Shown here one piece after another: positions 1 through 64,000 of a DNA stretch of 64,000 bases. The stretch is taken from NCBI GenBank assembly GCA_024516035.1, contig CM044958.1, positions 21,563,568 through 21,627,567 on the forward strand. The letters run 5' to 3'. The position numbers were made by a program, and so were the translations under genes. Each line of letters starts with the position of its first letter. Position 1 is the stretch's first letter. The notes beneath the pieces are model-generated. The model was not told where the DNA came from and searched no databases. It saw only the letters and a list, made by a program, of their open reading frames with translations. Source of the DNA: Bactericera cockerelli (Eukaryota; Arthropoda; Insecta; Hemiptera; Triozidae).

Positions 1-45
1 CGAGAACCGGTGCATTCAACAGTTCAACACGCCATCGACGCTGGC
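1..45 (-). mobile_element. 5S-rRNA-derived SINE, 5' end
   Basis: Read on the minus strand it starts GCCAGCGTCGATGG and continues into GAATGCACCGGTTCTCG, the 5' half of eukaryotic 5S rRNA. It is cut by the window edge. The fuller copy is at 57685-57855. Confidence 0.75.
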
Positions 46-216
46 TAACTTTAAAGCTTTAAACAGAACCGGAACTTTAACTAACGTCTAACAAAAAAAA
101 ACGACCAATGTTTGAAAATTTGAAATTTCGAACCAAAATTTATTTGTTTACAAGTATGGTTCAGAAAATGAACGCTAGAGCGCGCAACCTATGACAAAAC
201 TTTTGCCGTATTTTTC
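1..216. repeat. Left shoulder of segmental duplication, copy A
   Basis: Matches 57809-58024 base for base in register, with only rare substitutions. It is the stretch just upstream of the AQR start region in copy B. The match stops at the insertion site of the 217-8013 transposon and resumes at 9518. Bases 1-45 are the 5' end of a minus-strand 5S-derived SINE. No coding sequence is seen. Confidence 0.93.
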
Positions 217-419
217 GGTGTGCGTTCGTTCAACACAAGTTCATACAGCATAATAATCGAAATCGATTGTGCTGTGCGACCGTTATGCTGGGTGAATTTG
301 TGTTGAAAGAACATTATGTCCTGCGAAATTGTGTTGTACGAACGTTTGAAATGGTTAAAATCCATGAAACTCTTTCCATTTCCCCACCCAGAGCTCAAAA
401 GTTTCCCTTCAGAAGAGAA

Positions 420-2010
420 TAGAGAAATTTTATCTATGAAATAGGGAATTTTGCAGGGTGGAATAATGGAAAAACCTTAACTCAATTTTTATTTTTTACT
501 TTGTAACTTTCTTTTTTTGTAGTTAAGAGTAGTGTATTATTAAAATACAGTGAACTAACAATCAAAGGATTGGAAATTTATTAAAAAAAAAAATAATATC
601 AATGTAATAAGAAAAGTTTTATTTGAACGACAACAAGCATCGACAGCTGTACTCACATTACTGAAGTCCACAAGGTTGAACTATGGAAACTAGAGTGTCA
701 CCAGCCTTTGATTGAATCTATTGTAATCTATAGAAATGGGGATATGAAGAGAATAATGACTGCCACTGTGGACAGGTGCAGACAAATGAACTTCTCCTTG
801 TCTGTAATCAATTGGATGAACCCTGTACCCAACAAGATCTAACCCTGGTTACCCTGGCCAATCTAAGATATGAAAGATATGTTGTCCCGGACATGAAAAG
901 TAAAGTAAGTAATGTAATAAGCATGAATGGTTTTATGATCATCACTATTGTGAGACAGCAAGCCTGTCTAGTTAAAAGCTTGTTTATCCCAAAAAATTTC
1001 AGTTCCCTTATTTGCCACTACCATATCATTGTGCTATTTGTGCCTGTATCACTAAATCCCAATGAAAAAACAAGGCTTGTGTCATCTGACCCTCATCTTT
1101 TCTCTGGAGAGCCTCCAGATATCTGGGACTTGGGACTTAACATTATTTCCATATTCTCAAATCCACTGCAATACATGTTGCATTGATTTTTTTCCCCTCT
1201 GAGATTCTCAATATTGTTTCTTCTTTCATCATCAATAAGGAATTCAAGAATCTGGAATTATAAATCTAAAACCCTTGTAAAAATATCTATTTTTATAAAC
1301 ATCAAGTCTATTAATCAATAATGGAATAGTTGACACAACTAGAGGATGGCTGAGGCCAACCCAGGTATCCTCTTTCTGGTGTGTCAGATCATAACATGCT
1401 GAAGTGTGATATCATCCCCCCACTAACTATCAAAACACCAGCAAAGCTCCATTACCATGAGTCCTAAATTATGTAGACCAAAGCAACAAGTTATTTCTGT
1501 TTTCCCTATCATCACCATCTCTTAGTATGCCCCAAACACTGGTGACTATCATCTCCCCATAATGAACTGTCCCAAGTCTGAATAACCTTCCTGAATTCAT
1601 GCCCAGCCTCCATAAGAGCCCACGTGCATCTAGTTTTTCTTCACCGTCCCTCAACTTCTAACCACCATTACCCCAATTCAACATTAATCAAAATGGTCTG
1701 TCAATTGTCAAGCTATACCTTATGTTTCCATGATTTCCATGCTACACCAAATTAAAGTTTGCATTGGCTACCAGTCAAATTCTATCTACAAAGTATAATC
1801 TGATACAAAAACAGTATTATGTCCTCTCATGTTTAAAATTAATAAACTATGTACCTGATTTTTACAAGTGAAACCATTCCCTTATAATCGAATCTAAACT
1901 TTGCTTCTTTTCTTTTCATTTAATTTTCACTACATAACTATATTTTTTTTAGTATAAGAAGAATTCCCTGTCCTTTTTGTGTTATATTGTACTTCAATTG
2001 AATCTATAAT
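420..2010. other. Interior of transposon, no supported gene
   Basis: AT-rich sequence. An open frame at 776-1186 (136 codons) resembles nothing I recognise and its composition is not convincing. Around 1745-1870 the plus strand carries a broken match to the 'LHWLPV' region near the C-terminus of non-LTR reverse transcriptases. Nothing else is supported. Confidence 0.4.
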
Positions 2011-2014
2011 TCAA

Positions 2015-2535
2015 TTGAATTATAGATTTTACTTTGGGTTTCTCAGTTCCATCTATCATTTTCAATTCTGAGCCTATTCCTTTGTCTTCTTGTGTGAAAA
2101 ATCTTGGAATACTTTTAGATCCAGATCTTCAATGGAACTCTCAGGCTGTTCAAATTGGTAAGGAAGTGTATCAAAAGTTTCATTCCCTGAAACATTTGCA
2201 AAGGTTTTAGCCCTGCAAGACAAAACAGCTCCTATGTACTTCTCTTATATTTCCTTTGATTCAATACTGGAGCTGCTATGTCAAACATCAAAGGGAATTT
2301 ACTTCAAACATTTCAGAATGCTTGTGTTGTGTTTCAGTCATTTGATCATGTTTCAGCTAAATGAAAAAATCTTCAATGGTTACGAATTGATAAGAGATTA
2401 GAACATCTGAGATTGGGCTTACTGTGGAGAATTTTGAATGAGACTTCACCTCCATATCTTCACTCATCATTTCATACACTCTTCATTCCACAGTCATAAT
2501 ACTCGCTTCACTTATCTCTCTATTCCACCTCACAA
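2015..2535 (+). pseudogene. Non-LTR retrotransposon reverse transcriptase, 3' fragment, decayed
   Basis: The plus strand encodes the pattern seen after the RT catalytic core in Jockey/RTE/CR1-type elements: VKNLGILLDPDLQWNSQ at about 2090-2145, then KVYQKFHSLKHLQR, then a stop, then FPLIQYWSCYVKHQREF, two more stops, and WRILNETSPPYL near 2430. At least three in-frame stops and frame drift show it is dead. The upstream endonuclease and polymerase core are absent, the usual 5' truncation. The clade is not resolved. Confidence 0.75.
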
Positions 2536-2537
2536 TA

Positions 2538-2650
2538 CAGTAGAACCTTCATTATCTGGATTAATGTCTACTAGGGGTATGCCCATATGCTGGATAATCA
2601 AGGTCCTATATAAAAGTCTGGATAATTGAAAGGACCCTAAAAAACCACTC
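2538..2650 (+). mobile_element. pogo/Tigger-like MITE end
   Basis: Begins CAGTAGAACCTTCATTATCT followed by GGATTAATG, close to the terminal repeats of pogo/Tigger elements, and contains further 'CTGGATAAT' motifs. A matching right end was not located. Confidence 0.35.
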
Positions 2651-2814
2651 TATTGTATACATTATTTTTTTCCTTTCCATTATTGTTTCCATTATTTAAT
2701 TCTTATAATAATTATTTGTACTGTACATAATTATGTCTATGTATATCCAATTAAGTGTTTAATAATAATAATTATCTATCTTTTTGCTTTCAGAGACTTG
2801 CTGTGCAAATCTTT

Positions 2815-2912
2815 AAGTGACTCCCGCTGCCTCAGGACATCTGGCTTTTCTGCTGCCTCCGGCCATCCGGCTCTTCTGTTGCCTCCGGCTATCTGGCTCT
2901 TCTGCTGCCTAC
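2815..2912 (+). repeat. 26-27-bp minisatellite, about 3 copies
   Basis: Three tandem copies of a unit resembling CTGCTGCCTCCGGCCATCC followed by GGCTCTT. The units differ by a few substitutions. No coding potential is assigned. Confidence 0.75.
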
Positions 2913-3167
2913 CTGTATTATTATTCATTTATTCATTTACACCCTGATTAAGATTGTCTAGGCAACCATGTTTCATGTTAACCCACTTCTAAACAATGTA
3001 AACTTAATTATTACAATAAAAGAAAAAGAAAAAAAAAATTGAAATTCTGATGTTCTCTATTTCCCAGACAAAACAAACAGCCACCACCTAAAGCTTGTAA
3101 AAATACAGTTGCATTTTTGTATTCAACGTTTCATAGGTGGAGAAAATAACCTGGTTCCCAATTAATT

Positions 3168-3236
3168 AGACTGTAAAATTGACATTATCAGTGACACTTC
3201 ATTCGTCTGTCACTGTTAATGTCAATTTTACAGTTA
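3168..3236. repeat. Short hairpin
   Basis: CTGTAAAATTGACATTA...TAATGTCAATTTTACAG form arms of about 28 bases with few mismatches around a ~10-base loop. It is probably a tiny MITE relic. Confidence 0.6.
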
Positions 3237-3267
3237 CCAGAGCAGCCAGAAAGATAAAATGGCCAAG

Positions 3268-3464
3268 CAGTGGTTCTTAACATTTTTAGCATCGCGGCAC
3301 ACTTAGCATGAATAAATCAAAGATATTGGACTTAGCCGCAGACAAAATTTTGAAGATGTCTATAAAAAGAAAGAGATTTTGTATTGAACCCAACTAATTA
3401 TGAGGGCTTTTTCTTATCTTCAGAAATTTTATAGCACATCAGCATTATAGGATGGGAATCACTG
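3268..3464. mobile_element. hAT-like MITE (about 200 bp)
   Basis: The left end CAGTGGTTCTTAACAT and the imperfect right end GGGAATCACTG are typical of short hAT derivatives. No clear 8-bp target duplication is visible, so the call rests on the termini alone. Confidence 0.4.
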
Positions 3465-3480
3465 CTTAATACTTTATTAA

Positions 3481-3610
3481 GTAGTCACTGTGACCGAGTG
3501 GAGTAGGCTAGCAAGCAGGGTGACCTGGGTTCGATTCCCGGCAGCGCAGAAATTTTCTGCTTGGATGTCTGGGGTCCACTCATACCTCATGAGGAATAAG
3601 CGACCTCACT
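3481..3610 (+). mobile_element. tRNA-derived SINE, family T1
   Basis: Starts GTAGTCACTGTGACCGAGTG (A-box-like) followed by GGGTTCGATTCCCGG (B box), then the family body GGGGTCCACTCATACCTCAT. The same body occurs in the copies at 5650, 7102, 7480, 32477, 37140 and 41300. Confidence 0.8.
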
Positions 3611-3750
3611 AGAGACGAGGTTCTGTTTTAACTTGGGTACTGGACGATTTGGCTTTCGTTTGTCTGTCTGTTAAGCGATAGCACCCGACCGGATTCTTCA
3701 AAATTGTTATTAGTATGTTACATGTTCATTGGGGTCTTAGAATTTTACCT
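3610..3750 (-). repeat. Relic of the 'GTCCAGTATGCAAG' repeat
   Basis: On the minus strand it carries TAGGTAAAATTCTAAGACCC, CAGACAGACAAACGAAAGCC and a GTCCAGTA motif, matching units of the tandem array at 11314-12835. Confidence 0.6.
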
Positions 3751-4185
3751 ATTGTTTTTAGGCCGGCTAGGAAAGAACACTCGACCGCAGCGCAGGCTCC
3801 TACCTAGTAGAGGCAGACCTCAACTCAACCAGGATAAGTCTATCCTGCTTGGTAGAATACCTCGATACTGGGCAAGCTAAAGACGACTCTAGACGGGAAC
3901 CTCAATTATCCATCACTATACTTCCATTCGTCACACCAGAAAGCCTTAAGTCTGGACGGCAGTCCACAACTTCGGCTATGCCTTTGATGACTTTTTGCAA
4001 TAGTGTGATCGGTTGAGGGGGAGGGGGGTCGACAAGAGTCAGATTTTGCCCATCTGTTACCGTTTCGGCTGTAGAAACATTTTACGCCTGAACCTTCGAC
4101 TCTCACCCGAAATACGGGGAAATGTCACTCGAGTTGACATTACTTACTTGTAAATTAGGGACGGGTTCTAAAAAGTTCGAGATAT

Positions 4186-5500
4186 ACAGAGTGTCCCACC
4201 AAAGTTGGACACCTCAAATTACCCGGCCCATGAAAGAGTTTTTGAAAAATAAAAAATTCAAGGGTACATGTTTTAATCATGCGGTTTCAGTCATGAATTT
4301 TTTTATACAGGAAGGTTCATAAGTCAGAAATTGAGGTGTCAACTTTCGATTTAATGAATCGACCTGAATTTTGTTTGTGTAATGAAAACACGCATTTTCA
4401 ATTTGCAGCAAGAATTTTCATACAGGGTGGTTCATAAGTAAAATAATTACTTGTTTTTTTTTAATTTTTTATTACGAATTAAGAATCTCCGCCCAATTTT
4501 TCGTTAGTCATATCAAAAAACAAACCTACAGGGTGAGACATAATTTTTTTGCAACACACTGTTTGTGGGCATCAGTAAAAGAGTCGTAGAATTGAACAGA
4601 AATACTTAAAATGCAAGCAAAACTTCGGTTTTTTTAAATTAAAAAGTTATGGTGTTTAAACTAATATTGTCGCATGGACCAACCTGTAGAAGTGTAGATA
4701 TTCTCTTAAACTATCTTGTGAGTACTCGAAGTTGTATAGAATTCAACGAAGACTTTGAATCGGGGGAAAAAACAAGTAAAAAACGCCATTTTTTTAAGCC
4801 ATTTTCAATTTGGTGTCCACACTGAATGATTTTAAAACTTGAAATGAAAAATAGGTAGGTGTAAGCACAAAATTGAAAATGGATTTTTAATTTTAAGTCT
4901 CTTTGACTACCCATAGAAAGGGTGTTGCAAAAAAATTATGTCTCACCCTGTACAACACTTTAGTTTTGTTTTTCGATATGATCAACCAAAATTGTGTAAA
5001 ATTAGGCGAAGATTCTTAATCCGCAATTTTTAAAAAAAAAAACTCGGTTTTAAAAATAACTCGGTTTTAAAAAAAATCAAGTCATTATTTCACTTATGAA
5101 CCACCCTGTATAAAAAAATTGCTACCAATTGAAGGTGCGTGTTTTCATTACACAAACACTTTCTATTCTTGTTATCGAAAAAATTAAACGAAATCGAATT
5201 TTTCGAGATTTAGAAGAAGAAAAAATTGGTCAAAAAAACCCACCCTGTATGTAATATTTTAGTTTGAAAAAGTACTCAGAAACCATTTAGAAGTTAAATT
5301 ATCAAATAAAATTCATGTCGATTCATTTAAAAATCGAAAGTTGACACCTCAATTTCTGACTTTTGAACCTCCCTGTATAAAAAAATTCATGACTGAAACC
5401 GCATAATTAGGACATGCACGTACCTTTGATTTTTTTATTTTACAAAAAATCTTTCAGGAGCCGAGTAATTTGAGGTGTCCAACTTTGGTGGGACACTTTT
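4186..5500. mobile_element. Foldback MITE with ~330-500-bp arms
   Basis: Left arm begins GAGTGTCCCACCAAAGTTGG and right arm ends CCAACTTTGGTGGGACACTT. The arms stay complementary over several hundred bases, including the block with GAGGTGTCAACTTTCGAT. The centre (4529-4950) is a second inserted MITE. Each arm also contains 'ACAGGGTGGTTCATAAGT'-type sequence. The RNA would form a very long hairpin. It is flanked by TA-rich sequence and is probably a Tc1/mariner derivative. Confidence 0.85.
4529..4950. mobile_element. mariner-like MITE nested in the foldback element
   Basis: Perfect termini CAGGGTGAGACATAATTTTT and its complement, flanked on both sides by TA, the Tc1/mariner target. The inner part includes a motif (AGTACTCGAAGTTGTATAG) that recurs at 24012, so the family is dispersed. 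No open frame of note. Confidence 0.88.
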
Positions 5501-5649
5501 CATATACATAATATCTATTTATAAAATGCTTGAAGGTAACCTCTGTCATTTTTTTACTTTCCTTATCTTATAATAATAATTTAAATACATGTGTAATAAA
5601 AGAGCAGAATTAAAGGACTGTTCCGTATCCGGTATAATCCTTATCTGCT

Positions 5650-5836
5650 TATAATTTCGCCACTCTACGCTGCTCATATTAAAGTAGCTACTCATGTTTC
5701 CTCACGAGGTATGAGTGGACCCCGGACATGCAAGTACAGACCCGAAAAAATCCTGCCGTGCTGGGGATCGAACCCAGGTCACCGTGCACGCTGCAAGCAA
5801 GCCAAGAGCGGTAACCCACTGGGCAACCGTGACTAC
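5650..5836 (-). mobile_element. tRNA-derived SINE, family T1
   Basis: Minus-strand copy: a B-box complement GGGGATCGAACCCAGGTCAC and the A-box end CCGTGACTA at the right, with the family body (CCTCACGAGGTATGAGTGGA) to the left. Confidence 0.82.
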
Positions 5837-7005
5837 CCTTATCTTATAGAAAGGAAAGTAAGGGAATCACCCAAAATTTTCGATAGGTAGTCAGTTTTAA
5901 GTGCCAAAATACTTTTTAGTGCCCTCAGAGACAAAATCCAAGGTTTCAGACGTGTATCTATCCGTCCGTCTGAATAAAATATCTCAAAAACGGTAGGTAT
6001 AGGATAGACTTCCTTTAGGAAGACTAGGAAGAGGATGTCCAGTAACCCTAGCGTCGAGGGTACGTTGAATAAACCAGTTCTCGTTTTGTCTCTAAAGTTA
6101 AGCAACGTGCAGCGAGGTTAGGACATGGGTGAGTGACCATTCAATTTAGAACCCTCCTGATATTGGCTATTCCCGACCTCACTGAAGCTGGGTGAAGTTA
6201 ATTTGCATTGCTGGTTTGTGAATTTCGAGCGAATGGAGGGTGAACCCCCGTGTGATATGACCATGCAGCTGAAAGCCATATTAAACTCAATAAAAAAAAA
6301 AAAAAACACTGCCAATTATGGACACAATACTTCCTCGTGATTGTTTCACATTGTTAACACGTGCCAATTTTGAGATTTTATACAAAATTAATTGTATCTC
6401 CAAAACGACTGAACCGATTTTCTTCAAATTTGATTTATATGGTAGAAAACCGTTTTTTCTACATTCTAGATTCCACAAAAAATTCTGTATCGGCAAGTCG
6501 TAGTCCTTATTTTTTGACTTTTTTGTCCGAAATTTCGGATTTTCTTATACAGTGGAGTCAAATTATAATTAATTTAAAAATAAATATAAATAACTTAAGT
6601 AAAATATCTTACAAAATTTCATCAAAATCGGGTGTATCATTCACGAGATATAAGCGTTTAAGTAAAAAGTTAGTGGTCAGGCGCATGGTCTCTTTCACCC
6701 AGAACCGCTAGTATGAATTCAATGAATTGAAAATGGGACCATCTACAGAATGTCTCCTAGATATGTGCAAAATTTCAACAAAATCGGTCGAGTAGTTTCT
6801 GAGATTTGCGCGTTACAAGGAATCGTTTTAACAGACCGACGGATCGACAGACCGACAGACGGACACAAAACCAAATTTACTCAGTAGGTTATGAAACGTC
6901 CAGAAATATGAAAAAAATTGAAATCGGAGCAAAAAAATATTTTTTTTTACAAAAACGAACACAATACTTCCGATTTCTAATATTAGAAATTTCTCGGAAG
7001 TAAAA
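5836..7005. repeat. Palindrome-capped interspersed repeat, second family, interrupted by a SINE
   Basis: The left end has CTTATCTTATAGAAAGGAAA and the right end has ACTTCCGATTTCTAATATTA followed by GAAATTTCTCGGAAGTA. This recalls the inverted caps of the 9660 family but with different sequence. Internal phrases such as CGAAAATTTTGG, 'ATATCTCAAAAACGGTAGG' and 'GACAGACCGACAGACGG' are shared in style. A 5S-derived SINE sits inside at 6050-6306. Boundaries are approximate. Confidence 0.5.
6050..6306 (+). mobile_element. 5S-rRNA-derived SINE with poly-A tail
   Basis: Contains AAGTTAAGCAACGTGCAGCG and GGGTGAGTGACCATTC, equivalent to the 5S internal promoter region, then the family tail (GCTGGGTGAAGTTAATTTGC, CCCCCGTGTGATATGACCAT) ending in about 14 A. 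Confidence 0.85.
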
Positions 7006-7440
7006 AAGATCCTGAAATTAAGCAATGAAGTTAAAAAATAAAACTCGGATAAGTCACCATTCGAATTCAAATGCTCGTGTTCCTGACTATTCCCGCCCCA
7101 CAGTAGTCACCGTGGCCGAGTGAGTTAGCGCTAGTCATTGCACGCACGGTGATCTGGGTTCAATCCCCAGCGGAGCAGGATTTTAGCTGCTTTAATGTTA
7201 GCAGCGACCAGTGGCGGGATTATAGGCAAAAATAAGATATTGGGTTATTAAAGATATGGAAAAGTCCTATAATTCTGAGCTACCCACTAAAATTGTGATA
7301 TAATAACACAAAGAAACACATTATTATTATTCCCGCCCCACTCAGGCTGGGTGAGGTTTATTTGAATAGATGTTTGTGAATACCCCTTTATAAGTGCCGC
7401 ACGCGACAGAAATGAATAATATTAATTTTATTTATTTTTA
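7005..7440 (+). mobile_element. 5S-rRNA-derived SINE split by a tRNA-SINE insertion
   Basis: The 5S part (GAAATTAAGCAATGAAG, GGATAAGTCACCATTCGAA) runs to 7101 and the tail resumes at 7342 with TCAGGCTGGGTGAGG. The interruption is the T1 SINE at 7102-7328 flanked by a 13-bp duplication. Confidence 0.8.
7102..7328 (+). mobile_element. tRNA-derived SINE, family T1, with 13-bp TSD
   Basis: A-box-like GTGGCCGAGTGAGTTAGCG and B box GGTTCAATCCCC followed by the family body and an ATT-rich tail. Flanked by ATTCCCGCCCCAC on both sides (7089-7101 and 7329-7341), which is the target duplication left by LINE machinery in an older 5S SINE. Confidence 0.93.
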
Positions 7441-7479
7441 CTGGGGTTTAATGTCTATAATTTTGGGGTTCCATATCTT

Positions 7480-7627
7480 TAAGGTCGTTTCTCACATTAA
7501 AAAAGCTACTCATTTTTCCTTACGATGTATGACTGTATGAGTGGAAAAAATCCTGTCCTGCGGTGATCGAACTCAGGTCAACGTACGTGCAAGTCTAGTG
7601 CGTTACCCACTCGGCCACGGTGACTAA
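7480..7627 (-). mobile_element. tRNA-derived SINE, family T1
   Basis: Minus-strand copy with B-box complement GGTGATCGAACTCAGGTCA and A-box end CTCGGCCACGGTGACTA. Diverged in the body. Confidence 0.8.
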
Positions 7628-8204
7628 TGTATCCATCTCGATTTTGTCTTTTAAATTACCCTTAAAATTAGTTAAATAATTAATAAAATAAACATGTTCC
7701 AGGTCTTATTAAGCTTTTGCGATATTTACTTTTAAAGGATTTTTTAAAAATATCGTGGGATATTTTACTAGAGATTTGGGAAAAATCCCGTGTGCCTACT
7801 TCCCCTACATCCATAGTCTATACAATGAAGTTTTTTTGGATTAATCGGTTATGCTGTGCGTTCATTATGTTGTACGAAATTGTGCTGTGTAACCGTTGTG
7901 TTGAATGTGATTGTGTTGTACGAACACGATTTTTCAAATTTGAATTCGATTATCGATATTTTATGCTGAAAGACCATTATGCTGTGCGAACTTGTGTTGT
8001 ATGACGCCGCACCTATTTTTCTTGGCAGTGGCTATTCATCCAAAGAAATCGCAAAAAATGTCCACCAGAGCGCGTCTGCGTAATACAATTACAATCACGC
8101 GTAGCGGGATTTTTCAAAAATTTACTTTAATTCCCATATTTTTCTCATAAGCTCAGCTCAGCTCACTAGACTTTGATTATTCTTTAGCCGATTCAATATC
8201 TAAT

Positions 8205-8443
8205 TCCATTGAAAACAGTCTTTTGAAGACTACTCTATTCTACTTTTCCAATTCATTTAAAACAGTCTTTTTAAAGACTACTCTATTCTACTTTTCCAAT
8301 TCATTTAAAACAGTCTTTTTAAAGACTACTCTATTCTACTTTTCCAATTCCATTTAAAACAGTCTTTTGAAGACTACTCTATTCTACTTTTCCAATTCAT
8401 TTAAAACAGTCTTTTTAAAGACTACTCTATTCTACTTTTCCAA
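8205..8443. repeat. 48-bp minisatellite, about 5 copies
   Basis: Unit CTTTTCCAATTCATTTAAAA + CAGTCTTTTTAAAGACTACT + CTATTCTA. Each unit carries the small stem AGTCTTT/AAAGACT. Copies differ at one or two positions (TTTTTAAAG or TTTTGAAG). Confidence 0.92.
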
Positions 8444-9076
8444 TATTATTATAATTAATTTCAGTCATAAGTTAATAACATTGACATAATTTAGACAAAA
8501 TATTTGTCCTAGACAGGAATCAAATCAGTGACCTAGTGCTTCAAAGGTAGGTGCGCTAGCATCTAGCTAACACATGTAAAATTTCATCAGTATTTTTTGA
8601 ACACATTACATCAGTATTACCGTCATTACGTCTTGCAAGTAACATTACAAAATAAATTCTAAATTCTCTGTATTAACACACATCTTAAGACATGAAAGTA
8701 GCCTTTGGAGCATGCTGCAAAGACGTTTCTACAATAAATTAATACTTTCATTAGGTACCAAGAAAGAACACTGCATGAACAATAAATTTGCTCAACTCTT
8801 CAAGTTTGCCTTGTGGCCATAGACATGGACCTGGAAGATGGAATGTTGGAGTGAATAAAACTTGTTCATGTGTTCTTCTTGGACATAGAAACACTGATGG
8901 TGTAAGGTGCCTAATAAAGCTTATATCTAGCTCTATGATTATTATTATTATAACTAATTTCAGTATTTCAGCCATAAGTTCATAACGATTTAGCTTATTG
9001 TGCATCTAATTATGTCATCATTAGCACATGGACTTGATATCCTAAGTTCATTCGACAGAATTAACAATTTATTATC

Positions 9077-9333
9077 TTTTTTTTTTTTAAGTGGGGTTTA
9101 ACGTCGCTTTCAACTGCCATGGTCATATCACGACGGGGGTTTTACCCTCCATTCGCAGGAAACTCACAAACCTGCTACTCACATTGACCTCACCCAGCCT
9201 GAGTGGGGCCGGGAAAAGCCAGCGTCACGAGAATTTGAATGGTCACCCATCCAAGTCTTAACCTCGCTGGATGTCGCTTAACTTCGGTGTTCTGAAGGGA
9301 ACCGGTGTATTCAACATGCCATCGACGCTGGCT
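9077..9333 (-). mobile_element. Full-length 5S-rRNA-derived SINE with 13-bp TSD
   Basis: On the minus strand it starts GCCAGCGTCGATGGCATGTT and proceeds through the 5S-like block (CCGAAGTTAAGCGACATCCA, GGATGGGTGACCATTC), then the family tail (CCACTCAGGCTGGGTGAGG, CCCCCGTCGTGATATGACCA) and a poly-A. It is bracketed by ATTTATTATCTTT at 9067-9079 and 9334-9346. This copy defines the family's true ends. Confidence 0.93.
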
Positions 9334-9659
9334 ATTTATTATCTTTAATTCATAACATTGACATCTTTAATTCTAAATTATTTTCAAATCTTGGCGCTGA
9401 TAACTCAATTACTACTGATAGTTTTGAAAAATCCCGCCTCGCGTGACTGCAATCGTACTACGCAGACGCGCTCTGGTGGACATTTTTTGCGATTGCTTTG
9501 GATGAATAGCCACTGCCATTTTTCTTTCTAACCAAAGTTAAAACGAAACGGGAATAAAATGAACCAAACTGGAAGCAAGTCATTTTTCTTTTGGAAGAGG
9601 AAAAATTTCCACTTCAAAAGTTAACCAAAGTGGAAGTAGAAAATTCTTGCTTCCAGTTT

Positions 9660-10548
9660 TTTACTTTCCTTATCCTATAATAAGGAAAGTATTGTATTCG
9701 TCGAAAATTTGACCTACCCAGTTTTTCACATTTCTGGACGAATCATAGCCTCAGGATACCAAAAAAGTTGTTTTCAGCCATTGGTTCGTGAGTCTGTCTG
9801 TCTGTCTGTCTGTCTGTGAACAGGATATCTCAAGAACGGTAAGAGCTAGAGACTTGAAATTTGGTATGCAAATCAATTTTATACACCAGACGAACCACGA
9901 AACTTTTGGTTGAAATCAGCCGCAAAATGCGGCCGCAGGGCCGCAAATATTGGCCGCAAGCGCCGCTTCTATGAATTGGTTAAAGATACAAAAAAAGTTA
10001 CAGAACAACATTTTCTTAGATTAAAAAAATAATAGGGGTCTCTTTTAATCATTTTTTTGATATCTTGAACTTTTTGGACCTCGGCCCCAATTTACCGGTA
10101 TTTTGGGGGGACTCGCTCAGACTAACTTTTTTATTATTCATCCTAGATGGGGATTGTGACATATCAAATCCAATGATTTTGGGGTGCTGATTACGAATTT
10201 GGCTTTGATTTTTAGCTCACTGTTACTTTTGAGTCACCAGTGGCTTTTGGTCCTGTTCCCATCTTAATATATAAATGTCAAAGACACTCACTGACCACTG
10301 ACTGATCATCGCTCTACAGCCCAAACCGTAAGTCCTAGGAAGCTGAAATTTGGTAGGTAGCTTTGTCTTATAGTCTTGATGTGCAATAAGACGGGATTTT
10401 TCGAAACTCCCACTACAACACCTGCCATTGACGAAAAAGGATTTTTTGCTTTCACGGCCATGCCTCTACCCGCAAAGCGGGCGACAGCCCGCTAGTTCCT
10501 AATATGATAAGGAAAGTCGTGTGATGTTTACACCAGATTTTTTATAGG
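9660..10548 (+). repeat. Palindrome-capped interspersed repeat carrying a Helitron
   Basis: Begins with the palindrome ACTTTCCTTATCCTATAATA + AGGAAAGT and ends near GATAAGGAAAGTCGTGTGAT. Other copies: 24277-24925 (inverted), 26288-26367 (cut by the gap) and 58160-59059. It contains CTGT-rich runs, a GCGGCCGCAGGGCCGCAAAT block and no open frame. The class is unknown. Confidence 0.8.
10262..10495 (+). mobile_element. Non-autonomous Helitron (234 bp)
   Basis: Starts TCTTAATATATAAATGTC directly after an A and ends GGGCGACAGCCCGCTAG directly before a T, matching the Helitron A^TC...CTAG^T insertion rule. The 3' end has the expected short GC hairpin just before CTAG. The inverted repeat copy at 24277-24925 lacks this block, giving an empty site. 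No Rep/helicase is encoded. Confidence 0.88.
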
Positions 10549-11012
10549 TTAAGTCCATTGTTTATCTTTAAAAGTAACCAAACGCATTTTTCTTTCACGA
10601 ATGACCTTGGAAATGGAAATATTTGGAAAAACAGAGTGCTTCCAAAGCCGAACACGGTTGCTTTTATTTTTTTGGATGTCAGCCGAACAGTTCCATTATT
10701 CGCGGAATTTCGCTCATGCTTATGTAATACTTATTTTGACACTCATTCTTAACTGTTGGGTAGCGATGCGGTATAAGCATGTCGCTTATGACGTGCGTGT
10801 AGAGGGTATGATTTCAAATCATGCTCTCGTCAATTTTTCTTTTTAATTTTTTAAACTGATGTAACATTTTTTTTTTTATTAATGATTTTTTCTTTTATTA
10901 TTATAATTTTTAAACTAAAATAATAATTATTTTTATGAGACTTAATGGGCAATGGTAGGGTTAGGTAAAGTTAACATGGTGAACTGTCCTTTATGATCAC
11001 CAACTTTGTTGG

Positions 11013-11140
11013 ATAGGATGCCTTGGGCGACGGACTTAGCTTAGGTTAGCAACCAGAGTAACAGCGACTCACCCTAACCCTGCGGTGATTTTTACTCTGG
11101 CTAACCTAAGCTAAGTCCGTCGCCCAAGTCCATCCTATTC
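11013..11140. repeat. Long imperfect hairpin
   Basis: Arms GGATAGGATG.CCTTGGGCGA + CGGACTTAGCTTAGGTTAGC and their complement, about 45-50 pairs, loop about 40 bases. Present unchanged in copy B at 59525-59653. Confidence 0.85.
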
Positions 11141-11313
11141 AGCTTAAGAAACCTTCTCTTATAATAAATAAATAAATAAAGGACGGTAACAAAAATCGGC
11201 CCCACTCTAAAAGAAGGTCTTATTACCCCGGTTTACCATACAAAATTTTATCTTTACCGAAGAAGCCATTCGAAAGTTATTCAGGGGTTTCCAGACTTTT
11301 GCCCCACCCTGTA

Positions 11314-12835
11314 TATACAAAATTTCATCAATTTTGAAGAATCCGTTCGAGAGTTATCGCGGAACAGACACACAAAAACACAGACAGACAGACAAAAGAA
11401 CTCAAAATCATCCAGTCTGCGAGTTAAAACACAACCTCACTTAGTGAGGTTGAGAGGTTACTTCGCTCCCTCACTGTAGGTAAAATTCTAGGACCCCAAT
11501 GAACTTGTATACAAATTTTCATCGATTTGACGAATCCATTCGCAGAAGAGACAGACAAGAATACATATACATACAGACAAACGAAAGCCAAATCGTCCAG
11601 TATGCAAGTTAAAAAAGAACCTCACTTAGTGAGTTCGCTTCACTCCCTCACTGTGTTCGGTTAAAAATTCTAGGACTCCAATATTTATGTATACAAATTT
11701 TCATCAATTTTGGATTCCTTTCGAGAGTTTTCGCGGAACAGACGCACAAAAAAAAATAGACAGACAAAAGAAAGCCAATTTCATCAATTTTGAAGAATCC
11801 GTTTGAGAGTTTTCGCGGAACAGACACACACACAGAAACACAGACACACAAATAGACAAACAAACGAAAGCCAAGTCGTCCAGTATGCAAGTTAAAACAG
11901 AACCTCACTTAGTGAGGGCACTTCGCTCCCTTCGCGAAATTTTGAAGAATACGTTCAAGAGTTAACGAGGAACAGACAGACAGACCCACAGAAACACGCA
12001 CAGACAGATAAAAGAAAGCCAAATCGTCCAGTATGCAAGTTAAAAAAGAATCTCACTTAGTGAGGGCGCTACGCTCCCTTACTGTGTTCGGTTAAAAAAT
12101 CTAGGATTCCAATGAACATGTATACAAAATTTCATCAATTTCGAAGAATCCATTCGAAAGTAATTGCAAATAAAGAGATAGACAGACATACATACAGACA
12201 AACGAAAGCCAAATCGTCCAGTATGCAAGTTAAAGAGAACCTCACAGAAGGTCGCTTCGCTACCTCACTGTAGGTAAATTCTAGGACCCCAATGAACTTT
12301 ATACAAAATATCATCAATATTGAAGAATCCGTTCGAGAGTAATCGCGGAACAGACAGACGCACAGAAACATAGAAACACAGACAGACAGACAAACGAAAG
12401 CCAAATCATCTAGTATGCAAGTTAAGAAAGAACCTCACTACACGAGGGCGCTTCGCTCCCTTACTGTGTTCGGTTAAAAATTCTAGGACTCGAATGAATA
12501 TGTTTACAAAAGTTCATTAATTTTGAAGAATCCGTTCGAAAGTGATCGCGGAACACACAGACAGACGCACAGAAACACAGACAGACGGACAAACGAAAGG
12601 CAAATCGTCTAGTATACAAGTAAAAAGAGAACCTCACTAAGTGAGGTCGCTACGCTCCCTCACTGTGTTTGGTTAAAATTCTAGGATTCCAATGGACATG
12701 TATACTAAATTTCATCAAGTTTGAAGAATCCATTAGAGAGTTATCGCGTAACAGACATACACACACACAGAACACATAGATACAGAAACAGACAAACGAA
12801 AGCCAAATCGAACACTTTGCAAGTTAAATCCGAAT
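11314..12835 (+). repeat. ~190-bp tandem array, about 8 units
   Basis: Each unit has ATACAAAATTTCATCAATTT, GAAGAATCCGTTCGAGAGT, a CAGACAGACAAACGAAAGCC run, TCGTCCAGTATGCAAGTTAA, the small palindrome CCTCACTTAGTGAGG and TTCGGTTAAAAATTCTAGGA. Spacings between GTCCAGTATGCAAG motifs are roughly 150-280 bases. Reverse-strand open frames are by-products of the CTGT-type repeats. Confidence 0.88.
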
Positions 12836-13084
12836 CTTATGTGTTCGGTTGGTTAAAGAATATTACATTTATTAGGGCATATACTGTAACTGTCCAATAT
12901 CTCCCCCTCATATTCCTATAATACTTATGCTGTTATATTAAGTGGCAATATATTATAGTAGCGATTAGGGCAGATGTATCATGCAAAGAAAAAAATATAC
13001 ATGTTATACAAGACAACATAAAGTAAAAATTAACATGCAAAAAATAAGAAACTTAACACTAGCAGTTACCCTGACAGGTCAGTA

Positions 13085-16000
13085 TTATCGATGTGGACGA
13101 AATAGTCCAGGTGGACGAGGTGGTCTGGGTGGACGAGGTGGTCTGGGTGCCAGTTGGGTGTGTGGATTGAAATTAGTTCTGAAACAAACAAACAAAAGCC
13201 AAGAATACAACAGTACAATGTCATGGAAAAAGAAAATCTACATAAAATAAAAGTATAAAAAATAGGTACTACCTATTTTAAAGAGAAAACCGAAGCACGC
13301 AACAAAGTGAAATCAAAAAAAAGCAGCAAGCGATAATACGCGATGTAACTAGTATAATCTTGTACTATCGCTTGACTCGCTTGTAAGATGGGTGTTGGGT
13401 TGTAGCCTAACACTACAAACCAAAACCTTCTGCGTTTAAAAAAAATATACTTTTAATAGTATGCAAAAAAACAAGGCAAATATAACCTTGAACACGCACA
13501 AAGTATAAAAACATAATCCTTAAACTTAACAGAGGTCCTTGTGATCAGGGTTGTTTTGATGGTCGATGTGTTCTGGTTGGGCTGGCTTGATTGGGTGGGC
13601 TGGGTAGGTCGAACGCGCTGGATGCCAGTTGGCTGGGTAGATTGAAATTATTTCTGAAACAAGCAAACAAAAACTAAGAATGCAACAGTAAAAAATCAAA
13701 AAAAAAAGAAATCTACAAAAAAACAATAAATAAATAAATGGGTACAATTTTGAATAGAAAACACAGAAGCACGCAAAAATAGCAATCAAAAAATTTATCA
13801 AACGATAAAAAGCGATAATACGGGATGTAACTAGTATAATCTCGTACTATCGCTTGTAAGATGGGTGTTGGGTTGTAGCCTAACACTACAAACCAACACC
13901 TTCTTCGTTAAAAAAATCTTTTAATAGCATGCAAAAAAAACAAGACAAATAAAACATTGAACACGAACAAAGTATTAAAACATAATCCTTATACTTAACA
14001 GAGGACTTGGTGGTCTAGATGGACGAGGTGGTCTGGGTGCCAGTTGGATCTGTGGATTGAAATTAGTTTCTGGGTGGACGAGGTGGTCTGGGTGGACGAG
14101 GTGGTCTGGGTGCCAGTTGGATGTGTGGATTGAAATTAGTTCTGAAACAAACAAAAAGCCACGAATACAACAGTACAATGTCATGGAAAAAGAAAATCTA
14201 CATAAAATAAAAGAATTGAAAATAGGTACTATTTTGAAGAGAAAACCGAAGCATGCAACAAAGTGAAATCAAAAAGCGCAGCAAGCAATAATACGCAATG
14301 TAACTAGTATAATCTCGTACTATCGCTTGTAAGATGGGTGTTGGGTTGTAGCCTAACACTACAAAGCAAAACCTTCTGCGTTAAAAAAATATACTTTTAA
14401 TAGCATGGAAAAAAAAGACAAATAAAACCTTGAACACGCAAAAAGTATAAAAACATAATCCTTATACTTAACAGAGGACTTGGTGGTCTGGGTGGACGAG
14501 GTGGTCTGGGTGGACGAGGTGGTCTGGATGTGTGGATTGAAATTAGTTCTGAAACAATAAAAAAACAAAAAACCAACAATGCAACAGTACGAAATTATGG
14601 AAAAAGAAAATCTACATAAAAATAAAGGTATACCTAATAAGGAAAGTAAAAAAAAGGGACTATTTTGAAGAGAAAACACAGAAGCATCCAGCAAAGAGAA
14701 ATAAAAAAAATGCGACAAGCGATTATACGGGATGTTACTAGTATTATCTCGTACTATCGCTTGAAAAATGAGTGTTCGTTTGTAGCCTAACACTAAAAAC
14801 CTCTGTGTTAAACACTCTCTGTGTTTAAAAAAATACTTTTATGAGCATGCAAAAAAAACAAGGCAGATAATATGAAAACATAATACTTAAACTTAACAGA
14901 GGACTTGGTGGTCAGGGTTGTCTTGATGGTCGAGGTGTTCTGGTTGGGCTGGCTTGATCGGGTGGGCTGGGTGTTCGGGTGAGCTTCGTCATCGGGTGGG
15001 CTGGGTAGATCGAACGGGCTGGATGCCAGTTGGCTGGGTAGATTGAAATTATTCCTGAAACAAGCAAACAAAAACTAAGAAAGCAACAGTACAAAATCAT
15101 AAAAAAAGAAATCTACAAAAAACAATAAATATAAAAAAATACGTACAATTTTGAATAGAAAACACAGAAGCATGAAAAAAAGAGGTAACAAAAAATTTAT
15201 CAAACAATAAAAAGCGATATTACGCGATGTAACTAGTATGATCTCGTACTATCGCTTGTAAGATGGGTGTTCGGTTGTAGCCTAACACTACCATCCAACA
15301 CCTTCTTCGTTAAAAAAATACTTTTAATAGCATGCAAAAAAAAAACGACAAACAAAAACATTGAAACACGCACAAAGTATTAAAACATAATACTTATACT
15401 TAACAGAGGACTTGGTGGTCTGGGTAGACGAGGTGGTCGGGTGGACGAGGTGGTCTGGGTGCCAGTTGGATGTGTGGATTGAAATTAGTTCTGAAACAAA
15501 CAAACAAAAGCCAAGAATACAACAGTACAATGTCATGGAAAAAGAAAATCTACATAAAATAAAAGTATAAAAAAATAGGTACTACCTATTTTAAAGAGAA
15601 AACCGAAGCACGCAACAAAGTGATATCAAAAAAAAAGCAGCAAGCGATAATACGGGATGTAACTAGTATTATCTCGTACTATCGCTTGTAAAATGAGTGT
15701 TCGTTTGTAGCCTAACACTACAAACCAACACTCCCTGCGTTAAAAAAAAAATACTCTTTTAATATCATGCAAAAAAAAGACAAATAGAACATTGAACACC
15801 AACAAAATATATTATGAAAGCATAATACTTAAACTTAACAGAAGTCCTTGTGGTCAGGGTTGTTTTGATGGTCGATGTGTTCTGGTTGGGCTGGCTTGAT
15901 TGGGTGGGCTGGGTATTCGGGTGGGCTGGGTAGATCGAACGCGCTGGATGCCAGTTGGCTGGGTAGATTGAAATTATTTCTGAAACAAGCAAACAAAAAC

Positions 16001-19000
16001 TAAGAATGCAACAGTAAAAATAAAAAAAAGAAATCTACAAAAAAAACAATAAATAAATAAATGGGTACAATTTTGAATAGAAAACACAGAAGAACGCAAA
16101 AAATAGCAATCAAAAAATTTATCAAACGATTAAAAAAGCGATAATACGGGATGTAACTAGTATAATCTCGTACTATCGCTTGTAAGATGGGTGTTGGGTT
16201 GTAGCCTAACACTACAAACCAACACCTTCTTCGTTAAAAAAATTTTTTTAATAGCATGCAAAAAAAAAAAACAAGACAAATAAAACATTGAACACGCACA
16301 AAGTATTAAAACATAATCCTTATACTTAACAGAGGACTTGGTGGTCTGGATGGACGAGGTGGTCTGGGTGCCAGTTGGATCTGTGGATTGAAATTAATTT
16401 CTGGGTGGACGAGGTGGTCTGGGTGGACGAGGTGGTCTGGGTGCCAGTTGGATGTGTGGATTGAAATTAGTTCTGAAACAAACAAAAAGCCACGAATACA
16501 ACAGTACAATGTCATGGAAAAAGAAAATCTACATAAAATAAAAGTATTGAAAAATAGGTACTATTTTGAAGAGAAAACCGAAGCATGCAACAAAGTGAAA
16601 TCAAAAAAGCGCAGCAAGCAATAATACGCAATGTAACTAGTATAATCTCGTACTATCGCTTGTAAGATGGGTGTTGGGTTGTAGCCTAACACTACAAACC
16701 AAAAACCTTCTGCGTTAAAAAAAATATACTTTTAATAGCATGCAAAAAAAAAGACAAATAAAACCTTGAACACGCAAAAAGTATAAAAACATAACCCTTA
16801 TATTTAACAGAGGACTTGGTGGTCTGGGTGGACGAGGTGGTCTGGGTGGACGAGGTGGTCTGGTTGGACGAGGTGGTCTGGGTGCCAGTTGGATGTGTGG
16901 ATTGAAATTAGTTCTGAAACAATAAAAAAAACAAAAAAACCAACAATGCAACAGTACGAAATTATGGAAAAAGAAAATCTACATAAATAAAGGTATAATA
17001 AGGAAAGTAAAAAAAGGGACTATTTTGAAGAGAAAAACACAGAGCATCCAGCAAAGAGAAATAAAAAAAATGCGACAAGCGATTATACGGGATGTAACTA
17101 GTATTATCTCGTACTATCGCTTGAAAAATGAGTGTTCGTTTGTAGCCTAACACTAAAAACATCTGTGTTAAACACTCTGTGTTTAAAAAAATACTTTTAT
17201 GAGCATGCAAAAAAAAACAAGGCAGATAATATGAAAACATAATACTTAAACTTAACAGAGGACTTGGTGGTCAGGGTTGTCTTGATGGTCGAGGTGTTCT
17301 GGTTGGGCTGGCTTGATCGGGTGGGCTGGGTGTTCGGGTGAGCTTCGTCATCGGGTGGGCTGGGTAGATCGAACGGGCTGGATGCCAGTTGGCTGGGTAG
17401 ATTGAAATTATTCCTGAAACAAGCAAACAAAAACTAAGAAAGCAACAGTACAAAATCATAAAGAAAAGAAATCTACAAAAAAACAATAAATATAAAAAAT
17501 ACGTACAATTTTGAATAGAAAACACAGAAGCATGAAAAAAAAGAGGTAACAAAAAATTTATCAAACAATAAAAAGCGATATTACGCGATGTAACTAGTAT
17601 GATCTCGTACTATCGCTTGTAAGATGGGTGTTCGGTTGTAGCCTAACACTACCATCCAACACCTTCTTCGTTAAAAAAATACTTTTAATAGCATGCAAAA
17701 AAAAAACGACAAATAAAACATTGAACACGCACAAAGTATTAAAACATAATACTTATACTTAACAGAGGACTTGGTGGTCTGGGTAGACGAGGTGGTCTGG
17801 GTGGACGAGGTGGTCTGGGTGCCAGTTGGATGTGTGGATTGAAATTAGTTCTGAAACAAACAAACAAAAGCCAAGAATACAACAGTACAATGTCATGGAA
17901 AAAGAAAATCTACATAAAATAAAAGTATAAAAAATAGGTACTACCTATTTTAAAGAGAAAACCGAAGCACGCAACAAAGTGAAATCAAAAAAAAGCAGCA
18001 AGCGATAATACGCGATGTAACTAGTATAATCTTGTACTATCGCTTGATTCGCTTGTAAGATGGGTGTTGGGTTGTAGCCTAACACTACAAACCAAAACCT
18101 TCTGCGTTTAAAAAAAAATATACTTTTAATAGCATGCAAAAAACAAGACAAATATAACCTTGAACACGCACAAAGTATAAAAACATAATCCTTATACTTA
18201 ACAGAGGACTTGGTGGTCAGAGTTGTCTGCCTGGTCGATTGGCGTGGGTTGGGTGCTTGGTTTGGATTGGGCTGGGCTGGGTGCTCGGGGTGGATTGTGT
18301 GCACTGTGAGATGCTCTGGGTTGGACTAGTTGCTCGGGGTGGGTGCTCATGGTGGACTGGGTAAATTGGACGGGATGGGTAGATTTAAATTATTCCTGAA
18401 ACAAACAAACAAAAAACGAAGAATGCAACAGTACTAAATCATAGAAAAAGAAAATCTACAAAAACATTGAATATAAAAAATAGGTAGTATTTTGAAGAGA
18501 AAACACAGAAGCAAGCATCAATATAAAATTCAAAAATGCAACAAGCAATAACAAGTGATAGTATGTGATGTAACTAGTATTATCTTGTACTATCGCTTGT
18601 AAGATGGATGTTGGGTTGTAGCCTAACACTACAAACCAACACTCTCTGCGTTAAAGAAATATACTTTTAATATCATGCAAAAAAAAAACAAGACAAATAT
18701 AACATGGAACACTCAGAAAATATGAAAACATAATACTTAAACTTAACAGAGGAACTGTTGGTCTGGGTTTTCTGGATGTGCAAGGTGTTCTGGTTCGGCT
18801 CGCTTCATTGGGTGGGCTGGTCGGTTGGCGAGGGCTGGGTGCTCGGGGTGGGCTGGGTGGACTGGGTGGACGAGGTGGTCTGGGTGGGCTGGCTCGATTG
18901 GTTGAGCTGGCTTGATTGGGTGGGCTGGTCGGGGTGGGCTGGTGATCGGTAGGGCCTGGTTGCTCGCGATGGGCTGGTTGCTCGCGATGGGCTGGGTACC

Positions 19001-19100
19001 AAGTGCTGGGTAGATTGAAATTAGTTCTGAAACAAAAAACAAAAAAAAAACAATAATGAAAGAGTACAAAATCTTTATGAAAACAAAACCACAAAATAAA
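13085..19100. repeat. ~470-bp satellite with five-monomer higher-order repeat
   Basis: Thirteen monomers; the invariant motif GTAGCCTAACACT recurs at about 13400, 13873, 14348, 14780, 15277, 15709, 16202, 16681, 17145, 17640, 18075 and 18615. Two monomer types differ in the G-rich core: type 1 has GGTGGTCTGGGTGGACGA subrepeats, type 2 has TTGGGCTGGCTTGATCGGGT. The order is 1-2-1-1-2, 1-2-1-1-2, 1-2'-2''. The signature AATAAGGAAAGTAAAAAAA appears only in the fourth monomer of each five (about 14637 and 16990). The higher-order period is about 2.3-2.4 kb. Every complete monomer has the same hairpin. Confidence 0.92.
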
Positions 19101-19103
19101 ACA

Positions 19104-19200
19104 ATTTAAGGAAGTTAGGAACTGGTGCTCTCAACACGCCATTGAAGCTGGCTTTGTAATAAATTACTCCAATAGAAAGGAATACTGTTCAAAAAAATGG
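19104..19200 (-). mobile_element. 5S-derived SINE 5' fragment plus linker
   Basis: Minus strand reads GCCAGCTTCAATGGCGTGTT + GAGAGCACCAGTTCC, preceded by the linker 'TTATTACAAA' typical of the composite tRNA-5S SINE. Confidence 0.6.
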
Positions 19201-19324
19201 GACATTTTTTTTTTTTACCGAATCAAGACACGCCTTGAAGTCCATAGCTGAACCTAAGCTAAGAAATGCCCTCCAACCAAGCACAGCACACTATAGCCCG
19301 TGCAAGTTTTTTTTTTAAGACAGC

Positions 19325-19545
19325 GTATTTCGCGTGTTGAATGCACAGTTTCTCGTAGAATCACCGAAGTTAACCAACGTTCAGCGAGGTGAAGACTTCG
19401 TGATGGTGGCATTCCGGCCCAACTCAGGCTCGATAAGGTCAATATGGGTGGCAGGTCTGTTAGTTTCCTACGCATGGAGGGTAAAACCCCCGTCGTGTTT
19501 GACCGTGCAGTTGAAAAGCGACGTTACTAAAAAAAAAAAACCTGT
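19325..19545 (+). mobile_element. 5S-rRNA-derived SINE
   Basis: Has GTTGAATGCACAGTTTCTCG, ATCACCGAAGTTAACCAACG, the tail CGGCCCAACTCAGGCTCGAT and CCCCCGTCGTGTTTGACCG, ending in a run of A. Confidence 0.85.
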
Positions 19546-19595
19546 TTTATAATTTGGCCCTTACTGTCAGTACAAGACATGGTCCCATTATACCA

Positions 19596-19960
19596 GCTGA
19601 CCTCCATGGCTCAGTGAGAGCATTTGATTTTGACTCGGAGGTTGCGGGTTCGAATCCCGTAAAACACCAAAAGTTAAACAAAGCACCTTTCTATTTGAGT
19701 AATTTGTTACTATGGCACTAAGCCAGCTTCGATGGTGCGTTGAATGCACCGGTTCTCGTAAGATCACCAATGTTAAGCAACGTCCAGCGAGGTGAAGACT
19801 TCGTGATGAAGACCTGGCATTCCGACCGAACCCAGGCTGGGTGAGCTTAATGTGTGTAGCAGGTTTGTGTGTTTCCTTTGAATGGAAAGTAACACCCCCG
19901 TCATGATATGACCATGGAATTGAAAGCGATGTTAAACCCAAATTACAAAAAAATTGTTAC
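19596..19960 (+). mobile_element. Composite tRNA-5S SINE
   Basis: A tRNA-like head (CTCCATGGCTCAGTGAGAGC, B box GCGGGTTCGAATCCCG) is followed by a fixed linker (AAAGTTAAACAAAGCACCTT ... GTTACTATGGCACTAAG) and then a full 5S-like body (GCCAGCTTCGATGG, CACCAATGTTAAGCAACGTC, tail CCCCCGTCATGATATGACCA). The same arrangement appears inverted at 23065-23425. Confidence 0.85.
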
Positions 19961-20029
19961 AAAGACGTTAAAATAATATCTAACAATAAAAAATCTATGA
20001 GTATGTACCAGGTGGTATTTGAACTTGGA

Positions 20030-20112
20030 GTTAACCGAATTTTCGATGAATTGCTTAGGGTAAAACACCCGTCGTGCTATGACCATGCAGTTGAAAACGA
20101 AGTTTAAAAAAA
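20030..20112 (+). mobile_element. 5S-derived SINE tail fragment
   Basis: Contains AAAACACCCGTCGTGCTATG + ACCATGCAGTTGAAAACG, the 3' tail of the family, without the 5S part. Confidence 0.6.
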
Positions 20113-20261
20113 TTAACATAGAACATTTGAGACGTGCTTTTCACCCTCTTTCCCTTGAAACTCAGAAATACCCACGACCTCAACCAGCTTCGGTTGGGCC
20201 ACGAATAGGTGCCTCAATATTATTTCAGCATCTCGAAGGTTGGAATTAGTGTGGTCACCTA

Positions 20262-20430
20262 GTCCTGGCTTGCTAAACTTCAGTGACCTTGACTAGAACC
20301 GGGCCTGGCTTGCTAAACTTCAGTGACCTTGACTAGAACTGGGCCTGGCTTCCTAAACTTTAGTGACTTTGACTAGAACTGGGCCTAGCTTCCTAAATTT
20401 CAGTGACCTTGACTAGAAATGGGCCTCATT
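20262..20430 (+). repeat. ~46-bp minisatellite, about 4 copies
   Basis: Tandem copies of CCTGGCTTGCTAAACTTCAG + TGACCTTGACTAGAACTGGG with a few substitutions per copy. Confidence 0.9.
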
Positions 20431-20577
20431 TCAGAACGCTTCCTTACCCTCATAATCCACAAATATCCCTTTCAACTACCAAACAACACTCTAATACTCT
20501 GATTGATTTATTTGAATGATATTTGACGGTTAAAAGGGAGATTTAGGGATTTGAGAGTGAAAATGTTTTCTGGAAGT
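20425..20577. mobile_element. CCAAT-type foldback MITE, diverged copy
   Basis: Inverted ends built from TCATAATCCACAAATATCCC / GGGAGATTTAGGGATTTGAG around ACTCTGATTGATTTATTTGA. Same family as 21381-21564 but with lower arm match. Confidence 0.6.
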
Positions 20578-20689
20578 CTTAACGTGCCCCATTTCTTTAA
20601 CATATCTTAGCGTTATTCACAGTACAGATTTTATGTCTTTAGATCAATAAAGGCAATGTCCAACGATATCAAAACTTGGTACGCGACCA

Positions 20690-20850
20690 CCCGAATTCGA
20701 ATGCTGACAACTTCGTGACCACTCAAATTTAAACCCTCCTTCGTAATACTGGCCTTTTCCGACCCAAACAAGGCTGGGTGAGGTTCATTAGGGTTGCTTA
20801 TTTGTAAGATTCCAAGGAATAAAAGGTAAACCTCGTCTCGAATGACTTTA
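20690..20850 (+). mobile_element. 5S-derived SINE, diverged
   Basis: Has GTGACCACTCAAATTTAAAC, CAAGGCTGGGTGAGGTTCAT and GGTAAACCTCGTCTCGAATG, matching the central and tail portions of the family. Confidence 0.6.
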
Positions 20851-21034
20851 TTATACAAATAGATATTACAGAAACATTAACCAAATAAAGTAAATCTCAA
20901 GGGAATAAGAATTTTATTGGTATATATCATAAGCTCAAGGTGATCTAATTAGGCAACATAAGACCTTTCAATATGTAGATCAACCAATTTTTACTTGAAT
21001 AAAAATAGATTCATAGGTGTGCTTCTTTATAGCA

Positions 21035-21172
21035 AGGTTTCTCACTCTCAAAATCTCCAAATCTCTCTTTCTACTGCTAAACAACCCACTCTAATTAGTT
21101 TTTTGAACGAAAGTTGAAAGATGAGAGGGAGAAGAGGGAATTTTAAAACTGAGAGTGCTTTCTGAAAGAGCG
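21035..21172. mobile_element. CCAAT-type foldback MITE
   Basis: Left arm TCACTCTCAAAATCTCCAAA; right arm GGGAATTTTAAAACTGAGAG. Diverged copy of the family. Confidence 0.65.
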
Positions 21173-21380
21173 CCCTCTGGTCACTTTGCACTAAAAAAAA
21201 TGAATTACCTACCTAGAAATCTAGACATGGTCATTATTTTATTTGGTCCTCAATTGAGTTTTGAGTGTAACCTTCCAACTAGCACAGTATAATTATGTTC
21301 CCAGCACTAAAAAGAAGAAAAAGTTAAAAGAATGCGGTTGGTGGAAAAAAGGTGAGAAAAAAAAATAGGATTGAGGTCCT

Positions 21381-21564
21381 GTAGCCCGTTCCAAAAAACT
21401 CTCCACTCTCAAAATCCCCGAATCTCCATTTCAACTGTCACACAACACTCTCTGATTGGTTAATTGGAACACAATTACCTATCAGAATGCGCTGAGTGAC
21501 GGTTGAAACGAAGATTCGGGGATTTCGAGAGTGGATCCGGCTAATGTTTCTGGAACGGACTACT
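21381..21564. mobile_element. CCAAT-type foldback MITE, well-preserved copy
   Basis: Ends GTAGCCCGTTCCAAAAAACT and TTTCTGGAACGGACTAC are complementary, and inner arms CTCAAAATCCCCGAATCTCC / GATTCGGGGATTTCGAGAG match. The centre carries CTCTGATTGGTTAATTGGA, an inverted CCAAT-box pair. About 184 bp. Copies also at 54424 and 57050, and one at 53203 split by a hAT MITE. Confidence 0.85.
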
Positions 21565-23040
21565 GATCACTTTACACTTAAAAAAATACCTATCCAGAAA
21601 TCTATGATAGAAAGAAATGGCAAATTTTCACATGTTCCACAATCTAGTTTGAATGTGACCTTCCAACTAGTACAATACAAGTTCCGAGCACTTAAAAGAA
21701 GAAAAAGTTAAAAGAATAACTACTAATAATTATGTTGTATGGAACTTACCTTCTTCTGTAGAAACGCAGTAGCAAAGAATTATGAAAGTTGAAGTTTAAA
21801 ATCAGTCTTGCCGAAAACTGAAGCACGTTGAAAAATCGTCAGAAGGTGACGCTCTGAAACACGGTGTTGAACGTAGGAGAATCGGAGCACAATTGATTTC
21901 GAATAAAATTTTCCAGCAGAGACCCTAAAAGCTCAAACTCAATTCTCGATTCTGATTGGTTGGACTAAAATAACTATTTTCTACCTTATCTAACCCCAGT
22001 GGCGTCGCTCCGGGTATTTTTTCTGAACTTTTCAGTAGGTCTAATGAATTTTTTGCATACTATCAATTTATGAAGAAATCTGTAAGAAAAGTTATATACT
22101 ATGAGACACTTGGTTACTTTTTGTATTTCATATTGCATAACTACAAAGTACAGGCATTCATACAATTTAATGTTCAAGCAAATAAATTCTTACTTTGTGC
22201 CTACTTAATCAGGTAATATACTTATTAGATACATTTATATATAATTTGTTTATTAGGTACATACTTGGGCGTACTTAGTTTCATTATACAGTGCAGAGTA
22301 ATACCTAGTCATAATCGATTTCATTTTTACTACAACATAGAATTTCCTTTAACTTCAACGGTTTAAATCAAATCTATTTTTTGTTCTATTCTCTGGTATT
22401 CGGGATCAGTTTCAATCACAAAGCTCCAAAGTTATGACGAGAGCTTACATTTACATGAGCTAGGACCTAGCAGGGGCATCTCGACCCGGCTATCTCTCTC
22501 TCCACCTTTGCTCTACCTTTATGTAGGTATTTATCCTCTCTCTCATTACACTAATATGTCTGTGGCTACATGCTTTTTTTTTGTCTGTTTCCATAAGCTT
22601 ATACGACTTGAAAATAATGTGGATTTTGCCGTCCAGTCTAGAATACTTATTTTCTTCGTGTATTTTCTGCAACACTTGTTCTACACCATATCCAACTTCC
22701 TCTCTTTTGTCCAGCATTTTACCCAAGTCAGTAACTCAAACAATAATACTTAACTGCAGCTTAAGAGAAACATTGTAAAAAATAAAGAACCGAACAAAAA
22801 TAATATAAAATTATTTTCCTTAGAAAATTGAAATTCACCCCGTTTAGATTTTGCAGATACGCCACTGCGAAAATTTTGGCAGAACTTTCTCTACGACGTA
22901 AAATGCAGTGGTGTATCCACACAGCACGCCGGGTGTAAAATTAATAAGCACAAGCTGCTGAGTTCAATGAACAGGGGGCTCGATACTTTTTTTTTAACTT
23001 AATGATATTTGTGAATCGTAATGAATAGAAGACTGATGCA
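21565..23040. other. AT-rich intergenic DNA, nothing recognised
   Basis: Short open frames on both strands (for example 22490-22726 minus and 22508-22753 plus) overlap each other and look like chance. No SINE, splice-flanked exon or inverted repeat was identified. Confidence 0.5.
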
Positions 23041-23064
23041 TGATTGGTGATTGATTCAACTTAG

Positions 23065-23425
23065 TATTTCAACTGGATGGTCATATCACGACGGGGTGCT
23101 ACCCTCCATTTGCGGGAAACTCACAAACCTGCCACACACATTAACCTCACCCAGCCTGGGTTGGGGCGGAATGCCACCATCACGAAGTCTTCAACTCGCT
23201 GGACGTTGTTTGACTGAGGTGATCTAACGAGAACCGGTGCATTCAACGAGCCATCAACGCTGGCTTTGTAACAAATTACCTACTCAAGTAAAAAAGTGCT
23301 TTGTTCAACTTTTGGTATTCCAGAAACGTAAGCTTTTCGCTCTGGCCGGGATTCGAGCCCGCAACCTCCGGATCCAAAACCAATGATTTTAATCACTGAG
23401 CCATGGAGGTCGGCTGGTATAATGG
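23065..23425 (-). mobile_element. Composite tRNA-5S SINE
   Basis: Minus-strand order: tRNA-like head (CTCCATGGCTCAGTGATTA, B box GCGGGCTCGAATCCCGG), linker (AAAAGTTGAACAAAGCACTT ... GTAATTTGTTACAAAG), then 5S body (GCCAGCGTTGATGG, GAATGCACCGGTTCTCGTTA) and tail. Same order and linker as 19596-19960. Confidence 0.85.
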
Positions 23426-23562
23426 GACTATCTGTCTTGCACTGATAAAAAGGACAACTATAAATGGGTAGGAAAAAATAATAATATTTTCAATTCAAAA
23501 TGCTCTCTTAAATTCATTCCTAATAAGTAATCTTAATTAATAAATTACCATCCTACATAACA

Positions 23563-23598
23563 AGCTCTTTCACCCAGCCATGGCTGGGTGAAAGAGCT
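23563..23598. repeat. Perfect 36-bp palindrome
   Basis: Half-site AGCTCTTTCACCCAGCCA is followed directly by its exact reverse complement, with no loop (centre 23580/23581). The CACCCAGCC core resembles the 5S SINE tail, so it may be two SINE tails joined head to head. Confidence 0.95.
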
Positions 23599-23699
23599 CA
23601 CTTTATTGAGAAACCTGGCAAGAAAGCCTAAAAAAAATATATAATACATCATGTATTATACATGTTCGAAGAAGTACCTAATAATAATTTAGTTTGTCG

Positions 23700-24277
23700 A
23701 TAAAATAAAATTCATGCTCCGGCACTGGTCTATGAGGAAAATTTTAAATTTTAGCTTGGGAAAGTTGCAACGACGCAGTTCCCATGAACCTTTTCTTTGA
23801 CCAAATTCTACCTGCTAGCTACCTTATCGCATGATTTTGGTTTGACCAGGCACGATAGAGGGAAATTCTCACCGCCTGAAAATATCAGGGGAGGGGGCCT
23901 GATAAATTGCGCCGTCACTTTTGCTTCCTTCCTCCTTAAGTTTCCCTGGATTGTTCTATTTGTTTTTGATTTCAAGAAGATTATTTTATCTGTACATATT
24001 TACTATCTTGTAAGTACTCGAAGTTGTATAGAATTCAACGAAGACTTTGAATTGAAGGGAAAAAAAGTAAAACACACGATTTTTTGAACGTGTTCAAAAA
24101 AAGTTCTTGTCTTACTTTCGGTATCGTTTTCCTCATTCTTCTTATGAGTTTTCCAGTCTTCAGGATCGCAGGCTAGCAGCAGAGGACAACTTTTTCATCA
24201 AATTGTGTAATGGTGAAGTAGACAGTCCCAAGCTATTGGGACTTGTCACACTTGATTGTCATCGCCGTTTGAGAGGT
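23700..24277 (+). pseudogene. Non-LTR reverse transcriptase C-terminal fragment
   Basis: At about 24155-24270 the plus strand reads SLQDRRLAAEDNFFIKLCNG followed by EVDSPKLLGLV, the conserved end of ORF2 in Jockey/R-type LINEs. No upstream RT is in frame. The 24004-24065 part instead matches the interior of the MITE at 4529-4950. The rest is unassigned. Confidence 0.6.
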
Positions 24278-24925
24278 AAAAAAATCTGGTGTAAACATCA
24301 CACGACTTTCCTTATCTCCCAAAAAGGAGTCGAATTCCGCCACTGGTGACTGAATGGTAACAGATAACTAAAAATCAATGCCAAATTCGTGATCAGCACT
24401 TCAAAATCATTTAATTTGATATGTCACAACCCCCATCTAGGATGAATAATAAAAAAGTTAGTCCAATCGGGTCCCCCTACAATACCGGTAAATTGGGGCC
24501 GGTTTCCAAAAAGTTAAAGATATCAAAAAAATGATCAGAGTGAACCCCTATTATTTTTTTAATCTGAGAAAATGTTGTTCTTGAACTTTTTTTGTATCTT
24601 TAACCAATTCAAAGAAGCGGTGCTTGCGGCCAATATTTGCGGCCCTGTGGCCGCAGAATGCGGCCGATTTCAAACAAAAGTTTCATGGTTCGTCTGGTGT
24701 ATAAAATTAATTACCATACCAAATTTCAAGTCTCTAGCTCTTACCGTTCTTGAGATATCCTGTTCACACACACACAGACACACACACAGACAGACGCACG
24801 GACCAATGGCTGAAAACCACTTTTTTGGTATCCTGAGGCTATGATTCGTCCAGAAATGTGAAAAGCTGGGTAGGTCAAATTTTCGACGAATACAATACTT
24901 TCCTTATTATAGGATAAGGAAAGTA
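24277..24925 (-). repeat. Palindrome-capped repeat, inverted copy without the Helitron
   Basis: Reverse complement of 9660-10548: the cap CTTATTATAGGATAAGGAAA at the right, the GCGGCC block near 24625 and the CACACGACTTTCCTTATC end at the left. Where copy A carries the 234-bp Helitron, this copy runs straight through. Confidence 0.85.
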
Positions 24926-24966
24926 AAAACATTTTATGTCAACAAATGCGCAACTAATTACACCTA

Positions 24967-25860
24967 CTATGCCCCTCTCAACCGAATCCATGGTTTCTTA
25001 GTGCGACCCCCTACACTGATTACTTTACATGGAAAGCAAGTATTATAAGCTAAAAGAAATTTTGTATAAAAGTAGACGACTTGATCGTCAACATGATTCA
25101 AATTATAGACAGCTGAAAAGTCAATCGATTGTAAAGTGCTGACAAAGTTGTTTACTTGTGTTGGAGTGAAAGTACGAGTGAAAGATTTCTCAGTATGTCT
25201 GGTCCTCTCCAACTCAAAGGATACGACCTGGGCGTGTATATGATCCCCTATGTCACTGAATATATTGGTCTGAGGGTTGAGGATGTTCGATAGAGGAAAA
25301 TTGACAAAAATGTTGTCTATGCACGAACTGGAGCTCTGTGTGACTCTAGTAGGTGTTGTTACTGAGATTTTCAAGTTGAATAGATTATCTACAGAAATGA
25401 GTTGTGTTTTATTAGATGAAGAACTAAGCATATCAACATTGAAGTCTCCACACATAATGAGATACTTGAAGCTTTCGAGCTCGAATAAGAGATCTTCGAG
25501 ACATTTTAATAAGATTTCAAAGTTGGATTGAGGATTGTTAGATCTATCTATGCAGAGTATGGCTACTTCGGAGTCTACAGAGCTCACTGCTGTGTATTCG
25601 AAGCTAAACTCTACCGGACGGACGCTTAGGGAGAGGGTCTGTAGCGAGAGCGAATCTTTAACATAGATGGAAACCCCACCCCCTTCGCGAACACTTCGAC
25701 AGAAGCTGGCAGTATGTGCATAGTGTGGGATGTTGAAGCATGGTGTAGATTGTGCAGATAGCCATGTCTCAGAGAAACATAGAAACATAAGACATCAGGT
25801 TCGATATTTTTACTGTGGAGATCATTCAAAAATGATCTCATTCAAAAATGATCTCCACAA
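24967..25860 (-). pseudogene. Non-LTR retrotransposon endonuclease domain, truncated
   Basis: A 273-codon minus-strand frame has the order of AP-endonuclease-like LINE domains: CFSETWLS near residue 4, GGGVSIYVK near residue 37, MCGDFNVDML near residue 112, CIDNIFVNFP near residue 156, SDIGDHIHAQV near residue 177, KKPWIRL near the end. The N-terminal part (NIEPDVLCF) lies in another frame from about 25841, so there is a frameshift. No reverse transcriptase follows; the element breaks at about 24967. This endonuclease nicks target DNA in element insertion. Jockey/CR1-like, clade not settled. Confidence 0.88.
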
Positions 25861-25889
25861 GATCACCGCGTGTGCAGGTGCGCTACAGC

Positions 25890-26113
25890 CAGCGGTCGGC
25901 AACCTTTTGAACTACGCGGACCCCTTGCTTATCTCGAAATTTTTTAAGGGACCCCCACATTACAAAGCTAGACATAGAGAGTTAGGGGGAAGTAGGGTAC
26001 TTCAGACTATTTATGATTCGAGTTCATGAGCTATTTTTCTCCTTCTTTTTTTAAATCCTGAAATGGCTTCGCGGACCCCCGGGGGTCCGCGGACCACAGG
26101 TTGCCGACCGCTG
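25890..26113. mobile_element. hAT MITE (CAGCGGTCGGCAACC family)
   Basis: Termini CAGCGGTCGGCAACCTTTTG and AGGTTGCCGACCGCTG are inverted. Inner arms ACTACGCGGACCCCTTG / CCCCCGGGGGTCCGCGGACC add a GC palindrome. Flanked by CGCTACA on both sides (near 25881 and 26114), a 7-8-bp duplication. Termini are typical of hAT (Charlie-like) short derivatives. Confidence 0.85.
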
Positions 26114-26287
26114 CGCTACACCACTCGAGGGTATACTCTTATAATTATAATGGCAATCACCTATTTGGTAAATGGTAAGTATCAGCTCATTGCGATTAAC
26201 TTTGCGTATTATTGTTCACGCCGACTTTGAAAATAACTCATCCAAGGGTATTAACCTATGGTGATTATCTTCCTGCTAAGTTTTTTT

Positions 26288-26367
26288 TTTACTTTCCTTA
26301 TCCTATAATAAGGAAAGTATTGTATTTGTCGAAAATTTGACCTATCCAGTTTTTCACATTCCTGGAT
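26288..26367 (+). repeat. Palindrome-capped repeat, cut by assembly gap
   Basis: Starts TTTACTTTCCTTATCCTATA + ATAAGGAAAGTATTG and continues as in 9660-9740 until the Ns. The gap therefore sits inside a dispersed repeat. Confidence 0.9.
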
Positions 26368-26467
26368 NNNNNNNNNNNNNNNNNNNNNNNNNNNNNNNNN
26401 NNNNNNNNNNNNNNNNNNNNNNNNNNNNNNNNNNNNNNNNNNNNNNNNNNNNNNNNNNNNNNNNNNN
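26368..26467. other. Assembly gap (100 N)
   Basis: Exactly 100 N, the usual placeholder for a scaffold join of unknown size. Order and orientation of the contig to its right rest on scaffolding evidence, not on sequence. Confidence 0.99.
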
Positions 26468-27880
26468 GCATTTTGAAGAACACTTGATGCCTCAAGCAAT
26501 TTGTGTGACAATTTTTGTGTCAACTGCAAGTTATAAATGAAAATTTTCTGAATACAAGTAGTTCTACTAACCAATTTTTTAATCAAATCAAATAGTTAAA
26601 TTTACAAAGCGATCGATTTGTTCGGTGGAAGAGAAAGCCCCAAGCTTTAAACCCCGCCTGTTGGTTCGCTACATATTTTTTGTGTTCTTTTCATTTCATG
26701 TCCTGTGTTGCAGAATGTATCATACATATAGTTTACCAATAAAGTATTAAATAATAATAATAATTGTAAACTGAAGGTTGGATGTTCGAGTTTTACCCAA
26801 GGTTAATTTTTGGCACTTTTTGTTATGTTTTTGATGTCATGATTGTGATAAACACAAAAAAGGATATTAATAAAAATACGTACATCACATTTTTTGTTGT
26901 TAGCGCAGCCTTTCTCCTTTTTTTATTCTTAGTCCATAATTACACCACTAGTTGTTGCTTTCATTACAGCATCTCTCATTTTTCTTCACGAGGACCCTGT
27001 GACCCCGTAACCCCATTCACATAAGAGTTCACACCGACCGACGATTGTGAATGATCAATTTCCTTCTGTTAAACATCCCAGGGCAGTGTATTTATACCTC
27101 AAATTACGCGCCAATTGTATTGAAATTCAGCCAAATTTGAATATTCCATCATGATTCAGAAGTGTTTTTCGAGCTTTGTGTGTCTTGCGTTCCATGATCT
27201 TTAAACTAATATAAATGAGCTTTCACTATTTTAAAACAAAACATAATAGGGTATTTTTTTAACTAGTGATACGCAGAATTGCAACTGTAGAAGTATCCTA
27301 AATTTACGAAAGGGAAAAAGGGAAAAATCAAAATTTCGAAAAAATATTGAACTTATGATTAAATATCTACCTGATTTTTTTAATATTTGTCAATGCAACC
27401 AACGGTATTTCAAGGGAAATATGCACTACTATCCATACACGAAGTCAAAACTCACCTACTGGCTATCATTTCTTTGGAAAAGTGCATCGATCCAAGTGAC
27501 CTCGAGACCTGTGGGAAAAACAGGGATTTGGCCATAACTCCTTAACGAAGCAAAATGCCCCACTGCAAGTTTCGCTTAAATGATAGTCCACGGTGGGCTG
27601 AACCTACCCTCAAAATATTTGCATCTGTATACGGGACACCCTGTATTGTATAATTAATGTAGATTTTTGAATGTATGTATATGGTTTGACTATTATTTAA
27701 GCATAGTAGGTTGTGTAATGTGTATGTATACTGAAATACACCGGCTTATGTGTACAAGCAAATTGAGTAATGTGTGTATGTATGTATGTACGTAATATCC
27801 ATATGTATACTGTGTATGTATGGGTATGAATTAATTTATGTCTGTGTTCATCTCATTGAAGGTACAAGCATCATGGAATT
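26468..27880. other. AT-rich non-coding DNA
   Basis: No exon of the GPCR is seen here, although this is the 3' side of its minus-strand exon 2. Holds a mariner-like end (GGGACACCCTGTATTGTA near 27636) and TGTATG-rich simple sequence at 27660-27850. Short open frames look like chance. Confidence 0.5.
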
Positions 27881-27884
27881 GATC

Positions 27885-28365
27885 GGTTTTTTCTCTCTCC
27901 CACAGTCAGTGATTGAATCAGGATCGTTTAGAAGTCATTGAATATATTCAGCAGAACTCCGAAGCGAAATGGGAAGTTGTTGAAATTTTCCCTCAAAAAA
28001 TCCACCCCGGCCAGGATTTGAACCCACAATCTCGGGTCAAAAGGCAGATGCATGTGTTTCCTGATCCACCACGTTACCTTGTCCAGACAGTAGTGGCCCT
28101 GAGGGAAGTCGTAGTAAAAACCGATCGGTTTTTTTCTCTCTCCCACAGTCAGTGATTGAATCAGGATCGTTTAGAAGTCATTGAATATATTCAGCAGAAC
28201 TCCGAAGCGAAATGGGAAGTTGTTGAAATTTTCCCCCGCAAAAACCCACCCCGGCCAGGATTTGAACCCAGCATAATCTCGGGTCAAAAGGCAGATGTGT
28301 TTCCTTATCCACGACACGTTACCTTGTCCAGACAGTAGTGGCCCTGAGGGAAGTCGTAGTACGTC
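27885..28365 (-). repeat. 243-bp tandem duplication: GPCR exon 2 end + donor + SINE
   Basis: Two copies, spaced 243 bases (CACAGTCAGTGATTGAATCA at 27901 and 28144). Each contains, on the minus strand, the last ~40 bases of exon 2 (TACGACTTCCCTCAGG ... GTCTGGACAAG), the donor GTAACGTG, and a tRNA-like SINE (B box GGGTTCAAATCCTGGCC). The copy joined to the real exon has its donor at 28321-28322; the extra donor is near 28073. Confidence 0.9.
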
Positions 28366-28549
28366 TCGTCGCTGTGCGGCAGACTGGGTTCGTTTCCCGT
28401 CTTGAAGATGTAGTGGCGGAGCTGGCCGTCCGGTAGGATGATGAGCTTGTCGGAGGACCCGGGGTAGTGGTAGATGGGCCACTGCTGCTTAGCCTTGCAG
28501 TCCGGCAGACCCATCACCAGCTCGTAGGGGACCTTGACGGGCTTGAAAC
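28323..28549 (-). CDS. GPCR exon 2
   Basis: 227 bases, entering in phase 1 and leaving in phase 0. Bounded by acceptor CCCCGCAG and donor AAG|GTAACG. Encodes the PVKVPYELVMGLPDC to FPQGHYCLDK part of the ectodomain. Its 3' end is duplicated downstream. Confidence 0.85.
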
Positions 28550-29418
28550 CTGCGGGGGACGGGGGTAGTAGAGTTTGACGAGAATGATTAAAATAGAGAG
28601 GTTAGTTGATGACATGGATATTCAGAACTATTACCTGCTGATGATAAGCTCAAAACAGCTGTCCAGGTATGTTCTGATATTCATGTACATCTAGTACAAC
28701 TTCTCAGTTTTCTGTTTATACTGATACTGATTAGAAGCGGAATTTAGAAACAAGACTGTGTCTGCCGTGCAATCATGATACTAAAGAGTCCTTTTACTTA
28801 CATGCATTTGCCTTACATACATTTTTTAACAGTCGAGGCATAGCCATCTATTTATTTTCCTAACTTTACTATACAAAACTTAATCGGATGAATCGACAAC
28901 TTCCTTTTTATTCTATGGGGGGAATTGAAAAGGGGGATTTTGTACCCTTCTGACGACACATTTTGGAATTGGGGGAATTGATGTGAAATGCGGGGGGAAT
29001 GACAAACGCCCTTCCTAACAAAGCTTCGCTTACCTATCTCGTTGGTGAATATGGGTGACAAACGCCCTTCCTAACAAAGCTTCGCTTACCTATCTCGTTG
29101 GTGAATATGGGTGACAAACGCCCTTCCTCACAAAGCTTCGCTTACCTATCTCGTTGGTGAATATGGGTGACAAACGCCCTTCCTCACAAAGCTTGGCTTA
29201 CCTATCTCGTTGGTGAATATGGGTGACCACATCTCAATGGTGGAGTTGGGCGTCACGGCCACACACCTCCTGTCAAGCATGATCTCGTTGCGGCCGCAGC
29301 ACTTGTGCACCTTCACCGCGGCCGCATGCGGCATGGGCCCGGGCGGCGGCGGTATATGCGAGGCCAAGCCTCGGCCGCACACAGAGACGAGGAAGCAGAG
29401 GAACCACACGGTCGTCAT
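28323..29418 (-). CDS. Methuselah-like GPCR, 5' part (exons 1-2, partial gene)
   Basis: Exon 1 is 29202-29418 and exon 2 is 28323-28549, joined in phase 1 (donor GATAG|GTAAGC, acceptor CCCGCAG|GTTTC). The product (about 148 residues) starts with a signal peptide (MTTVWFLCFLVSVCGRGLAS), then a proline-rich stretch, KCCGRNEIML near residue 38, and in exon 2 LPDGQLRHYIF and FPQGHYCLDK. The 'KCC' motif followed by 'LPDG' and 'YCLD' blocks is the pattern of the methuselah-type extracellular domain, which sits outside the cell and binds ligand in this secretin-like receptor family. No membrane segment is present, so the gene is incomplete. The missing part is probably at 44687-45990 (see findings). 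It could also be a separate paralogue. Confidence 0.85.
28550..29000. other. GPCR intron 1, plain part
   Basis: Apart from G-rich runs (GGGGGGAATTG near 28917 and 28970) nothing is recognised. The remainder of the intron is the 56-bp donor array. Confidence 0.6.
29001..29224 (-). repeat. 56-bp tandem array of the GPCR exon 1 splice donor, 4 copies
   Basis: Units start at 29001, 29057, 29113 and 29169. On the minus strand each has 26 bases of exon 1 (CACCCATATTCACCAACGAG + ATAG), the donor GTAAGC and about 25 bases of intron (AAGCTTTGTTAGGAAGGGCG). The rightmost copy is the true exon end (donor 29200-29201); three more intact donors lie inside the intron. Confidence 0.95.
29202..29418 (-). 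CDS. GPCR exon 1 (start codon, signal peptide)
   Basis: Start ATG at 29416-29418, the first in the frame and directly ahead of a classic signal peptide. 217 coding bases. The GC-rich middle (GCGGCCGC twice) contrasts with the AT-rich surroundings. The 5' UTR is not delimited. Confidence 0.83.
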
Positions 29419-29689
29419 TGTGGAGGAAGAAATGTGCTGTGAGGTGTGTCGAAAGTTTGTTTCCTCAATCTGTCACATGGTAGCGTGGTGTGCGGCTCCA
29501 AAACTTTTCAACTTCGAAATGTCTTCTCGATGGGGGTTATCCACATGAAAGTTCACATCACTCACAGAATCTGGTAACAAAATTTGCTCTATGCTGATTT
29601 ATTGAACTATTTTTTTAAACAAACTATGTTAATTTATATTCATTTAACTCCAAGTTGTGTTCTGAGGTTCGGAAAAACACAATTTTTAG

Positions 29690-29900
29690 TTATAATACAG
29701 TCAAACCTGGATATGAAAGAGAACTGAATATGAGGAGAACGATTTCCTGGTCAAATTTACCTCTCTTTAAGGGTAAATAACCTCTTTATAAATAAATAAA
29801 TAATTATAAAAATAATATCAAATCTAATAAGGGCAATCTATACTTATAGAAGAGAGTTCCTAGTATAAAACTACTAAGAAACCTGGATATAAAAGAAAAA
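29690..29900. mobile_element. pogo/Tigger-like MITE
   Basis: Left end ACAGTCAAACCTGGATATGA; internal echoes AACCTGGATATAAAAGA. A related end (TAGTCAAACCAGGATATG) is at about 42512. The second terminus is unclear. Confidence 0.4.
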
Positions 29901-29929
29901 CTTTCAGAAGTGTTATGATAGTAGACGCC

Positions 29930-30115
29930 TGTCCCGGTAGGTCAGTTATCAAAGCGTCTGGCTGGTAATCCAGAGGTCGCGAGCTCGAAACCCAACCGCG
30001 ACATGATAAGTTATCACGACCACATAATAATACGTCTTGGACTTACTGCTGGAATAATGGGATTCATTAGTCCTAATCGGATAGTATAAATAAGGCGATA
30101 TATTGTTATTATTAT
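29930..30115 (+). mobile_element. tRNA-derived SINE, family T3
   Basis: Head GTCCCGGTAGGTCAGTTATC, B-box region GAGCTCGAAACCC, then the family body (CACATAATAATACGTCTTGG, CCTAATCGGATAGTATAAAT + AAGGCGATA) with an ATT-rich tail. Shared with 52075-52340 and 52615-52815. Confidence 0.85.
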
Positions 30116-30745
30116 TACGTACGTACGATATTCCCTATGATGTGTTGGGTTTCGCTTTGACAACGTCAATGTTAGTTGTTTTTCAGTTGAATAGGTAATT
30201 ATGTATTTACCTGAGGAGGTAATTATGTATTTACCTGGCAAATTAGAGCAGTACAACCACAGGAGTAGGTTCCTGGTTGTAAACTTCTAATTTTCCTGAT
30301 GTCAGCTTTTATTTACCTATTTTCTTTTGTAGATGAATAGGTTCTTAGTCCTATAGTTTTTCAAGGATTCTATTTCGTTAGTCCGGTCTTTGATAGAAAG
30401 ACTATCAGGAAAAATCAGATGGAAAAATAAATACAGACCCCAAGCGTCCATGCGTAGGTGATCGATATTTTTAGAATAATCTTTTTGGCTTTGATTGAGA
30501 CCTGAGACTTCTATAAAAACAGGGTCAAATTTAAGTATGTAATATTTATTTTTTTCAATGAACAGTATTTCATTTAAAGAGACGACTGTACCGCCCAGAG
30601 TCCTGGCCATGGAATGTATTAACAATTGCTTTATCTTATAATGTTGTTATAGAAAGCCGTTTTGAAGTAAGAAAGTGTTTTTATGGATCCCGTACGGTGC
30701 ACCGAGGGTCGCCAGTTATGATTTTACTCTTAATATATTAGATAT
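30116..30745. other. Non-coding stretch, no gene supported
   Basis: A 102-codon minus-strand frame (30317-30625) has no recognisable motif, and no splice context was found. Left as unassigned. Confidence 0.4.
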
Positions 30746-30747
30746 AT

Positions 30748-30822
30748 TAAGATTAGATGAACCACCGACCTCCAGGTTAAAAGTCCGCCGCCTTGTCGAT
30801 CCAGCTACTGAGGTCGGTTTAC
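30748..30822 (-). mobile_element. tRNA-derived SINE fragment, family T2
   Basis: Minus strand has CTCAGTAGCTGGATCGACAA + GGCGGCGGAC and the ACCTGGAGGTCGGTGGTTCA end, matching family T2. Confidence 0.7.
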
Positions 30823-30929
30823 AACTATAATTGTCTGCAATGTGTACACATGCGCGGATATAGCCCTCTTGTACTGGGGGGGCACAATCGCACAATATAC
30901 CTAACTAGCGAGTTGCACCCGCCGCTTCG

Positions 30930-31025
30930 CAAGCCTATCACACACACACCCACCACACCACACACCCACCACACCACACCACACCACACCACACACCACC
31001 ACCACCACCACACACACACACTCAC
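30930..31025 (+). repeat. CA / CCA microsatellite
   Basis: Runs of CACACC, CACCAC and CACA. The open frames across it on both strands are compositional artefacts. Confidence 0.95.
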
Positions 31026-31578
31026 ACAAACACAAATGTCAATATTTTTCGTGTCACCCATCCATTAGTTGTCCTTAATGGAGCTCAAGAATGGCTCATC
31101 AGAATTTTGCGATCAATATGTCAAATGAAGACTACAACCCCTGCAAAAACATTCTCGCTTTGAGTTGATAGTTCGTCACGACATATTTCGAGAAAAATGT
31201 CAGCCAGTTCAAAAAACGTAAATACTTTTTGTTTACCCATCCATTTTATGTCCTTACTCAACGTAGCTCAACAACGGGTCATCAGAATTTTGTGATTGAT
31301 ATCTCAAATGAAAACTTGAACCCTTGCTTAAAACTGTCTCTTTTTGTGTTGATACGCCGCCGCCGTGGCGCCGTCACGACAAATTTTGAAAGAAAAAAAC
31401 GTCATTTCGGTCGAAAAATGTGATTTTTTTGTGACACCCATTCATTTTTTGTCCTTATCCCGTTTAGCTGAACCCTAGAGATATATTCCCTGATCCAAAT
31501 GGACCTATAGGTAAAATTTCAGGTTTCTCTGACAATCTGTGTGGATTTGACAACTTTATTATTTAGTTATTTCTTATT

Positions 31579-32090
31579 GGTCTTAGAATTGGGAATTATT
31601 TTGGGTCCCGTGCAGTCCGTGACCCCCTAACTTATTGAGATCTTTTTTTTTTTACGGGGTTAGTCTTAGAATTGGAAATTATTTTGGGGCCCGTGCCCCC
31701 CTAATTCATTGAGATCTTTTTTTTTACGGGGTTAGTCTTAGAATTGGGAATTATTTTGGGGCCCGTGCCCCCCTAACTCATTGAGATTTTTTTTTTTAGG
31801 GGGTTAGTCTTAGAATTGCGAATTATTTTGGGGCCCGTGCCCCCCTAATTAATTGAGATCTTTTTTTTTACGGGGTTAGTCTTAGAATTGGGAATTATTT
31901 TGGGGCCCGTGCCCCCCTAACTCATTGAGATCTTTTTTTTTAAACGGGGTTAGTCTTAGAATTGGGAATTATATTGGGGCCCGTGCCCCCCTAACTCATT
32001 GAGATTTTTTTTTTACGGGATTAGTCTTAGAATTGTGAATTATTTTGGGGCCCGTGCCCCCCTAACTCATTTTTTTTTACGGGATTAGGT
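31579..32090 (+). repeat. 72-bp tandem array, about 7 copies
   Basis: Unit contains TAGTCTTAGAATTGGGAATT + ATTTTGGGGCCCGTGCCCCC + CTAACTCATTGAGATC and a T run, spaced 71-72 bases (for example 31661 and 31733). A single unit ends the related block at 48620-48660. Confidence 0.93.
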
Positions 32091-32476
32091 ATAATGAAAT
32101 TTGAGAAACACCGCTTACCGAAAAAATCTGGGGGGCACGTGCCCCCCGTGCCCCCCCCTATATCCGCGCATGTGTGTACATCAGTAATTCTTTTATCGTA
32201 CCATTAGAGTACCATGTTGTAATGATTGTTTGCAGACATATGTTCCACTGTGGTTGTTTTTTTTTAAACCAGTTTGGTAACCGGCTTGTTTCTAGTGCTT
32301 TTACAAGAAACCTCAATTTAACCTTATCGATAGTATACAGACAACAGACAGTACTGACGCACAGACAATACAGAGAGCCTATATACCACTCTAACAAACT
32401 ACAAATAGCAGCAATCATTATTAGGATGTGTCCCTTTATCCCTTATTTAACCTGGAAATATAGGTTGTTTTCCCTT

Positions 32477-32779
32477 GTATTGTAGTCACCGTGGCCGAGT
32501 GGGTCAGCGCGCTAGGCATTGCACGCATGGTGACCTGGGTTCGATCCCCAGCGGAACAGCAATATTTCTGCTCTGTATTTGAGTGTTCGGGGTCCACTCA
32601 TACCTCGTGAGGAAAAACGAGTAGCTGCTTTGATGTGAAGCAGCGACCAGTGGCGGAATCTTAGGCAAAATAAAATAATACAAGATATAGTAGTAAAATT
32701 GTGTAGTACTACAATTTTAGTAGTGAAAAACTACTAAAATTGTGACATAATAACACAAAGAAAAAGCATTATTATAATA
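32477..32779 (+). mobile_element. tRNA-derived SINE, family T1, full-length with 12-bp TSD
   Basis: A box GTGGCCGAGTGGGTCAGCGC, B box GGTTCGATCCCC, body GGGGTCCACTCATACCTCGT, tail rich in AAT/ATT. Bracketed by TTGTTTTCCCTT at 32465-32476 and 32780-32791. Best reference copy of the family in this window. Confidence 0.93.
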
Positions 32780-32934
32780 TTGTTTTCCCTTATAAAATGA
32801 GTTGTTTTTCCTTATTGGGCCTGAAAATTGTTCTCTTATATCCAGGTTTTTCTTTTAAATAGAGTTTTTCTTCCCTTATTGGACCTGAAAATTGTTTTTT
32901 TATAATATCACGGATTTCCTTTATATAGCCAGAT

Positions 32935-33085
32935 TATTCGGAATTCTCTTTATATCCAGATTACCCAGGATTCTTTTTATATCCAGATTATCCAGGATTC
33001 TCTTTATATCCAGATTATCCAGGATTTTCTTTATATCCAGATTATCCAGGATTCTCATTATATCCAGATTATCCAGTTCTTCTTT
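32935..33085 (+). repeat. 27-bp minisatellite, 5-6 copies
   Basis: Unit AGATTATCCAGGATTCTCTT + TATATCC. The 27-bp period is a multiple of three, so an open frame crosses it; this is not evidence of a protein. Confidence 0.93.
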
Positions 33086-33099
33086 ATTCGCATTTGTCT

Positions 33100-34440
33100 G
33101 TACTTAATAGATCTCCGATGTATCGACATTTATTTATTTGTCTTTAAAATTATTTTTCTTAAAAAATCAAAATTAATTAGTGTGCAAATTTTCTTGCACA
33201 TTGTCTATCCTTCTTGAGAGGTTACTGCTATTAATTATCTATCCTACGCTAGTATTTTAAATGCCTGTATTGCGTAATTTGTTTTTGATGTCATTATACT
33301 TCATAGATAAAAACAGATTAAAAAAACAAACAGATTATGTGTTTATTTTTCTAATAACGACTTCTGAAAGATCGGTATTGATCGAAGATTTTTGTTGTTG
33401 TTGGTTGTTGTATTTTTACTACGAACGAAACTATCTACTTGTTATTATTATACTATTGGGCTACATAAATACATAACAACGAACAAGATATCAAGATATT
33501 TGTTATGGTAAGCAATCGGAAATTTATGAAATTATATTAAATTTATTGTTCCCGTGAGAAAGTGCCTATTGGCTGCAGTTAGTTGTACAGATATTTATAT
33601 TATGATGGTTATTTTATTGTCACAAGCATGATCTTGGCTTAAGTAAATAAATCCATTATTTACTGTACCTTAGCAAGTACTGAATTGGTTTCTATGATAG
33701 CTAATATTTAATTTTATGTGAGAGAGAAACAATTTATTTTTTATTTAAAGAATGCTCTTATACAGAGTTGACATTCAATACTTCTTTTCATAAATTAATA
33801 AATTTTAATTTATTTGTTAATTATTCGCTATGAATAAAATATTATTTTATCAAAGATCCAAAAAATAAATAAAACGTTTGTCACAGATATTAATCAAAAC
33901 ATCAACATTGCTCTAATTCGTTTATCCTGAGAGTATAAATTTTTATGCGTGTATACGTATACATATGTATTTTTTTAAATAGAATTAAATTATTAATCTG
34001 TATTATTTCTTAATTTTTAATCACAAATAAATCCAGTAAAGAATGTAGAAGAATCCAATCCACGGATAGAAATTCGAGTCTTCACAGAACACGAACTAAA
34101 AAATCACTAAAATGATTTAAAAAACCACACATAAATCCGAATGACTCACGCAACTTTCTCTTTACGAGTGACACAAATTCGACTGCCTAAAAAAATACAA
34201 TCAACAACCGATCGGAACATGAACTTTAAAGTCGACCGAAAAAAAAATAAATAGAAAAACTTGTCAAAATTCAAGGAATGTTTTTTTTTACTTCGAGCAA
34301 GAATCCTTGCCTTTTTTTACAAGAATTCTTCTGCAAGAGGTTCAATTGTTCACTACCTTCTCTCATCACTGGTTTCACTATTGAGTGTTCGCCAGTTCAG
34401 ACCCCTCAATCCGTTGGAGAAGAGAGGTAGACTACAGGAA
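33100..34440. other. Very AT-rich DNA, nothing recognised
   Basis: Short open frames (33261-33476, 34261-34443) are low-complexity and have no known motif. No SINE or inverted repeat was identified. Confidence 0.5.
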
Positions 34441-34483
34441 TAGCTCGAGAATACCTGGCGTAGTGTGAGGGGCCCCTTCTCTC

Positions 34484-35090
34484 GGCATCCTAGTGTTTTG
34501 TGCACAGGTAATGACTATGTAGAGAACCAGGCATGGCTGTGGATTAAGAGGTGAATTCTGTTTACAGGGTGGTGTTGGTCATGGGAAATTGTGACTGAAA
34601 GACATGGCGGGAAAATAATGAGGCATGATGGTTGGTCCTTACCTCCTGAATCCTAGTGTTTTGTGCACAGGTAATGACTATGTAGCGAACCAGGCATGGC
34701 TGTGGATTAAGAGTGAATTCTATGTACAGGGTGGTATTTGTAATGGGAAATTATGAATGAGAGAGATTGTGAATTAAGGCTGGAATTAATAGACGTTTTT
34801 TAATACCTCTGTGGTCTAGTTTTTGCGTATTTGTCTTAGATGGGGAAAACAGATGCTAAGTCATATCTTACGTGCTCGATTTTGTCTTCTAATTTCGCCC
34901 TAAGAGGCGACCGCGAATTCTGTATACAGAGTTGTGATAGTCATGGGAAATTGTGTATTAGAGGCATGGCGGGAAAATTATGAGGCATCGTTGGTCCTTC
35001 CCTAAATCCTAGTGTTTTGTGCACAAGTAACGACTATGTAGATAGCCAAGCATGGCTGTGAATTAAGAGGTGAACTCTGTATGCAAGGTA
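34484..35090 (+). repeat. Irregular tandem repeat, about 3 copies
   Basis: The block CCTAGTGTTTTGTGCACAGG + TAATGACTATGTAG ... CAGGCATGGCTGTGGATTAA + GAGGTGAATTCTG ... CATGGGAAATTGTG recurs starting near 34489, 34655 and 35007, with indels between copies. Confidence 0.85.
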
Positions 35091-35172
35091 GTATTAGGGT
35101 CATTTTCATTTATCTTGGGCAATTGAATTTTTTCAAGAGAGTTCAAGATTTTTTTAAAAATTAAATTTAAAA

Positions 35173-36292
35173 ATATTTGGTGTCATTTTTTCAGGCTACA
35201 TTTACTCTTTAGTTTTCAAAACTTTTATCTGTTACCAACTTTTTAATCATGTTTGTAACTTTTTTAGGGTCTTTTTATTCGCCCATATTAATTGTCATCA
35301 TAGATGATGTGAAAATATTCATTGTCTTTTAGACAAATTAGGAAATATATTAGAAGCACATTATTTCTATTTGGCTTTAAATATATTTATTTTTTCTATT
35401 TCTATTTCAAAAACTTTCAAAAATATTGGTGTTTTCTGTCATGAACGTTACATTTTTCCTAAAACAAACTTGATTTTTCTTGTTAACTATTTTTTAGGCT
35501 CAGAAGACTAAGACAAATACCTTTGAGCAAAAACTTTCATTTACAATATTTGGTGTCATTTTTTCAGGCTACATTTACTCTTTAGTTTTCAAAACTTTTA
35601 TCTGTTACCAACTTTTTAATCATGTTTGTAACTTTTTTAGGGTCTTTTTATTCGCCCATATTAATTGTCATCATAGATGATGTGAAAATATTCATTGTCT
35701 TTTAGACAAATTAGGAAATATATTAGAAGCACATTATTTCTATTTGTCTTTAAATATATTTATTTTTTCTATTTCTATTTCAAAAACTTTCAAAAATATT
35801 GGTGTTTTCTGCCATGAACGTTACATTTTTCCTAAAACAAACTTGATTTTTCTTGTTAACTATTTTTTAGGCTCAGAAGGCTAAGACAAATACCTTTGAG
35901 CAAAAACTTTCATTTACAATATTTGGTGTCATTTTTTCAGGCTACATTTACTCTTTAGTTTTCAAAACTTTTATCTGTTACCAACTTTTTAATCATGTTT
36001 GTCACTTTTTTAGGGTCTTTTTATTCGCCCATATTAATTGTCATCATAGATGATGTGAAAATATTCATTGTCTTTTAGACAAATTAGGAAAATATTAGAA
36101 GCACATTATTTCTATTTGGCTTTAAATATATTTATTTTTTCTATTTCTATTTCAAAAACTTTCAAAAATATTGGTGTTTTCTGTCATGAACGTTACATTT
36201 TTCCTAAAACAAACTTGATTTTTCTTGTTAACTATTTTTTAGGCTCAGAAGACTAAGACAAATACCTTTGAGCAAAAACTTTCATTTACAAT
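35173..36292 (+). repeat. 373-bp tandem triplication
   Basis: GGTGTCATTTTTTCAGGCTA occurs at 35179, 35552 and 35925, an exact 373-base period. Units differ by very few bases (GGCTTTAAA or GTCTTTAAA; AAGACTAAG or AAGGCTAAG), so the expansion is recent. Each unit has T-rich tracts ending in TTTTTCAG and TTTTTTAG; no coding exon is evident. Confidence 0.95.
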
Positions 36293-36799
36293 ATTTCTAG
36301 CAGCTACCTTTTTTTCCAAATCCAGCTTTACAAAAAAATACAAAAATCTAAACGTACCAGGTAACGTTCATGACTTGGATCACAGATTTGGTTCCTAAGT
36401 CCCCAAAGTGAGTAAATAATATATAAATTTGCAATGCAAGATCTTTTGATTCTATTCTCCACATGATTAGGTTTATCTTTCAATGCTAAATAGACCTCGG
36501 AGCCTCCTATGAGGGACACTAAAACACCTGGATTTACAAATGCCAAAGAAATTAATTTGTAATCACCTTATCAAGGTGAGGTAATGAGTTCTTTCCCGTT
36601 GACTTTTTCTTACCCGAATTCTCTCCGGCTTGTTGCAGGGGTCACCACGAGTATCTCTCCCAGAAATAAGACCATGCTTTGTTACATTAGGTATTTAAGA
36701 AAATGAAAACTATAAAATTATCATTTTTATATAAGAATGGGCCTTTTATAAGGAAATCTTTTAAATCTCTAACTAATGAAAGGCAATGCCTTCAGTGTT

Positions 36800-36990
36800 T
36801 AGTAGAGTTAGGTAAAATACATAGAAGGCCATGCCTCAGGAATATAGTATATAGGGTTAAGGATAATACATAGAAGGCAATGCCTCGGGATTATAATAGG
36901 GTTAGGTAAATATATAGAAGGCCATGCCTTGGGTTTATCATAGGGCTAGGAAAAATACATAGAAGGCCATGCCTCAGGTCTATATTAATG
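36800..36990 (+). repeat. ~47-bp imperfect tandem repeat
   Basis: Five units built on ATACATAGAAGGCCATGCCT + CAGG ... TATAGGGTTAGG. The same array is in copy 2 at about 40930-41135. Confidence 0.85.
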
Positions 36991-37139
36991 ATTCCTAGGT
37001 GTTTCGATTATAATTTTTATGCTAGGCCTAAACTATGTAGGTATAAAATCAGGTAAAAATGCAAGCGACGCGACGGGAGACAATTTGGTGTTGATAAAAC
37101 CATGAGCGGGAGAGAACTCGGTTGTGAAGTCCCTTATCA

Positions 37140-37255
37140 ATACCTCACGAGGTATGAGTGTACCCCGGACATAATGGACAGATAAAAAAAAACTTCTCTC
37201 AAGGGGATCGAACCCAAGCCTAGTATGCTACCCACTTGGCCAAAGTCACTACTTT
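37140..37255 (-). mobile_element. tRNA-derived SINE fragment, family T1
   Basis: Contains CCTCACGAGGTATGAGTGTA and the B-box complement GGGGATCGAACCCAAG, then CACTTGGCCAAAGTCACTA. The duplicate is at 41300-41425. Confidence 0.75.
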
Positions 37256-37361
37256 GTCACAACTTTTAGTGAGTAGCATCGACATTATGAGAGCTACATA
37301 ATTCATCATATTATTATTATTCAACAATTTAGATCAATCTTTATTTACAATTACAAATATA

Positions 37362-38420
37362 CAGGGTGATTCAGAAAAGTACCGTCAAACCTTAACCACA
37401 TATTCTATGGGCTAGTTAAGGAGGGGTCAACTCTATAAAAGAAAGTGCGCAAATGCCTCCTAACGGAGGTACACGCCCCTTAAGGTGTTTTTAAACAATC
37501 GAAATTTTCATTTTACGGCTTACCTATTTGGGATATCGCAATGTGGTAAAAAAATCACTCTCAATACTAGATAGCACCTTTCTTTTGGCACAAAATTTAA
37601 CACTATTCCAATGTCAGGGGCGGTCTCAGGAGGGTCAGATGGTAGAAAAAAGGTTCTAACTTTTTAGTCGTTGCTTTTAATTGAATTTGGTTTTCACCCT
37701 ATTAAAACGTCTGTCATTGTCTACAAAAATGTTCTGCATATTTTTTTTCTCAAACCAACACAAACGCTTGAAAATTGAAATTGAAGGGCTTAAGCCGAAA
37801 TAAGATTTACAGCAAATGTTCCACATGGGCTCCTCTGGCTTCAATGCAGACCTCCATACGCCTTCGAAAAGATTGACGAACACGTTCAAATATTCCAGGT
37901 GTATTTCTTTGTTAAATAATGAATTGGCTGAAAATTCTTGTTCTAAAATTGTATGCTAGTTGCATAGGTTTCAAAACTTAATGCGGTTTTAAAATCTTCA
38001 ATTTCAATTTTCAAGTGTTTGTGTTGGTTTGAGAAAAAAAATATTCAAAACATTTTTGTAGATAATGACAGACGTTTTAATAGGGTGAAAACCAAATTAA
38101 ATTACAAGCAACGACTAAAAAGTTAGAACCTTTTTTCTACCATCTGACCCTCCTGCGATCGCCCCTGACATTGGAATGGTGTTAAATTTTGTGCCAAAAG
38201 AAAGGTGCTATCTAGTATTGAGAGTGATTTTTTCACCACATTGCGATATCCCAAATAGGTAAGCCGTAAAATGAAAATTTCGATTGTTTAAAAACACCTT
38301 AAAGGGCGTGTACCTCCGTTAGGAGGCATTTGCGCACTTTCTTTTATAGAGTTGACCCCTCCTTAACTAGCCCATAGAATATGTGGTTAACGTTTGACGG
38401 TACTTTTCTGAATTACCCTG
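37362..38420. mobile_element. mariner-like foldback MITE (1.06 kb, TA target)
   Basis: Ends CAGGGTGATTCAGAAAAGTA and TACTTTTCTGAATTACCCTG, each flanked by TA. Arms of about 440 bases (for example GGGATATCGCAATGTGGT near 37530 and its complement near 38240) around a ~190-base centre. The minus-strand frame at 37677-37889 has a transposase-like look (PMWNICCKSYFGL) but is short. Confidence 0.9.
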
Positions 38421-38689
38421 TATACAGATGCAGTCAAAAGGTAAAATAAATTAAATATAAACAAAGTTTGATCAAGGGTGGTGATAATGCCTTTGGCATT
38501 CTCTTCCGTTTATTTTATCTCCATCCAACCATGATTGTCCAAAATAAATCTCGTAATGCCGCCACAGGTCATTGTCCAATTCTTCAACTCCTAAAATTTT
38601 CCTCGCGAGGGTAATAGGGTCGACATGAAGATCAAATATAAAGATCGGAAAAACAAAACAATGTGAAGCCCAAATTGAAAATATAGACC

Positions 38690-38775
38690 TAAAAAATTTC
38701 GTCCCCGCCAGGATTCGAACCCATGCTGACTGGGTGGCAGGTCGAGCATGCTACCAATAGACAAAGTTACCTTCT
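38690..38775 (-). mobile_element. tRNA-like SINE fragment, family T5
   Basis: B-box complement GCCAGGATTCGAACCCATGC, then GGTGGCAGGTCGAGCATGCT. The same sequence is at 41660-41745 in the duplicate. Confidence 0.7.
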
Positions 38776-39651
38776 ACAGAAACGGGCTGAAAATGAACTA
38801 AATTAATACTTGGAAACTTAAACTTTAAAATTTTGCAGTGAGAGAGCGAGGTCATCTCGAAAAATACATACTGGCCAAGATCTGACCACTAAGCTAAGAA
38901 TTCGAAGGTACCTACCCGCCAAAGAAAATGAAAAGGCCACCAGGTGCCACCCAGTGGACCGGATGAAGGAATAAAATCAATAAATTTGGTATCTGCTCAT
39001 CAAGATCTTTCATTTGATACCACTTAAGACTAGTATTATCCTTCAATTCCCGATTTGGGCTCCCAAAACCCGAGGCCGCCCAAATGGGCCGCCCGCTTAT
39101 ACTATTTTTTTTGGTCCGGGCTCATCTCCATTATATGTTGATCACTTTAGACACCTCACTTAATCTTCAGTGCCAAGTTAAAGACACGAAGTCGGGTCTC
39201 AAAGGATCCGTATGAAAAAAAAAAAAAACAAACAAACAAACAAAATTATGATGAATCTTTTCATGTCTTTCACGATTGTTGGGGGGTCTCGAAAATAGGG
39301 TTCCCGGTGGCCTAGGAAGTCAAACAAAGAGTCAAATCAACTTATTTTTCAACGTAGAGCCCATTTCTGCAATAAAAATCGCGATTTTTGAAATTCATGT
39401 TGCACTTTTCGCTGGCTGAAAGTACATGAAATGCATGGGAACTATGTTTTCCGTAACCTTACACTCTGCCGGGCTGTCTCTTTCTTTGTATAGGCGTTCT
39501 TCACACCTCGGCCGAGGTGTTTGATCGAGAACTCGTAATGCGTCCCCTAAAATCTTAGCCATTTTGGTTAGTTTGAAACACAGAGGAAATCTCAACAATA
39601 ACAAATTAATTTTTCCTCTAATACATGCTTTTGAAGGTAGTAGCCAAATTG

Positions 39652-40200
39652 GATATCCCCCCAAAAACACCACTTCGTGGTTAAAAAAAGAAGAACGCCT
39701 CACTCAAAAGAATGATTATAATTAGCTAAAAATAAATGATATCAAATTGAGAACACCTTACCCCTTCTCTTTCTATATCTCTGCACTCCTCTCTGAATTT
39801 ATTCCTCTTATGTTTATCTTTCTTTATCCTTTCTAGGGGTCATCCCAAACTTGATTTCTCTTTAAATTTACTTGTTGCACGCCATAAAAAAATGGCGGTC
39901 GGGGTATGATTTTTCTGAACTTATTTGATTTGAATCGAGAAAATTACACCGCGACCGCCATTTTTTATTGCCGTGCAACAAGTAAATTTAAAGAGAAATC
40001 AAGTTTGGGATGACCACTAGAAAGGATAAAGAAAGATGAACATAAGAGGAATAAATTCAGAGAGGAGTGCAGAGATATAGAAAGAGAAGGGGTAAGGTGT
40101 TCTCAATTTGATATCATTTATTTTTAGCTAATTATAATCATTCTTTTGAGTGAGGCGTTCTTCTTTTTTTAACCACGAAGTGGTGTTTTTGGGGGATATC
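39652..40200. repeat. Long near-perfect hairpin (~250-bp arms, ~45-bp loop)
   Basis: Left arm from GATATCCCCCCAAAAACACC through CATCCCAAACTTGATTTCTC to AATGGCGGTC; right arm is its complement, ending at 40200. Only a few mismatches or one-base indels are visible, and the loop is about 39908-39947. It is either a recent foldback MITE or an inverted duplication. No open frame. Confidence 0.95.
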
Positions 40201-40302
40201 AGTTCTTTTTGTACGAAAACATAGGTTCATACACTACTGAAACATTATGAATAACAAAAGTAAATAAGCTGGGAAAATGTGAATGTACCAAGTTGTCTAT
40301 TT

Positions 40303-40460
40303 TTAACACTTAGACGACCGGCATGGTTTTTCGTGAATTCTCTGGTGGGACCGGCGATAATACGGCTATCCGACCTCGTGTACCACCGGTGGTACACCCA
40401 GTCCATTCCGTACGAACGTGCGTGTACCACCGGTGGTACACCCGGGCGTCTACGTGTTAA
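40303..40460. mobile_element. piggyBac-like MITE (TTAA target)
   Basis: TTAA at both ends. Termini CACTTAGACGACC and GGGCGTCTACGTG are imperfect inverted repeats. Inside are two copies of the palindrome GTGTACCACCGGTGGTACAC. Confidence 0.85.
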
Positions 40461-40511
40461 GATAATATAGTTTAAGCAGTAGGTATTTAATTTTTCTAAG
40501 GTCAATATGTA

Positions 40512-41874
40512 TTTGGATCACAGATTTGGCCCCCTGAGTCCCCAAAGTGAGTAAATAATATATAAATTTGCAATGCAAGACCTTTTGATTTTATACTCCA
40601 CATGATTAGGTTTATCTTTCAATGCTGAATAGACCTCGGAGCCTCCTATGAGGGACACTAAAACACCTGGATTTATAAATGCCAAAGAAATTAATTTGTA
40701 ATCAACTAGGTACCTAATCACCTTATCAAGGTGAGGTAATGAGTTCTCTCCCGTTGACCTTTTCTTACCCGAATTCTCTCCGGCTTGTTGCAGGGTCACT
40801 ACGAGTATCTCTCCCGGAAATAAGACCATGCTTTTTTACATTAGGTATTTAAGAAAATGAAAATTATAAAATTATCATTTTTATATAAGAATCGGCCTTT
40901 TATAAGGAAATCTTTAAAATTTCTAACTAATGAAAGGCAATGCCTTCAGTGTATAGTAGAGTTAGGTAAAATACATAGAAGGCCATGCCTTAAGAATATA
41001 GAAGTGTTAGGGATAATACATAGAAGGCAATGCCTCGGGTTTATAGTAGGGTTAGGTAAATATATAAAAGGCCATGCCTTGGGTTTACCGTTTATCATAT
41101 GGTTAGGAAAAATACATAGAAGGCCATGCCTCAGGTCTACATCAATGATTCCCTAGGTGTTTCGATTATAATTTTTATGCTAGGCCTAAAATATGTAGAT
41201 TTAAACTCAGGTAAAAATGCAAGCGACGCGACGGGAGACAATTTGGTGTTGATAAAACCATGAGCGGGAGAGAACCCGGTGGTGACGTCCCTTATCAATA
41301 CCTCACGAGGTATGAGTGTACCCTGGACATAATGGACAGAGAATAAAAACTTCCCTGAAAGGGATCGAACCCAAGTCATCGTGCGTGCAAGCCTAGTATG
41401 CTACCCACTTGGCCAAAGTCACTACTTTGTCACAACTTTTAGTGAGTAGCATCGACATTATGAGAGCTAATTCATCATATTTATCTCCATTCAACCATGA
41501 TTGTCCAAAATCAAGCTCGTAATGCCGCCACAGGTCATTGGCCAACTCTGCAACTACTAAAATTTTCCTCGCGAGGGTAATGAGGTTGTCATGAAGATCA
41601 AATATAAAGATCGGAAAAACAAAACAACGTTAAGCCCAAATTGAAAATATAGAGCTAAAAAATTTCGTCCCCGCCAGGAATTCGAACCCATGCTGACTGG
41701 GTTGCAGGTCGAGCTTGTTACCGATAGACAAAGTTGTCTTCTAAAGAAACGGACGGAAAATGAACTAACTAAATTAATACTTGGAAACTTAAACATTATA
41801 ATTGTGCAGTGAGAGAGCGAGGTCATCTCGAAAAATACATACTGGCCAAAATCTGGCCAGTAAGCTAAGGATTC
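40512..41874. repeat. Local duplication, copy 2 (no insertion), ends at gap
   Basis: Matches copy 1 from GGATCACAGATTTGG to GCTAAGGATTC, where the contig ends. The gap edge therefore lies in a duplicated sequence, a common cause of assembly breaks. Includes SINE fragments at 41300-41425 and 41660-41745. Confidence 0.92.
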
Positions 41875-41974
41875 NNNNNNNNNNNNNNNNNNNNNNNNNN
41901 NNNNNNNNNNNNNNNNNNNNNNNNNNNNNNNNNNNNNNNNNNNNNNNNNNNNNNNNNNNNNNNNNNNNNNNNNN
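41875..41974. other. Assembly gap (100 N)
   Basis: Exactly 100 N, a scaffold placeholder of unknown true size. Confidence 0.99.
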
Positions 41975-44230
41975 GATCCAATGCTCTGACTGAATTCTGG
42001 AGCTCTTTACAAACTTTTACCTTAGAGAGCATGAACAATTTTTGACCAACTGAGGTCAGGATGGTCAATATGTCTGCAAACATAATATCTTTTTAAACTG
42101 GATCCTAGCATTTAAAATATGATCTATGGAGGAAATCCACATGATATTTTCCACCTGTTTACATGTATTGTGCATCCAATCCAACAAGCTTCAATCTGAA
42201 GAAACCTATTCAAGCTGCCTCCCTCCTCAAACATATTGAACCCAACAACGGATAAGTGAAAGTGACTACACATTTTATTGATGATTTAACAATATGTAAT
42301 TATATCTAACAATTTCTGATAAAAGTCCAACAAGTTGACTCTTATAAAGTTCCTTCATCACAGTTTTAGGGTGTAACTAAAAAGAAATTTTTCTCTACTT
42401 TAAAAAGTTTACTGTTAAGTGTACCAATTTCCATGCATTAATCATAAGGGAGTTTTACACTCCAATTAGTGGGGTAAGCAATAGCTAAACAATATCTTAC
42501 ATTGTTTTATAGTCAAACCAGGATATGTATGTGGAAATGCTGGAGATTAACCTGTTCCAGATATTCCACTTAATCAGAATCACACTCTTAACAGGTGTCT
42601 GACTGGGGGATTTTAAACAGGGAGAAGACCAGTGTTTTGCTAAACAACTATAAACAGAGAACTGACTAGCTAAAGGCTTTTTAATAGGTTCACATTATTG
42701 AAGATTTGACTACACTGTTCCATAATCAAAAGATCCTGTGTTCAATTTACAGTTTTTTTCTTCTTTCAAACAGCAAATTCTGTTCCCTTTGAAAATAAGG
42801 CATTTCTAGCCCTTATCAGGCTAAGTGAGGTTAATGTGGGTAGCTGGTACTATTCCCAGTAAATTCAGTATACAACCCCCATTTTTTTTAAATAATTAAA
42901 TCTGTTCTCTGAAAATGTGAGGCTGGTATATCTAGCCCTACTCAGGCTGAGTGAGGTGAATGTGGGTAGCTGGTACTGTTCCCATTAAATTCAGAATGAA
43001 ATTCCCATTCTCACTATCTCAAATCAGGACAGGGGTTTTTTATGGATCTTCAACCAGCTATGACATAAAAAAAAATATTGTAAGTTAAGAAGAAGTATTA
43101 AGTGTTGCAAATTTAGACAGTTTTTTACTTGTAATAAGTACATTTTTTACTATAATGTGTTCATTAATTTTAACTTTTAAAACAGTAGCTTGCATTATTA
43201 AGGATTTGACTACTGCCCGTAATACAAAGATTTTGGTTCATTTTTGTTGTTGTGAAACAGATAATTCTCCTTCTTTTGAAAATATGAAGCTGGCATGGGT
43301 ATACACAGCGTTTATCAGGCTGGGTGAGGTCAATGTGGCTACCTGGTACTATTCCCAGTAAATTCAGAATAAAATGGCCCAACCCAGGCTCGGTGAGCTT
43401 AATGTGGGTAACAGGTTTGTGAGTTTCCTGCAAATGAGGGTAAAACCTCGGTCATGATATGACTATGCAATTGAGGTTAAACCCACTTGAACAAACAAAC
43501 AAAAAATTCTGGAAGACTGTTCTTTTTTTACGAATGCCATGTTATAGTCAAAATTCTCTCTGGGTTCTATTTCCTAATTTCATCTTCAATAATCTCAACT
43601 TCTGTTCTGGTATTCTTTGTCTTTGGGCAGCCTGCTGCTGGGCAGGAAGATGACATTTCAGCATATCTCTCTCTTAATTACCTATATGTATAATAGATTT
43701 AGATTAATTAAGTCCACTAGGCTTAATTTATCTGCTGATTCTATGTATTATATTCTGTTTGTTTCATGTTTTTGTTTGTTACATATTTTTGCTTTCAATT
43801 CTTTTACCATGTAAATGGAAAAATATAAAACTGAAAAACACAAATTGTCTTCTTATTTATTAATGTTGGCATTTCATCAACAGCTTTTCATCATTGTAGA
43901 CCAAATTGCCTTGAAAAAGTATATTTTTCATCAAATCCAAATTAATTTTAAAAATTTCCTGGCCCTACCTGTGAAATCACAATTTTCAAATTTTCCCGGG
44001 CAATGGCGGCGGTATGAAATTCAATATGGAGCCCCTTAATTATTAAGTAGGTATGCAATTTCCAAAACCTTGTAAAAATAAGCTTAATAAAATGCTCAGG
44101 GGGAGGAAGTAGTAAGCTTACAGAAGTGTTTCTAAAATGTTAAGCCTTGTCAAAATAAGCTTTATAAAATGTTTGAATCTTGTCAAAATAAGTGTTTTTA
44201 AAATCTTTTTAAACACTTTCTGTGCCGTCT
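41975..44230. other. Non-coding DNA with SINE tails; no GPCR exon found
   Basis: Expected to hold exons for the rest of the GPCR ectodomain and TM1-TM4 if the gene is continuous, but no splice-flanked frame with hydrophobic segments was found. Fragments of 5S-SINE tails (CAGGCTGAGTGAGGTGAATG) lie at about 42790-43010 and 43270-43485. A pogo-like end is at about 42512. Confidence 0.5.
43270..43487 (+). mobile_element. 5S-derived SINE tail fragments
   Basis: Two tail pieces in tandem: TCAGGCTGGGTGAGGTCAAT near 43316 and CCCAACCCAGGCTCGGTGAG near 43378, the latter followed by GTCATGATATGACTATGCAA. The 5S part is missing. Confidence 0.6.
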
Positions 44231-44264
44231 GGGTCAAATTGATGAGGAAAAATTCATGCACTGG

Positions 44265-44345
44265 GTGGGATTCGAAGCAACGGATCCCTAAGCTACCTGG
44301 ATTACCAGACTAGCGCGTTAACCACTTGACCACCAGTGCTTGAGT
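44265..44345 (-). mobile_element. tRNA-like SINE fragment
   Basis: GGATTCGAAGCAACGGATCC ... CTAGCGCGTTAACCACTTGA + CCACCAGTGC resembles the complement of a tRNA head. Single diverged copy. Confidence 0.5.
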
Positions 44346-44686
44346 CTCTATAAGGGAAAATAACCTCAGAAATTAAGAAAAAAAATTCCGGTCCCTTGAG
44401 TTCTCTATCGATAAGTGACACCAAGGTTTAGGCTGGTATGCAGAGACGATTTTGCAATTCCTATAGGGTTCACTGTAGGGTGGTCCCGAGCTTGCTATAG
44501 GGAATACTTCGACCCAGACAATTATTTATTAAAGAAACATCTGAATGCACATACGCACAGACGCTTTAAACAAACGTCTCTGGATATCAAAATCAGCTGA
44601 AGGGACAAAAAATGACCCAGGCATCTCTACAGTGAGGACTCTGCATACAACCCTTAAACTTTTGCTTTGGCTTCCGTCTTCCCCAG

Positions 44687-44822
44687 GATGGTTGGGCATC
44701 TCCATCTTCTTCATTTCGGTGGGTTCGATTCTTCTAGTCAACACGTTTTTCTACCTCACCACAGCGCAGAAGATCAGCCGCATGTCTGTGTACGGGCGGA
44801 TTCATCACAAGATGAGATACAC
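44687..44822 (+). CDS. GPCR exon A (TM5 and intracellular loop 3)
   Basis: 136 bases, entered after one base of a codon and left after two. Encodes WLGISIFFISVGS to HHKMRYT. Its donor is not duplicated, unlike the donors of exons 1 and 2. Confidence 0.85.
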
Positions 44823-45990
44823 GTGAGTCAGACTTTAGAAAAGTCTTTTTAAAAAAACTCAGCAGCTTGATCGACAAGGCGGCGGACTCGTAACCTGGAG
44901 GTCGGTGGTTCAAGTCCCGTGATATCACGAAAGTGATTAACACAAATATGATAAATTTATACGTTTTACTTATTCCATATTCTTCTCATTTTACATAATA
45001 TATGTATTTATGTTTTATTTTACAGTGGGCTTGATCCGTAAATATACGATTACAATATGATAACTTTAATTTAACTTTATTCTGTCGGGTGTGTTGGCAT
45101 ATAGGACTAAAGAAACCCTTCTTTGCTTTAAAGTCTAGAGTAGAGTGCTTTTGCTAGTAGAATAAAATACAATACCGTAGTCTCTGTTTTTCTTGTGAAA
45201 AAGAGACTAAACACACGCTGGAAGAGACTTGTATTTTTCACTTTGCCTTTTCCTGAACCTACTTGCGGTTGGCATTGGTCAACCTCTTCCTTATAGGTTA
45301 GGTTGTTTGGTTCTGGCACTCCTACTTTGCCTTTTTACGGTTGGATGCCTTTCGAAGCCACGACCTATTGATTACCAATGAGACGCCTTGACCACTGAGA
45401 TATATTCCATTCCACCGACCACAGTCGCTTGATTGATAAGGCGGCGGACTTGTAACCTGGTGGTCGGTGGTTCAAGTCCCGGTTTCAGTGTATATTTAGT
45501 CAAGCGAGTTTGAATTGTTGTGATATCACGAAAGTGATTTACACAAATATGGTAACTTCTAAATTTTTAAGTAACTTTACTAAATCTTTGCTGAACTTGG
45601 GACTTTATGACTCCGGAAAAGTACAAATGTACTTAGCGGAACTTTTAACAATGATGATTATTGAAAACCGAATAAATTTATTATTATTATTATTATATTT
45701 CTATTTCATGCCACAGGTTTGAAATGTACGTCAAGATCCTGGGCGCAATGTCCCTCTGGTGGCTCTCTCTCATCCTCGCCTGGGCTCCCTACAGTGCGCT
45801 ATGCTACTTCTACATTCTGACCAGTGCGCTACAGGCCATCTGCCTCTTCTACGTGTGCGTGTTGGGCTGCAAGCGGGTGCGCTACCTCATTAGAACCTCG
45901 TGTCTGTTTTCCTGGTGCCAGCGCGGAGTCGAACCCGGACCCTCGGAGTGGGGCGAGGAACTGTCGTCCATCAATATCAACTACTACTAG
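44687..45990 (+). CDS. Methuselah-like GPCR, 3' part (last two exons, TM5-TM7)
   Basis: Exon A 44687-44822 (acceptor CTTCCCCAG|GATGG, donor ACAC|GTGAGT) and exon B 45717-45990 (acceptor TGCCACAG|GTTTG, stop TAG at 45988). They join in frame to about 134 residues. Three hydrophobic segments are seen: ISIFFISVGSILLVNTFFYL (TM5), ILGAMSLWWLSLILAWAP (TM6) and FYILTSALQAICLFYVCVLG (TM7). The loop between TM5 and TM6 is basic (KISRMSVYGRIHHKMRY). 'LLVN..F.LT..KI', 'MYVKIL..M' and 'LQ...LF...' spacing is that of methuselah-like secretin-class receptors, which act in the plasma membrane. The C-tail ends EELSSININYY. Earlier exons are not upstream on this strand. Confidence 0.85.
44862..44955 (+). mobile_element. 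tRNA-derived SINE, family T2
   Basis: CAGCAGCTTGATCGACAAGG + CGGCGGAC ... GGAGGTCGGTGGTTCAAGTC + CCG, then TATCACGAAAGTGATTAACA. Lies in the GPCR intron. Confidence 0.8.
45425..45560 (+). mobile_element. tRNA-derived SINE, family T2
   Basis: GTCGCTTGATTGATAAGGCG + GCGGACTTGTAACCTGG, B box GGTTCAAGTCCCG, then GTGATATCACGAAAGTGATT. Lies in the GPCR intron. Confidence 0.82.
45717..45990 (+). CDS. GPCR exon B (TM6-TM7, C-terminus, stop)
   Basis: 274 bases including the stop. The first base completes the codon begun in exon A. TM6 and TM7 are separated by a very short loop (APYSALCY). The base composition is GC-rich compared with the flanks, as for the other real exons here. Confidence 0.87.
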
Positions 45991-46378
45991 ACCAGAACCG
46001 ACCTCAGCCTTTTGTATTTGGTAGTAATGAAACAGGAGCTACTGTAGACGCTCCTCCGTCTTGTGTAGCTTGCCCATCCCGTAGTATGCCTCCCTCTGAT
46101 GAGCGAGAATGAGACAGTACTACAGTTTTTATACTCTGTTTTTTATACTTTTAGATTTTAAAGAACAATCCTTCATAAATCAAAATTTTGTACTTAATAT
46201 AATTCCTACTCTATGTCCTGTTTCCTTAATAATAATAATAATTCTTTTCCTCTGTCTTATCCCGCAGTCTTATCAATCTTATCAATCTTTTCCTCTGTCT
46301 TATCAATACGACGAAAATAACTTCGTTAACTTTATTTCAAGATGAAGTTGAACTCGGGTTATTCCTTGCAGATTAATT

Positions 46379-46384
46379 AATAAA
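46379..46384 (+). promoter_or_regulatory. Possible polyadenylation signal of the GPCR
   Basis: AATAAA about 390 bases after the stop codon. In such AT-rich DNA the hexamer is common, so support is weak. Confidence 0.3.
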
Positions 46385-46539
46385 TCAGTCATGTAGGTTG
46401 ACTGTAGGCTTGATGAATAGTCCGCTAAACACTCGTCAGAATTGTACAGATACGTGAATAACAGATAGATACAAAACCTAAGTTTTTCAAGAGGTTACGA
46501 CAAGTCAAGAGATGTGACTTCTTTTTTAAATATGAATTT

Positions 46540-46850
46540 AAATTAATCAATAAGGCAAAGGCGGGCTTGTAACCTGGAGGTCGGTGGTTCAAGTCTTGTA
46601 AGTAGTGTTTTTTTTTATAATGTGAAACAAAACGAATAACAAACACAATATAATATTATATCAGCCACAGCAAGCATTTGATAAATGCAGTAGACTTTGC
46701 ATAAGGGAATAACCGACCTCAGTAGCTCGATCAATAAGGCGGCGGACTTGTAACCTGGAGGTCGGTAGTTCAAGTCTCGGATTCAGCGTTGATTTGGTAA
46801 AGCGAGTTTGACTAGTTGTGATTATCACGAAAGTGATTCACACAAAATAT
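46540..46850 (+). mobile_element. Two tRNA-derived SINEs, family T2
   Basis: A truncated copy at 46540-46610 (AATCAATAAGGCAAAGGCGG, GGAGGTCGGTGGTTCAAGTC) and a fuller one at 46716-46850 (GACCTCAGTAGCTCGATCAA + TAAGGCGGCGG, then TTATCACGAAAGTGATTCAC). Confidence 0.82.
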
Positions 46851-46859
46851 TAGTTTTTC

Positions 46860-47672
46860 TCACTTTTACAAGGGAATTGTGGTTCATATAAAAATCATTT
46901 GAGTTCATCCACTAAGTTCATATTAACGACAATTACGAAAATTGTAACGAACAAACGGAATCAGCACAGTTCCAATGAAAAGTATATTTTACGCTCATCA
47001 TAGTCATCATCATCATTGAGTTGCATCATCGTGTTTGATGATGGTCACCAAACTCGATATCTCCATCAAGTTTATACAAGGAGGCTAATAACTAACAAGG
47101 GCCTCCAGAACTAAGTTAATGAAAGTCTGATGTTTCCACTTCTATACCTACTCACTATGCTCAAGGTGGCTAGTAAGCAAAGCTAGTGCAAAAGTGAAAA
47201 ATACAGACTTAATGTTTTCATTATGCTTCTACACCATCAGCTCATGTGGGCTAGAGCCATGGAGATGCCAGTCTACAAGTACAAGTTTATAATATCCTGT
47301 TAATTAGGTACTGCAACAGTTTTGCTGTTAAGCACAATAATTCTCGCATCGCAAGCTTGTACCCCGTCGAATATTTTGCATCACTTCAAAAATCACTTAG
47401 AGATGTTACTATTGTTGTTTTTTATAAATCAAAATATGCTAGAAAAAAGTTGTTGAGGACCAAGACATGGAGAAATTGTAAATAACTAAATGAGTGAAAT
47501 GATTATTTTCCCCACTGTAAATAACGTACTTTAACATTCTGTTGTAAATAAAAATAAACAATCATGATCACTTTCTTTGTATGTTCATTTTTAGTCTTAT
47601 TTCAACTCTTAGTTAGATAGATGATGACGTCTTCATTTCACAGACAAACATACACTCACACACTCACGCAAA

Positions 47673-47705
<33 letters not shown>

Positions 47706-48150
47706 ACTCTCACTCTCACTCTCACACTCTCTCACACACACACGACACACACACACACACACACGGCACACACCTAAAACCAACCGCCAATATTGTTTTC
47801 AGTATCAACAATGCATTTAGTATTACTTACCAAATTTGTCAGACAAAAAGATAAAAATCTAGTTATTAACTCAATATCTAGTTATTAATTTATAGATATA
47901 CACCAGTTATTGCTGATATATCATTCCAAAGCAAATATACATGAATTACTGAGAATAAAATAAAACAAAACTAATTGCTGTACCCTTAACAGGGTCGACG
48001 TTAGGAAGGTCATCAAGCCGTAAAATGTAGAATAGGAGTGGCAAAACTGACCATGAGGAAGAGGTTGATTCATGCCGGCAGCAAGAAAGTTTGGGAAAAG
48101 ACAAAGTGAAAGAAAAAGAAGAAGGTCATCATATTTGTGCCAATTCGAGC
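46860..48150. other. Non-coding DNA downstream of both genes
   Basis: Should contain AQR exon 7 if its intron 6 were of ordinary size, but no splice-flanked minus-strand frame with helicase or ARM-domain similarity was seen. The only structure is the microsatellite at 47640-47775. Confidence 0.5.
47640..47775 (+). repeat. CT/CA microsatellite
   Basis: Runs of CTCTCT, CACTCT and CACACA. The open frame across it (SLSLSLSHSHSHS) is compositional. Confidence 0.95.
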
Positions 48151-48154
48151 TTCA

Positions 48155-48660
48155 GAACCATTGCAAAAACATTCTCGCTTTGAGTTGATAGTTCGTCACG
48201 ACATATTTCGAGAAAAATATGTCATTCAGGTCAAAAAACGTAAATACTTTTTGTTGTCCATTTTATGTCCTTACTCGACGTAGCTCAAGAACGGCTCATC
48301 AGAATTTCGCGATTGATATCTCAAATGAAAACTTGAACCCTTGCTTAAATTTTTCTCAAAAAGAGAAAAAAAAATTTTGAGAAAAAATTTAAGCAAGGGT
48401 TCAAGTGGATACGGCGCCATCACGACAAATTTTGAGAAAAAAATGTCATTTCGGTCGAAAAATTTGATTTTTTTGTGTCACCCATCCATTTTTTGTCTTT
48501 ACCCCATGTAGCTGAACCCTAGAGATATATTCCCTGATCCAAATGGACCTATAGGTAAAATTTCAATTTTCTCGGACAATCTGTGTGGATTTGACAACTT
48601 TATTATTTAGTCATTTCTTATTGGTCTTAGAATTGAGAATTATTTTGGGGCCCGTGCCCC
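48155..48660 (+). repeat. Second copy of the 31140-31620 block, with a hairpin
   Basis: Shares TGCAAAAACATTCTCGCTTT + GAGTTGATAGTTCGTCACGA with 31144 onward and ends in GGTCTTAGAATTGAGAATTA + TTTTGGGGCCCGTGCCCCCC. At 48332-48404 it has an inverted pair, AACTTGAACCCTTGCTTAAA and complement, not present in the other copy. It ends 50 bases from the AQR exon 6 donor. Confidence 0.9.
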
Positions 48661-48710
48661 CCAGCTCCTCAATAATTGAAAGACCTCTACCCACACCATG
48701 CAAGACTCAC

Positions 48711-48889
48711 CTGTGTGAAGAGCCGCCCCTCCGGACGTCTGGTGAGGGGGGCCAGCTGACAGCGCACCACCAGATGGCAGTCGTCCAGGATGGTGTTGAA
48801 GAAGCGGCGCGTGGAGAGCAGCGCCTCCAGGTCTATGAGGAACTCTAGGAAGCGCTCGCAGTAGCGGAGTGTGTGGTGCGGGATATCCC
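48711..48889 (-). CDS. aqr: AQR exon 6
   Basis: 179 bases; acceptor TTCCCACCAG|GGGAT and donor CACAG|GTGAGT, phase 1 in and phase 0 out. Encodes [16 protein letters not shown] to [12 protein letters not shown]-rich. The acceptor with 22 exon bases is repeated twice more upstream in the intron. Confidence 0.95.
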
Positions 48890-51800
48890 CTGGTGGGAAC
48901 AAAGATAGGCATGCGTCAATAATAATAATAATAGTACTGAGAGTAGTGTGTGGTGCGGGATGTCCCCTGGTGGGAACACAGATAGTGATACGCATGCGTC
49001 AATAATAATAGTACTGAGAGTAGTGTGTGGTGTGGGATATCCCCTGGTGGGAACAAAGATACGCATGCGTCAATATTAACAGTACTGAGAGTACATCCAT
49101 CCCAGTTAGGGGGATATCTGGCTGGGGGACATAGAACAGGGAGTAGAATTTTCTTCAAAAAGTCTGTCCCCAACCAGGGATCGAACTCGGGATATCTGCA
49201 CTAGGGGCAGTAGTTTCAACCGTCACGCCACGGCGGCTGGAATCTCCTGATGGTTGATCGCATAAATAAATATGTGGTTCAGAATGAGTCAACTTTCCCA
49301 CTTCAGTTGGCTACAGACCATCACTCTCCCCAGATGAAACCAAGCTGGATAGCAACAACATCTAATTACGCTAACCCATCTGCGGGATACTCTCCAACAC
49401 ACCCAGGAACTTGAGCATGATCCTGTGCAGATACTTCCGCTCCCACTCCCACTCCAGCTTCTACTTCTTACACTTACCTTCCTGCGGGATACTCTCCATC
49501 ACACCCAGGAACTTGAGCATGATCCTGTGCAGATACTTCCACTCCCACTCCAGCTTCTACTTCTTACACTTACCTTCCTGCGGGATACTCTCCAACACAC
49601 CCAGGAACTTGAGCATGATCCTGTGCAGATACTTCCGCTCACACTCCAGCTTCTACTTCTTACACTTACCTTCCTGCGGGATACTCTCCAACACACCCAG
49701 GAACTTGAGCATGATCCTGTGCAGATACTTCCGCTCACACTCCAGCTTCTACTTCTTACACTTACCTTCCTGCGGGATACTCTCCAACACACCCAGGAAC
49801 TTGAGCATGATCCTGTGCAGATACTTCCGCTCCCACTCCAGCTTCTACTTCTTACACTTACCTTCCTGCGGGATACTCTCCAACACACCCAGGAACTTGA
49901 GCATGATCCTGTGCAGATACTTCCGCTCACACTCCAGCTTCTACTTCTTACACTTACCTTCCTGCGGGATACTCTCCAACACACCCAGGAACTTGAGCAT
50001 GATCCTGTGCAGATACTTCCGCTCCCACTCCAGCTTCTACTTCTTACACTTACCTTCCTGCGGGATACTCTCCATCACACCCAGGAACTTGAGCATGATC
50101 CTGTGCAGATACTTCCGCTCACACTCCAGCTTCTACTTCTTACACTTACCTTCCTGCGGGATACTCTCCAACACACCCAGGAACTTGAGCATGATCCTGT
50201 GCAGATACTTCCGCTCCCACTCCAGCTTCTACTTCTTACACTTACCTTCCTGCGGGATACTCTCCAACACACCCAGGAACTTGAGCATAATCCTGTGCAG
50301 ATACTTCCACTCCAGCTTCTACTTCTTACACTTACCTTCCTGCGGGATACTCTCCAACACACCCAGGAACTTGAGCATAATCCTGTGCAGATACTTCCAC
50401 TCCAGCTTCTACTTCTTACACTTACCTTCCTGCGGGATACTCTCCAACACACCCAGGAACTTGAGCATGATCCTGTGCAGATACTTCCACTCCAGCTTCT
50501 ACTTCTTACACTTACCTTCCTGCGGGATACTCTCCAACACACCCAGGAACTTGAGCATAATCCTGTGCAGATACTTCCACTCCAGCTTCTACTTCTTACA
50601 CTTACCTTCCTGCGGGATACTCTCCAACACACCCAGGAACTTGAGCATAATCCTGTGCAGATACTTCCGCTCCCACTCCAGCTTCTCCTTCTGCTCCGGC
50701 AAATCCTTCTTCATGATCATCTTCCAGTACTTGCGCCACTTGGGCACACTCTTCAGTTCCTGCTCGCGACGGCCCTGCGAGGAGAATTGAGAACGAGGTA
50801 AGTAAAAGTTTAGCCAGCGCAGCGTCGATGACGCATTGAATTCTCATTCAGTCAGTTTCCGATGAAGATCGATGAAGTTAAGCAAGGCCCAGCGAGGCTG
50901 GATGTATTATTATCTGACCTGGTTGCAGGATTTTCAGTGAAACCCTTACAATTAACACTGCGACCTAATTAGATCTATTGTGACCAGTTGATTCTATTTG
51001 GTTTTAACGTCCTGACTGAGATAGATAGTCAGGACGGGGGTTTCACCCTCCATTCGCTGGGAATCGTACCAGCTACCCACATTAACCTCACCCAGCCTGG
51101 GTAGGGCCGGAAATGCCAGCCTCACGTGTTTGGATGAAACAGAATTTTCGTCGAAAAGTCTGCCCCAACCGGGAGTTGAACTCGGGAACTCTGAACTACG
51201 GGCAGTAGTCACAACCATTACGCCACGGAGGCTGGCGAGGCTGGATGTATAACCATTTCAATTCGAACCCTCGTGATTCTGGCTGGCTAATCCATACTCC
51301 ACTCAGGCTGGGTGAGAATAATATGAGTAGCTGTATGTGAGTATCTATCGAATGGAGAGTAAAACCGCCGTCGTGATATGACGATACAGTTGAAAACCCA
51401 AATTATATATAAAAAAAATCATACTTGTGTCAATTGTTAACACGAAGTGATATCACAGGTACTCAAACTAACTTCAATAAATCTTTGCTGAACTTGGGAC
51501 TCGAACCCCTGACCTCTGGTTACGAGTCTACCGCCTTATCGATCCAGCTACTGGGTGACGTTAAACAGGGAGAACAGTTGGATAGAGACCATCAATTCCC
51601 CATTTGTAGCCAAGCTGGCTACAATTATAACACCAGCTACTCAGGTCGGTTATGATTGATTTAAATAAAAAACCACGAAAGAAATGTTTTGGAATTCCGT
51701 TGGAAATATTAAATTCCGTTTTACAGAGTATTTGTGACGTCACTTTTGTGATTCGGGACGTTCCAAGTGCGTCCAATCATATTCTGCATTTTTCCATTGA

Positions 51801-54800
51801 GAAGATGGAATGTAAATAATCCAAACATTAATGATAATTCTCTTTGGACGCCCAGAAGCGTCCCAGAATGGGAGGAGCCCAGAATTTTCTGGTCTCCCCC
51901 CATATGATGTGTGTGGGGTATTCTGTAGTGTTGTTTACGTATACAAAAACTCACGAGTAAAAATATTTCTAAAAATTCATACTTAAGACTTAGCGCGTTA
52001 ACCACTTGATACTACCACGTATTCTTTGGGAGGATAACTTGTCATATCTCGGTGGGGTTTTGAAACCACTTGTCATGTCCCTGTTGTCATGTCCCTGTTG
52101 GGTTCCACTGAGCTACCGGGACAGACTAACACTCACCTGTTGCACCGACGTCTACGATTAAGACGACTAAAGTCCCATTATTCCAGCAGTAAGCCCAAGA
52201 CATATTATTATGTGGTAATAATTCCAAATGGGAAGATAACTTGTCATGTCCCTGTTGGGTTTCGAACCCACGACCTCTGGAATCTCTGGATTCACAGAGT
52301 GCCGCCTTTACCACTGAGCTACCGGGACAGACTAACACTCACCTGTTGCAGCGACGTCCACATTGACAGAGACACCAAATGTTTGATGGAGTCTCGAATG
52401 AGTTTCTCCTCCATGCTGTTGAAGCAGTGGTTGAGAAAAACGACAAGAGCTGTATGTTCCGACATCATTACACCGGAGGTTTTCAGGGAGGTCTGCAGAA
52501 CATGGTTGAAGAGGCCGGGGAAGTGGTCCGGATGCTTCCTGAATATCTGAGGGAAAAGAGAAAAAATGGTAAAAGAGATAGTAAAGAGGGAAAAATTCAA
52601 TGTAAATGGGATGTATTGTGTCTGTTCCGGTAGTTCAGATGTAAAGGCTCCACTCTGTGAATCCAGAGGTTCCAGAGGTCGTGGGTTCGAAACCCATCCG
52701 GTACATGACAAGTTATCCTCCCATTTGGGATTTTTGCCACATAATAATATGTCTTGGGCTTACTGCTGGATTGTTGGGACTAAATAGTCCTAATCGGACA
52801 GTATAAATAAGGCGATATAATTATTATTGTGTCACTTCTCGCCCATCAGAGGGGAGGCATACTACAGGATGGATAAGCTACAACACAGACAGCAAACGTC
52901 TACAGCAGCTGCTAATTCATGGATACAAATTCAAAAAGGTTGTATTCTTTTGTATTACTTATATTTCCTTTAAATTAACCCAGCCTGAGTGGGTCCGGGA
53001 ATAGCCTGCATCACGAGCGTGGGATAGATTTCAATTGTCACCCACCCAAGTCCTAAGCCCCTGGACGCTCATTTTCAGGACAGAAACGTTAACTGGTGTT
53101 GGTGTATTCAATATGCCATCAACGCTGGCCAATGCTCTCCTTGATGTATAGTAATAATGTTTATTATTACATGCTTTTTCTTTTTGTTTGTTCCTTCTCA
53201 TGTAGCCAATTCCGAATTTCGTGTTTCCACTGTGGCACAACCAGGGCTGCGGAGTCGGAGCCGGAGCCGGAGCTAAGGAGCCGGAGCTTAACATTTTTTG
53301 GTCTGAAGGAGCCGGAGCTGGAGCCGGAGCCAATTATTTTAGTAAAGAGGAGCTGGAGCCGGAGTCGGAGCCAAATTTTCAAAAACTTGGCTCCGCATCC
53401 AGCTCTGACTTAAAAATGAATTACTAGTATTTCCTCTCTGAAAAAAGTTCCATGAGATTTTTGATGAAGCCCTAAATGTGCTATGCAAACCTATGAACAA
53501 AATTTTACTCGTTTAAGCACAAACTTATTCAATATTGACCAATTAGATATCATTTTTTTTTTTTTTTTTTTTTCTCAAAAATAATGAGTGGTTTTTTTTT
53601 ATTTATTATTATTATTACCTATTAAAAATAAATAACACTACTCCACCACATCCACTATTCCAGCACCATCCTCAAATCTAATGTAAATAATGTTCTTATG
53701 TACAATAAAATACAATACAAAATCTAAAATGTACCTAAGAGTTATTAATTTGTGATTTAATGGTTCTAGATAAGGGGAAAAGTTATAGAACATAATGTAA
53801 GTGTTTAAACACATTTTTCGATACAACCAATGATAGGTATTCAGTTTATACTAATATATACATTTTGTATTCAAATAAGATGCACATTACTGGAGCCAGG
53901 AGCCGGAGCCGGAGCCAGTTTTTTTTCTCTTAGCTCCAGGAGCCGGAGCTGGAGCCGGAGCTAGAAAATAATACAAAGAGAAGCTGGAGCCGGAGCCGGA
54001 GCTCAAATTTTTTCCGCAGCTCCGCAGCCCTGGGCACAACACACTCTGATTGGTTATTGCATTCAAATCAACCAACCTGAGCGCGTGGTGTGACAGTTGA
54101 AAAGGAAATTTTTAGATTATGAGAGTCAAAAGTTTTTGTGGAATGGGCTACTGCTATACTTTTTGGGATAGGATAATTTATATCTGAAAAACTAGATTAT
54201 ATCTCACCTCCCAAGCGTTCACTCTCTCGCGAAACTTTTCATTGATCATGCATACAATGGACATGAGATGGGCATGGGATGACACATCCGTTTTGTAGTT
54301 GGGCCATAGGTAGTTCTCGAGATACTGGCTGAACTCCAGCATCATGATCCGACGAATGGCAAAACTGAAACCGATTAAATACACAAATGAAATATTATAA
54401 ACAAAAAAATAGTATAGGTACTTGTAGCCCATTTTAGAAACACTCTCTACTCTCAAAAACTCCAAGTCTCTGTTTCAACTGTCACACAATACACTCTGAT
54501 TGGTTGTTGCGTTCAAATTAACCAATCAGAGTGCATTCTGTGATAGTTGAAAAGAAGCTTTGGATAATTATCTTATATTATAAAATGATTCGTTTGTGTG
54601 TGTGTATGTTTGTCCTCGTAAAACTCGAGAACCACAGGTCGGGTTGAGCTGATATTTCGCATAGTTACTGATGACAGGCTTTTTGGCATTATGCACTTTC
54701 AAAAAATGAGCTTTTCAATGAGCTTATTGAAGTACTGCCATATCTCGCGTATTAATCGCGAAGTAAACAGCTGATTGAGCTGAAATTTAGAGTAGTTCCT

Positions 54801-57460
54801 AATGGCAATGTAAAACAGATTTTCAACTTTGTCTATTTTTTAAATGTTGAGCTTTTTATACCAATATCAGACGGTCCCCTTTCACTGTACATCTACGAAT
54901 TAGTTGGGAAAAAATTATGAACGATGCTTTTTTGAGTTTGTTAGAGTCCATAGATGATGTTTCCAAAAAAAAAAAAAAATCTTCAAAACTGAAAAATCTT
55001 TTCTTTACAAAACGCAGTTCAAACACTAGACTACACAGTTTTTACTGAGAAAATCAAGAGGGAAGAGAACAAAAAAAAAAACAATTCCAAAAAGTACAGA
55101 AACAAAATCATAGAATGCAGCACTGGTATTTTCAAAATCAATTGATGTCCCTGAGCAAGGACAAATTCAGTGAAAGAGTTAACAGGCCTCTGTAATGAAA
55201 ATTCTTGGAATCACTAGATAAAGCACAACAGATTTCTTCCAAATATTTTTTCTATCCCCGCATTCTAATAGACAGTGAAAGATACTTCTTTTTACATGAA
55301 AAAAACCATTTCACAAAATTTCCCCTCCTATAGCCATTTCTCCCCATTATACCCATTTTCTCCCTCAATACCCAGACTACCCCAACAGACCCTATTGAAC
55401 TACATATTTATATAATACAAAAAATCCTTAACTATAGTTCAATATGTAAAAAAAATAATGTACATTTTTGCACTAAATGGGACAAAAAATTGTTAAGTGA
55501 CTGTATTATTGGATTTGCCAAGATATATTACAATACCTTATTCTTTAATTTAACAATTTCTTATTCTTTTATCATGGAAAATTAAAATTACCTATGAATT
55601 AATTACAGGTCAGCCATTTCAGCCAAGGCCTCTATAGACTCACCTGCGCCGCAGGCCTAGCTGCAATGTAACTAGTTTGTTATGAAGTTCATATCCAATT
55701 AATATGTAATGTAATATTTTACATAAAACTAAGATTCTTTTAATATTTTATATTACATATGGAGATTTGGAGATTATGAGAGTGAGAGTGCTTTCTTGAA
55801 AAAAGGTCTTGCCTTCATTCCAGAAATCACTCTCACTCTCATACTTGTAATATTGCAGTAGCTGCCACATTAAAATTGTGAAGACATGCTTGCTTCATCA
55901 CAAATATTGTACCTATATGATAGTATTATAATTAAACAACAATAAACAAAATTTCTCACTTGGATCCAATGATTTCAGTTTTGTAGATCTGTGTGACAAT
56001 ATTCTCATCATATGGGAGATGAGAGCCTTCTGTGTGTGGTGCCCAGTACTTGCCAGCAATCTGAAAAATAAATTAGAGCAATATTTGAATTAATAAAGTT
56101 GAGCAGTCATTTGTGATCAAGGGTTAAACACGTATGAGACAGCCTGCCCACCAGTGGGTCACATGTTTTTTTTCAATTTCCCTTGTAACGTGACCCACCT
56201 GTGGGCACAAATAATGCTATGATTAATATATTTTGGTACTTGCCCACCCCAGAGGATAGTTTTTACCAGGTGGAATTTTGAAAATCAATTCAGGTCAAAA
56301 GATATGGCCTTTTTACTGTAACCTCTTTTTTGTGATTTTCCGCATATAGGTCTTGAGTATTTTTTACCTATAAAGGTACTAAATTTGGCTGTCAGCGTCA
56401 GAATCATCAACACTATCAGCACTAAAATTATCATCTAGATTCTTAAAAACCCCTTCAATCTGATCTTTTTTAATTATTTTATTATTGTCCGTCATATCTG
56501 TAACATAAAACAAACTAACATATAGCACAAACTCCTCTAAATTTTAAATTTTAGAGGAATATTATTGTGACCCACCCGTGGAACACGCCGTCCTGGAAAG
56601 CTATTTTAATCCATGGGACAGCGTGCCCACTAGTGGGTCACAAAATAAAATTGCAAACAATAAACGTTCTGAAGCACCAAATAAAAAAATATTGATATAT
56701 ATCGTGTTTTTACACTAAAAAGTAATCAGTGAAGCAAAAAAATTTTTTGTCATTTTTGGTACACATACCCTAATTTGAAGCTGTCCCAGTGTACAAACTA
56801 TGGAAAATAGGACTCGTCTCATACGTGTTAATAGAACTAATACAACTAGATTAAAGAGTTCTTATTTCTTGACTATTCAAGTATTCATTTCACTAGTATA
56901 ATTTACAGTCAAATTTATAATATTATAAAATGGAAGTATTGTGTTTGTTTTTTAAATCCTATTCAAATTTACATTTGTATTTCAATGATAAAATATTATT
57001 TTGAACTTGCTACCAAGGGGAAGAGTGCCTCTGACCAACCAATAGTAGAGAATCTGAAACACTCTCCACTCTCTATCATGAAATCTCTTTCAACCATCAC
57101 ACAATGAACTCTGATTGGTTATTCTGTTCAACTTAACCAATCAGAGTGTGTTGTATGACAGTTGATTGGAAATTATGAGAGTGTTGAAAGGGAGATTGGA
57201 AATTATAAGAGTCGAGAGTGTTTCTGGAATGGGCTACAGGTATTTATAAACTGGACTGGGCTACAGGTATTTATGAATATGAGATACTCTGTGACCAAAA
57301 TTTGGGTCAGGAGTGAATCTAGTGATGTCCCCTCTTAACAGCCTTGTTATTCCTGCTGGTCTCAAAAGAATCTTACCTCAGTGATTCTGTCTTTATTAAT
57401 TTGGTTCACTGTAGGTGCTGAACCTTGTTTTTTCTCAGCTTTCCCTTCGTTCTCCTTCAT
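48711..57460 (-). CDS. aqr: Intron-binding protein Aquarius, N-terminal part (exons 1-6)
   Basis: Join 57377-57460, 55960-56060, 54208-54364, 52343-52546, 50606-50774, 48711-48889 on the minus strand. All junctions are GT-AG and keep frame, giving about 298 residues. Diagnostic blocks in order: [118 protein letters not shown]. These match the armadillo-like N-terminal domain of Aquarius (AQR/EMB-4), a superfamily 1 helicase-like protein of the spliceosomal intron-binding complex in the nucleus. The family is about 1400-1480 residues, so the helicase core is missing. The gene may continue outside the window, be mis-scaffolded, or be truncated. Confidence 0.95.
48868..49100 (-). repeat. 77-bp tandem triplication of the AQR exon 6 acceptor
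   Basis: Acceptor AGs lie at 48890-48891 (used), 48967-48968 and 49044-49045, each 77 bases apart. Every unit has, on the minus strand, an AGTACTATTATTATT tract, GACGCATGC, TTTGTTCCCACCAG and then 22 exon bases (GGGATATCCCGCACCACACA + CT). The outer copies differ by single bases. Confidence 0.93.
49150..49241 (-). mobile_element. tRNA-like SINE fragment, family T4
   Basis: CCAACCAGGGATCGAACTCG + GGATATCTGC ... GTCACGCCACGGCGGCTGG, the complement of a tRNA head. A sister copy is at 51140-51238. Both are in AQR introns. Confidence 0.75.
49375..50690 (-). repeat. 96-bp tandem array of the AQR exon 5 splice donor, 13 intact donors
   Basis: On the minus strand each unit is about 80 bases of exon 5 (AAGCTGGAGTGGGAGCGGAA ... 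GAGTATCCCGCAGGAAG) plus 16 intron bases starting at the donor GTAAGTGTAAG. Unit lengths are 90 (near the exon), 96 and once 102, differing by a 6-base indel. The used donor is at 50604-50605; 12 further intact donors lie inside intron 5, then one partial unit. Reading past any donor meets TAG within 18 bases, so only the first gives a continuing frame. Confidence 0.97.
50606..50774 (-). CDS. aqr: AQR exon 5
   Basis: 169 bases; acceptor CTCCTCGCAG|GGCCG, donor GGAAG|GTAAGT, phase 0 in and phase 1 out. Encodes [19 protein letters not shown] to [11 protein letters not shown]. About half of the exon is what was amplified in the neighbouring intron. Confidence 0.95.
50850..51410. mobile_element. 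Cluster of 5S-derived and tRNA-like SINE fragments in AQR intron 4
   Basis: 50850-50935 plus: GATGAAGTTAAGCAAGGCCC + AGCGAGG. 51000-51125 minus: tail complement (ACCTCACCCAGCCTGGGTAG). 51140-51238 minus: tRNA-like family T4 (CCGGGAGTTGAACTCGGGAA). 51235-51410 plus: tail (CTCAGGCTGGGTGAGAATAA, GCCGTCGTGATATGACGATA). Confidence 0.75.
51440..51560 (-). mobile_element. tRNA-derived SINE, family T2
   Basis: Complement of the family: GACTCGAACCCCTGACCTCT + GGTTACGAGTCTACCGCC + TTATCGATCCAGCTACTG. Located in AQR intron 4. Confidence 0.8.
51660..52070. other. AQR intron 4, plain part
   Basis: No recognised element. A minus-strand frame at 51721-52005 has no motif and is intronic. Confidence 0.5.
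52075..52365 (-). repeat. 206-bp duplication of AQR exon 4 end + donor + SINE
   Basis: The donor complement CTCACCTGTTGCA occurs at 52338 (used) and 52132. Minus-strand unit: about 20 exon bases (GGACGTCGCTGCAACAG), donor GTGAGTGTTAG, then a family T3 tRNA-SINE (GTCCCGGTAGCTCAGTGGTA + AAGGC, B box GGTTCGAAACCC). The second SINE copy is internally deleted. Confidence 0.9.
52343..52546 (-). CDS. aqr: AQR exon 4
   Basis: 204 bases, phase 0 at both ends; acceptor TTCCCTCAG|ATATT, donor CAACAG|GTGAGT. Encodes [20 protein letters not shown] to [11 protein letters not shown]. Confidence 0.96.
52615..52815 (+). mobile_element. tRNA-derived SINE, family T3
   Basis: TTCCGGTAGTTCAGATGTAA + AGGC, B-box region GTGGGTTCGAAACCCA, body CACATAATAATATGTCTTGG and CCTAATCGGACAGTATAAAT + AAGGCGATA. 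In AQR intron 3, opposite strand. Confidence 0.87.
52975..53135 (-). mobile_element. 5S-rRNA-derived SINE, diverged
   Basis: Right end ATGCCATCAACGCTGGCC (5' end of the family), then the 5S complement CACCCACCCAAGTCCTAAGC and tail complement TTAACCCAGCCTGAGTGGGT. Confidence 0.8.
53203..54151. mobile_element. CCAAT-type foldback MITE split by a hAT MITE
   Basis: Left piece GTAGCCAATTCCGAATTTCG to 53241; right piece resumes at 54041 with CACTCTGATTGGTTATTGCA and ends GTGGAATGGGCTAC. The halves belong to the 21381 family. Confidence 0.75.
53242..54032. mobile_element. hAT MITE with GGAGCC-repeat ends (791 bp, 8-bp TSD)
   Basis: Termini CAGGGCTGCGGAG and CTCCGCAGCCCTG. Exact 8-bp duplication GGCACAAC at 53234-53241 and 54033-54040. 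Both subterminal zones are strings of GGAGCC / GGAGCT (53250-53395, 53890-54010); the middle is AT-rich with a T run. Inside AQR intron 3. No transposase. Confidence 0.93.
54208..54364 (-). CDS. aqr: AQR exon 3
   Basis: 157 bases; acceptor GTTTCAG|TTTTG, donor GGGAG|GTGAGA. Encodes [18 protein letters not shown] to [10 protein letters not shown], the best-conserved AQR stretch here. Confidence 0.97.
54424..54562. mobile_element. CCAAT-type foldback MITE
   Basis: Left end GTAGCCCATTTTAGAAACAC; centre CTCTGATTGGTTGTTGCGTT + CAAATTAACCAATCAGAG. The right terminus is lost. Confidence 0.8.
54563..55950. other. AQR intron 2, mostly plain
   Basis: AT-rich with A runs. A fragment of the CCAAT foldback family (GGAGATTATGAGAGTGAGAG) is at about 55760-55850. 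No exon or complete element. Confidence 0.5.
55960..56060 (-). CDS. aqr: AQR exon 2
   Basis: 101 bases; acceptor TTTTTCAG|ATTGC, donor TCCAA|GTGAGA. Encodes [20 protein letters not shown] to YKTEIIGS. Confidence 0.94.
56124..56831. mobile_element. piggyBac-like MITE (TTAA target) in AQR intron 1
   Basis: TTAA at 56124 and 56828. Termini CACGTATGAGACAGCCTGCC and GACTCGTCTCATACGTG. Internal inverted motifs GTGACCCACC / CCAGTGGGTCAC occur four times. About 708 bp, no transposase. Confidence 0.85.
57050..57237. mobile_element. CCAAT-type foldback MITE
   Basis: CTGAAACACTCTCCACTCTC at the left and GAGAGTGTTTCTGGAATGGG + CTAC at the right; centre ACTCTGATTGGTTATTCTGT and AACCAATCAGAGT. In AQR intron 1. 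Confidence 0.85.
57377..57460 (-). CDS. aqr: AQR exon 1 (start codon)
   Basis: 84 coding bases ending in phase 0 at donor TGAG|GTAAGA. Start ATG at 57458-57460 is followed by [20 protein letters not shown], the charged AQR N-terminus. No earlier in-frame ATG is needed. The 5' UTR and promoter were not resolved. Confidence 0.9.
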
Positions 57461-57684
57461 ATTGATTTCTACAGCACAAAACTCTTCCGAAAGTCACAGA
57501 AACCTCTGTTACAGTTGAATAATACTCTTAACTAAAGCTAAAATGGCATTATAAACATTTTAACAGCTAATTTCTAACTTTAAACAGTAGTAGTAGTATC
57601 TATGAATTATGATTGGGCACCAAGTTCTTCGAGTTCTTTTAACTGAAGATGGCTATTTAAGCTTTATCTTGTTATTATTTGCCC

Positions 57685-57855
57685 TTTCATTCGCAGGGAA
57701 CTTAGAAACCTGCTACCCACATTGACCTCACCCAGCCTGGGTTGGGCCGGAATGCCAGCATCACGAAGTCTTCACCTCGCTGGACGTTGCTTAACTTCAG
57801 TGATCCTACGAGAACCGGTGCATTCAACAGTTCAACACGCCATCGACGCTGGCTA
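57685..57855 (-). mobile_element. 5S-rRNA-derived SINE
   Basis: 5' end ...CGCCATCGACGCTGGC at the right, 5S complement GCTGGACGTTGCTTAACTTC, tail complement GACCTCACCCAGCCTGGGTT. Lies about 230 bases upstream of the AQR start codon. Confidence 0.87.
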
Positions 57856-58159
57856 ACTTTAAAGCTTTAAACAGAACCGGAACTTTAACTAACGTCTAAC
57901 AAAAAAAAACGACCAATGTTTGAAAATTTGAAATTTCGAACCAAAATTTATTTGTTTACAAGTATGGTTCAGAAAATGAACGCTAGAGGGCGCAACCTAT
58001 GACAAAACTTTTGCCGTATTTTTCTTTCTAACCAAAGTTAAAACGAAACGGGAATAAAATGAACCAAACTGGAAGCAAGTCATTTTTCTTTTGGAAGAGG
58101 AAAAATTTCCACTTCAAAAGTTAACCAAAGTGGAAGTAGAAAATTCTTGCTTCCAGTTT

Positions 58160-59059
58160 TTTACTTTCCTTATCCTATAATAAGGAAAGTATTGTATTCG
58201 TCGAAAATTTGACCTACCCAGTTTTTCACATTTCTGGACGAATCATAGCCTCAGGATACCAAAAAAGTTGTTTTCAGCCATTGGTCCGTGCGTCTGTCTG
58301 TCTGTCTGTCTATCTGTCTGTCTGTCTGTGAACAGGATATCTCAAGAACGGTAAGAGCTAGAGACTTGAAATTTGGTATGCAAATCAATTTTATACACCA
58401 GACGAACCACGAAACTTTTGGTTGAAATCAGCCGCAAAATGCGGCCGCAGGGCCGCAAATATTGGCCGCAAGCGCCGCTTCTATGAATTGGTTAAAGATA
58501 CAAAAAAAGTTACAGAACAACATTTTCTTAGATTAAAAAAATAATAGGGGTCTCTTATAATCATTTTTTTGATATCTTGAACTTTTTGGACCTCGGCCCC
58601 AATTTACCGGTATTTTGGGGGGACCCGCTCAGACTAACTTTTTTATTATTCATCCTAGATGGGGATTGTGACATATCAAATCCAATGATTTTGGGGTGCT
58701 GATTACGAATTTGGCTTTGATTTTTAGCTCACTGTTACTTTTGAGTCACCAGTGGCTTTTGGTCCTGTTCCCATCTTAATATATAAATGTCAAAGACACT
58801 CACTGACCACTGACTGATCATCGCTCTACAGCCCAAACCGTAAGTCCTAGGAAGCTGAAATTTGGTAGGTAGCTTTGTCTTATAGTCTTGATGTGCAATA
58901 AGACGGGATTTTTCGAAACTCCCACTACAACACCTGCCATTGACGAAAAAGGATTTTTTGCTTTCACGGCCATGCCTCTACCCGCAAAGCGGGCGACAGC
59001 CCGCTAGTTCCTAATATGATAAGGAAAGTCGTGTGATGTTTACACCAGATTTTTTATAG
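58160..59059 (+). repeat. Palindrome-capped repeat, copy B
   Basis: As 9660-10548, with a longer CTGT run (58285-58330). Confidence 0.85.
58774..59007 (+). mobile_element. Helitron, copy B
   Basis: As 10262-10495: TCTTAATATATAAATG ... CCCGCTAG. Present in both copies, so it predates the duplication. Confidence 0.88.
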
Positions 59060-59524
59060 GTTAAGTCCATTGTTTATCTTTAAAAGTAACCAAACGCATT
59101 TTTCTTTCACGAATGACCTTGGAAATGGAAATATTTGGAAAAACAGAGTGCTTCCAAAGCCGAACACGGTTGCTTTTATTTTTTTGGATGTCAGCCGAAC
59201 AGTTCCATTATTCGCGGAATTTTGCTCATGCTTATGTAATACTTATTTTGACACTCATTCTTAACTGTTGGGTAGCGATGCGGTATAAGCATGTCGCTTA
59301 TGACGTGCGTGTTGAGGGTATGATTTCAAATCATGCTCTCGTCAATTTTTCTTTTTAATTTTTTAAACTGATGTAACATTTTTTTTTTATTAATGATTTT
59401 TTCTTTTATTATTATTATAATTTTTAAACTAAAATAATAATTATTTTTATGAGACTTAATGGGCAATGGTAGGGTTAGGTAAAGTTAACATGGTGAACTG
59501 TCCTTTATGATCACCAACTTTGTT

Positions 59525-59653
59525 GGATAGGATGCCTTGGGCGACGGACTTAGCTTAGGTTAGCAACCAGAGTAACAGCGACTCACACTAACCCTGCGGT
59601 GATTTTTACTCTGGCTAACCTAAGCTAAGTCCGTCGCCCAAGTCCATCCTATT
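59525..59653. repeat. Long imperfect hairpin, copy B
   Basis: As 11013-11140. Confidence 0.85.
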
Positions 59654-59825
59654 CAGCCTAAGAAACCTTCTCTTATAATAAATAAATAAATAAAGGACGG
59701 TAACAAAAATCGGCCCCACTCTAAAAGAAGGTCTTATTACCCCGGTTTACCATACAAAATTTTATCTTTACCGAAGAAGCCATTCGAAAGTTATTCAGGG
59801 GTTTCCAGACTTTTGCCCCACCCTG

Positions 59826-61345
59826 TATATACAAAATTTCATCAATTTTGAAGAATCCGTTCGAGAGTTATCGCGGAACAGACACACAAAAACACAGACA
59901 GACAGACAAAAGAACTCAAAATCATCCAGTCTGCGAGTTAAAACACAACCTCACTTAGTGAGGTTGAGAGGTTACTTCGCTCCCTCACTGTAGGTAAAAT
60001 TCTAGGACCCCAATGAACTTGTATACAAATTTTCATCGATTTGACGAATCCATTCGCAGAAGAGACAGACAAGAATACATATACATACAGACAAACGAAA
60101 GCCAAATCGTCCAGTATGCAAGTTAAAAAAGAACCTCACTTAGTGAGTTCGCTTCACTCCCTCACTGTGTTCGGTTAAAAATTCTAGGACTCCAATATTT
60201 ATGTATACAAATTATCATCAATTTTGGATTCCTTTCGAGAGTTTTCGCGGAACAGACGCACAAAAAAAAATAGACAGACAAAAGAAAGCCAATTTCATCA
60301 ATTTTGAAGAATCCGTTTGAGAGTTTTCGCGGAACAGACACACACACAGAAACACAGACACACAAATAGACAAACAAACGAAAGCCAAGTCGTCCAGTAT
60401 GCAAGTTAAAACAGAACCTCACTTAGTGAGGGCACTTCGCTCCCTTCGCGAAATTTTGAAGAATACGTTCAAGAGTTAACGAGGAACAGACAGACAGACC
60501 CACAGAAACACGCACAGACAGATAAAAGAAAGCCAAATCGTCCAGTATGCAAGTTAAAAAAGAATCTCACTTAGTGAGGGCGCTACGCTCCCTTACTGTG
60601 TTCGGTTAAAAAATCTAGGATTCCAATGAACATGTATACAAAATTTCATCAATTTCGAAGAATCCATTCGAAAGTAATTGCAAATAAAGAGATAGACAGA
60701 CATACATACAGACAAACGAAAGCCAAATCGTCCAGTATGCAAGTTAAAGAGAACCTCACAGAAGGTCGCTTCGCTACCTCACTGTAGGTAAATTCTAGGA
60801 CCCCAATGAACTTTATACAAAATATCATCAATATTGAAGAATCCGTTCGAGAGTAATCGCGGAACAGACAGACGCACAGAAACATAGAAACACAGACAGA
60901 CAGACAAACGAAAGCCAAATCGTCTAGTATGCAAGTTAAGAAAGAACCTCACTACACGAGGGCGCTTCGCTCCCTTACTGTGTTCGGTTAAAAATTCTAG
61001 GACTCGAATGAATATGTTTACAAAAGTTCATTAATTTTGAAGAATCCGTTCGAAAGTGATCGCGGAACACACAGACAGACGCACAGAAACACAGACAGAC
61101 GGACAAACGAAAGGCAAATCGTCTAGTATACAAGTAAAAAGAGAACCTCACTAAGTGAGGTCGCTACGCTCCCTCACTGTGTTTGGTTAAAATTCTAGGA
61201 TTCCAATGGACATGTACCTATACAAAATTTCATCAAGTTTGAAGAATCCATTAGAGAGTTATCGCGTAACAGACATACACACACACAGAACACATAGATA
61301 CAGAAACAGACAAACGAAAGCCAAATCGAACACTTTGCAAGTTAA
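59826..61345 (+). repeat. ~190-bp tandem array, copy B
   Basis: As 11314-12835, same number and order of units. Confidence 0.88.
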
Positions 61346-61599
61346 ATCCGAATCTTATGTGTTCGGTTGGTTAAAGAATATTACATTTATTAGGGCATAT
61401 ACTGTAACTGTCCAATATCTCCCCCTCATATTCCTATAATACTTATGCTGCTATATTAAGTGGCAATATATTATAGTAGCGATTAGGGCAGATGTATCAT
61501 GCAAAGAAAAAAATATACATGTTATACAAGACAACATAAAGTAAAAATTAACATGCAAAAAATAAGAAACTTAACACTAGCAGTTACCCTGACAGGTCA

Positions 61600-64000
61600 G
61601 TATTATCGATGTGGACGAAATAGTCCAGGTGGACGAGGTGGTCTGGGTGGACGAGGTGGTCTGGGTGGACGAGGTGGTCTGGGTGCCAGTTGGATGTGTG
61701 GATTGAAATTAGTTCTGAAACAAACAAACAAAAGCCAAGAATACAACAGTACAATGTCATGGAAAAAGAAAATCTACATAAAATAAAAGTATAAAAAAAA
61801 AGGTACTACCTATTTTAAAGAGAAAACCGAAGCACGCAACAAAGTGAAATCAAAAAAAAGCAGCAAGCGATAATACGCGATGTAACTAGTATAATCTTGT
61901 ACTATCGCTTGACTCGCTTGTAAGATGGGTGTTGGGTTGTAGCCTAACACTACAAACCAAAACCTTCTGCGTTTAAAAAAAAATATACTATCAATAGTAT
62001 GCAAAAAAAAAGACAAATATAACCTTGAACACGCACAAAGTATAAAAACATAATCCTTAAACTTAACAGAGGTCCTTGTGATCAGGGTTGTTTTGATGGT
62101 CGATGTGTTCTGGTTGGGCTGGCTTGATTGGGTGGGCTGGGTATTCGGGTGGGCTGGGTAGGTCGAACGCGCTGGATGCCAGTTGGCTGGGTAGATTGAA
62201 ATTATTTCTGAAACAAGCAAACAAAAACTAAGAATGCAACAGTAAAAAATCAAAAAAAAAGAAATCTACAAAAAAACAATAAATAAATGGGTACAATTTT
62301 GAATAGAAAACACAGAAGCACGCAAAAATAGCAATCAAAAATTTATCAAACGATAAAAAGCGATAATACGGGATGTAACTAGTATAATCTCGTACTATCG
62401 CTTGTAAGATGGGTGTTGGGTTGTAGCCTAACACTACAAACCAACACCTTCTTCGTTAAAAAAATCTTTTAATAGCATGCAAAAAAAACAAGACAAATAA
62501 AACATTGAACACGAACAAAGTATTAAAACATAATCCTTATACTTAACAGAGGACTTGGTGGTCTGGATGGACGAGGAGGTCTGGGTGCCAGTTGGATCTG
62601 TGGATTGAAATTAGTTTCTGGGTGGACGAGGTGGTCTGGGTGGACGAGGTGGTCTGGGTGCCAGTTGGATGTGTGGATTGAAATTAGTTCTGAAACAAAC
62701 AAAAAGCCACGAATACAACAGTACAATGTCATGGAAAAAGAAAATCTACATAAAATAAAAGAATTGAAAATAGGTACTATTTTGAAGAGAAAACCGAAGC
62801 ATGCAACAAAGTGAAATCAAAAAGCGCAGCAAGCAATAATACGCAATGTAACTAGTATAATCTCGTACTATCGCTTGTAAGATGGGTGTTGGGTTGTAGC
62901 CTAACACTACAAAGCAAAACCTTCTGCGTTAAAAAAAATATACTTTTAATAGCATGGAAAAAAAAAGACAAATAAAACCTTGAACACGCAAAAAGTATAA
63001 AAACATAATCCTTATACTTAACAGAGGACTTGGTGGTCTGGGTGGACGAGGTGGTCTGGGTGGACGAGGTGGTCTGGATGTGTGGATTGAAATTAGTTCT
63101 GAAACAATAAAAAAAACAAAAAACCAACAATCAAATGCAACAGTACGAAAATATGGAAAAAGAAAATCTACATAAAATAAAGGTATAGTAATAAGGAAAG
63201 TAAAAAAAAGGGACTATTTTGAAGAGAAAACACAGAAGCATCCAGCAAAGAGAAATAAAAAAAATGCGACAAGCGATTATACGGGATGTAATTAGTATTA
63301 TCTCGTACTATCGCTTGAAAAATGAGTGTTCGTTTGTAGCCTAACACTAAAAACCTCTGTGTTAAACACTCTCTGTGTTTAAAAAAATACTTTTATGAGC
63401 ATGCAAAAAAAAAGGCAGATAATATGAAAACATAATACTTAAACTTAACAGAGGACTTGGTGGTCAGGGTTGTCTTGATGGTCGAGGTGTTCTGGTTGGG
63501 CTGGCTTGATTCGGGTGGGCTGGGTGTTCGGATGAGCTTCGTCATCGGGTGGGCTGGGTAGATCGAACGGGCTGGATGCCAGTTGGCTGGGTAGATTGAA
63601 ATTATTCCTGAAACAAGCAAACAAAAACTAAGAAAGCAACAGTACAAAATCATAAAGAAAAGAAATCTACAAAAAACAATAAATATAAAAAATACGTACA
63701 ATTTTGAATAGAAAACACAGAAGCATGAAAAAAAAAGATGGTAACAAAAAATTTATCAAACAATAAAAAGCGATATTACGCGATGTAACTAGTATGATCT
63801 CGTACTATCGCTTGTAAGATGGGTGTTCGGTTGTAGCCTAACACTACCATCCAACACCTTCTTAGTTAAAAAAATACTTTTAATAGCATGCAAAAAAAAA
63901 ACGACAAACAAAACATTGAACACGCACAAAGTATTAAAACATAATACTTATACTTAACAGAGGACTTGGTGGTCTGGGTAGACGAGGTGGTCTGGGTGGA
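61600..64000. repeat. ~470-bp satellite, copy B (monomers 1-5 and part of 6)
   Basis: Order 1-2-1-1-2-1, as in copy A. Monomer 1 has three GGTGGTCTGGGTGGACGA-type subrepeats where copy A has two, and monomer 2 has an extra GGGCTGGGTATTCGGGT block. Truncated by the window end. Confidence 0.92.

Follow-up and report, generated by a model that had tools for sequence, protein, structure and literature searches.

The window, a stretch of 64,000 nucleotides of a psyllid genome (C4:21563568-21627567; genome of 565 Mb in 1032 contigs), carries tandem repeats across exon-intron boundaries in two genes, and this raises the question whether splice junctions attract such repeats or whether the repeats lie there as they lie anywhere in non-coding DNA. 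Five repeats, each across a splice site and present in 13, 2, 4, 2 and 3 copies, had been described in the original prediction; all were confirmed by TRF, a lag scan and alignment, and the claim that their units are unrelated to each other was supported. TRF recovered three of them (AQR exon 5, AQR exon 6 and gene 2 exon 1), the lag scan all five.

Repeated junctions in the window

The first gene encodes Aquarius (AQR), as identified by the Pfam domain Aquarius_N_1st (E 6e-91) and by a match to the solved structure 4pj3, the structure entries naming the Aquarius intron-binding protein. Over the entire query it shares 84 % identity with a protein of Diaphorina citri, and other proteins reach at most 69 % among the matches listed (best 120 of 318), which makes a psyllid the most likely source. 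The positions of exons 1 to 6 come from tblastn with the D. citri protein P0001, and both genes and all of their arrays are located on the minus strand. Exon 3 (54208..54363) has no local copy of either junction. The donor of exon 5 (50606..50774, 81 % in tblastn) is the most repeated: in the array at 49380..50692, TRF found 13.9 copies with a score of 2320, and the copy-by-copy alignment resolved 13 copies with a spacing of four times 90 and then eight times 96 bp, plus a truncated final copy. The unit comprises the final ~63-70 exon bases, the 5' splice site and then ~25 bases of the intron, and the intact copy is the one attached to the exon body. At the acceptor of exon 6 (48711..48889, 87 %), TRF and alignment revealed three copies with a spacing of 77 bp (48868..49079), each unit including ~22 exon bases; the frame is kept solely via the acceptor attached to the exon body, while the two upstream acceptors lead to stops. 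The donor of exon 4 (52343..52546, 83 %) was found as a pair by the lag scan (lag 206) and alignment (52098..52367). These two copies lie 206 bp from each other without being adjacent. They share 16 exon and ~32 intron bases in a matching run of 48 bp, and are separated by a sequence that is presumably tRNA-like. For exons 4 and 5, translation continued past the exon's donor runs into a stop ahead of the next copy of that donor. In the tblastn comparison the D. citri AQR protein is uninterrupted across the repeated junctions, which agrees with use of the outer site. A search for the AQR array elsewhere with one read-through frame gave 718 candidates, none of them at E <= 0.001. Near AQR but on the opposite strand, at 44676-45990 of the plus strand, two hydrophobic open frames without a Pfam match have donor-like ends.

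The second gene had been taken for a G protein-coupled receptor (GPCR), an identity that was not confirmed: a Pfam match was lacking at E 0.5, and the three relatives found are all unnamed. The coding part of its exon 1 (29202..29418) was obtained by frame reading and from the relative P0122 (68 % over 44 % of the query). The donor array at 29000..29227 has 4.1 copies according to TRF and four in the alignment, spaced by a unit of 56 bp with 26 exon and 30 intron bases, and read-through meets a stop where the first inner unit ends. Exon 2 (28323..28549; relative P0121, 94 % over 51 % of the query) has a donor pair at 27880..28369, identified by lag scan and alignment, whose two copies are 243-245 bp apart. 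The unit consists of 39 exon bases and ~200 intron bases with indels, and again read-through beyond the donor ends at a stop before the second donor copy. Judged by the reading frames, the productive site in the two genes is predicted to be the outer one only, with a stop following each inner site examined. The predicted peptide of P0122 continues past the exon 1 donor and, judged by eye and weakly, may repeat the end of the exon in a diverged form 21 residues on; if true, this would make the exon 1 duplication older than the species split.

In a test of 11 junctions of the window, with the donors of AQR exons 1 and 2 left out and some coordinates 1-2 bases from the exact site, four had, no more than 600 bp away, a second copy with 38-40 of 40 bases matching; a fifth case, gene 2 exon 2, attained 29 of 40. 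Local repeats are common in this DNA, with 11-15 % of the positions between 25 and 58 kb being repeated and, by the lag scan, local-repeat clusters spanning 33 % of the window. Thus the window alone is insufficient to decide on a junction preference. A several-kb stretch with satellite-like repeats, recognized by the same TRF units, is present twice, ~48.5 kb apart (9792-15500 and 58292-64000), and an open frame at 24967-25794 of the minus strand resembles a non-LTR retrotransposon endonuclease (Pfam Exo_endo_phos, Exo_endo_phos_2).

Junctions of kinesin, GPCR and myosin genes

Kinesin and GPCR (7tm_1) exons of the same genome with their surroundings served as an independent sample. Junctions were called solely from HMM domain ends together with a simple splice score, and one duplicated acceptor, C7:14862933, may be misplaced. 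Of the 85 kinesin matches, 66 entered the test list, 65 of them within the fetched blocks; 46 of the 146 GPCR matches were used, a hand-chosen set nearly all without listed stops. Before counting, low-confidence junctions (9 in the kinesin set, 10 in the GPCR set), one exon outside the blocks and one locus per near-identical pair were dropped. The introns of the sampled blocks, together with the window, were the background. Many near-identical gene pairs, some of them inverted, were observed at 63.2/64.7 Mb on C1, 24.4/24.6 Mb on C3, 10.0/10.5 and 26.9/27.6 Mb on C5, 25.1/25.9 Mb on C6 and between C11 and C473, which may be segmental duplications or else haplotypes that the assembly left unmerged.

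A second copy within 1 kb was present at 9 of 109 kinesin junctions, or 8 of 85 (donors 5/38, acceptors 3/47) after removal of pair duplicates and of a low-complexity site. Among the GPCR genes 8 of 57 junctions lay in a local repeat (donors 4/33, acceptors 4/24). The kinesin count includes an exon on the list whose locus, L052, was fetched because of conspicuous repeated hits. Intron positions were repeated at 7.2 % (kinesin, 100-600 bp away) and 12.4 % (GPCR, 100-500 bp). The overlap test that the original prediction had proposed thus gave no excess of junctions over introns in these genes. An earlier hand-picked set that overlaps the main sample had 1 repeated junction in 44 and 8 repeated intron positions in 409.

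Plain overlap is too lenient a criterion, as an array can enter the exon by one unit and no more. For the same reason only seed units that straddle a junction were counted in a second test, which is post hoc, as it was devised after the overlap test gave no excess. It covered 71 blocks with 55 gene clusters, 143 called junctions and 47 TRF arrays (period >=20, score >=60). Nine arrays, in 7 gene clusters, straddled a junction, none was inside the exon hits, and 38 were counted as intron-only. From the 38 intron-only arrays in 136.7 kb, uniform placement predicts 1.15 straddling arrays, a ratio of 7.9 (gene bootstrap 3.0-15.8) that stayed between 7.4 and 9.4 under other thresholds. Against an empirical background, which still includes the far ends of junction arrays, the unit rule gave 8/143 versus 2.05 expected (ratio 3.9, bootstrap 1.6-7.8) and an alternative unit rule 9/143 versus 2.63 (ratio 3.4, bootstrap 1.5-6.4). 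The excess of straddling seed units is 3.4-8 fold in this post hoc test, and the arrays are concentrated in few genes. The predicted seeding at junctions has support from outside the window in this respect, the straddling above uniform placement; a process acting at splice sites does not follow from it. Exon-facing array edges occurred at 1.05-1.12 per kb between -50 and +15 bp of the junction and at 0.14-0.40 per kb in the other bins. By eye, four of the 38 remaining arrays also straddle a junction and one begins at the donor GT (C1:63240027, without exon part); including the by-eye cases, 13 arrays stand against 0.84 expected, a count kept separate from the automatic one. Junction arrays had more copies (length/period) than the others, with a median of 7.0 versus 2.3 in the automatic set (p 0.005) and 5.8 versus 2.2 with the by-eye cases.

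Single loci illustrate the range of forms. According to the alignments, the direct repeats carry exon and intron sequence from both sides of one splice site, the exon parts ranging from 12 to 111 bases. In a near-identical kinesin pair on C1, an acceptor stretch is present in one copy in L047 and in seven copies of 52 bp in L048, and both loci share a donor array of 8 and at least 10 copies. Copy numbers thus vary between the paralogous C1 gene copies (7 versus 1, at least 10 versus 8). Four myosin loci contributed repeats at three donors and an array at one acceptor. L116 has a 17-bp donor duplication that its near-identical partner L115 lacks, so that L047 and L115 retain the single-copy state of what is repeated in L048 and L116. 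In L118 a donor array of six copies adjoins its own exon, and L117 holds a donor-type array of eight copies and an acceptor-type array of four, both extending beyond the locus ends, so that any intact exon would lie outside. In L120, a further myosin exon, the acceptor is duplicated along with 111 exon bases; this locus was chosen on account of its repeated hits and is excluded from all junction counts. Some copies are non-adjacent, as in AQR exon 4, C11:10314575 and C1:30369247. L052 (C11:8012974-8014546, minus strand) shows one kinesin exon repeated at its acceptor and donor sides in nested units. An introner or mobile element family was not seen by eye among the listed units, which differ by gene, each with its own exon end.

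Origin and persistence of the arrays

Taken as a whole, the arrays are best explained by tandem duplications across splice sites that were often expanded and are tolerated as decoys, an explanation that we consider moderately probable. Units of about 17-250 bp would have been duplicated with break points flanking the splice site, many of them being expanded later. The first duplication may have arisen by fill-in of staggered breaks and end joining or by a similar low-homology process, and the copy number may have grown afterwards by slippage or unequal exchange. Head-to-tail joints were readable in 9 of 22 aligned cases, with 12 unreadable (2 large overlaps, 10 gaps) and one missed by the motif. 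The overlaps of 4, -1, 0-1, 3, -3 and 13 bases, and of 2 or 8, -1 or 8 and -1 or 17 in the spacing-variable cases, allow, as weak evidence, a low-homology process of this kind. The inner copies would be surplus decoy sites within the intron. Such arrays would be tolerated because, whenever a donor or acceptor is duplicated in tandem, the outer site and the whole exon remain intact. The observation that the units lie toward the intron, next to an intact exon, had been put forward as evidence; it follows from the same geometry, needs neither selection nor a special process and was rejected as an argument.

As a first guess at the cause of the breaks, breaks may be more frequent at exon edges, or throughout exonic DNA, owing to transcription, R-loops or nucleosome edges, and arrays within exons may be purged. 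In its exon-wide form this becomes an explanation in its own right, in which exonic DNA is richer in break points and only the duplications crossing an exon edge survive, mimicking a seeding at junctions. We regard it as possible, if on the unlikely side. The lack of any of the 47 arrays inside exon hits, the range of the exon parts of the units (12-111 bases) and the lack of a clear excess of array edges on the intron side, at 15-100 bp, speak in its favor, whereas the array at C1:63240027 starts at the donor GT with zero exon part, and the intron-only arrays have no GC bias (GC content 0.37, introns 0.38, exons 0.53). Since these arrays are not biased, GC-rich sequence alone seems to be no attractor of arrays, and base composition was rejected as the cause.

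That splice sites have no special relation to the arrays appears rather doubtful. Repeats would form throughout non-coding DNA and reach junctions at the background rate, since straddling them is harmless. The equal coverage of junctions and introns, also in the hand-picked set, and the third of the window occupied by local-repeat clusters agree with this. A control with pseudo-donors (GTRAG off junctions, in the first unit of the array) points in the same direction in so far as it gave no separation from the real junctions (9/143), with 10/361 in sense (p 0.06) and 10/182 in antisense orientation (p 0.47). Eight of the 10 antisense cases were in three junction-straddling arrays, one of them recognized by eye only; the control was therefore treated as uninformative and not as support, also with regard to the splice motif as a cause. 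Against an absence of a special relation stand the excess of seed units and the peak of array edges at the junction; moreover, with arrays reaching one unit at most into the exon, the coverage of junctions should fall far below that of introns.

A splicing- or transcription-linked process that causes breaks at the junction itself, e.g., by R-loops, a stalled polymerase or RNP-bound nascent RNA, is unlikely. It would account for the narrow edge peak, for donors and acceptors both being affected and for the higher copy numbers of junction arrays. On the present data, however, it is indistinguishable from an exon-wide fragility with purging. A broader version, in which a lineage-specific mutational process coupled to transcription or splicing keeps making and enlarging splice-site arrays, so that about one junction in ten is duplicated and the spliceosome routinely picks the outermost site, seems fairly unlikely. 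Selection for the arrays, e.g., for tuning expression by unproductive splicing or for spare sites that secure splicing, would fit the high copy numbers, the stops behind the inner sites of the window's genes and, weakly, the possible second exon end in P0122 seen by eye, but near-identical loci differ in copy number, and we hold such selection to be improbable. An assembly artefact is highly improbable: the assembly has many near-identical segment pairs, but the copies differ in an ordered manner, as in the spacing of the AQR exon 5 array, and two separately assembled loci share a donor array of at least 10 and 8 copies.

Relation to known systems

Tandem duplications across splice sites, as the favored explanation has them, would gain in weight if they were frequent genome-wide. 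They would present a natural experiment on the cell's choice among many adjoining, near-identical splice sites and would identify splice junctions or exon edges as possible hot spots of tandem duplication. Introns could be gained and splice sites shifted from the abundant material that they would supply, and they would also be a trap for gene annotation. A literature search on boundary tandem repeats, duplicated splice sites and psyllid repeats, which included few subscription papers, yielded no report of genome-wide junction-anchored arrays, and neither 'tandem' nor 'satellite' occurs in the main text of PMC12203342, a paper on psyllid genomes. The original view that the pattern is not a described class holds, within this search, for such genome-wide anchoring; it does not hold for boundary repeats and duplications as such, which have been published (PMC2812944, PMC4974935).

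Close parallels are human duplicated genes with internal tandem repeats at exon-intron boundaries that are able to alter splicing, in a study that reported 27 intron modifications (PMC2812944). As in the psyllid, these boundary repeats differ in copy number between paralogs. That study was confined to genes in recent segmental duplications and found repeats retained also in exons, whereas the insect arrays have up to ~14 copies and an excess at junctions. Intronic VNTRs that alter splicing in ABCA7 (PMC5954066) and TERT (PMC11830802) are likewise minisatellites within genes and linked to splicing; they are described as intronic, which may set them apart from the psyllid arrays. For the initial event, induced staggered breaks in mammalian cells led to small tandem duplications via fill-in (PMC8355091). 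Tens of bases were duplicated there through fill-in and end joining, similar to the process proposed here, but the breaks were induced and the cells mammalian, while the psyllid arrays are multi-copy. In the model of intron gain by tandem genomic duplication (Rogers, Hellsten, Gao and Lynch; cited in PMC3443670 and PMC4974935), a duplication across an intron-exon boundary, as in a potato RdRp gene, multiplies splice sites in the same manner. In the psyllid, by contrast, an old intron acquires extra sites, which are frequently present in many copies, and a new intron was not seen. Tandem duplication across splice sites is thus a known kind of event, familiar from the intron-gain models, while its density and its anchoring at junctions in this genome look unusual.
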